Origin: Telopea speciosissima | Lineage: Eukaryota; Streptophyta; Magnoliopsida; Proteales; Proteaceae | Assembly (NCBI RefSeq): GCF_018873765.1 | Contig: NC_057925.1 | Location: 16,503,568-16,567,567, forward strand | DNA: 64,000 bases | Reading direction: 5' to 3' | In this document: piece after piece, positions 1-64,000 of the stretch | How the letters are laid out: each line of letters starts with the position of its first letter | Numbering within the stretch: the stretch's first letter is position 1 | Made by a program: the position numbers and the translations under genes | The notes under the pieces: generated by a model | What the model was told of the DNA's origin: nothing | The model's database searches: none | What the model saw: the letters and a program-made list of their open reading frames with translations, nothing else

Positions 1-843
1 ATGGATGTAAAAATAGCATTTCTCAATGGAGATTTAGAGGAAGAGTTATACATCAGGCAACCGCAAGGTTATACTGTGCCTGGACAATTAAATAAGGTAT
101 GCAAACTTGTTAAGTCCTTGTATGGACTAAAACAAGCGCCAAAGCAGTGGCATGAAAAACTTGATATGATACTCATATCAAATGGATTTCTTGTAAATGA
201 TGCCGAGAGGTGTCTATACAGTAAGTTTCATCACGGAAAAGGTGTGTTCATCTTACTTTATGTAGATGATATGTTGATTATGGGCACTAGCCTAAATATA
301 GTGAGACATACTAAAAATCTCTTAATGTCCAATTTTGAAATCAAGGACATGGGAGAGGCTGATGTGATTCTAGGAATCAAAATCATCAGGAAGGAGAAAG
401 CGATTATCTTATCACAAGCTCACTATATAGAAAACATGCTTAAAAAGTATGGATATTTTGACTTATCGTCGGTCAAAACACCATTTGAGATGGGATGTCA
501 TTTACAACGATATCAAGGTGACCCTGTGAATCAGAACAGATATTCACAAATAATTGGTTTTGTTTCTTATCTAATGAATTGCACTAGACCTGATATAGCT
601 TTGGCTGTGGGAAAATTGAGTCAATACACTCATAACCCGAGCAACGAACATTGGGATGCTATTGAAAGACTATTGAGGTATCTAAAAGGTACCGTTAATT
701 ATGGTCTTCACTATAGCAGAAACCCAGCTGTATTAGAAGGTTTCTGTGATGCTAACTGGATATCAGATACAAATGAATCGTTAGCAACTAGTGGATATCA
801 CTATAGCGGTAGAGTAAGCCGCTATAGTGAACTAGAAACATAG
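1..843 (+). mobile_element. Ty1/copia polyprotein fragment (RT to RNase H)
   Basis: This is a fossil piece of a Ty1/copia retrotransposon polyprotein that runs off the left edge of the window. The translation carries [10 protein letters not shown] near its start, [12 protein letters not shown] at residues 39-50, the reverse transcriptase YVDD box at 87-90, and the connection/RNase H stretch CTRPDIA followed by GFCDANW. It is partial and broken. No LTR, primer site or polypurine tract belonging to it could be tied to it in the following 5 kb, so its age cannot be judged. Confidence 0.93.
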
Positions 844-2160
844 AGATAGGTTACTATATGTTCTCTTTTCATCTGATGAGTTCTGCCCATAATCCGGTGA
901 TAACAATTAGTATCTAACAATATAAGAATACAATTGTATTCTTATATTGTTCTGCCCATAGTCTGGTGATAACAGTTCTGATTACTTATTTGGCAATTCT
1001 GTTGGAGGGTTGTACACGTTTGATTAATGAATGTGCTTCTCGCAAGAGACTCAGTCCATCTAGAGTGTATTTTTGCTTTATAATTTGAAAAGGTGAAGGG
1101 TGTATAGTCGGAAACGATGAAATACCTGTTGTCATTTGTTGTGCCCTTCCATGGCATGACAACCAGATTATCATCATTGGATTCTTTATTGGTTCATCTC
1201 AGGAAAGCATTTAAAGCCATTACAATGACTGAAATCCTGCTGTGATGAGTTGTACGACCGATTGAGTTTTTAATAATGATATGAATGCATTGTATGCTGT
1301 GCTGTTTAAAGAAACAGTACGTTTGTTTTATCTTGCTTTTGAGATAATGAGATAGTGGGTCATATTATACCCTGTGCCATCTTGTTGGGTAATTGATAAA
1401 TTTATATTTGGTGAACTGTTTTCCCCTTGGGGATGGTCTACCTATTTGAGCGGATATGAGAATGGGAATATGGTTTGTTGTGTTTATACTTGAAAGTTTG
1501 TATCTCTTTGTAGCAAAGAGACGTTGGGAGAAGTGGAAACCTGGTCACTTTGTCCAAGAACACTGTATAATGATTTGAAACAGTGTTAAACCCAACCTCG
1601 CTAGCCCGCAACCGTGTGAGCAGTATTAATTCCCAAGTTGATTCTTCTCTGGTGGCCACAGAGAATTAGAAGGAACACAACAGTTTCAAAGATTTGAAAC
1701 GGTAGAGCCATATTTTCTTAAAGGTTCGAAGCGGTCAATTCCATCCGAACCTGTTCAATGTCTCTCCATCTGTATGTGGCCTGGAGTAATAAGTTTTTGA
1801 GTCTATAGAACCGTAGCTTTCATTATCTGGATTTCAGTGAATATTAGCATATGGTTTGGTTTGAGGATTGGAGAATTCTGATGTACGATTTCTGAAGTAT
1901 TATAAAATGCTTATATTCTACTATATATGCTGATATGGTTTGGTTTGAGACTCTCATTCTTAATATTCAGTTTTGCTTCTGTGGCTATCATATGTGATGA
2001 GCATATTTATGTATGAAATCTTAGGGCATAAAGCATACATTTTACCACATTGGATAGAGTTACTCGGTGTTTTCTTGTGCTTTTTAGGTTTTAGGTGAAT
2101 TCTTGTGAAAATGGAGGAGATGATGCTAAGGAAATATTTTTAAGCTGTTTAGAGGTGTTA
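844..2160. other. AT-rich spacer, no gene recognised
   Basis: No convincing coding sequence is seen on either strand; the short open frames lack family motifs. The only clear structure is the palindrome and its flanking direct repeats at 881-974, listed separately. The region probably consists of decayed retroelement sequence following the copia fragment. Confidence 0.6.
881..974. repeat. Perfect 36-bp palindrome between two 25-bp direct repeats
   Basis: Bases 916-951 form a perfect palindrome with 18-bp arms (AACAATATAAGAATACAA and its reverse complement) and no loop. It sits between two near-identical direct repeats, 881-905 and 950-974, that differ at two positions. This may be a tiny foldback element or a cruciform-forming repair scar; no protein is involved. 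Confidence 0.85.
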
Positions 2161-2756
2161 ATGGCTTGGATGGGTAGCCCATCGAGTCAGCTTCGTAACG
2201 GTTCAAACGACAGTTGATTCCGAGTTGAAACGAAGAAGTTACGGCTGTTTCCGTAACGACGCGTGAAAATGGTCTGTAGGAGTTTATTTGTAATTATTGA
2301 CAGTCGGCCGGGGACAAAGTGAAGCGGAAGTTCGGATTCCAAGAGCCTTAACGCAATAACCAGAAGTTATATTTCCTGTACCCGAAAGATTCCATTTGGA
2401 GGGCTCTGGACAGTCCAACTTCAACTTGAGATATCTTGGGCTCCCGAACTCCAAATTGGACGAAATTTGGGTCTATTTTAGGTGATTTTTCGTAAGGAAC
2501 ACAATGGTGAGGCCTATATAAGCACCCCATGCTCCACGTTTTCTGAAGGACAGAATGGGTATTTTATTTATTCTTAAAAGAATCCTAGTCATCACCCTTA
2601 CTCCCTCTCTCCTCCAACTTCTCAAGGGCACTTCTGGAATTCTACTTGGGATAGATTTATTTTGAAAGATATTCTCTCACCTATGGAAGGTTGAAAAATC
2701 AAAGATGCTTTGATTTTATTGCTTGGAGAAGATATCTACAAACAAAAGGAAGCACT
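2161..2756 (+). other. LTR-like promoter region (unassigned)
   Basis: The sequence resembles the U3 part of a plant LTR: a G-rich and purine-rich stretch is followed by a TATATAAG box at 2515-2522 just after GGCC. No paired repeat, target duplication or coding region was found, so the family is not assigned. No gene is seen here. Confidence 0.35.
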
Positions 2757-3780
2757 TGTTAGAATTGGAAGTTTACTTTTCTAGAAATAGAAGGTCTATG
2801 TAAACAATCTTCTCTTCTTCTTCTTTCTATGTTTTTCTTTTTTCCTTAGGATTCAAGGCATTGTAAAAGAGGAAGGAGAAGAGACTATTCTCTTTTCTTA
2901 GGGAATATTTCTCCTACACTTCCCTCTTCTCTCTTCTCCTCTCTTCCCCCTATAAATACCCCTTGCCATTTGGGTTGTAACAAGTTAGTTTCTTAGTTCA
3001 GTTTTTAGTTAGTTTCTAATTCAATTTTAATTCAGTTTTTAGTGTAATTTTTAGTTCATTCACTTAGTAAAATTTCTTTTCTTCTTCTCCTTCTAAGTTG
3101 TGATTTTTGGCTTTTCTAAGTTCTAGTTTGCTTTTTGATTTTCATTTAATGGTTGTAATAGGTTTACTTTATGCTTTAATTTCAATTTAAGTCTTCAATT
3201 GGGTTGTAATTTCTTAATTCTAGTTTAGGTTTTAACCCTTCTAGTCTAAGTTCTTAAGTTGATGACAAGACTTTAAGATTTAGAAGAGGAGGCCAAGGTA
3301 AGTTTATGAAGTATTCAAGCTTTTCAGTTACATTCATGCAAGCACATCCAGGTTTTACTATCTAAACTCTCAATCTCATTCTCCCTCTCTTCTATCTCTC
3401 TCTATCTTCTTCTTCTTCTCCCTCTATTTCTTTTATTTTTTTTATATGGTTGTGGTATGTGGATGCACTTTTATTCCCTTATTTATTTTTATGTGATTAT
3501 GAAGTGTGGCTGCATTTTTGTTATTCCTTCCAATTTACGTTAGTTTGATAGGTTAGATGCTCATGTGTTAGGACGCCAACTTAATCCCTTAATTTTGTTA
3601 GATGCTTATGAGTTAGGATACATTAATTTTCATTAGTTTCATTAGTTTAATTTAACACTTTAATTTGGTTCACTTTGCATTACTTTTAAGTTAGTTAAAT
3701 AGAGTGGCGTATATCTCCTCGTGTTCGACCCGTAGCTACGATTGACCCGTACGCTTGCGGTATAATTTTAAACTCAAACA
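2757..3780 (+). mobile_element. Candidate solo LTR (family uncertain, gypsy-like end)
   Basis: This candidate LTR fossil starts TGTTAG at 2757 and ends AAACA at 3780. It has a TATAAATA box at 2951-2958 and a T-rich R/U5-like part. Near the end is a block of the type TTCGACCCGTAGCTACG then CGCTTGCGG that is familiar from plant gypsy LTRs. No target duplication and no primer-binding site follow, so both the ends and the call are tentative. Confidence 0.4.
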
Positions 3781-5754
3781 ATATGCATGTCTTTTTTCAA
3801 CCAGAAGTATTTTATTTTGACATATTTACATCCATGCATTTGATGAGTGAACTCTCATGTTGAACCATCACATTGGTTTTGACCGAAAGCTTGTGATTGT
3901 TGGGGTAATCACAATCTGCCTAGGTTGTTAGCTATCCTATTTGTTACATGGATTGGTGTAATATCATTCCTATGTTGTATATCAAAGTGAATTGATCAGG
4001 TTTGATTAGATTATTTTATTTGATGAAATGATATTATCTCACTATAGGTGAAGGAAACCACTTTGTGACTGTTAGGTTGAGTATATGATAATTTATACTC
4101 TTATTTTAATGTGTTGAAAGGAATCTAACTACTTCTTTTTGGTATGGGTTAGCCAATCTATGTTGTTGTGTTTCGTGGTGCTACATATATATCACAACGT
4201 GTTATGATGCAAAGTTTAAAATATATATATTGCATCATATGTCATGATTGCATTAAATGCCTAGTTGTTGTATTTGATGGTGATCATATTTTTTTGGCTG
4301 AAATCAATGGCTAGTAAAAGCTGTGTGACCATATTGACTGATATATATTTTGAGAATAGGTTGGAGGCCCGGTTATCAAATTAGATAATTTGGGTGTTGG
4401 TTTGTCCGGTGGATTTATCGGTCGGTAAATCAAGTAAAGCCAAGTGACCGTATTTGTTGATCAAATCAGTTGTTGATAGAGATAAGTGACATTGTATACA
4501 TATTGATCGAATGCTTATTCTATCGGTGTTTGTGCATGTAATTATAAAATTGCATGGAACATGAATTTGAAAGCCATACTATATTTGATATGCAAGTAAT
4601 GTTGCATGTGTAAATTAGTATGGAAGTGTGGGGGTTACAGTTGGATAAATAAAATCAAGTAGAATGATTAATCTCTATTTAGAAATTGAATCTAATAGAT
4701 ATGTTTAGATTCGGTTATGTAAATATTTGGAACAATACCTTGATTCAAATGTGGCATGTACAAATATGTGTTGGTGGGGTGATTAAATTTTACAAGTTTA
4801 TGGCTTGTAAAAAGGCTGGATTGGGAGCCACTAGGCTAATGATCGGTAATAGAACAGATATATGGTGATGGCCGAATCCGGAAGGGAAATGACATGGTCA
4901 GTAGAGAAAAAAGACTAATATGTCTTAGCTATATATCTGGTGAGGCTAAGGAAGGTAGCGCTGTTGATACAGTATAGTCAAGACAAAAGACTAATACGAT
5001 TATATAGCCTCTGACCACTGTTGTGGTATACATCTAAAGGAATGAGTTTAAAGCCTGTGTCATAGATCATGTGATGGACACCCAACCTATGTGAAGAGGT
5101 TTAATCCTGAATTAGGTTCAAAGGGTAAAAACGAAGTCACCGGATGATCTGTTTAGTACTACTAAAACTCACTCATTCTGGTTAGATAGGAAAGTAGTAC
5201 CACCACAATGAAAGGAGGATGAGTTTTAGACTCTTAATTAGCCGAATCCTACGAAATGTGGGGGTGTGTTAACTGTGGTGCACACTGGCTGACCTAAGTG
5301 GATGTAGGAGGTCAGACCGCCTACCGATGAGAATTTTATAGGCGAATTCTCTAAACATCCATGAAGTTGAGATTGTCGTCATTGATCTCGGTTTGTCTAC
5401 ATTAAGATAAGTAATCTAACTCCTTTGTTACATATATATATTGATATGTATGTTTTGGAAGATTGTTTCCAATAGTGTGGTCCGATCTGATCCTTGACCA
5501 ATCCAATTGAATATTTTTTTTTTTTAATTTTTATATTATCTTGACCGATACTGACCAATACCAATTGATTTTGATCGATCCGATCCAGATAATATTGACC
5601 GATCCGATCCCAAGATCACATCACCCACCAACTTTGGCCGATACGTGACCCGATCCATAAAAAAACGATTTTGGAGAGTTTTTTGACCGATTTGGACCAG
5701 TTCAATCCCTATCCGGAAATTATTCTTCAAAATTAATTATTTTCTAACACCTAG
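3781..5754. other. AT-rich spacer with repeat debris
   Basis: No gene is recognised. Around 5478-5740 there is a run rich in GATCC/GACCGAT motifs. Its beginning (GATCC, TTGACC, AATCCAATTGAATATTTTT) recurs in diverged form near 32930-32965, marking a dispersed repeat. The rest looks like decayed retrotransposon sequence without surviving coding motifs. Confidence 0.5.
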
Positions 5755-6062
5755 ATTGGCTCGTAATGTTCATGAAATTCACATATATGTGAGGTTAGCG
5801 TTTTGGATATGTAGTACTAAGAGGCTAACCTTTTTTCTCTTTGAAGAATATCTACTCTCTATTTGTAAGGAGCTGATCTGGACAAGTAGCAAGGGAGTTG
5901 ATGATCAATATATCATATGTCATATATATCCAGTACCTATATTCATCTCTAGATATCTAAGATTAAATCTAGTGATATCTCTTACAAATGACACCTACAT
6001 ATCACTTCATTAGTATTCCGTAAGAACAACTATTTGCATAGCCAAACCAGAAAAAGACGGAC

Positions 6063-6251
6063 CTTTATCCGCTGCTGTAACTGGAGCGTTGCTGTGCGCA
6101 TCATACGGCACAGTAGTGGCCATGTGTGCACAGTGTGCCTGATGCGCACAGCAGCGGTCATGTGTGCACAGTGGGGCACGCTGTGAACACATGGCCACTA
6201 CTGTGCCGCACGATGCGCACAGCAGCGCTCCAGTTACAGCAACAGATAAAA
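6063..6251. repeat. Long foldback (inverted-repeat) element
   Basis: Two arms of roughly 78 bp are reverse complements with only a few mismatches. The left arm contains GCTGTAACTGGAGCG and GGCACAGTAGTGGCCATGTG; the right arm carries their complements. A short GC-rich loop (around 6135-6170) has its own smaller repeats of TGATGCGCACAGCAGCG type. It has the shape of a foldback MITE. No target duplication is clear, and it lies just 3' of a transporter remnant. Confidence 0.85.
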
Positions 6252-6261
6252 ATTCAAAAAG

Positions 6262-6692
6262 TTTTAAGGAAAGCTTTTTGACTGCGAGTACTCTTTCCAT
6301 TATTTATGATTACCAGCTTTTGTAATAATTAAACATTGGGCTTCAACCACTCTATAAATGAGATATAGGCATAACAGTTGCTACGAATTGTAAAAAACAA
6401 CATCCTTCAATTTTTTTTAGGGAGGGGGATTTTATTAACATGATTGGAAAAAAGAGAAAAAGTTACAAATTGATTAGGTGAAAAGTCTATCCTTCTAACC
6501 CCCACCTTTGCTGCAGTTATGCAACATAAGACGGATAAGATCATTCCAATTCCAATTGGTGCAGCATATATACTTACGTCTTGTCTCACCTAATATTAAC
6601 CTTAATGTATAAGAAATTGGTGGCCAGCGAACTTGAATAACCGTACCAATATAGAAAGAGTGTAAAAGGGAATTTAGGTGTCCACACCAAAG
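6262..6692 (-). pseudogene. NRT1/PTR (NPF) transporter remnant, copy 1
   Basis: On the minus strand, bases about 6495-6692 encode, in broken frames, pieces typical of the C-terminal half of NRT1/PTR proton-coupled nitrate/peptide transporters. These include KFPFTLFLYWYGYSSS, then APIGIGM followed by CCITAAKVGVRR. The downstream part (6262-6494) matches the 3' flank of three other copies at 15.2, 20.1 and 27.9 kb. The upstream end is fused at about 6693 to a LINE RNase H domain, exactly as in the copy at 20534. Frames shift between the two motif blocks, so it cannot make a transporter. Confidence 0.75.
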
Positions 6693-6989
6693 AAAGAGGT
6701 TCAAGTCAAACCTGATTTTTTGGCGCCCTAGAGTATCATCTAATAAATAACCTTTCACAGGGGAAGGGAAATCATCATCCCAAACAAAAGATGAATCGTG
6801 TTTTGCCAAGTTCTTAGCAAGAAAATTTGCCACCGAGTTCAGTTTTCTGAAACAGTGAGAAATCTTCCAATGGATAGCTTTCCAATATGGAAGAAGGCTA
6901 TTCTATAGTTGATGCACAAACCAAGGAATAGACCCAGATTGGACCACCAACAACACCGCCACTGAGTCACACTCAATCCACAACCTATG
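6693..6989 (-). mobile_element. LINE RNase H domain, 3' part (copy 1)
   Basis: The minus strand encodes the end of the plant LINE RNase H domain, recognisable as WIESDSVAVLL, then DVNSVADFLAK-like sequence and the tail VWDDDFPSPVKGYLLDD. It is the continuation of the LINE at 9073-10850: the two parts are separated by the gypsy solo LTR at 6990-9072, which carries a CTATG target duplication on both sides. The 3' end is fused directly to the transporter remnant rather than to a poly(A) tail. Confidence 0.8.
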
Positions 6990-9072
6990 TGTAAGTACCA
7001 CGGTCCTAAGAGGGGGGGTTTCCTCGGTCTTATGGTGACAAGATTTGCCTTTGATGGATTATCGTGTATCGTTTCGATACATCATTATGGGGATTGAGAT
7101 CAAGCTTCATAAAAAAAAAAGAGTCGACACCTAGGATTAGAGCCTAGGACCCAATGGGTGTAGCCCATCCGGGGTTATCGGAAAGGACTAAGTGATTCCA
7201 TATGGTCTAGCCAGAGATTATGGGTAAATGGTCAGGTTACGAGCATAGGAATGTATTAGCACCCCATTTTGCTATTTTTCTTGGACCGAACCTTATCTCT
7301 TGGGTTTCTCGCAAGCAACGTACTATTGCCCGTTCTTCAACTGAAGCAAAGTATAAAGCACTTGCCGATGCATCGGCATAACTTGTTTGGCTGGAATCTC
7401 TCCTCAATGAACTCGGCTATCCAATATCTGGCCCACCGATCTTATGGTGTGATAATCTAGGGGCCACGTACCTCTCCGCCAACCTAGTATTTCATGCACG
7501 CGCCAAGCATGTGGAGGTGGATTTCCACATTGTTCAAGATCGTGTGGCCAAGAAGCAATTATAGGTTCAGTTCATCTCCTCACACGATCAACTGGCTGAC
7601 ACCCTGACCAAACCGTTGGCGCATTCCAGGTTTGAAACATTAAGGGACAAGCTGAAGATTCGGTTATCCGATTCTCCACCTTGAGGGGGTGTATTGAGAG
7701 AAAGATCACTGGAGACGATTTACCTTCCTTTCTCGGTTCATTATCACATGTGATATGGCTCAGGCTATCTATAGCTACACAATCGGTCTGTTATCACATG
7801 TGGATTATATATGATATATCTTAAGCTATTCTCAGCCATCCAATATTCTTTGTATCACCCAATATTGGGTTACCTTGTTTAAACCTCAGTGTGTATCATG
7901 TATATATATCCCCTTTGGGATTATGAATGAATTAAGGATTACTATTCCCTTTAATAACCAACATGCAATGCTAAATTATGATGCACTAAACATGACAAAG
8001 AAAGGAAAAAATCATTTACTAGGTACACTAAAGCGAACTACTTTAATGGTCTACATTATGCAAAAAATAATAAAAAGGAAAGAGACAAATACCTGTCAAG
8101 AAATAAAAGAAATGAATGAAAAATGTATCAAAAGCAAAATATGCAATGTCCTACGGCTCAGGTGGAGACGGATGATCGACTTGCTTCTCTCTTATCGGAC
8201 AGAGTAAACGCTATATGGGTTTCGTTACTCAGACTTTAGGCAGAGTAACAGCTATACATAGGATTTTCGTTATCTATATACAGACAGAATAACGACTGTA
8301 ATCATGGCTTCTTCGTTATCTATATGCAGATAGAATAACGGATGCAATGAAGGGTTTCATTATCAGTATGCGGATAGAATAATGGCTGTAATGAGGTTGA
8401 TAGGGATCACTTGTTAAGCAGGGTAATTGACAGATCTACCCATCGCTATCGTCAGAGCGATTCCCTACACTAGCAAGGGACAAAATGGGGAAAAGGAGGC
8501 TAAGAACGCTCTAAAATGGAGCTGTCCTTCCCACTCTCTTCCTTCATTTTGGGGGGAGGGAGACCCTCCTATTTATAGGAAAGGCTCCCAAAGCGTGGCG
8601 CCATGTGACGTCTTCCACAACGTCGTGGAGAAAAATCCCACGGCGCCATGGAAGACATCAGCATGCTGACGTTTGCCCTTTTTCGTGGCACTGTAGAGTT
8701 TCACGTGGCGCCGTGGAAGGCATTCCAGGGTGTCGTGGTAACCTTGCACGATGCACGCTTACGGAATAACATCAGCCACGTGATTTTTGGCTTCCAATGG
8801 GCTTTTTGGGTCTTTTCAAGGGCCTTTTGGGGTTTTTTTCTCCTCCCTTTTGACTCTTCATAAAATTTGGTAAAAGGATGGCGTCGTGGTCGGGGAAGGT
8901 GAGCTGTATCACCTTCAGCATTTGGTAAAATGGTCTTATAGGTCATTTTTTGGGATGTCAGGGTGATTTGGCTTAGATGTAGGGGCAAGAGTCATTCTTA
9001 AGAGAGATACCAATGTCTGTTCTTGTGCTGTTGTCATCATCGTCAAGGGGATGACAAAATTCAGTGTCTATA
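6990..9072 (-). mobile_element. Ty3/gypsy-type solo LTR with nested copia fragment
   Basis: This LTR fossil belongs to the family also present at 20826, 21871 and 33346. In its own orientation it begins TGTAGA(C/T)ACTGAATTTTGTCAC and ends near CCACGGTACTTACA. Its U3 contains repeated CACGGCGCCGTGG-like blocks and a CCTATTTATAGG promoter box. A 5-bp duplication CTATG (6985-6989 and 9073-9077) marks its insertion into a LINE. A copia fragment (7266-7959) was later inserted in it. No internal gypsy coding region is present. Confidence 0.85.
7266..7959 (+). mobile_element. Ty1/copia 3' end: RNase H tail, PPT and LTR
   Basis: This fossil is nested in the gypsy LTR. It encodes the end of a copia RNase H (ARSSTEAKYKALADA, then [14 protein letters not shown], then a KPLAHSRFE tail). 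A polypurine tract TTGAGGGGG at 7681-7689 abuts an LTR beginning TGTATTGAGAG at 7690. It is broken and partial, containing only the 3' end of the element. Confidence 0.88.
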
Positions 9073-10850
9073 CTATGCACCTCCAACTCCTTCGCAACAA
9101 GAAGACTATGCATGGGCCCGCCACATAATTTGATTTAATACCCAGGAACACACCAAAAGCTGATAATGGAATTGCCTGGTCATTCCTAAGAACATCACCA
9201 GTACCGGCCCTGCCCGGGTTCCCAAGAGAACATCCATCAGTATTTAACTTCATCCAGCCTTTAGGAGGTCTACACCACCACACCTCTCTTATCACCGGAG
9301 TAGGCTTAGCGAGCAGGGGGATTCTCAGCTTTCTAGCATAGATCATGTCCTTAGAGTTGCCAACATAATGGGAAAAAGACCTTGAAAGCTCCCTTATAAG
9401 ATTGAAAATAATTTGAAGAGAAACTCCCCCCCAGTTTAGCCTTACCTTCAAATTTCCTGCAATTATGTTCCAACCAAATGACATAAGGAACCAACACCAT
9501 CCCCGTCATCCATGCATCCGGCATAAGAACAATCGTAGATTTCCTTTTCCACCAAGAAACCAAGTCCACAAAGGACAAACAGCCAGGCCGACCAATACAA
9601 TAAAAAATTATGGACCAAATTGCTCAACATAACCGACCTCACCAGCTCGACCCTACCAGCAAAATAGAGAAGCTTCCCTTTCAATCTTGAAAGCCGTTGC
9701 TTTAACTTATCAACAAGCAGAAGCATCACCTCCTTGGTAACACTCCCTTTAAATATTTCAACACCCAAATATTTGGTATGAAGGCTACACAACGGAATAT
9801 TCAGCAAATCCGAAATCTGACGCCTTCTCGAAGGAGCGATGGACCCACAAAACAGCTTGTTCTTCTCTAAAATAATTTTTTGGCCAGAAAAGCTTTGGTA
9901 TTTCTTCAAAAATTCTTTCAAAGCCTGAACATACCTGAAAGAACCATTGCAAAAGATAAAGACATCATCAGCAAAAAGGAGGTGTCTAGGGGTAGGGACG
10001 TCCCTATGACCCCTCAAAGGGAGAAGCTTCTGCTCATCCACCATTCTTTTCAGGCCTCTACAAAGCACTTCCTTCGCTAAAATGAAGAACAAAGGGGAGA
10101 GGGGATCACCTTGGCGTAGCCCTCTTTCCACCCCAAAAAAACCTGTTGGACCACCATTAGCAAGCATTGAGATTCGAGTAGAAGATAGCAGTTGTTGAAG
10201 CCACATAAACCAACACACACTAAACCCAAACCGTCTCAACACTTTGTACACAAAATCCCAAGAAAGAGAATCATAAGCCTTTTGCATATTGAGCTTCAAG
10301 CCAATTCCACCACCCCTCACAGACTTGTGCATCAAATTTACCAACTTTGATGCTAGGCTTATATTAGAGAAGATAACCTTTCCCTTTTGAAAACCCCCTG
10401 CTCCTCTAAAATCAGCCTAGGCAGTAGCACTTCCAACTCCCAACCAATTGGCCAGAATTTTAGAAATAATTTTATAGATAAAATTACCCATACAAATTGG
10501 GCAAAATTTATTCGAGGCCACAATCCCATCCACCTTCGGAATCAGGGAAATAAACAATTGTTTTTTCCTGTAGAAATTCTGCTCTCCTGAAAGAAATTCC
10601 TAATGGCTCTACACACATCCGTTTCAATGATATCCCAACATCGCTTGGAAAAAGTACCACTGAAACCATCAAGTACAAATCTCGATCAAATTGTGGACCT
10701 TCCAAATAGGGAGCACCACCAGTTTGACTATTACTTCTCCCATTCAACTCATCAAAAGATAAGGTAAAGGACCTTGAAGAAGGAAAAACAATCCTAAGAA
10801 AGACACCCCAAGTCTAGGATTTTCCAGTTTGACAACTAAATTGTCTTGGC
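9073..10850 (-). mobile_element. LINE (L1-type) reverse transcriptase to RNase H, 5' part
   Basis: This is a minus-strand LINE ORF2. The longest open stretch, 10344-9463, gives 293 residues. It includes LKLNMQKAYDSLSWDF (residues 16-31), GLRQGDPLSP (75-84) and the catalytic FADD (124-127). Upstream (10590-10345) are LANRLE-type pieces. Downstream come IWLEHNCRKFEGKA and the RNase H start KLNTDGCSLGNPGRAGTG. The usual first catalytic Asp of motif A (LDM) is Asn here, so the enzyme would be dead even where open, and frames change at several points. The element continues at 6989-6693 beyond the inserted LTR. Its 5' end fades near 10850. Confidence 0.9.
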
Positions 10851-12091
10851 CAAAAGGTAGCAGCGCTCGAGGACTGCCATTCTAAAATAGTACTAGCAGT
10901 GCAACATTTAATACCAGCCATTGATCTACATCAAGACTAATCCTAATCGTTGATTACTTTATAAGCCTTTAACCTATTACTTTCTGTTACAATGACAACC
11001 GGTTAACTCCTCTTCTATCAAATATGAAGGAGAGAAGTGGAGATGGTGTGCAGAGGTGGGTCAGAGATGGAACAGATAGAAGACATAAGAGGATGGTGCT
11101 GAGTTCTTCTCATCTTCATCAACATGGGCAACGGAGACGATGACTCCCATTCGATCTTCTAATTAAACCCCAAAATTGTGGAAAGAAACCATTAAATTCT
11201 TCTAATTAAACCCCGAAATTTTGGAAAGAAACCATTAAATTCTTCTGGGATTAAAACCCAAATTTTCCGATGGAGTTTGAGTTCTTAATATCACACTTCT
11301 AATTTCAATTTCCGAATTTCCGAGAGAGAAAGAGTTGAAGAGTGGAGATATGGATCATGGAAGAAAGAGAGAAACGTTGCCATGAAAGAAAGAGAGAGAG
11401 AAAGAAAGAAGTGAAGAGTTTCTCTCTGACCGATCCAAATTTAACCTAAGTAATTTTTCCTAATCTTTACTCTTCACGAGACACTACAAATTCCGGCGAC
11501 GTTGCAGGTAGTGCTAGACCAAAAGGAAATCGAAGAGAGAGTGCAGACTTGAGGGCGAGAGAGAAAGGAGAACAAGTTGAAGGGAGGGAGGAGAATGATA
11601 CACTCCCGCTTCTCTCTGTCTGTTCCCCAATTGATGCCCTATTAATCATTGGAAAAGTACACCAGGACTTTGATTGTGTTGGAGATGTCTCGACTCAGGT
11701 TGCGATGGAACCCAAGGAAAAGAGGGTTACTGCTTGGGTTCCATGACCGGGATGGTTGGAGGTCGTGCTTGGGTCATTCAATGACACTATGGCAACATTG
11801 TTGTTCTGGATATGAGACTGGGAAGCCGATGACCTATGCCGATATTGCAGGGGTGCAGCGGGATGGGAGGTTGCAGTAGCGGAGGGTGGGTTGCGGAGGG
11901 TTTCATTCATTGCAGCTGCGGAGGTGTGTAGCAGAGCCTTCAACTAACACCACCTACATTCTGCTTTGACCTGCACACCTTTGCGAGAGAGAGAGAGTCT
12001 CACCGTAACAGCCGGTTATAGGTTAGTGGTAGAAAAGCAATGGACGGCTAGATTAATCTATATTCATCAACGGTTAAGATTAATATATAAA
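10851..12091. other. Spacer, no gene recognised
   Basis: No coding region is supported. There are purine-rich GAAAGAGAGAG runs near 11320-11420. A roughly 30-bp direct repeat with the theme AATTAAACCCC(A/G)AAATT lies at 11160-11225. A GC-richer stretch runs at 11680-11950, with short overlapping open frames that lack recognisable motifs. Confidence 0.5.
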
Positions 12092-12259
12092 GGGAAGCAG
12101 TTCTCTGTCCAGGAGTGTGGCCTACGCCAGCACTCCCATGTGTCTATCTCTCTCCTCCTTAAAACAAGGGGCAAATGTGTCTTTTCACATGGGGAGGAGA
12201 GAGATAAACTCATGGGAGTGCTGGCATAGGCCACACTCCCGGACAGAGAACTTTTTCCC
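12092..12259. repeat. Foldback MITE
   Basis: Two arms of about 65 bp are complementary at roughly nine positions in ten. The left arm is CAGTTCTCTGTCC, then GAGTGTGGCCTACGCC, then CTATCTCTCTCCTCC; the right arm is its complement, ending GGACAGAGAAC. The element is flanked by ATATATAA on both sides, which may be an 8-bp target duplication but is AT-rich. The CATGTGTCTATCTCTCTC block is shared with the smaller foldback at 45304-45422. Confidence 0.88.
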
Positions 12260-12807
12260 ATATATAAATAACAACGCTTGCAGTGCTCAAGCGCGACTCA
12301 CCCAATTGTCTTTCATTAACATATTTAATACTTTTTTTTTTTGGGCTAAACCACGTTTAATGCATTAGAGTCCCCAAGCAAAACTCCAATTGTCTTCTAC
12401 CAATATATTTATTTAATGCATTTTAATCCCCATGGAAAATTCCAAGTGTCTTCCACAAACCACAATAATTAAAGGGAACACATGTGAAGAACATTGATAA
12501 CGATCCTTGTCTCTTCATTCCTTATCCCCACATCCGATACAACTCCTTCTCTAACAACTACATGTTTTGTTTTTTATTGGTAAGATATGGTCAACAACGA
12601 CGTACATGTGATTGAAGATCACATGTGAAAAACATTGCTCTCGCAAGCCGTCGGATGTGCGCCATCCGGTTGCTTTCCTCCCTAGTGGTGGAAGACAAAA
12701 CTAACTTTCTCTTATTATATATACATACATAGTTGAAGTAATAACTCAAAACATAAAGAGAAACGTTATCGAGTGATCAGAGTATACATTGATTGATCAC
12801 TGAAGTC
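12260..12807 (+). promoter_or_regulatory. Upstream region of SABATH copy A with TATA box
   Basis: A TATATATA run at 12716-12723 lies 85 bp before the start codon at 12808. The roughly 160 bp before the start codon are almost identical to those before copy B (TATA at 25462-25469), so both copies kept the same core promoter and 5' leader. Homology to the copy B flank is good from about 12645 and weaker back to about 12395. No other gene lies here. Confidence 0.65.
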
Positions 12808-14534
12808 ATGGGGGTGAAGGAATTCCTACGCATGAGTAATGGAGAACGAGATACAAGCTATGCTCAGAATTCTTTCAATGTTAGTACAACTTAAACTCTA
12901 ACTCATTTTCTTTTCTTTTTTTTTTTCCCTCTTATGGTGAAGGAAATCTATATCCTATTACTTTTGCTGTAAATATGGTGATTTCAATGTTTTTTCTTTT
13001 TTTTTTTTTGATGATGGTTGGAGCAGAGATCGGTGATATCAACTGCAAAACCTATCCTAGAGAAAGCCATTGAAGATCTCGTGAGCGAGGGCCTTCCCTC
13101 TAATGTCTTAACCATTGCGGACTTGGGTTGCGCCTTCGGTCCTAATACGTTCACAGTGATCACTACGATCAAACGAAAAGTAGAGAAAAGGTGCAACGAA
13201 TTAGGTGTAAAACAGCCAGAGCTTCAAGTTTTCTTAAATGATCTTCCTGGAAATGATTTCAACTCAACGTTCAAGTTCTTTTTTGAAAATTATCAACAAC
13301 TTGAAGGAGAAAGGATCGGCGAAGATGGTAAGAAGTGTTTCATTGCAGGTGCTCCTGGCTCCTTCTATGAGAGAGTATTCCCCTTGAATAGTTTACACCT
13401 TGTCCATTCTTGCTACAGTGCGCACTGGCTCTCTCGGGTAAGTAAATTTAAGTTTCATCACTTCCCAACTATTTCACTTGGCCCCACCAAGCACCAGCAA
13501 ATCAAGGTGTGCATTGAGCATTGTGCACTGGGTACGCCCTAAATAGTTAGTGGATTCCATCTATATTCTCATACGAGAACCTAATGGAACCTTTCTCGCT
13601 AGGTTGGAGGGGTTTCTGTTGAAACCAAGTCGAGATATGTGTTTCTCATTTTTGGCCTGGTGTTCTCTTTAATATATTTCTTCTTTTTTTTTTTTTTTTT
13701 AACTTGCTTTAAGCGTTCAGTCCTTAATTTAGATCACTACATAAATTATTGATATTTTTGAATGAATTAATGGAAATCATTGACAGGTTCCACCAGGGCT
13801 CACAAGTGAAGTAGGTATTCCAATAAACAAGGGGAAAATCTGCATCTCCAATACTAGCCCCCCTCCCGTCAGCAAAGCTTACCTGGAACAATTTCAAGAA
13901 GATTTTACTTCGTTCATCAAGTTGAGATCAAAAGAGTTGATCCCCAATGGTCGTATGGTCTTGATACTTCACGGTAGACAAGGTGGCGACCCCTCCTCAG
14001 CTACCTGTGATTATTGGGAACTATTATCAGAGGCCCTCATAGCTATGGTTTCAGAGGTACATAGGACTACTACTTACATATCTATGGGCTTTAAGAAACT
14101 CCATTAGCTTATTGCTAAAGTTCCTTCCATGCAAGCATATTTTTTTTTTAACTAATTAGGAGTTTTTTTTTTGGCAACAGGGACTAATTGAGGAAGAGAA
14201 GTTAGATTCTTTTAATGTGCCATATTACACGGCATCATGCGAGGAAATTCAAGAAGTAATAGACAAGGAGGGTTCCTTCGACACAAAACAATTGGTAACA
14301 TTTGCTCTAGATATTGGGGACAAGGAAGAGACAAACATGCAGGTTAAGGGAGATAAGGTAGCTAAAAATATCAGATCAGTTTCAGAACCCCTGATTTCTC
14401 ACCACTTTGGACATGAGATTATAGAACCATTGTATGAGAAATTTACTTGTTTGGTAATTGATCACATGATCAAGAAGCTTCCTATTGAACTTGTGAGCAT
14501 TGCCATCACTCTTCAGAGAAAGGGTTGGAAGTAA
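12808..14534 (+). CDS. SABATH carboxyl methyltransferase, copy A (four exons, 369 aa)
   Basis: A member of the SABATH family, which transfers a methyl group from S-adenosylmethionine to a carboxyl (or ring N) of small molecules such as salicylate, benzoate, jasmonate or xanthine; it is presumed cytosolic. Exons are 12808-12879, 13024-13437, 13787-14056 and 14181-14534. All junctions are GT-AG and phase 0, giving 369 codons, the usual family length. The SAM pocket is visible as [11 protein letters not shown] (residues 55-65), [10 protein letters not shown] (95-104) and [12 protein letters not shown] (133-144). The substrate wall is [10 protein letters not shown] (153-162), followed by [10 protein letters not shown]. 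Gln25, Tyr155 and Trp159 match residues that contact salicylate in Clarkia SAMT, but the Met of that enzyme is His158 here, so salicylate specificity is not implied. The start agrees with the family N-terminus (MNxGxxxTSYAxNS-like). An AATAAA signal lies at 14659. The substrate cannot be told from sequence alone. Confidence 0.93.
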
Positions 14535-14658
14535 TTGAGTTTCAATGTAAGAAGTTTGGGTTTAGATTTGTTTTGAGTGTGAAATAATTGGCTCCTGGTT
14601 AAGGTGGTTGTCCTCTCTCCCAGGAAAAAATTTTTGTACGTTTTAATTTTTTCCCATT

Positions 14659-14664
14659 AATAAA
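14659..14664 (+). terminator. Polyadenylation signal of SABATH copy A
   Basis: An AATAAA hexamer lies 125 bp after the stop codon in a TTAATAAAGTTATC context. The same context follows copy B at 27413-27418. It is the best candidate for the 3' end signal. Confidence 0.55.
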
Positions 14665-14765
14665 GTTATCGGTGCAATTGCTCACAATATCGAGTTTCAT
14701 GGTTAAAAACAGGGAAGTTTTAGTTGAAAAAATCTGTCCTTTTAATTCTCTCTCTCTCTCTCTCT

Positions 14766-14920
14766 ACTATCATGTGGGACCGACGGCCTCCCACAGGCAG
14801 AGGTGAAATGACCGCTCTACCCACTGCCCCACCACCCTATCTGGGTGGGGTCCACACCCTGCTGTGTGAGTCCACAGGAGGGCTGCCACACAGGCTGGAG
14901 GCAGCGGAGGATCCAAATTG
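14766..14920. repeat. GC-rich foldback element in a (CT)n tract
   Basis: A GC-rich element with core GGTGAAATGACCGC, CTACCCACTGCCCCACC and CTGGGTGGGGTCC, ending GGAGGATCCAAATTG. CT microsatellite flanks both sides (before 14766 and 14921-14942). The copy downstream of SABATH B is at 27533-27655. The core is shared with the foldback at 47646-47811, whose arms are different. The arms here are imperfect. Confidence 0.65.
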
Positions 14921-14964
14921 CTCTCTCTCTCTCTCTCTCTCTCATACACACACACACTCACTGT

Positions 14965-15119
14965 GGATCTTCTCCAATGGCATTTAACCCGCATTTAACC
15001 ACCAGAGTCGGTTTCCCACCATCCATAGGGTATGGGGAGCACCTCTGGGATGTGCGGACCACACCATCATGGATGGTGGGAGATCGACTTTGATGGTTAA
15101 ATGTCATTGGAGAGGATCT
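14965..15119. repeat. Foldback MITE downstream of SABATH A
   Basis: The arms are GGATCTTCTCCAATGGCATT, ACCACCAGAGTCG and CCCACCATCCAT on the left. The complement on the right is ATGGATGGTGGGAGATCGA, then TGGTTAAATGTCATTGGAGAGGATC. The duplicated partner is at 27683-27832, so the insertion came before the SABATH duplication. Confidence 0.8.
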
Positions 15120-15194
15120 GAATTCACACACACCAAAAATTTGGAAAAAAAGGGGCAGAGTTGAGGATCGCGGCTGTAAAGTTGCATCAACATA

Positions 15195-15555
15195 TATAAT
15201 TGCAGTAATTAAACATTAGGCTCAACAACTCCATAAATGAGATATAGGATGAATTGTAGAAGCAAGATACTTCATTTTTATTTTATTTTAAAATTTTTAA
15301 GTAACATGATTAGAAAAAAGAAAAAGTTATAAATTAATCCAGTGTCAATCAAACAAAGCCTCTTTTTTGCTTTTGGGGGCGAAATGTAAAATGAAATCGG
15401 GGCGATTCATCCATCATAGGCAGTAGCTAGGGGTTGCTCAAACTTCCACTCGAACAAGCCCATCGAAAACCCCCAGCAGGAGAAACTGTGGAAGCAACTC
15501 GAAGATGGTTATGGGAATTGTGCCATAAGGCTTCTCTACTAAACCATTACTGCAA
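15195..15555 (-). pseudogene. NRT1/PTR (NPF) transporter remnant, copy 2
   Basis: Bases about 15448-15545 read on the minus strand as the motif run MTIFELLPQFLLLGVFDGL, seen intact at 28508-28443. The distal flank 15195-15345 matches 27920-28100. Most of the C-terminal exon seen at 28143-28440 is absent here, so this is a small deleted remnant carried along with SABATH copy A. Confidence 0.75.
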
Positions 15556-15756
15556 CTAAAAAAGAGATATGTTTAGTGAATTAATATCCTAACCCAAAAG
15601 GTTCTTTGAGCCTAAGTCGAGTACTCTGTGCCTCTTCACATTGATTATTTAAATTATTGTTTGTCAATAGGAGTGAGGGAGGTTGGAAGAGAGACAGTAC
15701 CGGGGGAGGAAAGATGATATAAGAGCGGGCTGTCCTAATATATAAAGGGGAAATTG
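15556..15756. other. Short spacer
   Basis: No gene or strong repeat is seen. Similarity to the copy B region stops near 15555. Confidence 0.5.
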
Positions 15757-18700
15757 CTTAGATCTACTTAGATAGCAAAAAGATTTACAAAATAGGTAGA
15801 TGAAAATTATGTTTTACAAATACAAATTACTGTGTTAGAAAGAATTACCACCCCATTTGAGTAAAAAATGCTAAACGAACAGCCTAAAATACCCTCAGTG
15901 TCATTATCTCTCCCTTCGTTTTTGTTTCTTTATTTAATTTTCCTAATATTTTAATTTTTATTGACCCACCCCTTCTTCTTCTTCTTCTTCTTCTTCTTCC
16001 TCCTCCGATAAACACCTCCTCAACCACTCCCTCCCCCTCCCCTACAAACCCGCACCACCCCTACTCATCATTTCTTCCCTCTGTCACTCTCCTGCTCACT
16101 CAATTTTCCTCCTTCCCCTGTAAACCTACCCCACCATGATCCCTTGTCCTTAGCCCCAACCCTGCGCAGCTTACTCCATTCTCTCTGCAAATCCCTGTGC
16201 GACTGTAGCACTAAAATCACGTAAACCGGGTTCTGAAAATAATGAAACTCTCAAATTTTGTTTTCTCTTAAGACTTACTTGATGGTGATGGGTGGGAGTA
16301 GCTAGCATTAAAGCGAGATCTATGTAACGATTGATTCTTCATAGGAAAACTCAAACCGTTTCTCAATAGCTTCACCAGTCCGCATCCAATGAAATCATTA
16401 TCCTCGGAAGATCATGACCTCTTTAGCATAAGAGCTCACTAGGGAAAGAAGACAGATGTGAAGGCCGCTCAATGCCATCGGGAATTTTTCGCAATCGACT
16501 CAAATGTTATACCACCAAGGAATATTTGAAGTGAAAACAGATATTTCCATTTCATATTACTGAAATAAGAAAAGTTGCATATCGGAGAAACACCTCCAAG
16601 TTGCTTTGTTCTTCTATTTAAAACCCTAAGCAGTCCCAATTTCATCCTCAGCCAACTGCCACTACCACCATCGCAAGAGGGCCTCGTTCACCATAGCTGC
16701 AGTCTGAACCAACACTTTACTCGGATCCCAGCATCTTCTTCCACTTTTAAATGCTTCCACTTATACGTATTCAACTCCTTTCAGCCATGGCCGGTGGATT
16801 TAGGTTCGAAACTTCCATAGCTCTTTTCTGCTCAAGAGGGGTTACATGAGCTCCATTTCTTGTTTTAGCTCCCTCTCAGATCTGCTTGTTCTCCTTTAGC
16901 TCAGATCTGAGACTCTTCATCGTCTTTTTATTTTTCTATCCGTTTTTCCGTCTCTTCTTTCCTGGTTTTGTTACTATGAGCGCTCTCTGCATCTAGCTCC
17001 TCCGCTGGGTCTAGATCTATGTCTCTACTCTGTTTCAAAACTGAGCTGCTCTGTTTCTGCTGATCCCTAGTCTTGTCGTCCCCTTTGTCTTCTTTTGTGA
17101 TTGTGAGGTGTTAGTTTATCTAAGCTTCTCAAGATTCATGAATGCTTCTCCGCCCCCTCCCAATGGAGGTTCGACCCTGGCTGGAGAGGGTTTTCCTGAT
17201 GGCCTCCCTGAACGGGTGCCTTCAGGTCAGGGTGGTGGAGCACAGGGGTGCTCTTGGTCTTCCCTTTTCCTGTCTCCTTCTACTGCTCTGGAGGGGCTCA
17301 ACCTTCATTTCTCCCAACCTTCTGTTGTTGCAGGGAAACCTGTGATTCACTGCCCCTCCAGCGTGGTTGATGAAGATCTCCATCTGTGGAATAATACTTG
17401 TGTGGGGTTTTTTGTTGGTCGCAGACCGTCTTTCGACTTTGTCAAGGTCTCTCTCCCCAAGCTATGGAGACTCCAAGGTCAGGTTGAGATCAAGCTTATC
17501 GACAATGGCTATTTTGTTTTCCAGTTTAACGAAGAGGCTGATAAACAACCTGTTTTGGAGGGAGGGCCTTGGAGTCTTCTTCGTCGTCCTCTCATCGTTC
17601 GACCTTGGAACCCAGATCTCCCACTGATAGTAATGCGCTCAGCTTGATTGGTAGCGCCATTGGCACTCCTCTATTTTCTGACCGTCTTACTCTCTCCAAA
17701 GAGCGCCTCTCCTTTGCTCGAATTTGTGTCGAGATTCCGGCAACGGCTGAACTTCACAGATCTGTTTCTATTTTCCCTGAGGGTGGTGCTAGTTTTGAGC
17801 AGGAAATCCTCTATGAATGGGTGCCTCCCTGTTGCGCTTCATGTTCTTCTTTTGGTCACTCCACTGCTCAATGTGAGAGGAAAGGGATGGCTCCCCCTCC
17901 TCAACGCAGGACTTCAAAGGTGGGTTACAGTCGTACTCGCCGGCAGTTGAGCTCGGTAAGCCCCATGAGAGCTCATAGGGATGAAGGTATCCTACCATTG
18001 CAGGTTGGGGTGTTGGGCTGGATGGAAGCCACTTCTATTTCTGCTGCTAATGCTGTGCAATCTGAAACAGCTACCAGACCTATGCCTGACGGTGGTTCCA
18101 ACTCTTTTCCCTTTGTTGTTCCCTTGACTGATGGTCAGACTGCAGCTTTGACTACCATCCATTTTGGAGGTTCTTTAGACAAGATCCTCTACAATGATCT
18201 TTCTGCCCCTGGGTGTGTGGTTCTCCAAGGTAACTCCTTTGCTCTTCTAGAAACTATTGACCCTGAACTCGAGGTTGCAATGTGTAATGCTCTTCCTCAC
18301 GACAAGTCTAGAGAGGGTGGATTCTTGACCCTGCCGGATAAGAACTTTGAAACTCCATTGAATGGTCCCAACTTAGTTATTCCCACTAAGACTCCTAAGC
18401 CTAGGAAGAAAAAGACAAAAAACAAAAAAAAAATTGTCTTTCTCCCCTTCTGAGCCGCAACTTCTGGCTTCATCCAATGTAGAGTCGGAGAGTCATATTA
18501 TGAATGGAGATGCCACTTGCCAGATGGAAATTGAAGCAAGCTCTCCACTTGAGTTGGAATTAATTGTTGATTTGGGGGGAGAAACGTCTCCCAGTCTGGT
18601 TTTGGAGGAGTGTGGACGCCAACCTTTACCCACCTCATTGAGCTCGATGGATATTGAGATGGTTGCCGTGTTGGGAGCTCCTACGCAGGCTTTGTTGGCT

Positions 18701-19752
18701 CATCTGCATTCTGAATCCGATAATCTGAATGGGGTCGTGGCGACCACTCCACATAGTGTGGATGATAGTGTTTTTTATGCCAATGGTAGGGGAGTATTTG
18801 GATCTAAATGTGCTTCTAAGAATCAAAGTAGGAGTTGGGTGATTCCTCCCTATAATCCTAATGGAAAGAAGGTCAACTTTATATACAGGTGACTAGTTGT
18901 TTAGGATTGATTATGTCCTTTGTTGCTCTTTGGGCGGTCTCTCTTCAGCTTGATTAGGCTGTAAGTTAGTCCCTTGTTTGCTTGTTTGTTGTGGAGTTTT
19001 CTCTTTGTATTTTTCCTTATTCTTTCCCTTTTTATTTTGGGGAAAATAGTCTCTTTGCTTCGTTAATATATTTTTCATCCACCCAAAAAAAAACTCCTTC
19101 ATTTCTCCTTCCATTTTTTAATTAAAAAAAAATACATTTTAAAAATTGAAATTAATCGATTTTCGTTATTTTTTGTTTCTTCCTTTACAATTCCTTCGCC
19201 ATTGTGGTAGCTTGAACGTAGGTTTCCACCGAATACTAATCGTCTCCAGTCAACTTGAAAGTACGGTTACTCTTTTCCTCTGTATTTTTCCACCTTTTAA
19301 TTAAAAAAAATTTATTTTTTTCAATGAATTTTGAGGGTAAAAATGTTTTGGTTGGGCTTAGCGGGGGGGTGGAGTTGCAGAGAAGAGAAGAGGGGCGGTG
19401 GCAGAGAGGGAGGGGGTGGATGGCGGCAGTGGCAGGGCCCGATTTGCAAGGAGGAGGGTGGGACGGGGTTGCAGGGGGAGGGAGGGTTGAGTGGTTGCAG
19501 ACGTGATCGTTCATCAAATTAAGAGGAAGGAGAAGGCCGGAGAACGGGACGAAGAAAGAAAGGTGGGGATCAATTAAAAATAAAAGCTAAAAAAGAGAAG
19601 GATGATGAGAGTACTTTTGGTTGTACATTTAACTATTTTTACTCATGGGGATTTGGTAAATCTTTGAAAGGTTGTAACTTGTAATTGTAAAACATAATCT
19701 ACATCTACCAATTTTGTAAATCTTTTACATAGATTATACATATCTAGAGCTA
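15757..19752. mobile_element. Large inverted-repeat element (MULE-like?) enclosing a LINE
   Basis: The segment 15757-16180 is the diverged reverse complement of 19345-19752. The most obvious core is AAAAGATTTACAAAAT, GGTAGATG and TTATGTTTTACAA on the left (about 15775-15825), with its complement at about 19680-19735. GAGTAAAAA-type and CCCTCCCC-rich blocks follow in the same order, at an estimated 65-75 percent identity. The roughly 4-kb unit contains a LINE ORF1 region. A target duplication could not be fixed, so two separate insertions of one repeat in opposite directions remain possible. Confidence 0.55.
17108..19093 (+). mobile_element. ORF1-only LINE: DUF4283 domain, CCHC knuckle, poly(A)
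   Basis: From ATG 17138 a protein runs 169 residues with a DUF4283 domain (LHLWNNTCVGFFVGRR at 81-96, EGGPWSLLRRPLIVRPWNP at 141-159). The reading frame then changes near 17620 and continues to 18453. That second frame carries LYEWVPPCC and a CX2CX4HX4C knuckle (CASCSSFGHSTAQC, about 17830-17875). Basic KKKTKNKKK and acidic stretches follow up to 18892. There is no endonuclease or reverse transcriptase. A T-rich 3' UTR leads directly to an A9 tail at 19085-19093. It thus looks like a half-LINE, ORF1 plus tail. The pyrimidine-rich sequence from about 16820 to 17130 is a plausible 5' UTR. Confidence 0.75.
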
Positions 19753-20063
19753 GAATCGACATTGAACGAATCCAATCTTCTCAAGGTCCCCTTTGACACA
19801 CTCTCTCATCGTTATGAACTGTTCCATGCCCCTCAATAAGTGAACCATTCCATGCCCCTCAATATATGGTCAACATGTGTTAGAGGAAAAAATCGGACTC
19901 ATGCATGCTGATCTATTTATGGCCTCAAATGTCACGTATTGGAACAAAAACAGCATGCTATCTCACATAACATGTGAAGATTGAACAGTGCTGGATCTCG
20001 CAGGCCAAGGACTAAATTGGCTCGTAATGTTCACATATATGTCAGGTTAGTGTTTATGGAAAA
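19753..20063. other. Spacer with duplicated fragments
   Basis: No gene is seen. Bases 19880-19975 resemble 25270-25375, just upstream of SABATH copy B (CGGACTCATGC, GGCCTCAAATGTCA, TATTGGAACAAAAA). Bases 20018-20050 resemble 5755-5800 (TTGGCTCGTAATGTTCA). This is a seam of local duplications. Confidence 0.55.
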
Positions 20064-20534
20064 CTTTTTTACTATGAGTACTCTTGCCATTTATGATTAC
20101 CAGCTTTTCCAATAATTAAACATTAGGCTTCAACCACTCCATAAATGAGATATAGGCATAACGGTTGCTACGAACTGTAAAAACAACATCCATTCAATTT
20201 TTTTTTTTGGGGAGGAGGGTGGGGGGGGGGGAAGAGAATTTTAGTAACATGATTAGAAAAAACAAAAAAAGTTACAAATTGATTAGGTGTCAAGGAGAAA
20301 AAGTCTATCCTTCTAACCTACACCTTTTGCTGCAGTTATGCAACATAAGATGGATAGGATCATTCCAATTCCAATTCCAATTCCAATTCCAATTGGTGCA
20401 ACATACTGACGTCTTGTCTCACCTAATATTAACCTTGATGTATTGTAGAAATTGGTGGCCAGCGAACTTGAATAATCGTACCAATATAGAAAGAGTGTAA
20501 AAGGGAATTTTAGGTGTTCACACCAAAGAAAGAG
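20064..20534 (-). pseudogene. NRT1/PTR (NPF) transporter remnant, copy 3
   Basis: Highly similar to 6270-6692, including the 3' flank and the broken C-terminal pieces on the minus strand. A CCAATT hexamer is expanded at about 20367-20394. The junction with LINE RNase H sequence at about 20535 is the same as in copy 1, showing that the two blocks descend from one fused ancestor. Confidence 0.75.
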
Positions 20535-20825
20535 GTTCTAGTCAAACCTGATTCTTTGGCACCGTAGAGCATCATCTAATAAATAATCTTTCACAGGGGA
20601 AGGGAAATCATCATCCCAAACAAAAGATGAATCGTGCTTTGCCGAGTACTTAGCAAGAAAATCTGTCACCGAGTTCACGTCTCTGAAACAGTGAAAAATC
20701 TTCCAATGGATAACTTTCAAATACGAAAGAAGGCTATTCCATAGTTGACGCACAGACCAAGGAATAGACCCAGACTGGACAGCCAACAACACCGCCACTG
20801 AGTCAGACTCAATCCACAACCTATG
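20535..20825 (-). mobile_element. LINE RNase H domain, copy 2
   Basis: The minus strand reads WIESDSVAVLLAVQSGS, then CFRDVNSVTDFLAK and DDFPSPVKDYLLDD over 93 residues. This is the plant LINE-associated RNase H C-terminal part, better preserved than at 6693-6989. It is cut at 20825 by the gypsy LTR at the same site and with the same CTATG flank as copy 1. Confidence 0.85.
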
Positions 20826-21515
20826 TGTGAGTACTGTACTCCTCGGAGGGGGGTTTCCTCGGCCTTATGGCGACAGGATTTGCCTTTGATGGATTATCGC
20901 GTATCGTTTCGATAAATCATTATGGGGATTGAGATCATGCTTTATAAAAAAAAAAAGGAGTCGCTACCTAAGATTAACGCCTAAGACCCAATGGATGTAG
21001 TCCCATCCGGGGTTAGCGGAAAGGGCTCCGTGATTTCATATGATCTGGCTAGAGATTATGGGTAAATGGTCAGGTTACGAGCATGGGAAGGTATTAGCAC
21101 CCCATCTCGCCCAGTTAAACCGATCTTTCTACTAGATGCTAGATTTAAAAAATTCTCCCTTAATATGTCCTATACCAACATGCACGGCTAAATTATGATG
21201 CACTAAACATGACAAAGAAAGGAAAAAAATCATTGACTATGTACACTAAATCGAACTACTTTAATGGTCTACATTATGCCAAAAATAATAAAAAGAAAAA
21301 AGATAAATACCTGTCAAGAAATAAAAGAAATGAATGGAAAATGTATCAAATGCGAAATATGCGATGTCCCACGGCTCAGGTGGAGACGGATGATAGACTT
21401 GCCTCTCTCTTGTCGGACAGAGTAAAGGCTATATGGGTATCTTTACTCAGACTTCAGGTAGAGTAACGGCCACATATGGGATTTTCGTTATCTGTATACA
21501 GACAGAATAACAGTT
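20826..21515 (-). mobile_element. Ty3/gypsy-type LTR, partial (same insertion as 6990)
   Basis: This fossil LTR is the paralogous copy of the LTR at 6990-9072: it abuts the same LINE RNase H codon position and the same CTATG. Only the 3' part of the LTR (in its own orientation) is present, ending near 21515. It is broken. Confidence 0.8.
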
Positions 21516-21870
21516 GTAATCTAGGGTATTTTTGTCTTCAAACTTTTAATTTGGGCAATTTGGTTTTAAAAAAATGGGTGGGTGAGTATTAATGTTTAAA
21601 ACTAGCGGCAGTTAGTTTGATGCACTAATTTACTTACTTTCAATAGATGAGAGGGTGTGTGTGAAAGGCTTTAAAGATAAGGGGGTGTACATGAAAATAT
21701 GCCATAGTTGAGGGGGTGTCCCTATATTTTCCCCTTAATTTAATTATCTTATTGGTCCATCACTGACCCTATCCTTGACACTTTTTATTGCTTGCTTTTT
21801 TGTCCTTCAATTTCTTTCCATGACTGTGAGTCTGTAGTCACATATGGTGACATACTAATATTTTAGTGGT
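21516..21870. other. Spacer, no gene recognised
   Basis: Low-complexity AT-rich sequence with GAGGGGGTGT-type repeats (for example near 21655, 21690 and 21715) that resemble the ends of a degraded MITE. It may include intron sequence of the RCC1-like gene whose exon lies at 23152. Confidence 0.4.
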
Positions 21871-23119
21871 TGTAAGTACCGTGGTCCTCGGGACGAGGGT
21901 TCCTCAGCCTCTTGGCAACAAGGATTGGCTTCGGTGAATAACGGTGTATCGTACTGATATATCATCATGGGGATTAGGATCATGCTTTATAAAGAAATGG
22001 AGTCGCCACCTAGGGTTAGGGCCTAGGACCCAATGGGTGTAGCCCCATCCGGGGTTAACGGAAAGAGCTACGTGATTCCATATGGTCTGGTCAGAAAATC
22101 AGGGTAAGTAGTCAGGTTACGAGGGTGGGAAGGTGTTAGGCACCCACCTCGCCCGGATAAACCGGTCTTTCTACTAGATGCTGATTTTCGAATATTCTTC
22201 CTTAATAATATATCTTATACTAACATGTAAGGCTAAGTTATGATGCACTAATCATGACAAAGAAAGAAAAATCATTTACTATGTACACTAAAACTACTTA
22301 CTTTAATTGTCTACATTATGCCAAAAATAATGAGAGGGAAAGAGACAAATACCTGTCTAGAAATGCAAGAAATAAATGAAAGCGCACCGAGAACGAAATA
22401 TGTGATGTCCCACGGCTCAGGTGGGGACGGACGATCGGCTTGTCTCTCTCTTGTCGGACAGAGTAAGGACTATATGAGATGGATTTTGCTACTCAAACTT
22501 CAGGCAGAGTAACGGCTATATAAGGGATTCTTGTTATCTGTATACAGACAGAATAACGACTGTGAAGGGGGTTTTTTGTTATCCGTACACTGACGGGATA
22601 ATAATACCCAAGAGCAGAATCGCTCTATGCTTGGATGGGTAACCGAAGGATCTACCCACGTCGAAGAACTCCACTCACTCACATACTCATGAGGGAAAGA
22701 CGAAGGAAAAGAGGGTGAAAATGGGGCAAAACAAGTCCTGGAGGGTCTCCTTACTCGAGAAAAGCTTGAGAAATGAGGGAGGGGGACCCTCCTATTTATA
22801 GGGAGGGGGGACCCTTACCCTTGGCCAGATAAGCCCTCCACGGCGTCGTGGGGGATTTTTCCACGGTGCCTTGGGTGACGTCAGCAGGCTGATGTTACAC
22901 CCCTTCATGGCGCCATAGAAATCAAGTACACGTCCCCACCATGTCGTGGGTAGGAACCCTCCTTTAGCGTTTAGTAAAAGGGTTTGATAAGTCATTTTAG
23001 GGATGTTAAGGTGATTTGGTTCAGATGGAGGGACAAAAGTCCTTCTTGAGAGAGATACCGATGTCTGTCCATGTCCTGTTGTCATCATCGCCGGGGGGTG
23101 ACAAAATTCAGTGTCTACA
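21871..23119 (-). mobile_element. Ty3/gypsy-type solo LTR, complete, GTGGT duplication
   Basis: A whole-looking solo LTR of 1249 bp, TG...CA in both readings, flanked by the 5-bp target duplication GTGGT (21866-21870 and 23120-23124). It contains the CTCCTATTTATAGGG promoter box near 22790-22805. It is the same family as 6990, 20826 and 33346. The internal region has been lost, as expected after LTR-LTR recombination. Confidence 0.92.
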
Positions 23120-23151
23120 GTGGTATAAATTTTGATCTGAACCTTGTGCAG

Positions 23152-23510
23152 GTCTGTGCGAGAAATAGGAAATCCTTTGTCCTTGTGGACAATGGCTCTA
23201 TTTTTTGTTTTGGGTGGATGGGCTTTGGGAGCTTAGGATTTGTTGACAGAGGGATCTCTGATAAAGTTATGAAGCCCCGAGTCCTTGATAGCTTAAGAGC
23301 CACCACATTTCTCAAATTAGCACAGGGCTATACCACACTATTTTAATCACCCGCAGGGGCTTCATTTTTGGCTTTGGGGACAACGAAAGGGCACAACTTG
23401 GTCACAATTCATTGAGAGGATGCCTCGAACCAACTGAGATCATCGTCCAGGAAACATTGGTAGCCCTTGTTGTAGAAAGCATCTGAAGCATGACAATCAA
23501 CCTTTACGAC
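23152..23510 (+). pseudogene. RCC1-repeat protein exon fragment
   Basis: After a splice-acceptor-like TTGTGCAG at 23144-23151, the plus strand encodes VCARNRKSFVLVDNGSIF, then FGSLGFVDRGISDK and PRVLDSLRA. In a shifted frame it continues with a STGLYHT-like stretch, FGFGDNERAQLGHNSLRGC and EPTEIIVQ. These are RCC1 (regulator of chromosome condensation) propeller repeats as found in plant RCC1/UVR8-like proteins. At least one frameshift near 23310 and the lack of flanking exons make it a pseudogene fragment. The solo LTR just upstream appears to sit in its former intron. Confidence 0.75.
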
Positions 23511-23544
23511 ACGAAGATTTGTAGTTAGTAGTTCATAATGAGCT

Positions 23545-24620
23545 GCAGTTCACTTAGCTTCTCAAGCGTAAGTTTCATATAAAGTTCCTAAAAGGAGCAT
23601 TTTTAGGCCTCCCCAAAGAGTCTGAAGTAATAACCAGAGGAGAGTGATCTGAAACCATCCTATGCAACACCCGTTGACAACATGACTAAAAAACTTCCAA
23701 CCATTTAGAATTACAAAAACTACGTTCCAAGACCGCATCCACCCGACCATACTTCATGTTGTTGGACCAAGTTAATTTTCTCCCATGTGAAGAGGCAGCA
23801 ATAAGAGAACAAGAATTGCTCATAGCACCAAACTTCAAAGCCGATCCTAAGGAAAAAGCCCCCCCCCCCCCGGACCACGCTTTTCATTAGAAAGAAGCGT
23901 AGCATTAAAATCTCTTACCACCAACCAAGGCACATTCACATAATTAAGGGAAACCAATTCCAACCACAAATCTCTACGATTCACTCAAAAGCAGCTTGCA
24001 TGAATCACAGATAGGAAAGACACGATACCTTTTGAAACCACAGAAAAAGTAATTTGTTGATCTGACAAAGAAATCACTGAAGGCTTATCCAATCCCAATT
24101 TCCAAACTACCCAGATATTAGGGACCATTCCAGGGCGAACATTATGAATTAGGTCCGCGTGCCACATAACCTAGTTTATTAAAATACAGCGCAGGAAATT
24201 AAATTACTAACTTCCACCTTTGGCTCCATAATGCAGACAAAATCTGAACCATGCTCCAATAACAGAGCCGACAAAGCCAACCAAGCGGCATTCTTTTTTA
24301 TGCCTCTAATGTTCCTAAGAAATATCTTCATTGACAACTTGTCGATTTAGACCCCCATGGATAACGTCCCCATGCATGCCCCTAGAAGACTCGCCTATAG
24401 GGCACCACACCACGACCATGACCCATCACATGGGAACCACCACTACCTGATCCACGACCCAAACCAAGAGTCACAAATCCCTGATCCGAAATATTTGAAT
24501 TTGAAATACAAATCTCAGATTGTGGACCTTCCAAATAGGGAACACCACTAGTCAAAGCATGTGGGTCCCATTTCAATAACGATGCCATTTTAATACGTGT
24601 GGAAGCATCGGTATAAGCTC
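23545..24620 (-). mobile_element. LINE remnant: ORF1 C-terminus and ORF2 endonuclease
   Basis: On the minus strand, 24588-24360 reads GVPYLEGPQSEI, then glycine-rich GLGRGSGSGGSHVMGHGRG (ORF1 tail). ORF2 then begins MKIFLRNIRGI at about 24331 and includes LLEHGSDFVCIMEPKVE. Later pieces are VVRDFNATLLSNEK, SHGRKLTWSN, YGRVDAVLER and a VSDHSPL motif. This is an APE-type endonuclease (residues for the DFN and SDH motifs are visible) broken by several frame changes. The YLEGPQ segment also occurs at about 10700 in the other minus-strand LINE, so the families are related. Confidence 0.8.
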
Positions 24621-25389
24621 ACATAAGCCAGTGACCTTATCGTCCGTGTCATGAATTACGACCCAACCGGTCAACCCATCCAACTCATCAGCAAGGACCT
24701 TGAAGAAAAAACGATCCTTCGAAAGACCAATTCGACTCCTTTAATTCTGTCTGCCTCTATTACTGTAGCAAGGTTGAATGTACCGCCTTACCCTTATCTG
24801 AATGTCTTGTCCAAACGGGGTAAAGTGGTACTTTCCATTGCGTCTGTAGGCGGTGGTTATCCGTCGGATTCCAAGCCTTGAGCAGGTGGGCGTAGATCTG
24901 TATCATAGTGGGATTAAAGCTTCTAATGAACCTCACAGTGGGGGATCTAAAACGGTATGGAATGTCCCCCTTCAATGGATCTGTGTGAGGAACAGTCCCG
25001 GCTCTCTCTGTCTCAAACTCTTCCACTAACATATTTAATTCGTTTGCTACAGTTTGAGTAGCCAAAATAATTGAAGGGATCCTTGTCGCCACATCCGATC
25101 CTACAACTCCTTCTCTAACAGCTGTCTCTTTTAAAAGGTTACAGTCAATTGATGTGACCCCAATCCCATCTCTAACCCGCTTTATCTTTTGAATTATATT
25201 GCACGGCAAACTTTTGCTAGCAAATCTTGTCCACTCCAGCCGAGTTAACTCCCGAGTTTTGACTGAGTGAGCGAAAACCGGACTCATGCTGACCTAATTA
25301 GAGAATGTCATGCTGACCTAATTAGGGAATGGCCTCAAATGTCATGTATTGGAACAAAAATAGCATTCCAAATAAGACTTTGTATAACA
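24621..25389. other. Spacer; unrecognised minus-strand open frame
   Basis: A 175-codon open frame runs on the minus strand, 25287-24760. It contains KSLPCNIIQKIKRVRDGIG and YRFRSPTVRFIRSFNP, which match no family I recognise. It could be LINE ORF1 5' sequence upstream of the remnant at 23545-24620. Bases 24727-24890 contain CCGCCTTACCCTTAT and GGGGTAAAGTGGTA, resembling a decayed GC-rich foldback element. Part of 25010-25140 resembles the region upstream of SABATH A. Confidence 0.35.
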
Positions 25390-25461
25390 CACAGGCCATC
25401 GGATGTGTGCCATCCGGTTGCTTTCCTCCCTACTGGTGGAAGACAACAAACTTTCTCTTAT

Positions 25462-25469
25462 TATATATA
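25462..25469 (+). promoter_or_regulatory. TATA box of SABATH copy B
   Basis: TATATATA lies 85 bp before the start codon at 25554, in a context identical to 12716-12723 of copy A. Confidence 0.6.
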
Positions 25470-25553
25470 CATACATAGTTGAAGTAATAACTCAAAACAT
25501 AAAGAGAAACGTTATCGAGTGATCAGAGTATACATTGATTGATCACTGAAGTC

Positions 25554-27288
25554 ATGGGGGTGAAGGAATTCCTATGCATGAGTAATGGAGAACGAGATAC
25601 AAGCTATGCTCAGAATTCTTTCAATGTTAGTACATCTTAAGCTCTAACTCATTTTCATTTTTTTTTTCCTCTTAAGGTGAACGAAATCTATATCCTATTA
25701 CTTTTGCTGTATATATTGTGATTAATTTTTATTTTTTATTTATTTATTTATTTATTTTTTAATGGTTGGAGCAGAGATCGGTGATATCAACTGCAAAACC
25801 TATCCTAGAGAAGGCCATTGAAGATCTCGTGAGCGAGGGCCTTCCCTCTAATGCCTTAACCATTGCAGACTTGGGTTGCGCCTTCGGTCCTAATACGTTC
25901 ACAGTGATCACTACGATCAAACGAAAAGTAGAGAAAAGGTGCAACGAATTAGGTGTAAAACAGCCAGAGCTTCAAGTTTTCTTAAATGATCTTCTTGGAA
26001 ATGATTTCAACTCAATGTTCAAGTTCTTTTTTGAAAATTATCAACAACTTGAAGGAGAAAGGATCGGCGAAGATGGTAAGAAGTGTTTCATTGCAGGTGC
26101 ACCTGGCTCCTTCTACGAGAGACTATTCCCCTTGAATAGTTTACACCTTGTCCATTCTTGCTACAGTGCACACTGGCTCTCTCGGGTAAGTAAGTTTAAG
26201 TTTCATCACTTCCCAACTGTTTCACTTGGCCCCACCAAGCACTAGCAAATCAAGGTGTGCATTGAGCATCGTGTACTGGGTACGCCCTAAATAGTTAGTG
26301 GATTCCATCTATGTGCCATATCTCTGGTGTACGAGAATAGTTCTCATACGAGAACCTGATGGAAGCATTCGCGCTAGGTTGGAGGGGTTTCAGTAGAAAC
26401 CAAGTCGAGATATGTCTTTCTCATTTTTGGCCTGGTGTTCTCTTTTATATTTCTTTTTTTTTTTTTTATTTATTAACTTGCTTTAAGCGTCCAGTCCTTA
26501 ATTTAAATCACGACATAAATTACTGATATTTTTGAATGAATTAATGGAACCCGTTGATAGGTTCCACCAGGGCTCACAAGTGAAGTAGGTATTCCAATAA
26601 ACAAGGGGAAAATCTATATCTCCAATACTAGCCCCCCACCTGTCAGCACAGCTTACCTGGAACAATTTCAAGAGGATTTTACTTCGTTCATCAAGTTGAG
26701 ATCAAAAGAGTTGATCCCCAACGCTCGTATGTTCTTGATACTTCATGGTAGACAAGGTGGCGACCCCTCCTCAGCTACCTGTGATTATTGGGAACTATTA
26801 TCAGAGGCCCTCATAGCTATGGTTTCAGAGGTAGTACTACTACTTACCATATCTATGGGGTTGAAGAAACTCCATTAGCTTATTGCTAAAGTTCCTTCCA
26901 TGCGTGCATTTTTTTAATTTTTTTTTGGAAACAGGGACTAATTGAGGAAGAGAAGTTAGATTCTTTTAATGTGCCATATTACACGGCATCATGCGAGGAA
27001 ATTCAAGAAGTAATAGACAAGGAGGGCTCCTTCGGAACAAAACAATTGGTAACATTTGCTCTAGATATTGGGGATAAGGAAGAGACAAACATGCAGGTTA
27101 AGGGAGATAACGTAGCTAAAAATATCAGATCAGTTTCAGAACCCCTGATTTCTCACCACTTTGGACATGAGATTATAGAACCATTATATGAGAAATTTAC
27201 TCGTTTGGTAATTGATGACATGGTCAAGAAGCTTCCTATGGAACTTGTGAGCATTGCCATCACTCTTCAAAGAAAGGGCTGGAAGTAA
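25554..27288 (+). CDS. SABATH carboxyl methyltransferase, copy B (four exons, 369 aa)
   Basis: A local duplicate of the gene at 12808, with the same structure: exons 25554-25625, 25772-26185, 26561-26830 and 26935-27288, all GT-AG and phase 0, giving 369 codons. The SAM-binding stretch [11 protein letters not shown] (55-65) and the substrate wall [10 protein letters not shown] are unchanged. Relative to copy A I read about 17-20 amino-acid differences. They include R8C, V52A, P99L in the LNDLPGND motif, T106M, V142L, C181Y, K192T, and G217A with V220F in the family motif usually read GGRMVL. P99L and G217A fall in normally conserved spots, so B may have lower or different activity. It has the same promoter core and an AATAAA at 27413. 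It is open throughout and still counts as a candidate working gene. Confidence 0.9.
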
Positions 27289-27412
27289 TTGAGTTTCAAT
27301 GTAAGAAGTTTGGGTTTGGATTTGCTTTGAGTGTGAAATAACTAGCTCCTGGTTAAGGTGGTTGTCCTCTACCCTAGGAAAAAATCTTTGTAAGTTTTAA
27401 TTTTCCGCCATT

Positions 27413-27418
27413 AATAAA
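27413..27418 (+). terminator. Polyadenylation signal of SABATH copy B
   Basis: An AATAAA lies 125 bp after the stop codon, in the same context as copy A. Confidence 0.55.
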
Positions 27419-27532
27419 GTTATCCGAGCAACTGCTCACAATATCGAGTTTCATGGTTAAAAACAGGGAAGTTTTAGCTGAAAAAATCTGTCATTTTAAT
27501 TTTCTTTCTCTCTCTCTCTCTCTCTCTCGCTC

Positions 27533-27655
27533 TGCTGCCACCTGCCTGTGCGGCCTCATAGGCAGAGGTGAAATGACAGCCCTACCGACTGCCCCACCAC
27601 CCTACTTGGGTGGGGTCCATACCCTGCTGTGTGAGGCTGCACGAGAGGCCTCAAA
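27533..27655. repeat. GC-rich foldback element (copy of 14766)
   Basis: Carries the core GGTGAAATGACAGCC, CTGCCCCACC and GGGTGGGGTCC after a (CT)n tract at about 27502-27530. It is shorter than its partner at 14766-14920 and lies in the segment duplicated with the SABATH gene. Confidence 0.6.
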
Positions 27656-27682
27656 CACACACATTCACTCACTCACTCACTC

Positions 27683-27832
27683 ACTATGGATCTTCTCCAA
27701 TGACATTTAAACACTAGAGTCGACCTCCCACCATCCATGGGGTGTGGGAAGCACCTCTAGGATGTGGGGACCACACCCCATGGATGGTGGGAGATCGACT
27801 CTGGTGGTTAAATGTCATTGAAGAGGATCTGA
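27683..27832. repeat. Foldback MITE downstream of SABATH B
   Basis: Partner of 14965-15119, with arms GGATCTTCTCCAATGACATT and CCCACCATCCATGG and their complements. A (CA)n microsatellite follows at 27837-27860. Confidence 0.8.
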
Positions 27833-28142
27833 ATTCACACACACACACACACACACACACCAAAAATTTGGAAAGAGGGGACAGGGTTGAAGATCGCTAT
27901 AAGGTTACATCCACATATATAGTTGCAATAATTAAAACATTAGGCTCAACAACTCCATAAATGACATATGATATAGGCATTAAGGTTGCTAAGAATTGTA
28001 GAAGCAACATACTTCATTTTTGTTTTATTTTTTTGGAAATTTTGAGTAACATGATTGGAAAAAAGAAAAAGTTGCAAATTAATCGGGTGTCAAGGAGAAA
28101 AAGCCTTTTTTGTTTTCTTTTGGTGGTAAGGGTTTCTCAAAC

Positions 28143-31100
28143 TTACAGTTGTTCATCTTCAATTTCGGCATCCTTGTATGGGAAGTAACAGGCAATGAAA
28201 ACAAAGAGAACAAGGTTGATAGTGCTCAATACTGCCAATGTCCAATAGTAATTATCAAGGCGGCTTTGATTAAGGATAAATTGGAACCACCCTTGTCGCC
28301 CACCCATCTCACTAACCTTGTTGGTTACATAAACAAAAAGGACACTGAAAATGATGCCTACTCCAAACACTGCCTCCACGAATGAGTTGATATAGGCCTT
28401 CATAGAGGCAGAGACCTGATCACCGAAGAAATTTTGGAAACCCTCTCGAGCAAGCCCATCGAAAACCCCTAGCAGGAGAAACTGTGGAAGCAACTCGAAT
28501 ATGGTCATGGGAATTGTGTCATAAGGCTTCTCTACTAAACCATATCAATCTTTCAATAACATCCATCCTGCTGACCTCCACCTTTGCTGCATGTATGCAA
28601 CAAAAGATGGATATGATCATTCCACTTCCAACTCCAATTGTTGCAACATACTTGCGTGCATCTTGTCTCACCTAATAACAATGGACATCTCTTGTAACAA
28701 TAATATTTGGCCATCGAACTTGAGCACCCGTCAAAAAATAGAAAGAGTGTATAAGGGAATTTTAGGTGTCCGACCATAAGATTCATGTGGTTTGCTTGCT
28801 CAAGAAAATAAGTGTTCCCAATGGCCAACACAACACCACAAACAATGACGGTTATCAACAAAGGAACCATTTGTTAGGATTTTCCCAAAATACGACGGGT
28901 GTGGGCTTAATTAATTATCGGGTTGATCATTGATGGGGATCAAAAAATACAAGGGCTGACGTGGTTGCTACTATTTTATTGAGATGGACCCAACCGGCCT
29001 GGCCCATTGTGGAAGTGGGTTAGGGTTGGGGAGTATTATAAATACTATTGATGAGAGGTCCCTACTGTCACTATTCTCTTTTCTCTTTTCTCCATAAGAA
29101 AGGGAGCTGTGGGAGAGTCTAGGAGACGGCAGAAGATCCTCATCGCAGATTGCATTCATTATCTAACGGATTGTTGTAGCTATTGGAGGCGATCTTATCT
29201 GTTCTTCATCAGCACACGTGGGTGCCAGGTACACTTTGCTTTCCCTGCGTTATTTGATTCAATTGTATTCAAGATCTCTGTATGGGAACGGATTCGAGTT
29301 TGACAAAACCCTTGCGTGTTCTAACAACTGGCATCAGAGCTGACTATACAGACCTAGGATCGATTGATTAAGAACTTGGATCGAGTTTTGACGGTGGAAA
29401 TAGGGATTTTGGCCGGATTTTGGGCGAAACCGCACGTTTTGGCAGCTGCCGGATTTTTCCACTTGCGAAAGTCGAAAATTTGTAGATGGGTGAGAAGGGC
29501 TTGGAGAGATGATCGCGGCGACCTGTGGATCGTCACCGCCGGCCGAAGCCGCGAGTGAGATCCACCCGCCAGGGGCAGTTGTAGAAAAAAAAAAAAAAAA
29601 AAACTCGTAACGATTATGACGTCAGAGGTTGCTTGCGGGTCAAGCTTGACCCAGTCAGACCCGACCCGGGTCAAAGTTGACCCAGACCCGATCAACACGG
29701 ACCCGACCCGAGACCTAAATGTTGACCCATTTTTCGACCCAAAATCTGACCCTGGTGACCCGTTTGGGTGGGCCGGTGGCCCATTTCGATTTACTTATTC
29801 AGGTCCAATTTGGTTCATTCCGGTTCGATTCGATTAAACCGGTTTGGTTCGGTTTTTTTTTTTTTAAAAAAAAAAAGGGCAAAATGACCAGAAAACTTCA
29901 AATGGACCGTGTGGGTTTGTTTGATTGAATTTTGAGACGCGGTTTTTTCTGCTGTGTCTATTTTTTCATGCTTTTTGTTTTGGTATGCAATTTGGTATAC
30001 CTTGGATAAACAAATATTATGGTTTTGGCGGTTTTTGTGTTTTCCAATTGTTTTGGGAACAGAATCAACTGTTTTAGAACATTTTTAATTGTTCCAGAAG
30101 CTGTTTTCCCATTTTGCTTGTATTCTTCAAGGTCGACGTTTTGGGTATCCTGTTCGAATATTTTGTTGATTTTATAGGACCTATTAATGACGATTGTGTC
30201 ACCTTCAAGTGACGTATGGACGAATGGAGCATCCGATTGGGCTCCGGGTGGTCTTGTTTTGTTCATAATTTTAAGACCTACCCACTGGTACCTGGTTTTT
30301 GGACGTTTAATACTTCCAGGGACCTGTTTTGGACGATTATGATATTTTGAGCATATTTGAACTATTTTGGGGTGACCACTGCCACATGGACGATGAATGT
30401 GCATATCACAACACATTATGGGCGATCTATGTGTTTACTTCCACATATATTGCTGCATATATGGTTGAGGAATTATGAGAAGGTAAAATGGTGATCCACC
30501 AAAGTGGCCCATTGAATCCTTTTATGATTCTGCCAAGGCAGCGGAATAGGTGACATTAGCCCAAAGACGATGTTGCCAAAGATTGACGAGGTGATATGCA
30601 CATGGATTGGAAGGGATAGTGGTCTAAGGGTTCCAGTTGCCCAAAGGTGCTGGGATTTCTGAAAACTGCTGATCTCTTCACGGAAAGGCAGTGCGTCCAT
30701 CCAAAGATGGTGTACTCAAAGAATTTGGGATGCGTGGCCTAGGGATTTTCTTACCGCTCAAAGGTGGAGGAAATTTTTTGAAAGTCATCAACATCTCGCG
30801 GTAATTGTAGTGCAATAAATTATTATTGAGGTGCATAACCTAGGGGTTTCTCTATCACCCAAAAGTGGAGGGAGATTTCTGAAAGTTGTTGCTATCTCGC
30901 GGCATTTGCGGTACGATAAAGACGTATACCTTTGACCCGAAAGGGCAAGAATGCAGTATTATAAAGAAGTATTGCTGATTGATATTTATCATCTTGATTG
31001 TATGCATACATGTGTTTGATGTATTGATGATAAATGTATAGAACCACTGATTTTATGATCATATGTTGATGAATGTTTAAATGATGAATGGACACGCGAT

Positions 31101-32925
31101 GGGTAAAGAACATGTTGTTTTGTGCGATATAGAAACCTTTAATATTATGATGTTTTGTTTCAATATATTGATGAAAATTATGTTGTTGACGAACGATAAC
31201 TTATTATGGTAGATGAAATAATAAGTGAATAATTATGGTAATTGACAGTTAACCAACGAGCATAATGAACCATGAATGAATAATCCATCAATAAGCATTG
31301 AAATGATGAAAGATTAATAATTTGTAACCTATGGGGTATAACCGGCCTTGAGCCATTTGACGGAAGCTACTTTGGTAGCATAGATTGGAAATGTATTATT
31401 AATATGAAAAGATAAAGCCAAACACTGAAATAAAATAAGGAATAATGAAAGGAATGAATGAGTGAATAAACAACGAAGAATATATTAAAGAAATTGATGC
31501 AATTAACAAACTAGGACTATACCCTTGAAGAAATTGATATCTAATTATGCACAAGAAAGAGAAAGAATCTTGAGAATGGTAACTTGACTGAGAACAAAAG
31601 AAGTAATCGGTTCAGCTTGACGGCTTTTTATTACATTGTACCGAGATTTGTGGTTTGAATCTTTATTTTCAGACTTGGTTGATTCGATTTGTTCGATTCT
31701 TTTGATCAGTGGGAGTGCTTCTTTACATGATCTGTTTGTGGATTGAGAGTCCTTCTTATTTCATTGATATGCTTGTTGAGTGGGAGGACTTAATATATGT
31801 TTCGTTTTGATTATGATGCTTCTGTTCGATTGTGATGAATAGCATTTGCATGCATGCATATGATTGATGTGTTGTAGGCCTTTTGGTGTAAGGATGTTCG
31901 ATTGGCGATGAGCCAAGTCGTTCGGCTATTTCTAGTCATGGATGTTCAATTGGTGATAAACCAAGTCGTTCGATTACCAACGAATATGACGATGTTCAAA
32001 GGTAATCCATGAGTCGTACGATACTCATGATACGTTCGAGGATCCACAAGGAATGATGATGATATTTATGTGATCACAGACGTATACAACATTCCTTATA
32101 CAAAATCATCTCAAGGATGTTCATGTTAGTAAGTAGATCCTTGTTTGTAGCTGATAGAAAGTGATATGCCGTATGTTGAGGTGTATTCTCTGCTGTTGCT
32201 CGATAATGATATATTTGCTAACTGGATCAAGGTTTAGTAGCATTATTATTGTATTGAGATCCCATGGCCACATCTGATAATGATGACCTTCTAATTAATC
32301 TAGCCCAAGTGGGAGATTGTTAGGATTTTTCCAAAATACGACGAGTATGGGCTTAATTAATTATCGGGTCGATCATTGGTGGGGATTAAGAAATACAAGG
32401 GCTGACGTGGTTGCTACTATTTTATTGAGATGGACCAGACCGGCCTGGCCCATTATGGAAGTGGGTTAGGGTTGGGGAGTATTATAAATACTACTGATGA
32501 GGGGTCCCTGCTGTCACTATTCTCTTTTCTCTTTTCTGCACAAGAAAGGGAGCTGTGGGAGAGTCTAGGAGACGGCAGAAGATCCCCATCGCGGATTGCA
32601 TTCATTATCTGACGGATTGTTGTAGCTATTGGAGGTGATCTTATATGTGCTTCATCAGCACACGTGGGTACCAGGTACACTTTGCTTTCCCTGCATTATT
32701 TAATTCAATCGTATTCTAGATCTCTATATGGGGACGGATTCGGGTTTGACAAAACCCTTGCGTGTTCTAACACCATTCTTATAGTAATCTTTGAGGCAAA
32801 AGCATGAGGAAGGGAGCTTCTGTGTGGTTTGACACGGATGTAAGAAGTGGTTCCACTGAGGAACACAACAGTGGCTACCAGTGCACATATGGCTGGCAAA
32901 AGCACGAGGAAGGGAGGTTCTGTGT
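28143..32925 (-). pseudogene. NRT1/PTR (NPF) transporter pseudogene, copy 4, split by an LTR element
   Basis: The best preserved transporter copy: C-terminal half of an NRT1/PTR family protein, a 12-helix proton-coupled carrier of nitrate, peptides or hormones in the plasma or vacuolar membrane. Reading down the minus strand: LVATVVFLSGTTSYIRVKPH (32895-32830) and ASKITIRM up to 32778. After the 3.9-kb insertion (28872-32772) come VPLLITVIVCGVVLAIGN, TYFLEQANHMNLMVGHLKF and TLFLFFDG. The last exon, 28508-28143, reads MTIFELLPQFLLLGVFDGL, then WFQFILNQSRLDNYYW, ending DAEIEDEQL. Frames shift near 28770 and near 28540, and the N-terminal half is missing. A roughly 99-bp-spaced direct repeat (32799-32838 and 32898-32937) disturbs the upstream end. 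CCATT is duplicated on each side of the insertion. Confidence 0.88.
28872..32772 (+). mobile_element. Non-coding LTR retrotransposon (LARD-like), CCATT duplication
   Basis: A complete-looking LTR fossil of 3901 bp. The LTRs are 28872-29326 and 32318-32772 (455 bp each, TGTTAGG...TCTAACA) and differ at roughly 30 sites (about 7 percent), suggesting an age of a few million years or more. A primer-binding site TGGCATCAGAGC (29329-29340) matches the initiator-Met-tRNA type used by copia elements, and a polypurine tract AAGTGGGAGAT lies at 32307-32317. The target duplication is CCATT (28867-28871 and 32773-32777). The 3-kb interior has no recognisable gag or pol. It behaves as a non-autonomous large derivative and interrupts the transporter pseudogene. 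Confidence 0.92.
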
Positions 32926-33345
32926 GGTCCGATCCGATCCTTGACCGATCCAACTGAATATTTTTAGGAAGGAAACACTCTAACTCATGCATGATATGAT
33001 GATCAAATCCTCCCCAAAATTTAAGTCTTAGATAGAATTTCTAATTCCCAAAAAATAGGAATGTGATTATAGTGAATGATAGAAATCAGTTAGGGGTTGC
33101 TTGCCATTTTCTTAGGGCTGCCATGTTGTCCAAATCGTGATCTTTCAAATGAGATCTTCTTGAAGTCAAATCCAGATGGCAAAGAGTGAATCCGCGGCCT
33201 TGATTATGTGGTCTAGTCTGAACCGATGAAGCTTGATCTTGGCTCTGTTTGGCATGCAGGTTGGGCCTGCATCATTATCTCCAAGTTGAAAAAGAGTTCA
33301 TTCTCGAACTCTTGGTCCGATCAGTGATGCTCGCCATTCACCAGG

Positions 33346-34705
33346 TGTAGATACTGAATTTTGTCACCCCCCGACGATGATGACAATAGGACACGGACAG
33401 ACATCGGTATCTCTCTGAAGAAGGACTCTTGTCCCTACATCTGAACCAAATCACCCTAAACATCCCTAAATTGGCTTATCAGACCCTTTTACTAAACGCT
33501 GAAGGAGGTACTGCTCATCCTCCCCCACCACGGAGGTCCCAAAAGGATCTCATTTGAGGCCCAAAATGATTGAAAAAGTGGTATTGCACTCCCACGGCGC
33601 CGTGGGCTCCTTCCCACGGCACTGTAGGGACATGTACTTGATTTCTACGGTGCCATGAAGGGGTGTGACATCAGCCAGCTGACGTCACACACGGCGCCGT
33701 GAAAAAGTCCCCCACGGTGCCGTGGAGGACTTATCTGGCCAGGGCTGAGGGTCCCCCCTCCCCTATAAATAGGAGGGTCCCCCTCCCTTATTTTTTAAAG
33801 GTTTTTCGGGCTAGAGGACCCTCCACAGGCGATTTCTATTCCTTTTCTGCTCCTTTTTCCCCCCTTTTCCTCCCTCTCTCTACCGTGAGTGTGTGAGTGA
33901 GTAAAGTCATTTTGGTGGGGTAGATCCTTCAATTATCCATCCAAATTTAGAGCGATTCTGCTCTTTGAATTGGTTATCCCGTCAGTGTACGAATAACATA
34001 AAAATCCCTTTTGCAGTCGTTACTCTGTCTGCATACAGATAACAAGAATCCCTTATATAGCCGTTACTCTGCCCGAAGTTTGAGTAGCAAAATCCATCTC
34101 ATATAGTCCTTACTCTGTCTGACAAGAGAAAAACAAGCCGATCGTCCGTCTCCACCTGAGCCATGGGACATCACATATTTCGCACTCAGTGCGCTTTCGC
34201 TTATTTCGTGTATTTCTTGACTAGTATCTGTATCTTTCCTTCTTATTATTTTTGGCATAATGTAGACAATTAAAGTAACTCGTTTTAGTTTATATAGTAA
34301 ATGATTTTTCTTTCTTTGTCATGATTAGTGCATCATAACTTAGCCTTACATGTTAGTATAGGATATATTATTAAGGGAGAATATTCAAAAACCAGCATCT
34401 AGTAGAAAGACCGATTTATGCAGGCGAGGTGGGTGCCTAACACCTTCCCACCCTCATAACCTGACTACTTACCCTGAATCTCTGACCAGACCATATGGAA
34501 TCACATAACCCTTTCCGCTAACCCCAGATGGGGCTACACCCATTGGGTCCTAGGTCCTAACCCTAGGTGGCGACTCCATTTCTTTATAAAGCATGATCCC
34601 AATCCCCATGATGATATATTGGAACGATACATGGTTATTCATCGAAGCCAATCTTTGTCGCCAAGAGGCTGAGGAGCCCTCGTCCAGAGGACCACGGTAC
34701 TTACA
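33346..34705 (+). mobile_element. Ty3/gypsy-type solo LTR, plus orientation
   Basis: A whole-looking LTR of 1360 bp, from TGTAGATACTGAATTTTGTC to CCACGGTACTTACA, with a promoter box CCCTATAAATAGGAGG at about 33762-33777. It is the family of 6990, 20826 and 21871 in the opposite orientation. The flanks (CCAGG and CCGGA) do not form an exact target duplication. It is nested inside the direct-repeat element 32968-36199. Confidence 0.88.
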
Positions 34706-35888
34706 CCGGAGTCAAATGGAAACCAAATAAAGGCATTTGTGATATCTCCAATAGCAACTTCAGATTTGATGACAATAGCAATTAATGTGTTCATGGCTCG
34801 AATAGATGAAACAATCAAATATGGCTTGGTAATGATGCTCATACCTCGAAATCAAAGTAGATATGTGAAAGCAATAAAGTTTAAATATGGATCGTCATAC
34901 GTACTATCGATGTCAAACCAATTGAACGAGAGGGAATCATGGGTTGTGACATCGTTGTGATGTGAGTAGAAATACTTTTGTGCTTTCAAAACAAAATCTG
35001 GTTCAAGACTTTCGAAAACTCAATGTTCATCGTCGTACTCATCCCGGTACTTGTCGAAAATTGGGGGTTTACCCAAATCAACCTGAACAAAAATTTGTTC
35101 TTCCGCAACATCATTCATCGTCGTCTGAATTTCATCTCTTATGTTGACATCCTCCATGGGAGCTGTACGATCACCTCTATGCATGGGCATTATCACAACT
35201 TCTCGCTCTCCTCCAAGCTCTTATACCAAATAATATAGCCTAGTTGGAAGATACAGATCGGGAGAGTCAAGAAGAACAACCCAAACACAACAACAAAAAA
35301 ATCATAATGGGTTTAATGTGACTCTTCAAGGACACGGGAAAATTGCAACTCTTCGAGGATGCAATGTAACTTTCCAGGGTTACGGGGTGAACACTTCAAG
35401 GTTCAAAATACTCAATAGAGTAAAATTTAATTAATCCATTCTTCACTAATTACATTGACCAAAGCTCCTCTAATTTATAGAAACCCAAAACTCAAATCTA
35501 CGGGTAAGATTAAAGACTATAAAAAGGAGACTAATTCTAAGATTACATTGCCAAGAAAATAAAACCCAAATTACCTAAAATACTTGAAATTAAAAAAAAT
35601 AAGAAGGCATAAGAAAATCGTCCCACATAGCAGTTCCTAAGTGGCAGATTCTTCTTGTGGAGCAAGTCAACTTTAATTCCTATCTTGTAGGAATAAGGAG
35701 AGGAAGGCAAAATTACTTCAAGATTGCCCACGTTTAGAACTTCTTTTGGGCATGCCAACCTTCACATAGTTTCCTAAAATGTAGGACGGAAATAAGGCAA
35801 AGCCTTCATGTAGAGTTGACCCATTACATAAGCCAATCCTCTCAAAATCACAACTCCTTGAATAGCTCTCCAAATCCTAAAATATCGG
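34706..35888. other. Interior of the direct-repeat element, no coding recognised
   Basis: No known domain is seen on either strand. The sequence is AT-rich, with a short repeated theme (GTGACTCTTCAAGGACACGGG, GCAACTCTTCGAGGATGC) at about 35317-35395. It belongs between the two probable LTRs. Confidence 0.45.
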
Positions 35889-36199
35889 AAGGAAGAAAAC
35901 ACTCTAACTCACGCATGGTATGATGATCAAATCCTCCCCAAAATTTAAGTCTTAGATAGAATTTCTAATTCCTAAAATATAGGAATGTGATTATAGTGAA
36001 CTATAGAAATCGGTTAGGGGCTGCTTGCCATTTTCTTAGGGATGCCATGTTGTCCAAATCGTGATCGTTCAAATGAGATCTTCTTGAAGTCAAATCCAGA
36101 TGGCAAAGAATGAATCGGCGGCCTTGATTACGTGGCCTAGTCCTAACCGATGAAGCTTGATCTTGACTCCATTTGGCATGCAGGTGTGGGCCTACATCA

Positions 36200-36621
36200 G
36201 TAGATTCTTGCAGAATCTATACACTAGACTTGCGACACATGTAAGGGGTCTGTAATGTTGGAGTCTAATCCCAAACGGTTGGTCTAGGCTGATATTGGAC
36301 AGGTAGGAGACATTTTTTATTCGGGAAGGTATTGTTATGCATTTTGCATTACTGTCACGAAAATTCTGGCAGAATCTAAGAACTGGTGTTATGTATGACA
36401 AAAAGGCAATGAACCAATTGACTTTAGATCTGGTTTTTATTGGGGATTATCATAATAGGATGAATATTAAACCTATAAATTTTAATTAACTTAGTAATCC
36501 ATAAGAATGTACTCCATCTGGTACATTCACAGTTAATTAAGTCAGCCTTGGAGGAATTACGGGTAAGAAATCTACAGATTCCATGGTGATACATCCAAGA
36601 TTCACCGAACCAGTCAACGAC
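36200..36621. other. Spacer, possible LINE RNase H remains
   Basis: No gene is certain. The plus strand at about 36490-36610 reads weakly like a LINE RNase H segment (a VIHKNVLHLVHSQL-type stretch). This would fit with the LINE tail at 37731 after removing the inserted LTR, but the match is too weak to claim. Confidence 0.3.
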
Positions 36622-37730
36622 TGCCACGTGTCACAAAGCGACCCGCTCCAGAACCAAGGAGAACCAACCGGGGGTCCCACCCGGGCACGGCCTGCACCCA
36701 GGCGTTGGCCTTACCCAGGCGCTGGCCTCACCAAGGCGCCGGCCTCACCCAGGCACCAGCCTCTCCCAGGCGCGGCCTCACCAAGGCGGCGGCCTCACCT
36801 AGGCGCTGCCTCACCTAGGCGCCGGCCTCACCCAAGACGGCGGCCTCAGCAAGGCAGCGGCCTCACCCAGGCGCCGGCCTCACCCAGGTGCCGGCCTCAC
36901 CCAGGAGCGGCCTCACCAAGGCGGCGGCCTCACCCAGGCGGCGGCCTGCATCCAGCGCCAGCCTCACCTAGGTGCGGCCTCACCAAGCGGCAAGGCGGCG
37001 GCCTCGCCGCAGCGGACCTCACTACCTAAGAAGGCGGGCGCAGCCTGTCACCCAGCGTGACCTCACCCGCTGCCTCAGCGCCTCGGCCTCACCCGGCCTC
37101 ACCCAGGCGTGGCCTCACCCAGGCGCAGCCTCTCACCTAGGCGTGGCCTTACCCAGGCGCCGCCTCACCAAGGCGGCAGCCTCACCCAAGCGCCGCCTCA
37201 CCCAGGCATGGCCTCACACCCAGGTGCGGCATCGTGGATGCAGACGTGATATACACGAACACCGAGGTCGCTCATCTATGACCCAATCGTGTCACTATAG
37301 ACTTATGCCACCACCAGGACTCTGGGCCACTGCTTAGAGGTCACGTCACCCAGACGGATTCAAGCACCAATGACGTTATCACCACACGCGAGTATCTACC
37401 CGCCAAGGATCTTGATACCACCAGGACACTCCCTCCCGCGGGGAGATGACCAATCGGGATAGAGCCTTACTACCCAGGGCCTCTATCCACTCAACGGCAC
37501 ACTCTCCATCAAACTGGGACTCTCCACACCGCCATACACTACTATAAAAGGAAAGGTACACCACCCTTAAAGGAACATCTAAACTCATATTGAATAATCA
37601 CTATTCATCTGTTAGCTCAGGAGATCTAACTTTGGCATCGGACAGCCCTAGGCCGGAACCACACCGGTTCTCTCTGTTGACCCCTTGGTCCACTTGCAGG
37701 TGACGGCACTCGCAGGACCGCTCGACGATT
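36622..37730 (+). mobile_element. Ty3/gypsy-type LTR region with internal minisatellite
   Basis: The 3' half has the usual order of a plant gypsy LTR: a CTATAAAAGG promoter box at 37543-37552, CTCATATTGAATAATCA, CTAACTTTGGCATCGGA and GGCCGGAACCACACCGG, then TTGACCCCTTGGTCC. The 5' half is taken up by a GC-rich minisatellite. No coding region follows; LINE RNase H sequence begins at once. The boundaries are approximate. Confidence 0.6.
36690..37225. repeat. GC-rich minisatellite, ~17-18-bp unit
   Basis: About 28-30 variants of the unit GGCCTCACCCAGGCGCC or GGCCTCACCAAGGCGGC stand head to tail for about 535 bp. All frames are open over parts of it because the repeat lacks stops, giving low-complexity SPRRRPH-type peptides. 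These should not be taken for a gene. It is a sharp GC peak in an otherwise AT-rich region. Confidence 0.9.
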
Positions 37731-38099
37731 TCTTGATGCAACACATGGTATTTTCCAGTGACTTTGTCAAGATTGGCTTTATCTCTAGTAGTTTCTATCA
37801 TCTATTTGAGTGGAAAGTTTCTCACTGCTATAGAGAAGCAAAGCCTCTTGTTGACTTTCTAGCCAAATCAGTTACGAGATTGCAGACCTCAAGCTCGATG
37901 GCGCCCATGCCTCCCTCAATGCAAGCAGAATTACTTATGGATGCTCAAAGGCGTCCAAGATTTCGCTTCTTGTGATGTGTTGTTAGCTTCTTTTTTTTTC
38001 CAGTGTAGCGAGCTTTCTTCCCCTATTGATGGCCATGCCGAAGGTGGGTTAATTTCGCTATTTTGTTGGAGTATCTGGCTTAATCTAGTGTGACTTCTG
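37731..38099 (+). mobile_element. LINE 3' end A (RNase H tail), interrupted by copia
   Basis: The plus strand encodes HLFEWKVSHCYREAKPLVDF, then LAKSVTRLQ and QAELLMDAQRRPRFRFL with a stop at 37973. This is the end of a LINE RNase H. A LINE-type 3' UTR (TGGCCATGCCGAAGGTGGG) is interrupted at 38100 by the copia element and resumes at 42714-42770, where an A-rich tail ends it. Confidence 0.8.
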
Positions 38100-41000
38100 T
38101 GAAAGGATAACAATAGAAGATAAGATAGGATAGACCCCAGGAGATATAGAAGATAAGAGTTCACCACACTCTTAATCTTACGGTGATGTTGTATTTATGT
38201 TGTACGTGATATGCACGTTACATTTGAATTTAAATTTCAAACAACAAAGAGGAGTTGAGTTTGAATGCAACACAAACTCCTACATACAAGGAGATGAAGA
38301 GAAGAAATAAGAAGAGGATAAGTTGTTAGCACTTTGTGTGGGATAAGCCTTGACTCGATCAACATGCACACCGTTGATGGAGTTCAAATTCAATTTTGAA
38401 TTTGAATTTGATTTCTCTTCTATATCCTTAATACGCCCCCTGAAGTGAAGTAGTCGGTCCATGAGAGTGAGCTTGGTACGTAGAGCACTAAACTGTGGTC
38501 ATGGCAGGCCTTTGGTCATTATATCTGCAATTTGATCTTGACTTGGAACAAAACGGACATAGAGTTTCTTGGCAGCTACATGTTCTCGAACAAAGGATTT
38601 GCTGCAAGATACGTGGCTCCAATATTATCACAGCATAGAAGAGGAACTGGACTTGAAACACCAAGATCTGCCAATAACTGTTGTACCCATATGAGTTCGG
38701 CAGAGGCATTTGCCAAAGCTTTATACTTAGATTCTGGAGAGGTCCTTGCAACTGTGTGTTGCTTCTTTGAACCCCAATAGACCAGGTTATCGCCTAGATA
38801 TATGCAGTAACCACCTGTTGAGAGACGATCATCTGAGCAACCAGTCCAATCTGCATCTGTATATGCACTGAGATGTAAGGAGGAAGAGACACAAAGATAA
38901 ATACCAAGATCCAGTGTGTCCTTGATATAACACAGTATGCGTTTGATTGCAACCCAATGCTCTGTGGTAGGGGAATGCATGTACTGACAAACCTTGTTAA
39001 CCGAATAGGGTATGTCTAATCTGGTCAAGGTTAAGTACTGTAAGGAGCCTACTGTGCTCCTGTAAAGAGTTGGATCTGAAAACGGTTGTCCACAGGTGCG
39101 AGACAAATGTGAGGTGGAACTTGGTGAGGACATAGGCTTTGCTGCCTCCATATTCGTCTTTTTCAAAAGATCCAGGGCATACTTGGTTTGAGATAGATAA
39201 AGTCCTGAAGAGGATCTTGTTGCCTCTATACCAAGAAAATAGTGTAAAGTGCTAAGATCTTTGATAGCAAACTCATTTGCTAATTGACGAGTAACAGTTT
39301 GTACTTCCTGTGCAATTGTACCAGTGATGATTATATCATCAATGTAGACCAGAATATATATGAGTAGGCTATTCTTGTGTCGAACATACAATGATGTATC
39401 TGCTTTGGAGGAGTTGAAACCTAGTGTTACCAAAAAAGAGCCAAGCCTATGAGCCCAGGTCCGTGGTGCCTATTTAAGTCCATACAAAGCACGTTGTAGA
39501 TGATAGATATGATCTGGCCGGGTAGGATCAACAAAGTCCTGTGGTTGTGTCATATAGACTTTCTCTTCTAGGGTGCCATTCAAAAAGGCATTTTGGATGC
39601 CCAATTGCCGTAGCATCCATCCTCTAGACACAGCTATAGAAAGAACCGTTCTAATGGTTGTTGGCTTTACAACTGGGCTGAAGGTATCGAAATAATCGAC
39701 TTCCTTCTTGTTGGGTAAAACCTTTTGCTACTAGATGAGCTTTGTATCTAGAGACCGTTCCATCAGCATTTCTTTTGATTCTGAATACCCATTTGTTACC
39801 AACCACATTGAGAGTGGGTGAGGGTGATATGAATTTCCATGTCCCATTTCTCATTAGGGCATCAAATTCGTCACTCATTGCCATTCTCCACTTTTTATCC
39901 TTACTGGCAGCAGTGTAAGAGGTAGGTCCTTCTTCTTGGGTGGATATGGTGGAGAGAAGGGCTTGTGGTAAAGGATGCCTAGTGGCAAGGAGGTTCAGCT
40001 TCAAGACCGGTTTGGTGGTTCCAGCCCTAGAGCGGGTTACCATGGGATGGGTGCTTGGGTTTGAATTCGGATTTGGGACTAGAACAGTGGATTGAGGTAG
40101 TGATGTGGGTTGTTGGGCTAAAATAGGCTGTATAGGCTGATCAATCATGGGTTGAGTTGGTTCAACCATGTCCAAAGAGGATGCAATGGGCTATGTTGGT
40201 TCGGCCATGTGGATTGAGGATGCAATGGGTAGTGGCCCTAGTAGTGTCACTCGTTGGGAATTTTCATTTGGGCTGCCTGAATTTTGAGATGCTTGGCTCG
40301 AGTTGTGGAGTGCTCGGCTAGGGCTGGGACTTGGAGTAGGTAACGTGGGGGTTGGGAATTTACAGCCCTATATTCTCTATGGGAAGGCGGGAGGGAAAGA
40401 TAACACTAGTGTTGATAAATGTGGGGTTGGGAGAGATAGGGGGAAGTTACAGATTTGGTTGAAGATGTTTTATAAGGAAATAACATCTCATCAAAGATTA
40501 CATGTCTTGAAATGTAAGTCTTCCCACTGTTGATGTCGTAACACTTGTAGCCTTTGTGGGAATCGCTATACCTAACATAAACACATTGAGTTGTCCTATA
40601 CTCCAGCTTGTGTTTGTTGTAGGGCCTCAACCAAGGGTAACAAGCACATCCGTACGTCCGCAACATCTTGTAATCAGGGTCTTCCTTAAACAATGTTTGA
40701 AAGGGAGACTTGTTCTTCAACACTGGTGTTGGTAGTCTATTTATTAGATATGCTGATGTGTCAAAGGCTGACCCCAAAATTGCATTGGTACACATGCATG
40801 TGCCATTAGGGATAGTCCCGTTTCTACCAAATGGAGATGCTTTCGCTCTACCCTTCCATTTTGTTCAGAGGTGTGGGCGCATGAGTACCTATGCACTATT
40901 CCTTTTTTATGAAGGAATTTGTCCAAAATTTTATATTCACCAGCACCATCTGACTAAAAATTAATAATCCTACAGTTATGGTAATTTTCCACATATGCAT

Positions 41001-42708
41001 TAAATTTCATGAATATAGTCAATGCCTTTGACCTTCTTACTAAGGGAAAAATCCAGGTATATCTACTATAATCATCAATGAAAGATATATATTAAGTATA
41101 AACTTGAACCGATGGTATTGGTGCAGGTCCCCAAATGTCATGAATCAACTGAAAAGGTGTAGAAGCAGTGGATTTATTCAATGAAAAAGATAATTTATGG
41201 GACTTTCCCATTTGACATGAGCAACAAATTGAATTAGAAGCAGTAGAAGACACTGGCAGTTTCAAACTGTGAATAACACTATTCATAATTTTAGAAGAAG
41301 GGTGACCAAGACGGTCATGCCAGATTGACTTGGAAGTTCTTTCGCCAATGTAGACACTAGGCTGATTATTGAAATTGGAAGAAGACACTGCTGTTGTGGG
41401 AAGACGATAAATACCATCTTTATTAGTTCCTTGAAGTCGAACATTCCCTGTTCAAAAATCCTTCACAAAACAATAGGACGGGTGAAATTCTAAAACAACA
41501 TCATTATCAACAGTGAATTTACTAATAGACAGCAGATTTTTTGTTATTTTAGGAGCATGTAAAACATGATTCAGATGAAATTTACGAGCAGAGGAAGAAA
41601 GAGAAGAACTGCCAGTATGATGAATGGCCGAACCTGCACCGTTACCAACTCTAACTTGATCAAAACCAGTGTATGGGTTGTTGAGATGCATATTCCCTAA
41701 GTTAGATGTCAGATGGTGTGATGCACCAAAGTCAGGATACCAGGCCGAGTCATAAGAGACCATAGGAGTGGCAAGGAGAGCCTCCGGTGGTGTAGGTTGT
41801 GCTAGAGCTGCAGGAGCCTGGAAGTTGGGATTTTATATCTGTTGTAGCAGGAAAGAGCCGAATAATAGCCACGTCGACAGATTTGGCACAGGGCCCAATT
41901 GTTCTGTCTTGGCTGATTTGAATAACTATTGCGACCTCTTCCACGGCCGCATCAATAGTTGTTGCTCCTCTCCTTGTTGGTATTGGTTGGCAGTGAAGGA
42001 GTGGGAGTTGTGGCATCAACATTAGCTTCAATGGTTGGCAGATCTAGTATGGGAGATTGTTGTTCCTTGAGGATTTCTTGGCTTAGAAGGAGGCCAATGA
42101 AATCATCGAGGGTAAGTGGATCATTCCTAGTAGTGACAGGGGTGCCAAATGACTCATATTCATTGCCTAACCCTTTGAGAATGCTGAGAACAACGTCTAA
42201 ATCTGCCACATGATGAGAAGCTGCAGCAAGGTTTGCGACCAACTCTTTGACCCTATGAAGATAGTCAGCCATGGAGCTGGTGCCTTTTTTTATTTGCAAC
42301 AATTGGTACTTAAGTTGCATCACACAAGCCTGTGAATGAGAGACATACGTGCGTTCCAGGGTTTTCCAGGCAGCATGAAAGGATAACAATAGAAGATAAG
42401 ATAGGATAGACCCAGGAGATATTGAAGATAAGAGTTCACCATGCTCTTAATCTTACGGTGATGTTGTATTTATATTGTATGTGATATACTCGTTACATTT
42501 GAATTTAAATTTCAAACAACAAAGAGGAATTGAGTTTGAATGCAACACAAACTCCTACATACAAGGAGATGAAGAGAAGAGATAAGAAGAGGATAAGCTG
42601 TTAGCACTTTGTGTGGGATAAGCCTTGACTCGATCAACATGCACACATTTGATGGAGTTCAAATTCAATTTTGAAGTTGAATTTGATTTCTCTTCTATAT
42701 CCTTAATA
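38100..42708 (-). mobile_element. Ty1/copia retrotransposon with both LTRs, TTCTG duplication
   Basis: A fossil copia element of 4609 bp on the minus strand. The LTRs are 38100-38433 and 42376-42708 (about 333 bp, roughly 4 percent different, so fairly young). Target duplication TTCTG at 38095-38099 and 42709-42713. Reading down the minus strand: gag of the UBN2/copia type (LKYQLLQIKKGTSSMADYLH), protease/GAG-pre-integrase (WYPDFGASHHLTSN, WHDRLGHPS, CCSCQMGKSHK), integrase (SCAHTSEQNGRVERKH), then reverse transcriptase and RNase H (LVYIDDIIITG, ALANASAELIWVQQLL, CDNIGATYLAANP). A purine tract AGGGGG lies beside the lower LTR. It is broken, with several breaks in the reading frame. The LTR ends read TATTAAGG...CCTTTCA rather than the usual TG...CA. 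Confidence 0.93.
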
Positions 42709-42775
42709 TTCTGTATATTCTTTCTTTTATTTTTCTTATTAATACAAATGACCTTTTAACAAAAAAAAAAACTAT
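42709..42775 (+). mobile_element. LINE A tail and poly(A)
   Basis: After the TTCTG duplication the 3' UTR of LINE A continues (TATTCTTTCTTTTATTTTTC) and closes with an A-rich tail at 42761-42771. LINE B starts directly behind it. Confidence 0.75.
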
Positions 42776-44084
42776 ACGGGGAAACCATTTGCTGCCTAGA
42801 CATTCTTTATTTGGTTGGAGACTAGCTCATGAGAAATTACCTGTTGATGATCTAAGTTGTAGAAGAGGGGTGCTTCTGCCATCTAGATGTGAATTCTGCT
42901 TTGAAGAGATCGAATCGGTTAGGCAAATTTCCTTAGATTGTGTCTTTTTGAAACAAATTTTGCAATGTTTCCTAGATTGTTTCGGGGTTAATGGTTTTCG
43001 CCATCATTGACATTGGATCTGTTATAATGGTGGAAAAAGGAAATCTAAAGTACTTTCCCTTAAAAGTGCTTGGAATTCTGGAGTGATGTTAATTCTATAC
43101 AATATTTGGATAAAAAGAAATGCACGAAGATTTGATGGCAAGAGGAAGACTGCTCCACTTATTTTTAAATTAGTGTTAAAAGATCTGTGTCAGCTGGGAT
43201 GTAAATTAAAAGATTTGATCAGATCTGTTTCGGACCTTCTATGCGCCACATATTTGAATATTCCAATACTTTCCCCTACTCCGCAACGGATTCGTGAAGT
43301 TGGGTGGTGTAAGGGAAAAATATCACCTCAATTTGTCTACCCATCAATTTCCTTCCCTCTAATAGAAGGAAAGGTGGTCATTTCGGTCCCCTATTGGATG
43401 GAATTGAGGAAATTGAGGGGCAGACAAATTGAGGGGATACAGATCCGTGGTGTAAGCCAAATCCAGGATGGACTAAATTAAATATCGATAGGTGTTCTCT
43501 TTTGGAATCCAGGAAGAGCAGGGACTGAAGGAGTTTTTCGTGATGATAAAGGAAAAATGGTTTTTTCTTTCAACATATACCTAGGTGTTGGTACGAACTT
43601 TGTTTCTGAAACGGAGAGTCTAGTCCGTCCAAGGTTTGGCTTTGCTAAATAAATGGGAGTGCGCTACCTATGGATAGAGAGTGATTCTTCATAATCAATT
43701 CCTTGGTTTGTTAGTCAATCCTAGATGTATGTCAAAGATTTCTTGGATTCCATACCATTGAAAATAACGCATTGTTGCAGCCAATGCTAATCCAATAGCA
43801 GACTTACTAGCAAAGGATGCAGCTAAAAAAGGTACTTCGATTGATTTCCCTTCTCATATTCAGTTGGAACTTGAGCGGGATGTTCAAGGCAGACCACAGT
43901 TTCAGTTCTCTAGTTAAATCTTTTTATCTTTGTTAGTCTGAATTGTTCCCTGCCGATGACATTGCCGAAGGTGGGGCTTCTCAGGCTAAATTGTTTCTTG
44001 TATTTGTCTAGGTATATGCCTGGACGTTAACTCTGTAACTTTGTTTATTATAATTTATACTTGCTGACCTTTACCAAAAAAAAA
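42776..44084 (+). mobile_element. LINE B, 5'-truncated: zf-RVT, RNase H, poly(A)
   Basis: A plus-strand LINE 3' part. It has the RT-associated zinc-binding stretch (RHSLFGWRLAHEKLPVDDL, CEFCFEEIESVRQISLDC, 42789-43010), the linker ILYNIWIKRNARRFDGK (43089-43139), and RNase H (CSLLESRKSRD-like start; later ANPIADLLAKDAAKKG, QLELERDVQGRPQFQFS, stop about 43915). A 3' UTR with CCGAAGGTGGGG ends in an A9 tail at 44076-44084. Frames change several times. A small MULE-type MITE sits in it at 43314-43446. Confidence 0.85.
43314..43446. mobile_element. MULE-type MITE, 133 bp, with 10-bp duplication
   Basis: The terminal inverted repeats are GGAAAAATATCACCTCAATT at the left and the complement of GGATCTGTATCCCCTCAATT at the right; complementarity continues through AATTTGTCT and AATTTCC for about 45 bp. 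The flanks GTGGTGTAAG (43304-43313 and 43447-43456) are identical, giving a 9- to 10-bp target duplication as left by Mutator-like transposases. It splits the LINE B codon run WCK/PNPGW. Confidence 0.9.
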
Positions 44085-44135
44085 GGTAATTCCATAATGG
44101 TGGAAATGGGTGCTCTTTTTGAACTACCATTGTGA

Positions 44136-44639
44136 GAATCGAGATCCTCTACTAGAGTGGTGGAATATTGACGATATCGCCTTCTCCTACGGTTTTACAT
44201 TCCATGTATGACTCAATCTCCTATTTCAAGCAACCATAATCACATGCGATATGGACTCTACCACAATTGGAAATCGTGATCACATGCGATATGGATTCTT
44301 TCACAATCTCTGTCAATCTAATACACTTGCAACCATAATCACATGCGATATGGACTCTACCACAGTTGAAAATCGTGATCACTTGCGATATGATTCTTTC
44401 ACAATCTCTGTCAATCTAATATTCTATGTAATCTCCATTATTTGTTTCCTTGTATAAGTCAATCTCTTGTAACTTGTATATATACATTCCTCTATTGAGG
44501 AATCATGCATAATCAAAGAATAATATTACACTTGACATGGAAAGAACGCCTTACCCTTACCTGAGCAGGGGTAAAGCGGTCTTTACCGCCTTGCTGTGTG
44601 TAGGACTACCGGGCAGGCAGAAGTAGAGGATCTAGATTC
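44136..44639. mobile_element. GC-rich foldback element with nested LTR-like sequence, 12-bp duplication
   Basis: The ends GAATCGAGATCCTCTACT (44136) and AGTAGAGGATCTAGATTC (to 44639) are inverted repeats. Outside them CTACCATTGTGA is duplicated exactly (44124-44135 and 44640-44651). The right arm holds CGCCTTACCCTTACCTGAGC and GGGGTAAAGCGGTC, the core shared with the other GC-rich foldbacks. The left half is replaced by AT-rich sequence that looks like a solo copia LTR (about 44156-44525; TATATATACATTCC near the end). Confidence 0.7.
44233..44425. repeat. Tandem duplication of a 98-bp unit
   Basis: The unit ACCATAATCACATGCGATAT ... TGTCAATCTAAT occurs twice head to tail (44233-44330 and 44331-about 44425) with few differences. 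Each unit itself carries two ATCAC(A/T)TGCGATATG motifs. It lies inside the LTR-like sequence and may be a U3 enhancer-type repeat. Confidence 0.8.
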
Positions 44640-44651
44640 CTACCATTGTGA

Positions 44652-45104
44652 ACCCTTAGCGGAGAGGGTGCGAGAGATAGTTATAAACTTTGGGAGTAGT
44701 GTATGTGAATTTTGTTGTGCTTTATATTAATGATTACTGAGGTGTAGTATATCAACTACAAGCTATCAGTACCCACCCTTTCATTCTCCAAAATCCTCAT
44801 ACCATGCCTTACACATGCCCAAAAATCACGTAGCAGAGTGGTGGAATATTTCGTTCACAATATGATTAATTCCTCTTGATGTTGTGCATCACTGGTTTAC
44901 AATTTGAGTGATGCACATGTTAATATATTGAATAATGGCAGTTTGTAATTTCAAGCATTATCCATGGTCTGAATTGTTATAATAATAATATGTGGTGTAA
45001 TTATTTGTCCTATAAATCTTCTACAATTTCTTTCCAATCAGCATAAAATATAAGGCCTTGGCTTTCCCTCTAAAATTACTTTATGAGAGAGGGATGGATA
45101 TGTT
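44652..45104. other. AT-rich spacer
   Basis: No gene is seen. The string AGAGTGGTGGAATATT at 44834-44849 repeats that at 44154-44169. Confidence 0.5.
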
Positions 45105-45114
45105 AACAATATAC

Positions 45115-45298
45115 AGATACTGTACGGCGCGCTGCTCGTAACGACCTAAGCGGCGTAGACTAAGCCACCTGCGCAAAGACCGCGTTACCTCTCCCCAAAC
45201 GTCTTGCTCGAGCGAGGGTAAGGTGGTCATTGCGCAAACAGCCCAGTCTACACCACACAGGCCACTACGGGCAGCTGGGCCATAGAGGATCTGTGTTG
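45115..45298. mobile_element. GC-rich foldback element, 10-bp duplication
   Basis: The left arm AGATACTGTACGGCGCGCTG ... CGGCGTAGACTAAG ... TGCGCAAAGACCGCGTTACC pairs with the right arm GGTAAGGTGGTCATTGCGCA ... AGTCTACACCACACAGGC ... GGCCATAGAGGATCTG. AACAATATAC is repeated at 45105-45114 and 45299-45308. It is most like the element at 57730-57917. It inserted at the very edge of the foldback at 45304. Confidence 0.88.
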
Positions 45299-45303
45299 AA
45301 CAA

Positions 45304-45422
45304 TATACCATACCCTAGCACCCTATGTGTCTATCTCTCTCTTCCACCCTAGAAATGGCCCCTTAACCCTCAAAGAGAAGAAGAGAGAGATAGAAACATA
45401 AACTGCTAGCATATGGTATACT
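45304..45422. repeat. Foldback MITE, 119 bp
   Basis: The arms are TATACCATACCCTAGCA and CTATCTCTCTCTTC and their complements AAGAGAGAGATAG and TGCTAGCATATGGTATA. It shares the ATGTGTCTATCTCTCTC block with the foldback at 12092-12259. A (CT)n microsatellite follows at 45443-45472. Confidence 0.8.
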
Positions 45423-45438
45423 ACAAAATTGTAATTAT

Positions 45439-45470
<32 letters not shown>

Positions 45471-45656
45471 AAGCGATTTGATTTTATTTATTTAAAAAAA
45501 AAAAACACTAAATAATTAAGTAAAATAACAACAATTTGTTACTAAAAGAGACTATGAGTAGATATAATGCAAAAGCAGAAAATATTGAAAATATTATTAT
45601 TATAAACAAAGAGTTGAAAATACACATATCCATGAAATTTTCAACACATGAAACTA
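45423..45656. other. 3' flank of the protease gene, (CT)n microsatellite
   Basis: Contains CT repeats at 45443-45472 and an AT-rich stretch with A-tracts. It is presumably the 3' UTR and terminator region of the minus-strand protease gene; no clear AATAAA was fixed. Confidence 0.4.
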
Positions 45657-46994
45657 CTAATGCTTTGTGCAATCAACTGGCTTGAAATACACCTTTCTTT
45701 TTTCAAGATCATGGCCAACCAAGAAATCCATTTGAGCTATATTCCCAAATATACTCAAACCATTTTGAGGGATAAAGGCAAAGCAGACAACTTCTTCAGA
45801 TATACCAACAAAAGTATTCAGTGGTTTCAACTTCACATCAGCACCAGTAAAATGGGCAGTGATTGGAACATTAACATCTGTATCAGCTGTATAGCATAAA
45901 CTAAATAACCCTTGAGGGTCTGGAACACTTTCACCATTAATCAAATTCTTCACTTCTGATTCGAGATTTTGGTAGAAATCAGATGGGAGAAATGTCAATG
46001 TTGTACCTGAATCAAGTATAATATTTCCCTCATCAACACCAACCTTAGATGAACTCTTATATGCCAATCTCTTGTTTCCAACACTTATTCCTTCAAGGGT
46101 CACATAATAGAATGTAACCGGGTTTTTCGACACTAAAGGAGTCGAAACGACATCGGCACCCAAAACAACAGCTTGACTACCGAAATTCAATTTGCTTGTC
46201 ACATTTACCTTATCTAGAGGAACCAAGCAGTAAGAGAACTTGCCACCAATAGATGTTTGCAGTTGTGAAATCAGTGATAGAGGACCCCCTCCTAAGCCAA
46301 CTAGACCACCTTCTCTTTCACTAAAGGTTCCATCATTGTTGTGTCCACAACCAAAGATTTTTCTTGGTAAAGGGACTGATCTACCACCACTACTAGTAGA
46401 ACCCAATGTGATTGTCTCAGTACCAAGAAGGCCATTAGTGAAGGAACTGTCCCCATATTGATAAGCATACTCACAAGCATTAGCTTTAGAAGAACAACCA
46501 TTAAAACCAGTACCTAACAAATCACATTCTTTAGAACTGCATAATAAGTTTCGATAGGTTGATGATTTGGTTGGATCAAATAAAGGAGCATTTTGCCTGA
46601 AACATTGTTCACAAGGCTTGCATTGAATCCAAATGAGATCACTACCTGTATCAGCAATTGCGAGGGTATCCACTGATGGAGTACCAAATGAAATTTTCAT
46701 AAGATATGAACCACCATTAGGGATAACTTGGGTTGAAATTTGCTGTGGAGAGATTGCGCTTTTCTTGAAATTATTGGCGCGAGACACCGATCGATGGAAC
46801 GCATTCTGCAGACGCTCGAAACGAGTCACCGATGAGTCATAGGTTGGAGAAAGCAATGAATCACGGTGGATAATATCGACAGTGAACCCACCACCATTTT
46901 TAACAGCTTCAACTAGGGAAAATGTGGAGAGGTAAACAGAGAAGACTATAATTAGGGCAGGAACGGGTGAATAGTAACTAAAATAGGCAGCCAT
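45657..46994 (-). CDS. Pepsin-like aspartic protease (A1, CDR1-like), 445 aa, single exon
   Basis: An intact intronless secreted aspartic protease, family A1B (nucellin/CDR1 group). Members cleave proteins in the apoplast or vacuole, and Arabidopsis CDR1 acts in defence signalling. Residues 1-30 form a hydrophobic signal peptide (ALIIVFSVYLSTFSLVEA). A prosegment with FTVDIIHRDS (37-46) is the hallmark of the CDR1 subgroup. The first catalytic triad is DTGSDLIWIQC (115-125) and the second is DSGTTLTFLP (328-337). The cysteine-rich plant insert CKPCEQC (125-131) and the C-terminal IFGNIAQMDFLVGHDL stretch are present. Length and all key residues are normal. A CTATATATAG box (complement) at 47049-47058 lies about 55 bp before the start codon. 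No neighbour suggests its substrate. Confidence 0.95.
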   Translation of the reverse strand: MAAYFSYYSPVPALIIVFSVYLSTFSLVEAVKNGGGFTVDIIHRDSLLSPTYDSSVTRFERLQNAFHRSVSRANNFKKSAISPQQISTQVIPNGGSYLMKISFGTPSVDTLAIADTGSDLIWIQCKPCEQCFRQNAPLFDPTKSSTYRNLLCSSKECDLLGTGFNGCSSKANACEYAYQYGDSSFTNGLLGTETITLGSTSSGGRSVPLPRKIFGCGHNNDGTFSEREGGLVGLGGGPLSLISQLQTSIGGKFSYCLVPLDKVNVTSKLNFGSQAVVLGADVVSTPLVSKNPVTFYYVTLEGISVGNKRLAYKSSSKVGVDEGNIILDSGTTLTFLPSDFYQNLESEVKNLINGESVPDPQGLFSLCYTADTDVNVPITAHFTGADVKLKPLNTFVGISEEVVCFAFIPQNGLSIFGNIAQMDFLVGHDLEKRKVYFKPVDCTKH

Positions 46995-47048
46995 GATTTT
47001 GTAGACTAGTGTAGAGGGAGATGTGAGAATTGGAAGAGTTCTAACAAG

Positions 47049-47058
47049 CTATATATAG
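47049..47058 (-). promoter_or_regulatory. TATA box of the protease gene
   Basis: CTATATATAG, symmetrical, lies 55-64 bp upstream of the ATG on the minus strand, followed by a purine-rich leader. The spacing is short but plausible for a gene with a short 5' UTR. Confidence 0.55.
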
Positions 47059-47645
47059 AGATAGAGACTAGAAGGGATTTCGTTCATCATTTTGACTAGA
47101 TTCAAAGAATGCCAAAACCTTGGACGGTTTTCCATTTCTGCACGGATAATTTTCCAAATTCTTGTAGATTCATTTCTCAATGAATTACCCCTATTGATGG
47201 TAGGTTCTTAATTCTGTTAGAGCAAATCAAGCTACTGAGGTGATTCCAATCTGTATTTTGACAAATCTTTGGATTGGAATATTCATATATGAATTTATAG
47301 CATTTTTTCTTTTTTTGGTAACTAGTTATAGAAAATTAATAAGGGTTATCCTTTTTTTTAGGTAATGAATAAGGGTTAATCCCATGGTGTGATTTTCCCA
47401 TGTATTGATTTTTTGAAGAATCTTGTTTGCATCTACCGCTCAGAGCTTGAAATATAAGGAAGAGAGGAAGTCGGCAACATTAGTAGAAAATTAATTAGGG
47501 TTGTACCAATTTAAATGCCAATTCTTCCAATGGTAAATGGAGGTCCTTTCAGTTTTTTTGTAATAGCTGTGAAATTAATGGTGGATTTTTAAATATTGGA
47601 GGAATTCATTTATGTTCAAAATGGTCCACCCACGTTATACATTTC
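47059..47645. other. Upstream region of the protease gene, no other gene
   Basis: AT-rich, without recognised coding or strong repeats. It contains the distal promoter of the protease gene, if any. Confidence 0.45.
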
Positions 47646-47811
47646 GGATCCTCCGCTGCTGTCTGTTCATGCGGCTGGCATGCAGCCTGACACAGGTAGG
47701 GGCGAAATGACCACCCTACCCACTGCCTGAGTACCCTGCCCGGGTGGGATCCGCGCCCTACTTGTGTGATGCTGCATGCCAGCCGCATGGGCAGGCAGCA
47801 GTAGAGGATCC
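47646..47811. mobile_element. GC-rich foldback element, near-perfect 59-bp arms
   Basis: The left arm GGATCCTCCGCTGCTGTCTG ... CATGCGGCTGGCATGCAGC ... ACACAGGTAGGG is complementary to the right arm CCCTACTTGTGTGATGCTGC ... CATGCCAGCCGCATGGGCAG ... AGTAGAGGATCC. The middle holds GAAATGACCACCCTACCCAC and GCCCGGGTGGGATC, the core shared with 14766-14920, whose arms are unrelated. No clear target duplication. Confidence 0.85.
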
Positions 47812-49245
47812 AAATTGCATATTATCTGCAACTTGGATAGAGAGGGCATGGTCTGAAATCTGAATTAGGCATGTGTCAAATTTTTATATTCAAATTCAAT
47901 CAAATATCCCCTTGTATGTCCTAACACACGTAATGTCTTCCATGTGGCAGCTTACCAAAATGACCAATGCGGGAAGATATCTCTCTCTCTCTCATGAACG
48001 AGTCACCTGATGTTCTGTTTAGGTATTTGAAATTTTCAATATTTCAACAAGATGTCCCACAAAGAATTGAAATTTTCATCACTATATAATTGTTATAATT
48101 AGCTCAAAGAAGGTTACTAAAAAGGGGGAAATAAATCAGCCCAAAAATGTAAACATGGAAATTTTTCATTAAGAAAATAGAAAAATATATTTTTATCATA
48201 TGTTTCATGAGTGAGTGCTATATTTGGAAATAAAAAGAGAGTTTATTGGCTGTTATAACTCAAATAAGGTTACTAAAAAGGGAGAAAAAAAATTTATCCG
48301 AAAAGGCAAACTTTAAAATTTTCATTAAGGAAGAAAAAATATCTTTTTTAAAAAATAAGTTTCATGAGTGCTTTGGTTCTCTCTCCTTCCCCTCCTTTTC
48401 TCTTTTCTATCCTCCCTTTTCCACCTTCTCCCCCCTCCCCCTCTCTTAGGTGCTTTTGTTTTTGTTGTGCTTTCGTTGAATATATTATATTATTTATTCA
48501 TCCAAAAAAATCATATTTTGAAATAAAAAATATCATATTAAGAAATGCAATGGAAAAAATAAATTTAATTCTCTGATCATATTAACCCTATGATCAAACC
48601 TCATGTAGATATAGGATATTAAAAAAATACATCATATGGAAAGGAAGAACAGTTACCTTGAACTAAGGGTGTCAAATTGGAACTGGAACTAAAAACTTAA
48701 ACCAATTCCGGATCAAATAACCTGAACCGAATCGAATGGAATTTGATTATAAACTGAAATTGAGCAACAGAACCAAGGCAAGGCTTGGTTACTTTTCGGA
48801 TCCAACATAGGAACCGGCGGTTAGAACTGAAATCAAACCGAATTTGGGTATATACATATATATATTTATTTATTTATTTATTTAACTAGTATTAGTATAT
48901 TAGTATTAGATTTTATAATACAACTATATTATAATATAATTATTATACTATATATATAGTATAATATATTATATTATATATATATATATAGTATAAACCA
49001 AGTACATGAACTGGAACTGAACCGTGTAGGACCGGTTTTTGGAACCGAAACCGAATTGAAACCATACAGGTTCAGTACGTACAAGTACCGAATTTCAGAG
49101 CCGAGGCGGGATTCGATCCGGATCTAGATCACACTAATACTCCTTAGAACCGAACCAGAACCGAATACACGGTTCTGGACCGATTTACAACCTTACCTTG
49201 AACATTGTATGTGCAGTGCCTCCTTGACAATTTTTCTCTTCCACT
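47812..49245. other. AT-rich spacer
   Basis: No gene is seen. There are repeated motifs at 48105-48170 and 48258-48330 (GGTTACTAAAAAGGG(G/A)GAAA), a TA-rich run at 48850-48990, and an AACCGAACC-rich stretch (48680-49190) typical of intergenic repeats. Confidence 0.5.
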
Positions 49246-50310
49246 CACTACAGCAAAAGGCATTTTCTAGCGACATGAAAAAAATTTATGTCGCCCAATA
49301 TGTCATATAGCGACGGTATTTAAAATCCATCGCTAAACTAAATTTAATAAGACAATATATTCTATTAAAGTCGCCTGATATGTTATATTGTATTGGAAGA
49401 TTTGCTTTTTTATGATGATATTTTTTTTCTGTTACTTAAACTTATATAGCATGACAGTATATTCAAACATCATCGCTTATATGTTATAATGTATTAGAAG
49501 ACTAGATTGTCGGTGATGGTATTTTTTTCCCGTCTCTTAAAATAATATGCACGACCATATATTAAGATCTCATTGCTTGATATGTTATATTTAGGTCTGT
49601 AAACGGATCGGATTCGGCTCGGATATGGATCGGATGTAATCGGATTCGGATATTTTCTGGTCAAATACGGATACCTCTAAACGGATTCGGATGGATTCGG
49701 ATGCGGATCGAATTCGGATTTTCGGCCATCCGTTTACACCTCTGCCTTGTGTAACTCGAACCTTCCTCCCCCTAGTGGATACAATTCACTCTCAATCCAT
49801 AGTTTTAGATCATGATTCTCTTTTCCTCATATTCTAGAACCTGTTGAATCTTCAAAAACCCCAAAGATCGTTATTTACTTAATTTTTTATAATAATTAAT
49901 TTCTATCGGAGTATTTGGATTTTTTTCTGAATATCTCTAAATAAATACGGATGCCCCTAAACAGATACGGATGCGGATCAAAATCGAATTCGAATTTTTA
50001 ATTATCCATTTACAGCCCTAGTTATATTGTATTGGAAGACTCAAATTTTGGGGACGATATTTAATGTTTGTCGCTCAAAAAGTTTAACATAACAGAATAT
50101 TCAGATACTGTTGATAACTGATATCCTATATTTTATTGAAAGACTTGATTTATGGCGGATGATATTTTTTTTTCCGTTGTTGAAAAATGATAGAGCACAA
50201 AGGTATATACAGATGTCATCATGTGATATGCTATATGTATTGGAAGACTTGATTTTTTTGCGATAGTATTTTGTTCCTGTCGTCGAAAATGATATAACAT
50301 GACGGTAGAG
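49246..50310 (+). mobile_element. CACTA (En/Spm-type) terminus with subterminal repeats
   Basis: The end CACTACAGCAAAAGGCATTT is a classic CACTA terminal repeat. It is followed by GCGACATG and GCGACGG motifs, then a ladder of subterminal repeats of about 105-120 bp with the theme GATATGTTATATTGTATTGG, GACGATATTTTTTTCCCGTC and ATAGCATGACAGTATATTCA. The opposite terminus was not found in the window, so this is one truncated end. A hAT-type MITE is inserted at 49592-50020. Confidence 0.75.
49592..50020. mobile_element. hAT-type MITE, 429 bp, 8-bp duplication GTTATATT
   Basis: The ends TAGGTCTGTAAACGGAT and ATCCATTTACAGCCCTA are imperfect inverted repeats. GTTATATT is duplicated on both sides (49584-49591 and 50021-50028), as hAT transposases leave. 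The interior is rich in CGGATTCGGAT repeats. An inner pair of ends near 49592 and 49745 suggests a possible second copy nested inside. Confidence 0.85.
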
Positions 50311-50314
50311 ATGA

Positions 50315-50490
50315 AATAGGACCGGGTTTTTTAAAACCCCAACCCAACCCTAAGATCTCTTAGCTCAATCCAAGCTCAACCCAATCCTGAGGTCAGGTTG
50401 AGATATCTCAGCCTAGGCCCAACCCTATTGGGCTCAGACAAATCCAGCCCGGCCCTGATTAACCTTGATTGGGCCAGATTGGCCCTGATT
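50315..50490 (-). repeat. Fragment of the GC-rich hAT-like repeat seen at 58686
   Basis: AACCCAACCCTAAGATC, AGATATCTCAGCCTAGGCCC and CAGCCCGGCCCTGATT match the reverse complement of 59100-59410. Only about 175 bp are present. Similar GGCCCAGCCCAGCCC strings recur near 52674-52690. Confidence 0.6.
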
Positions 50491-51537
50491 TTTTTGTCAT
50501 TTTTTATCCAATTCTGATAGATGGATCTCAAGTTGTGAAACAATCCTATTGAAACTAGTAACATTGAAAAGCAAACCAGAACTGCAGAATCGATCATGGA
50601 ACTCAAAACAGAATTGAAGTAGAGATTCAAACTTAGGATTGAGCAGTAAACAATATTCAGTTTCAGCATGCAAATCAGAATTAAAAGAAGCAGACTTGAA
50701 ATAGAAAACCTCAATTGGATATTAGGGTTTTGAAATCAGAATTTATGAGCAATCAACTCAGTAACTAAAACTCCATTAAGATCAAATCTGAAACTAAAAA
50801 TCTGGTAGAACAATAAAGTTGCAGGTTATAGAGTTAAGAATTTTGACCTGAATAGAAGTTCGATTCAAGCCTTGAAGGGATCACTCCATGAAGATTCTGC
50901 TCGTCATCTTTATCGGACGACGAAGACGAGCTGCTCACCTCGCCATTAGAGAATCACGTCGGGATCATTTGATGAAGATTCTCGCGTGGCAGGTTCCGGT
51001 ACTTACGACGAAGACCAAACTTCACTTCTCCTGCTCTATATTTTGTTAGGGGCAACAGCGTTGTGAATCTCTGGGATGGCATACGGCTAGGGTTAAGGTT
51101 TGAGGATTCGTCAACTGAGAGTGTTGTGTCGATGTGGGATTTGAATAAGGACGATATTATAAGCTCCTTTTATGGTGATGGCGAGTATCAAATTCTGATG
51201 ATCTCGAGGGCGGCGCCATCGGTGGTGATGACCTGTGTTGGAGGAAAGTGACAACGTGGGATTTAGGGTTTGGAATGCTAAGTTGGGACGTCAGATTCCG
51301 ACGATTTTTGCAGAGTGGCAATCTCGCTGGAGAAGGACAATGGGTGTAGATTCCGACGAAGTGGAGAAGTCTTTAGGATTTGTTTTTTGATAGAAAGAAG
51401 TCTTTAGGATTCACTCCAGCATTCAGTGGGACTTGGGAGAGTTAAACAGAAAAGTGAAACCTAAAGACTAATTAAAGTAGTAAAACCATGATAAAGTCAG
51501 GGTTAAAATCAGGATCAGGCTGGGCTATCATGGGGGA
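50491..51537. other. Spacer, no gene recognised
   Basis: Short open frames (for example 51063-51251) have no recognised motif. Around 50880-51260 GC content rises and GACGACGAAGACGAG-like strings suggest decayed coding or 5' UTR sequence, but no family could be named. Confidence 0.4.
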
Positions 51538-51711
51538 GTCCGGATCTTTCACTTCCGCCTGTCCCTACTTCTGTGTGCGCCTTACACACAATGGGGCGCA
51601 CAAAGTTCGCCTTACCCCTGCCCGAGCGGGGGTAAGGCGGTTTTTGCGCACCTTGTTGTGTGTAGGGTGCACACGGAAGTAGGGGCAGGCGAAAGTAGAA
51701 GATGTCGATTC
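51538..51711. mobile_element. GC-rich foldback element, 11-bp duplication
   Basis: Arms of about 75 bp: left TTCACTTCCGCCTGTCCCTA, CTTCTGTGTGCGCCTTACAC, TTCGCCTTACCCCTGCCCGA; right CGGGGGTAAGGCGG, GTGTAGGGTGCACACGGAAG, TAGGGGCAGGCGAAAGTAG. ATCATGGGGGA flanks it at 51527-51537 and 51712-51722. The inner CGCCTTACCC...GGGTAAGGCGG core is shared with 45115 and 57730, while the outer arms are its own. Confidence 0.9.
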
Positions 51712-51722
51712 ATCATGGGGGA

Positions 51723-53271
51723 TATAGCTACAGAATTTCTAGTAGAGAACTAGAGACTGAAGCGTTGATGTGAGTTACAGAAACACAAGCATAGGTGAGG
51801 TACGGGAATTCTGAATGCCATAGTTGCTCGTATACACTGACGATGTTGACATAGATGTGCATGCAATTGGTGCTAAGTATTATAGGCTCTGATGAAGCTG
51901 CCTGGGGCCCTTTCCCTTGAAATGCTTGCATGTTCACCTTTATCCTGTGTTTCCATGATACCCACAATGTCAATTTTGTGACAAATATTGTCTTTTAATA
52001 GTTGCAGATCTCATTCAAGAGACGTCAACCATAGAAACACAGAAAAAATTGACACTGGAGAGAGCGAAGGGGAGGAAAGTTTACAAGTTAAAAGGTCGAG
52101 CTAGGTTGGGCTGTAATTAGGTGGACTAAATCAGGCCTGAAATCAATTGATCTGGTCAGGCGTCCAATGGGATAGGACTAAGCCTGACACGTTTAATAAT
52201 TGGACCAGTCTATACCATGCTTTAACCAGGCGGGCTCAACTAGTCAACTTATTGATTGCTGAGCCATGAAGAAATTTGACTATCAGCTATGTTCTCTCCA
52301 TCTGTCTCCCCCTAACATTAGAAAGAAAACTTCTCAATTATACCAAGTTGTTCATAATAAAATTCAGAAATAGTGGAAGCAAACATAACTCAAGCTCCAT
52401 GTACTTCAAAGGTAATATATTTCCATCCATGCATGTCGTTTGCAAATTCATTTGAGTGTGTAGAGACATCACACACATGAGATGACACCTCTGTGCGCCC
52501 TGGGTAGATACCTAAGACCATGCGATCAAGTAGAGATCTCTTGTCCTAATATATATTATAAACTTTAAACATCACACGCATTTTGTTATATAATATATTA
52601 TATTTAAAGATAGTAAGTGATATAATATATTTTATTATAATGTTATTCTATATAAAATTGATAATTTTCTCCCCGGCCCAGCCCAGCCCATGCATCTCCC
52701 TTCCCCCTCCTCATGATCTGAGCCAATCAGGTTCAAGCCGGCCGGACCTTGAGGGTGGATCAAGATTGATTTTCTAGGCCCTGAGTCAGGTTTAGACGAG
52801 GCCTGCGCCCAATTAAGGGGACTCAAGGTTAGGCTGGGGTTTTAAAAAATCCAGCCCAACCTGACCTTGTTGTGCCCCACCCGCCCTGTTGATACTTCTG
52901 TGTGCATTCCCATTGGCCCCATTGTACGCGCACAGGCCATGCTCCCCCACAAAGAACTCTGTGTTTGGTTCGAATTCATGTCTCCTCAACCCCCTTCCCT
53001 GTTGGAGACTTGGGTAGTAGAATTCATCCTTTATATTAAGTGAATTACCTAAATTGATTTTGGAATTACAAAACTACCCAAAACAGCACTCCTCCCCATG
53101 GTTCGTAATATAGGGATCGGTCTCTAGGGACTACAACGAGTTTAAAAAAAACAATGAATAACTCAAGACTTTTCAAATGTTTTAGGTTCGAATTCATAGC
53201 TCTTGATCAAGCCCCTTCCCTGTTGGAGACTTGGGTAGAATTCATCCTTAAAAGCTAATCACTAAGGAGAT
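51723..53271. other. Spacer with small direct repeats
   Basis: No gene is seen. The segments 52970-53035 and 53185-53250 repeat CCCTTCCCTGTTGGAGACTT and GGGTAG...AATTCATCC. Another AT-rich run with TATAATATAT lies near 52545-52640. Confidence 0.5.
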
Positions 53272-55401
53272 TGTTATGATTCAAGAATCTGGGAAGGGAT
53301 TCAAGAACCATAGCAGGGGATTTTCTCACTATTTCGAGCAAGTGAGGGACTCCTAAGAAAGGGGAAACAGAGAGAGGAGAGACTGAACTATTTTATTTCT
53401 TATTTCATATTCCATATCCAATGCATATGGTACAATCCCTATTTATAGGGTAATACAATCCAACCCAACCCTTAGTAACAACTAAGCTAACTAACTAACT
53501 AACCACCAAGACTAACTAATAATCCTAATCTATCTCTTAATCCACAGTCATAACATTCCATGGCCCATCAAAACAACCTTGTCCTCAAACCAATATGAGA
53601 AGAAATGGGCAATCCAGTCCACCAACAAGGCATTCCCACTCCAAATGAAGACAAAACCAATTAAAGAAGAAACAGAGAACCCACAAACCAATATGAGCTG
53701 AAATGGAAAACCGAATCCACCAAGAAGGCACTCCACTCCAAATGAGTACAAAAATCAGTTAAGAAGAAACAGCGAACGGAGTCCACCCAGTCCATACAAA
53801 GATGCTCAAGGCGCTGCACTTCATCGTCTACTCCATGGATTTTTTTTTTTTTTTTTTTCCCAACATCGCAGTCCTCCGATCTGTAAACTGGAACATAGAA
53901 CAAGTTGGAGTCGGGGGAACTGCAGCAGAGCGGAGATCAGGACCGTTTTGGTACTTGCTGAGGTCGGATTTGGTATTCTCCGAGACTGGAAGACTTGTAG
54001 AAATTTCTGCAGGTTCCCATCGGCAGGAAGCTTGGGCGGACTTGAGATCCAAGAAAGCACGACACAGCACCGAAGAAACCATCCCTGGCATTAGAGCTTC
54101 AACCGATTGCGGAAAGAAATCTCTCTTCGGCTTCAAAATCTTTGAATGTAAAGACCTCGAGATTAAAGAAATCCCTGACGATAAAATCATGTGCGAAAGA
54201 CCTCCAGATCTAAACCAACATCCCTTCACCGATCGAAGATGAGAAATCCGTGTTAAGAAAACTGGCGAATATGAGAAATCAGGGGCTGTTGACGGTGAAG
54301 ACTGCAACAGAGCGGCGGATTTGGTGTAGAACCGCAGGTCACACTCACAACAGAGCGGTGGAGGTGGCTCTGGTGGTGGCCGAGGGGTCCAGTGTCCAGC
54401 GCTGCCTACCGCATGCGTATGGTGGAGGAGGGTGCCAAGATTGAATGTTGAGGGTGGTAGCTTTTGTGAGACGGCGCTGCAAGCGAATCCTAGAGCGGTC
54501 GGCGGTGGCCATGGCGGAATGGACAGAAAAGCCAAGAAATCTGTGAAATCTTGGTGCAAGAATGGTGTCGCAGCACTAGTATCATTCCAATTTGCACCGG
54601 AAATGGGCTTCTTGCAATGGGTTTTGGCCATTGGCACTAGGTCGGCAAGATTGAGTTTGAAAACTCCGTCACTTTTCGCAACCAACGAAGCCTGCAACGA
54701 AACTTCCACGGCGGTTATGCGATCATCGGCTGCGGTCTTCGCTGCTACAGTCTCCTCATCCTTTAGGTGGTTTGTGCCATTCTCAGTTTTGATCGGCTGA
54801 ACACCAGAGTGGTGACTGAAATTTCTGCAGAAGCAGCGACAACTACAGGGGTGGATGACAACACAACCATGGCAATGGAAGTGATCTCTGCCACGGATGC
54901 TCCAGATAGTGTCAAGTAAGGTTCAAGATCGGCCATTGAACCAAAATCTTCAACTGCCACAAGATCAACAGTGTAAATCCTCTCCTGCTCTTTGCAGATT
55001 GCATCTTCAAGACATGGAAGGAATGCATGATTCGGATCTTGACGTTCCAGTGACCGGAAAAGGAAGACCAGCCTATTGTATTGGGTGAACAAACTCATTG
55101 GAAGGGGAAGGTTCAATGAAAGCACCAATGTTATGATTCAAGAATCTGGGAAGGGATTCAAGAACCATAGCAGGGAATTTTCTCACTATTTCGAGCAAAT
55201 GAGGGATTCCTAAGAAAGGAGAAAGAGAGAGAGGAGAGATTGAATTATTTTATTTCTTATTTCATATTCCATATCCAATGCATATGGTACAATCCCTAAT
55301 ACAATCCAACCCAACCCTTAGTAACAACTAAGCTAACTAACTAACTAACCACCAAGACTAACTAATAATCCTAATCTATCTCTTAATCCACATTCATAAC
55401 A
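53272..55401 (-). mobile_element. Small Ty3/gypsy-derived element with both LTRs
   Basis: A fossil of 2130 bp with LTRs 53272-53555 and 55129-55401 (TGTTATGA...TCATAACA, few differences) and flanks GAGAT and GACAT that nearly match as a target duplication. On the minus strand a primer-site-like TTGGTGCTTTCATTGA follows the upper LTR. GAGGACAAGGTT and a purine-rich tract precede the lower one, as in plant gypsy elements. The 1.57-kb interior lacks any pol domain I recognise. It does hold a 293-codon minus-strand open frame (54709-53828) rich in Pro and Ser that matches no family known to me. Non-autonomous. Confidence 0.85.
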
Positions 55402-55406
55402 GACAT

Positions 55407-56331
55407 GGTGCCCAAGTACCTATAACTCTCCACGTCAGTTTATTCATTTTCGATGTAGAATTATTACTCTCACATGAAACCCCAACATACCCTTCTCTGT
55501 TCCCTTTTTAACCTTGATAGTAATACAGTTGCCTTTGATTTTGTAAAACTAAAGCATTGTAGATCTGAATTGAACCATGAGTTGGGTTTTTCGTATCTCT
55601 TGTGTTCTGTGTTGAATGATGAATGATTACATTCTGAATATCATTCTGAGGGGGAGAGAGAGAGAGAGAGAGAGAGAGAATGGTTCTTATCAGGTTGTGA
55701 ATAAAGAAAGACATGCACATATGTAATGGGATCATGCTTTCAAAAATCAGAATTCGATTAAATGAATTGGTTGATTTGTATTAGAATCGACACTAACTGA
55801 TTCATTTGATTCACAAAGATTTCCTTACCAAAAAAAAAAAAAAGATTCACATCGATTTCTGTCAATTTTTATTATAGTTTCCGGCCGATTCCAACTGATT
55901 TGAATCGATAATCAATCAGTGATTCCAAGATTTGAAACCCTGAATGAGATACAATATATAATGAATGTGATATCTACCCACCAGAGGAATTCAGCTTCCC
56001 AAAAACTAATCAAGACTTGGCTATGGTGCCAACCAATTTCTGTTGATTCTTATCGAATCCAATCAATTCCAAATTTATTTGATTCTGAATTTTGAAATTT
56101 TGGGGTTAGCCAAGTCGTATTGACCTGTTTCTATTGTGCGCATGATTTCTGTTACTTGACAATTCAGGAGTCCCAACATCACTACACATGATAGCCATTT
56201 GAGTTGTTGAGTTGTTGTTGTATACCATTATTTCTCGCATGCAGATCTCAATTCAATTCCATGTTGTAGGTATAATTTTAAAACTTGGTCAACTTTGCTA
56301 GGAAATTAGCAAATCAACTCAATGATCAATC
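55407..56331. other. Spacer with (GA)n
   Basis: No gene is seen. A (GA)n microsatellite lies at 55653-55679, and CAACTGATT-, GAATCGAT-rich repeat sequence at 55780-56100. Confidence 0.5.
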
Positions 56332-56813
56332 TATTATGTGTCTAATGGAGTCCGATCTAGTGTATGAGCGCTAGATTAGGCCAGCCTAGTATGGGATAGG
56401 TTAAATTATTCGATTTAACGCGTTTCATCAGGTCTGGAGATTTTGACGTATTGATCAAGTACCTAACATTTAGTATCAAAGTCGGGCACCACATCAGGTT
56501 TAGAGTCATAAAAAGCTACCTAGGGAGAGTTACCTGAGTAGAGTGAAAGCCATCAAGAAAAGGCTACTAGCCAATGGGCAAAAGGCTTGAAGCGAGTAGA
56601 ATTGCTTGGAAATGGCTAACTACTACCAGAGTAAGAGCCGCCGAGGACGATGGCTGCGGAAGCATGGTAGTCTGTTATGTGCCTAATGGGGTTCGATCTA
56701 GTGTGTGGGGGCTAGATTGGACCTGCCTAATATGGGATACGTTAAAAAGATTAATTTAACGCGTTCTATCAACTCTGGAGGTTTTGACGTATCGATCCAT
56801 CAAGTACCTAACA
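56332..56813 (+). mobile_element. TRIM (miniature LTR element), CAATC duplication
   Basis: A miniature LTR element of 482 bp, with LTRs 56332-56468 and 56673-56813 (about 140 bp, roughly 20 percent diverged, so old). A primer-site-like TTAGTATCAAAGTCGGGCAC lies directly after the first LTR, and a purine-rich stretch GGAAGCATGG lies before the second. The 5-bp duplication CAATC is at 56327-56331 and 56814-56818. The interior of about 200 bp is too short to code. Confidence 0.88.
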
Positions 56814-57163
56814 CAATCAGTCACCTAGCTAGCCAAACTCACCCTATGATGGACTTTCAATTTGACAGATTAACCAAGGTGATTAGTTCTTTTCTTTTTT
56901 TTTTGTTTTGGTGACAATCGAGATGATTAATTCATTCTATTAGAAAAGAACAATCACAACCATCATGTTTCCTTTTCTTCCGCATGCATTACATCTCATA
57001 AAATAATTTTATTTTTTTGATCTTATCGAAGAATTCAACTGCAGCCATTCATTAATAATTAGTGATGGATTCTATAAATCTGATATCTAAGGATTATAAC
57101 TCACTGCTTTGTTCTCTCTTGCCGTTAGTCACTATTGAATTATTTCTCTTCATCTTTGAAGAC
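56814..57163. other. Upstream region of the SSL pseudogene
   Basis: AT-rich, with no recognised element apart from the TRIM flank. A TATA-like AATAATTTTATTTTTT stretch near 57001-57016 may be promoter debris. Confidence 0.35.
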
Positions 57164-57729
57164 ATGAAATCTATCTTCTTCTTAACTGCATTAACCATTG
57201 CAATCCTCTCCATCTATTTGTCTAGAAAAACAATCCGATTTTCCCCGCCGCTTCTTCCGGGAGCTCATGACAAGCTCAAAGATGCAGAACTGATGCCATT
57301 TGGTAATGTAGGAGGTTTTGGTGGGGAGAGTATCACCTTTGACCCTAATGGGGAAGGTCCTTACACTGGTGTCGCCGATGGTCGGATTCTCAAATGGGAA
57401 GGTGAAAGTAAAGGTTGGAGGATATTTGCAGTCATTTCTCCAAATAGGTAACAAAATTAATATTCTTGTGTTTCAAGGATGATTAATACACAATATAGTT
57501 TCCTATTCATGTGAAAGAGTAATGCTAGCATAAACCACTATGGCACAAAATTATCTAGCTCCATTAACCTGTCATGTTAGGGGTCATTATAGATTTATAA
57601 TCTCATATCAGTTTCTTGGTACTTCATACGTACGTTCAAATGCTTGAGGAACTCTCTCCACCTAATGCCTTAAAAGTGTTGGGTTGGACTCTCTTACATG
57701 CCATCAGGCCCAGGTTTCATTATTATTCC

Positions 57730-57917
57730 GATCCAAATCTTTTATGGCGCAGTTGCCCTAGTGGCCTGAGTGGCACAGACACAGCCACACGCACAATGAC
57801 CGCCTTACCTCCGCTTGAGCAAGGCGCTCGGGCAAGAGTAAGGCGGTCATTGCGCACACGGTTGTGTCTGCGCTGCTCAGGCCGCTAGGACTGCTACACC
57901 ATAAAGGATCTGAATTG
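57730..57917. mobile_element. GC-rich foldback element in SSL intron 1
   Basis: Arms of about 75 bp pair with few mismatches: left TTTATGGCGCAG, CCCTAGTGGCCTGAGTGGC, CACAGACACAGCC, AATGACCGCCTTACC; right GTAAGGCGGTCATTGCGCAC, GGTTGTGTCTGCGC, TGCTCAGGCCGCTAGG. Same subfamily as 45115-45298. Flanks ATTATTATTC and TTATATATTC are similar but not identical. Confidence 0.88.
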
Positions 57918-58461
57918 TTGTTATATATTCTTTCTAAGTTGTTTGTCCACATGGAGAGATGGGCATACCAAAACTACACGTGGACGGTTGAGATGTTGGG
58001 AGTTATTGAGATAGACCCAAATTACTTTTTTTTAATCTTGGTGCATCCATATGCTTGAGAAGGTGTCTCCACCTAATGCTTTAGAGTTTAGGGTTGGACC
58101 CTCCAACAAAACTAATTCAACAAACTCACTAATTGACTCCAATCATCCAATTGACATGTGTGTAATTGGTCTTGTTCTTGTCAAATGAAGTAGACAAAAC
58201 GAAAGTAGATATTTGATATCAACCTCTTCCTCTTGATTTTGTTTCTTCCCCCGATCCCTGTATTTTTATGCTTCATTCTTTATTTAATTGTTTTGGTTCT
58301 CTTGTGTGGGGTCCGTCCTTTGGATAATCTTGTTGGCTCTTATTGCTCTCTCCTTTTTCCTTAATATACTTATCATTCACCCACAATAAAAAAAAACACT
58401 CAATTTGTCATCCCCACTTTGTAGCATGACTCTTTTCACTCATGTTATTACTAGATCAGGA

Positions 58462-58610
58462 TCGTCTCCAGGGAGGCGTGCATCCAGGGTGCTGTCAGGG
58501 TATCCAGCGGTTGAGTTGCGTCGCACACATCTCGGTGCACGCTTAGGGATGTGTTCAACACAGCCCAACGGCTGGCAGCATCCAAGGCGTGCTGGGCTCC
58601 CTAGAGGCGA
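58462..58610. repeat. Foldback element in SSL intron 1
   Basis: Imperfect inverted repeat: left TCGTCTCCAGGGAGG and GCATCCAGGGTGCTG, right CAGCATCCAAGG and GCTCCCTAGAGGCGA, with CTCGGTGCACGCTTAGGGAT in the middle. No target duplication seen. Confidence 0.65.
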
Positions 58611-58685
58611 GCTAAATGTGTTATTGCTTAGGTCCAAAATATATATATATGGGGGAAGGAACGCTAACTAGTGTTGTGTGTGGGT

Positions 58686-59422
58686 AGGGGTGTAAGTTTG
58701 GCCCTAATGGCCCGAGCCCGCCCTGAGCCCGAACAGGGCATGGGCTTGATTTTTCAACCCTGAGGGTGGCTTAGGGTTGAAATTCTCAAGCCCTGGGTCA
58801 GGGTTGGGCTGGGCCAGGGTTGAGGCCTCGGGTTAAGCCTAGCCCAGCCCGGCCCTGTGTTAGGTTATGCCTTACAATTTATTGTTTACATTTTACAATT
58901 TTTGTTTAGTGTCTAATCAGTAATCATCTATTGGTTTACCAACAAAAGGCTAATTATCTATTGAACAAAAATATTTACAATTTTAAGATTGGGCAAAGTT
59001 TTTTAACCCAAAGAAAAGTCTAATAGTTAATTGAGTATTAAACAAACCAATACTCAATCATATGTGTCTCATTTGCTTAATGCATAGGACGACGTAAATG
59101 AAAAAAAAGTAGGACAAGTCAGGGCCAACCAGACCCTAGCAAAAACCAGGGTCAATAAGGGCCAACCCGGCCTAGCCCAGCCCGATCAGGGTAGGGCTGG
59201 GCTGAGCTGAGCCCAACAGGGTTGGGCTTGGGCTGAGATATCTCATCCCAACCTAAGACTCAGGGTTGGGCTTTGGTTGAGCTAAAAGGACTCAGGGTTG
59301 GGCCTAGGCTGAGATATCTCAGCCGACCTAGGGCGGAGTTGGGATTCGGTTGAGCTAAAAGGACTCAGGGTTGGGGTAGGGTTTTGAAAACACCCGGCCC
59401 AATCCGGCCCTGTTTCACCCCT
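58686..59422. mobile_element. Non-autonomous hAT-like element, 737 bp, in SSL intron 1
   Basis: The ends AGGGGTGTAAGTTTGGCC and the complement of GGCCCTGTTTCACCCCT are inverted repeats. Flanks GTGTGGGT (58678-58685) and ATGTGGGT (59423-59430) agree at seven of eight bases, fitting a hAT duplication. The interior is built of repeated GGGTTGGGCT and GAGATATCTCA motifs and codes for nothing recognised. A fragment of the same family lies at 50315-50490. Confidence 0.75.
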
Positions 59423-59427
59423 ATGTG

Positions 59428-59552
59428 GGTGTGTACCTACGCCTAGACACAGCCCAGTCTGAAAAGACTGTCACACCCTTGGACCTTTTCACCTTTCCAG
59501 GGGTTGCGGCAGTCTTTTTGTGCCGGACTGTGTCTAGGCGTAGGTACACACC
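59428..59552. repeat. Foldback MITE, 125 bp, in SSL intron 1
   Basis: A perfect 25-bp terminal inverted repeat, GGTGTGTACCTACGCCTAGA followed by CACAG, and an inner AAAAGACTG pair. The loop is CACACCCTTGGACC-type. The hAT-like element at 58686 has landed on its left edge. Confidence 0.85.
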
Positions 59553-60654
59553 ATCTTTTTTAAATACATTGTATAAAATAATTAAAAAATTGATGTACTC
59601 TTACTTAAAATAGACATATTGATTTAGAACCATACCTAATTAAGTTTCATCATTTGAAGATTATCTATCCTTTTGATACAAAGTTTTTTAGCTTCTAACT
59701 ACCAAAAGAAACCATAATTTTCCACTGGAACGGAAATAAATGTGTCAGAGCATATGCACCCGAGCTTGAGCATGTGTGGGGGAGGCCATTAGGATTGAAA
59801 TTTCATAATAAGACAGGAGATCTCTACATTACTGATTGCCACCTTGGGTTCCATAAGGTTGGGCCAATTGGAGGGTAATCAACTCCACTTATCACTGAAG
59901 CTGAAGGCAAGCCCTTCAAATTTGCTAACAATTTGGATATTGATGAGGAGGAAGAAGTAGTTTATTTTACAGATTCAAGTACAAAATTCCATAGAAGGTA
60001 AATCACATCAATTATACCATTTAAAGTCTTTACCAAAAAATTAATTTTTGTGTTATAATCTTAAAAAAATAAAATTCTTGCAGAGAGTTTTGGAACTTTG
60101 TTTTACAGAGAGACTTTACTGGAAGGTTAATGAAGTACAATATAACAAGCAAAGAAGTTACAGTATTGATGAAAGGACTATATTTACCTAATGGCGTGGC
60201 ATTAAGCAAAGATGGCTCTTTTGTGCTAGTTGCTGAGACTGTTCTTGCTAGGATTCTAAGGTTTTGGCTTAAAGGTCCTAAAGCTGGAACTCAAGATGTT
60301 TTCTCAGAGTGACCAGCATTTCCAGAAAATATTAGAAGGAACTCAAAGGGGGAGTTTTGGGTTGGTTTTTTCGCGAAGAAAAACAAGTTTTATAACTGGG
60401 GTTTATCTAAACCTTCAGTTATGTTAATGTTATCAAAGAGATATAACATGTTTGAGAAGTTACAGTCATTGATAGGTTCATTGAAGGCCCATGCAATTTG
60501 TTTAAAGCTGAATGAAGAAGGACAAATAGTGGAGGTGTTAGAAGATAGAGAAGGAAGGACTTTGAGAACAATTACTGAAGTTGTGGAATACAATGGAGAC
60601 TTGTGGATTGCAGCACCATATATGCCCATGATAGGTCGTTATAAGTTGCACTAG

Positions 60655-62251
60655 AGTACCCTAATTTGGATTTCTTATTAGAAGCATTTTGGTTGTTGTT
60701 AAATTAATATATTCCTAATTCTACCCTTAATAAAATTATAAAGAAAAATTAGGTTGTTGGATATTTAAGAAATGTTCTGATTCGATCACATGTCAAATGC
60801 CAACCCAAATTTCGATTGTAACTCCACTGTACTCCCTTAGTTGTTCCTGTTGTTGTTTTTTTTCTCAATTTATACACAAAATTTTGAGAGTGGTTCTGTT
60901 GGATGTACTTTGCAATGGTAAACACATCTTTTTTGTTTCCAAGAATGCCCCTTTTGTGTCCTATATAATAATGTGTAGGACATGTGTCTACAATTGAGCG
61001 TACATGCAACGGAACCCCACTCCAAAATTTTAGCTCTACTTGAACTGTCACGTGACAATTATTGAAGGGAATATTGCCCTACTTCCAAGTGAGGGCATAC
61101 TGGTTTAATAAAAATCTAATTAAACCTACAATCTTGAAAAAAAATTCAGTTTCAATTATGTTTTCCTTTAAACCCTAACCGGTTTGGAGAAAAAAATTTC
61201 AATTTCAAACCCTAAACTATTTGGGGAAGATGAGGGCAATTTGGTCATTTTATTCTTTAATTTTGATGGGTATTCATTAGAAGGACATTTTGGTCATTAG
61301 ATTCACAAATTAACAAATCGGACTAAAATGCTACACTGTTTTGAAAGTAGGGAGGAGTTTGCAATTAAAAAAATTGTAGGGATGCATTTAGACAAATAGG
61401 CTTTTTCAAGGGGGCATTTGTAAAATACCCTTTTATTTAATTGTACCGATGATGCCTACAATAGTTCGACTGAATTCTGTGTCAACCATCTAGCTAATAT
61501 TGTCTTATTATTCTTATTACTAATTACACCATATTACAGCTTACACAATTATCGTTTAATTTGAAAATTGGTGCCTCCAACTCAAAATAAATCAAATTTA
61601 GACTCATTGGTCTCAATCCTCTTCATTTTCATATGGGTAAGAGTTGTTTATTTGTTCGATTTTGCTAAACGTTCTAGTCTGGAATAGGTTCACTATGATA
61701 AAGGGAGAAAAAAATCCAAACCAAATTGAGTACTATTCGGTTTCAATTTTAAAATTGAAATACAATATTATTGGATTTTCGTTATCTGGATTGAAGAAGT
61801 GGAGATTTACAAAATCATTGGAATGCCTTAAAGGCTTAAATCGAATACTTTTACACGTGTAGTGATTTTGAGTTGATCCAACTAAGATTTGGTTTGATTT
61901 TTATTCGATTTATCAGTTTACCATTTATTACGTTTACAGTTTTATTTTATTTATCTTTTTTTAATTGATGCAAAACCAACGATTTTCCAATTCACAACTG
62001 AACGGATTAGTTTCTGTTAGGTTCGATTCAGATTTAAACATTCGATTTCTCTTTTGATACATAATGGGTTCAGATTGCACTTCCAAACGTAGACTTAATG
62101 ATAATGGACAAATTGTGAGATCACCCTTTAAATCACACCACTTGGTCCGATCACAACCAATGGTATTAAAGAGGCTTTGTTATAAATGTGATGGTCAAGA
62201 AAAACCATAATAACACTTGTGAAATAAGTTGAGTGAGGTTTACAGAGAGGA
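60655..62251. other. AT-rich spacer
   Basis: No gene is recognised. A TTAATAAAATTATAAAG stretch at 60729-60745 could be the old poly(A) region of the SSL gene. The rest shows T-rich strings without family motifs. Confidence 0.5.
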
Positions 62252-62260
62252 AAAAATTAT

Positions 62261-63889
62261 GGGTAATTTACACATACTATCCCTGAGGTTTGACGAAAGG
62301 ATAATTTTATCCTCCAGTTTTGAAAAATTCTGCGTACCCCCCTGAGGTTTGCAAACAGTAACAAATAAGTCCATTCCATCACTTTATGACTAACAGTTTT
62401 AAAAATAAGAGGTGAACTGACAAAATTACCCTTGCAAAAACAGAAGAAAAAAAAACCTGCAACTCAAAATCCTAAATCAAAATCCTAAATCAAAATCCTT
62501 TCAACCCTTAAGGAATTTAGGATTTCAATTTGGGAAAAAAATCCCAAATCAAAATCCTTTCATTGCGATTGATGACTATTTGATCTGATTTTCAAACTCC
62601 CCTGAATCGGTTATGTTAGGTCTTGATTCTGATTCAAACTAGTATAACTAAAGAAAGGGTACAATCCATCACCAGAGCTTCAACGCAAGGGAGGACTGGA
62701 CTCTCTCACATCCCCATCTTTGTCTGCGATCATCAAGGTCTGTTCTCTCATTATCTTTTTTCCTTCTTTGTCTCTCCAACGTTCGCTTGCAGAAATAAGA
62801 AGAAACCGTCTACAGATTTTCTTTTCTCTGCAAGTTCTGACATGATCCTTTTATGATGCTATTTTTCAATGTCTCTGTTGTGTTGTGGATCTTCTTTGCG
62901 CCTTTAGAGAATGACCAATATCCTTTGAATTTCTTCTTTTGTTAGTTTATCATCTTGTTCTTGTTTGTTGTTCTCTTGATTTTGCCTTTCTGTGTCCAAT
63001 CTCCATTATTGAATCTCATAACTCATCCTAAAGATTTCAAGTTTTTATTTATAATAATTGTTTTTTATTAAAAATAAAAACGATGAACATCATTAATTGG
63101 GTCTCCCTTGTTGGATTTTGTTTGGCTTTTCAGAGCGATTGATGACTATGTATATGTAAGAAATTGAAGTACGGAGCCAAACATGAAAATGTCACGAACT
63201 AGGGTTTCTGAAACAACTATTTGATTTGGGATTTTTTTCCCAATTTGAAACCCTAACCAAAAGCATTCTAAGCGAACTGCAAGTTTCGTATGAGTCATTT
63301 ATTTTTGTTCTTCTTCTTGTCCCTCATCTGACCTCACCTCTCTTCTCTTTCTGTGTGATTTTATTGAACGAGATGACGAAAGATTATTTAAGCAGAAAAG
63401 TAGGAAGATCTTTACCTTACTGGGATTGTGCTCTGCAATAGATTCTATGAACCAAGCAAGAATCTGAGATAAATATAGCTTGACTCTTGCTTGCGTGATT
63501 ATTGGGTTGAATATCGTTTCATCTAGAGACACAGAGAAAGAGAAGCTTACAGCTCAAAACAAGAAAAAGAAATCCTAGTAAGCGATCAGAAGAGATCTAT
63601 GCATCTCTGGGTTGAAAGGGTTTTGAAACCTGCAACTCATCTTCCCCAATCGATTTGGGGAAGACTCGATTGGGGAAGATGAGTTGCAGGTTTTTTTTTT
63701 TTAATCTTTTTTTGTAAGGGTAATTTTGTCAGTTCACCTCTTATTTTTAACACTGTTAGTCATGAACTGATGGAATAGGCTTATTTGTTATTGTTTGCAA
63801 ACCTCAGGGGGGGTACGTAGAATTTTTCAAAACTGAGGGGTAAAATTATCCTTTCGTCAAACCTCAAGAGTGGTATGTGTAAATTACCC
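62261..63889. mobile_element. Non-autonomous MULE-type element, ~190-bp TIRs, 9-bp duplication
   Basis: The long terminal inverted repeats start GGGTAATTTACACATAC and extend about 190 bp (62261-62450 against 63700-63889, well above 85 percent by eye). AAAAATTAT is duplicated exactly on both sides (62252-62260 and 63890-63898), the 9-bp signature of Mutator-like transposition. The 1.25-kb interior carries no transposase. It has AT-rich repeats (AAATCAAAATCCT), a repeated GCGATTGATGACTAT motif (about 62567 and 63136) and a perfect hairpin at 63626-63693. It may contain captured host DNA, which I could not name. Confidence 0.93.
63626..63693. repeat. Perfect 28-bp hairpin inside the MULE-type element
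   Basis: The left arm AAACCTGCAACTCATCTTCC with CCAATCGA (63626-63653) and the right arm 63666-63693 are exact reverse complements around a 12-base loop. The motif CCTGCAACTCA also occurs near 62457-62467 in the same element. Confidence 0.95.
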
Positions 63890-63898
63890 AAAAATTAT

Positions 63899-64000
63899 CT
63901 CTTCTCCATTAGGGTTTCACCATTGAAATAGCTTCTTCCATTAGGAGGTGACTGATACAAATGTTGCGTTCCTTACATTTGTGAATCTCAAGGTAACCTT
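63899..64000. other. Window end, no gene
   Basis: About 100 bp after the MULE duplication with no recognisable feature. Confidence 0.4.

Follow-up and report, generated by a model that had tools for sequence, protein, structure and literature searches.

The window (the whole stretch of DNA analysed, positions 1-64,000) is part of a genome of 823 Mb whose contigs reach 88 Mb. Eight loci in it had been described as one foldback family. We compared the arm pairing of each named locus with 200 dinucleotide shuffles of its sequence. Pairing exceeded all 200 shuffles at five of the eight loci. The scores were 32 at 45115 (shuffle maximum 14), 47 at 47646 (18), 47 at 51538 (14) and 43 at 57730 (16), and at 44136 the difference was narrow (17 against 15, with an inserted stretch skipped). 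The arms at 14766, 27533 and 24727 did not pair beyond 200 dinucleotide shuffles (11.5, 13.5 and 9.5 against maxima of 20.5, 16.5 and 12, respectively). Family membership was assessed by comparing a locus with the subfamily consensuses, with 100 shuffles against the best family as the null. Both 14766 (89 against 24.5 in shuffles) and 27533 (76.5 against 26.5) clearly matched family F, and 24727 gave a weaker match (33.5 against 16). Five loci therefore stand as foldbacks, 14766 and 27533 are relics of family F whose arms are no longer paired, and 24727 is at most a remnant of the core. The elements are as follows.

14766..14920, forward strand: family F relic; left end merges into a CT repeat, pairing not above chance
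24781..24826, forward strand: candidate core-like remnant
27533..27652, forward strand: family F relic with left arm, core and part of the right arm; pairing not above chance
44136..44639, forward strand: A-like element; roughly 390 bp of foreign sequence splits the left arm
45114..45298, forward strand: diverged group B1-like element; end-1 tip altered
47640..47817, forward strand: family F element with the second core type (AAATGACC..CCTACCC / GGGTGGGATCC); without clear target duplication
51536..51711, forward strand: subfamily A element, 176 bp; tips GAGTCC and GAATCG, core at about 51605-51642
57729..57917, forward strand: group B-like element; end-2 tip CAATTC, without clear target duplication

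Direct repeats flank three of these elements. The 51538 copy lies between 9-bp repeats ATCATGGGG (51527-51535 and 51712-51720), the 45114..45298 element between repeats AACAATATA (45105-45113 and 45299-45307) and the 44136..44639 element between 12-bp repeats CTACCATTGTGA (44124-44135 and 44640-44651). By eye, the stretch that interrupts the left arm of the 44136 element (about 44150-44540) is LTR-like, and a start like its own (GTGGTGGAATATT) is found again near 44840. The window also holds hairpins of other families at 6064-6250, 12092-12259, 59428-59552 and 63626-63693, with arms 82-100% complementary; those of the 6064 hairpin resemble, by eye, an insertion within a B2 copy in locus L005. 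A further hairpin family with CATTTAACCACCAGAGTCG-type arms occurs at 14992-15103 and 27689-27829. Both times it sits beside a family F relic, with CT/CA microsatellites between, and the pair is possibly a composite repeat.

The core is conserved, as had been proposed, and it is a genome-wide repeat. The CCGCCTTACCC core occurs 1982 + 1976 times in the 823-Mb genome, against 316 + 330 for the reversed pattern, and the exact palindromic core pattern was found at 228 places genome-wide against 0. Its 12 bases are the same in all seven subfamily consensuses, although many copies had been found by searching with it and the comparison was anchored on it. A core-only search is blind to the arms; of its 228 places 50 were listed and all 50 were retrieved. 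Similarity searches are biased in that they return the copies most like the query. With the 51538 copy as query, at least 39 other places were 78-89% alike, nearly all over most of the length, among the best 40 scored of 749 first-look candidates; first-look candidates numbered 749-2553 per query, the best 40 being scored for each. From each of five further similarity searches, 20 of the 40 scored places were retrieved, with some near-identical or lower-ranked ones skipped. Judging from the pattern and first-look counts rather than a census, there are probably thousands of copies in this one genome.

The second core type is common to the GC-rich family F (47646, 14766 and 27533) and an AT-rich hairpin family, H. 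Its pattern gave 120 matches, of which 100 were listed and 30 retrieved (the first 25 plus five that were F-like by eye). The pattern left the spacer between the two core halves free, and by eye this spacer too is alike in F and H. Within the window, family H is also recognised by eye at 43321-43439, and its arms look quite unlike those of family F. Several arm versions can be seen by eye within family H (43321-43439; L119, L120, L122-L136, L138-L143).

The elements are about 175-195 bp long (consensus lengths 183-194), and each consists of a tip, an arm and the core, twice, joined head to head. The arms, 70-85 bp including the core, are long terminal inverted repeats. We scored target duplications in six subfamilies, leaving out subfamily C; both tips could be located in 150 of 160 copies. 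Flank identity was 0.707 at k=9 against 0.271 in permuted flanks, falling to 0.316 at k=8 and 0.396 at k=10. A 9-bp duplication with at most one mismatch was present in 89 of the 150 scored copies, and flanks matched this closely in five copies at k=8 and 18 at k=10. A 7-bp duplication, as in the P superfamily and Galileo, was seen with at most one mismatch in only two of the 150 at k=7. The 9-base duplications together with the long inverted repeats point to the Mutator superfamily. The elements are short, high in copy number and flanked by duplications, as MITEs are, and they are most likely non-autonomous Mutator-type foldback MITEs. Their length and the subfamily variation suggest that they lack coding capacity.

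To see whether any longer element has these ends, we scanned the window and 68 three-kb loci that partly overlap; together they held 77 head-to-head elements and 20 single arms. No convincing longer element appeared there or among the eight single-arm loci inspected. As candidate ends of long elements, L050, L055 and L059 were rejected as deletion derivatives, L005 and L007 were interrupted and L045 had a shortened second arm; L048 and L065, also among the eight, were left undecided. L050, L055 and L059 are one-armed or miniature, and L059 is a remnant of about 51 bp with flanks AGCCTCTCG and AGCCTCTCA.

The arms had been described as specific to a copy or subfamily and yet paired, and as changing together. 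Across subfamilies both statements hold. Identity between the arms of one copy averaged 0.77 in the 50 core-selected copies, against 0.63 for arms of different copies, and in 43 of the 50 a copy's own second arm ranked within the closest quarter of all arms. When arms were clustered, both fell into the same cluster in 98 of 109 non-redundant elements, with five large arm groups and some small ones, although 60 of the 118 scanned loci had come from the family-A query or the C-type end pattern. We aligned arms from end 1 to end 2 for 178 copies in seven subfamilies, leaving out L079, L085 and L097; families F and H exist besides these in fewer copies. Arm consensuses diverge by 0.39-0.40 (about 40%) between subfamilies, compared with 0.03-0.29 (mean 0.10) between the end-1 and end-2 consensuses of one subfamily, where an alignment shift inflates the D2 value of 0.29. 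At sites that differ between families, 361 changes were identical in both arms, 123 and 73 affected one arm only and 60 were discordant, counts that are summed over 21 non-independent family pairs. The arms of groups B, C and D align by eye along their length. The most symmetric zone is the middle of the arm. A gradient of arm matching outward from the core was not seen, in that end-1/end-2 differences were not fewest beside it; by eye, in the alignments of the seven subfamilies, their density is higher over the inner 20 bp than in mid-arm.

The arms co-change per lineage, not per copy. Within a subfamily the arms are not copy-specific, as the 78-89% likeness of the relatives of the 51538 copy illustrates, and in six of the seven subfamilies a copy's arms have variants in common no more often than chance predicts. 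We permuted end-2 arms among copies and counted shared-variant cells over all sites. Observed and permuted counts were 29 and 29.5 in A, 23 and 19.3 in G, 37 and 39.5 in B1, 15 and 16.1 in B2, 16 and 16.9 in D2 and 21 and 20.4 in E, so that none of these six of the seven subfamilies showed sharing beyond permutation. Subfamily C had an excess (66 against 38.8 expected). In only one of its 66 shared cells is the variant seen in at most one other arm, and since the variants are carried by several copies we read the excess as sub-lineages. With CpG sites removed, D2 became marginal (10 against 5.8, p 0.0495) and the other five showed no significant excess. Nearly private shared variants, seen in at most one other arm and counted without a null, made up 4 of 16 in D2 and 3 of 15 in B2, with one each in B1, C and E and none in A and G.

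The outermost bases behave differently from the arms. Over the first seven columns, the two tips of a subfamily differ by 0.43-0.71 (mean 0.53), an asymmetry that is partly circular for subfamily C (18 copies, 17 after re-orientation by tip). End-1 tips of different subfamilies are closer to each other (0.33) than are the two tips of one element (0.53), and end-2 tips are less alike across subfamilies (0.47). CAATTT-like tips are present at both ends in 4 of 18 subfamily C copies. In one subfamily G copy, L168, the tips at both ends are of the end-1 type, and by eye its flanks show no clear duplication. As the tips differ at the two ends and the inner arms match, we infer that the tips keep an older end identity and that the arms have been matched within each lineage.

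In three subfamilies (D2, B2 and G), a few copies carry the other arm's core-next block and keep their own outer arm and tip; the block versions were defined after viewing the alignments. Two versions of the D2 end-2 block occur: in 20 of 24 copies it looks D1-like by eye, and in the other four (L070, L110, L205 and L208) it is of end-1 type. Judged by eye, these four retain the end-2 indels farther out, and joint switching of two transversions in the block (10 and 2 bases away from the core) is confined to them. The B2 haplotype combinations were h1/h2 in 13 copies, h1/h1 in 5 (L177, L181, L182, a tie in L183 and L184 with one arm unscorable), h3/h3 in 3, h3/h2 in 3 and h1/h3 in 2, both unscorable on end 1. 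The association between the haplotypes of the two B2 arms was not significant (p 0.062, with three copies having one arm unscorable and one tie). In subfamily G, both arms of L107 carry the end-1 block (g1/g1), yet this copy keeps its end-2 tip and has a 9-bp duplication; L080 carries a deletion that makes one arm unscorable. A formal test of clustered switching over all diagnostic sites gave p<0.05 in 3 of 12 arm sets (B2 E1 0.017; E 0.027 and 0.044). The other nine gave p 0.22-1.0, among them D2 E2 (8 observed against 9.3 expected, p 0.93), where we suspect CpG decay at two of the five sites. In B2, divergence was lower in copies with the same block in both arms (homoarm; p 0.049). In D2 it was not (p 0.15), and two of the four homoarm copies there are among the three most diverged.

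On balance we favour, with moderate confidence, the interpretation that MITEs with largely fixed arms amplify by cut and paste, punctuated by rare copying or exchange of the inner block, mediated by the core, that founds new lineages. The elements would be moved by a Mutator-class transposase from an unseen partner, and their arms would not be renewed in the process. From time to time, an inner block of an arm in a source copy may be copied or exchanged through the shared palindromic core, either by replication template switching in the hairpin or by conversion or recombination with another copy, and the outer arm and tip would be left alone. A successful product could then amplify into a new subfamily. 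Over repeated rounds, arms would drift apart between lineages and stay matched within each. A further reading, which we consider less likely than not, is that new transposon subfamilies are generated by a rare hairpin-templated rewriting within individual elements that begins at the palindromic core and ends short of the outer arm and tip. If true, such rewriting would re-match the arms after one has changed, and inverted-repeat ends could co-evolve without two independent mutations.

The preliminary description had suggested that one arm is recopied from the other at every move. The greater likeness of a copy's own arms (0.77 against 0.63 in the core-selected sample) agrees with this, yet we consider it very improbable. 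The tips have stayed asymmetric, shared variants are at the permutation level in six of seven subfamilies, and copies whose arms differ in the inner block (heteroarm) have spread with the difference kept in D2 (20 of 24), G (23 of 26) and B2 (13 of 26); on the last two grounds we rejected copying per copy. The copies fall largely into a few ordinary families with fixed arms, the outcome named beforehand as counting against renewal, the block variants being the exception. Selection on the hairpin itself, perhaps in RNA form, would favour compensatory changes between the arms and would account for covariation between lineages. In the same six subfamilies, however, shared variants are not in excess; most of the D2 and G copies sampled are heteroarm, and pairing of the tips is not kept. 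Such selection seems to us a highly unlikely cause.

Recombination between elements, reassorting arms between copies at the palindromic core without any copying inside an element, has more in its favour. The heteroarm G and D2 copies look like crosses, the D2 end-2 block is by eye like D1 arms, the end-1 tips at both ends of L168 and its lack, by eye, of a clear duplication would fit, and Galileo offers a precedent for chimeric copies (PMC3573991). In the core-selected set of 50, however, we recognised no copy that combined arms from different members of the five large arm groups; three of the 50 were cluster-discordant, two with an arm replaced or truncated (L105, L115) and one that looks like a clustering error (L085). 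Recombination by itself also does not re-match both arms, and we judge it improbable as the sole process. Somewhat less doubtful, though still unlikely in our view, is that each subfamily derives, as a two-repeat form, from an autonomous Mutator-like element of its own. The arms would then match because the inverted repeats of that element co-evolve with its transposase, and the core would be the conserved inner part of the repeat. The tip-arm-core anatomy repeated twice, the largely fixed subfamilies and the arms that align by eye along their length across groups B, C and D would all be expected. Symmetry is also greatest in mid-arm, the zone of its inverted repeats that maize MURA binds. Against it, the search of 68 partly overlapping three-kb loci plus the window, with eight loci inspected, gave no convincing longer element, and inner blocks vary within MITE subfamilies. 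It also shifts the copying problem onto the autonomous elements.

How the inverted ends of a DNA transposon remain matched during sequence change is rarely testable. Here the ends are labelled by different tips, and homoarm and heteroarm blocks coexist, so that copying, recombination and selection could be separated by counting. What had been noticed is real, if less exotic than it was initially taken to be, its ingredients being known: Mutator-type duplications, asymmetric tips, chimeric arms and arm homogenisation. A published description of these families, or of arm co-change in plant foldback MITEs, was not found among the titles and abstract openings listed from the open-licence literature. 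We regard the elements as new families belonging to a known kind, modest in novelty, with unusually clear labels for studying how inverted repeats are matched.

Arm homogenisation by template switching, in which a stretch of one arm is rewritten from the other and the loop is kept, is described for yeast genes and rRNA genes (PMC8604942, PMC8794818); the available main texts of these two papers contain no word beginning 'transpos', and for the present elements we only infer such a process. As in plant MULEs and their non-autonomous relatives, in the available part of PMC3310237, there are long inverted repeats, duplications of 9-11 bp and non-autonomous derivatives. The repeats here differ in that they meet at a short palindromic core, with arms that differ between related subfamilies. 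Galileo of Drosophila likewise has two-repeat elements and subfamilies defined by the inverted repeats, and the accessible text of PMC3573991 proposes recombination and conversion for chimeric copies with arms of different subfamilies. It belongs, however, to the P superfamily, with 7-bp duplications and long repetitive arms, and its chimeric copies are described in that text as being without matching duplications, whereas the heteroarm copies L098 and L118 carry 9-bp ones. Among known elements, Tm1 of root-knot nematodes, a Mutator/Foldback family, comes closest; for it the available text of PMC3169594 gives mostly 9-bp duplications, foldback-like inverted repeats, MITE-like members and asymmetric 7-bp outer-end motifs with matching repeats inside, all as seen here. 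According to the same text, Tm1 arms consist of tandem repeats of 13-15 bp and the family includes a member with a transposase, whereas the arms of the present elements are non-repetitive and subfamily-specific around a shared palindromic core.
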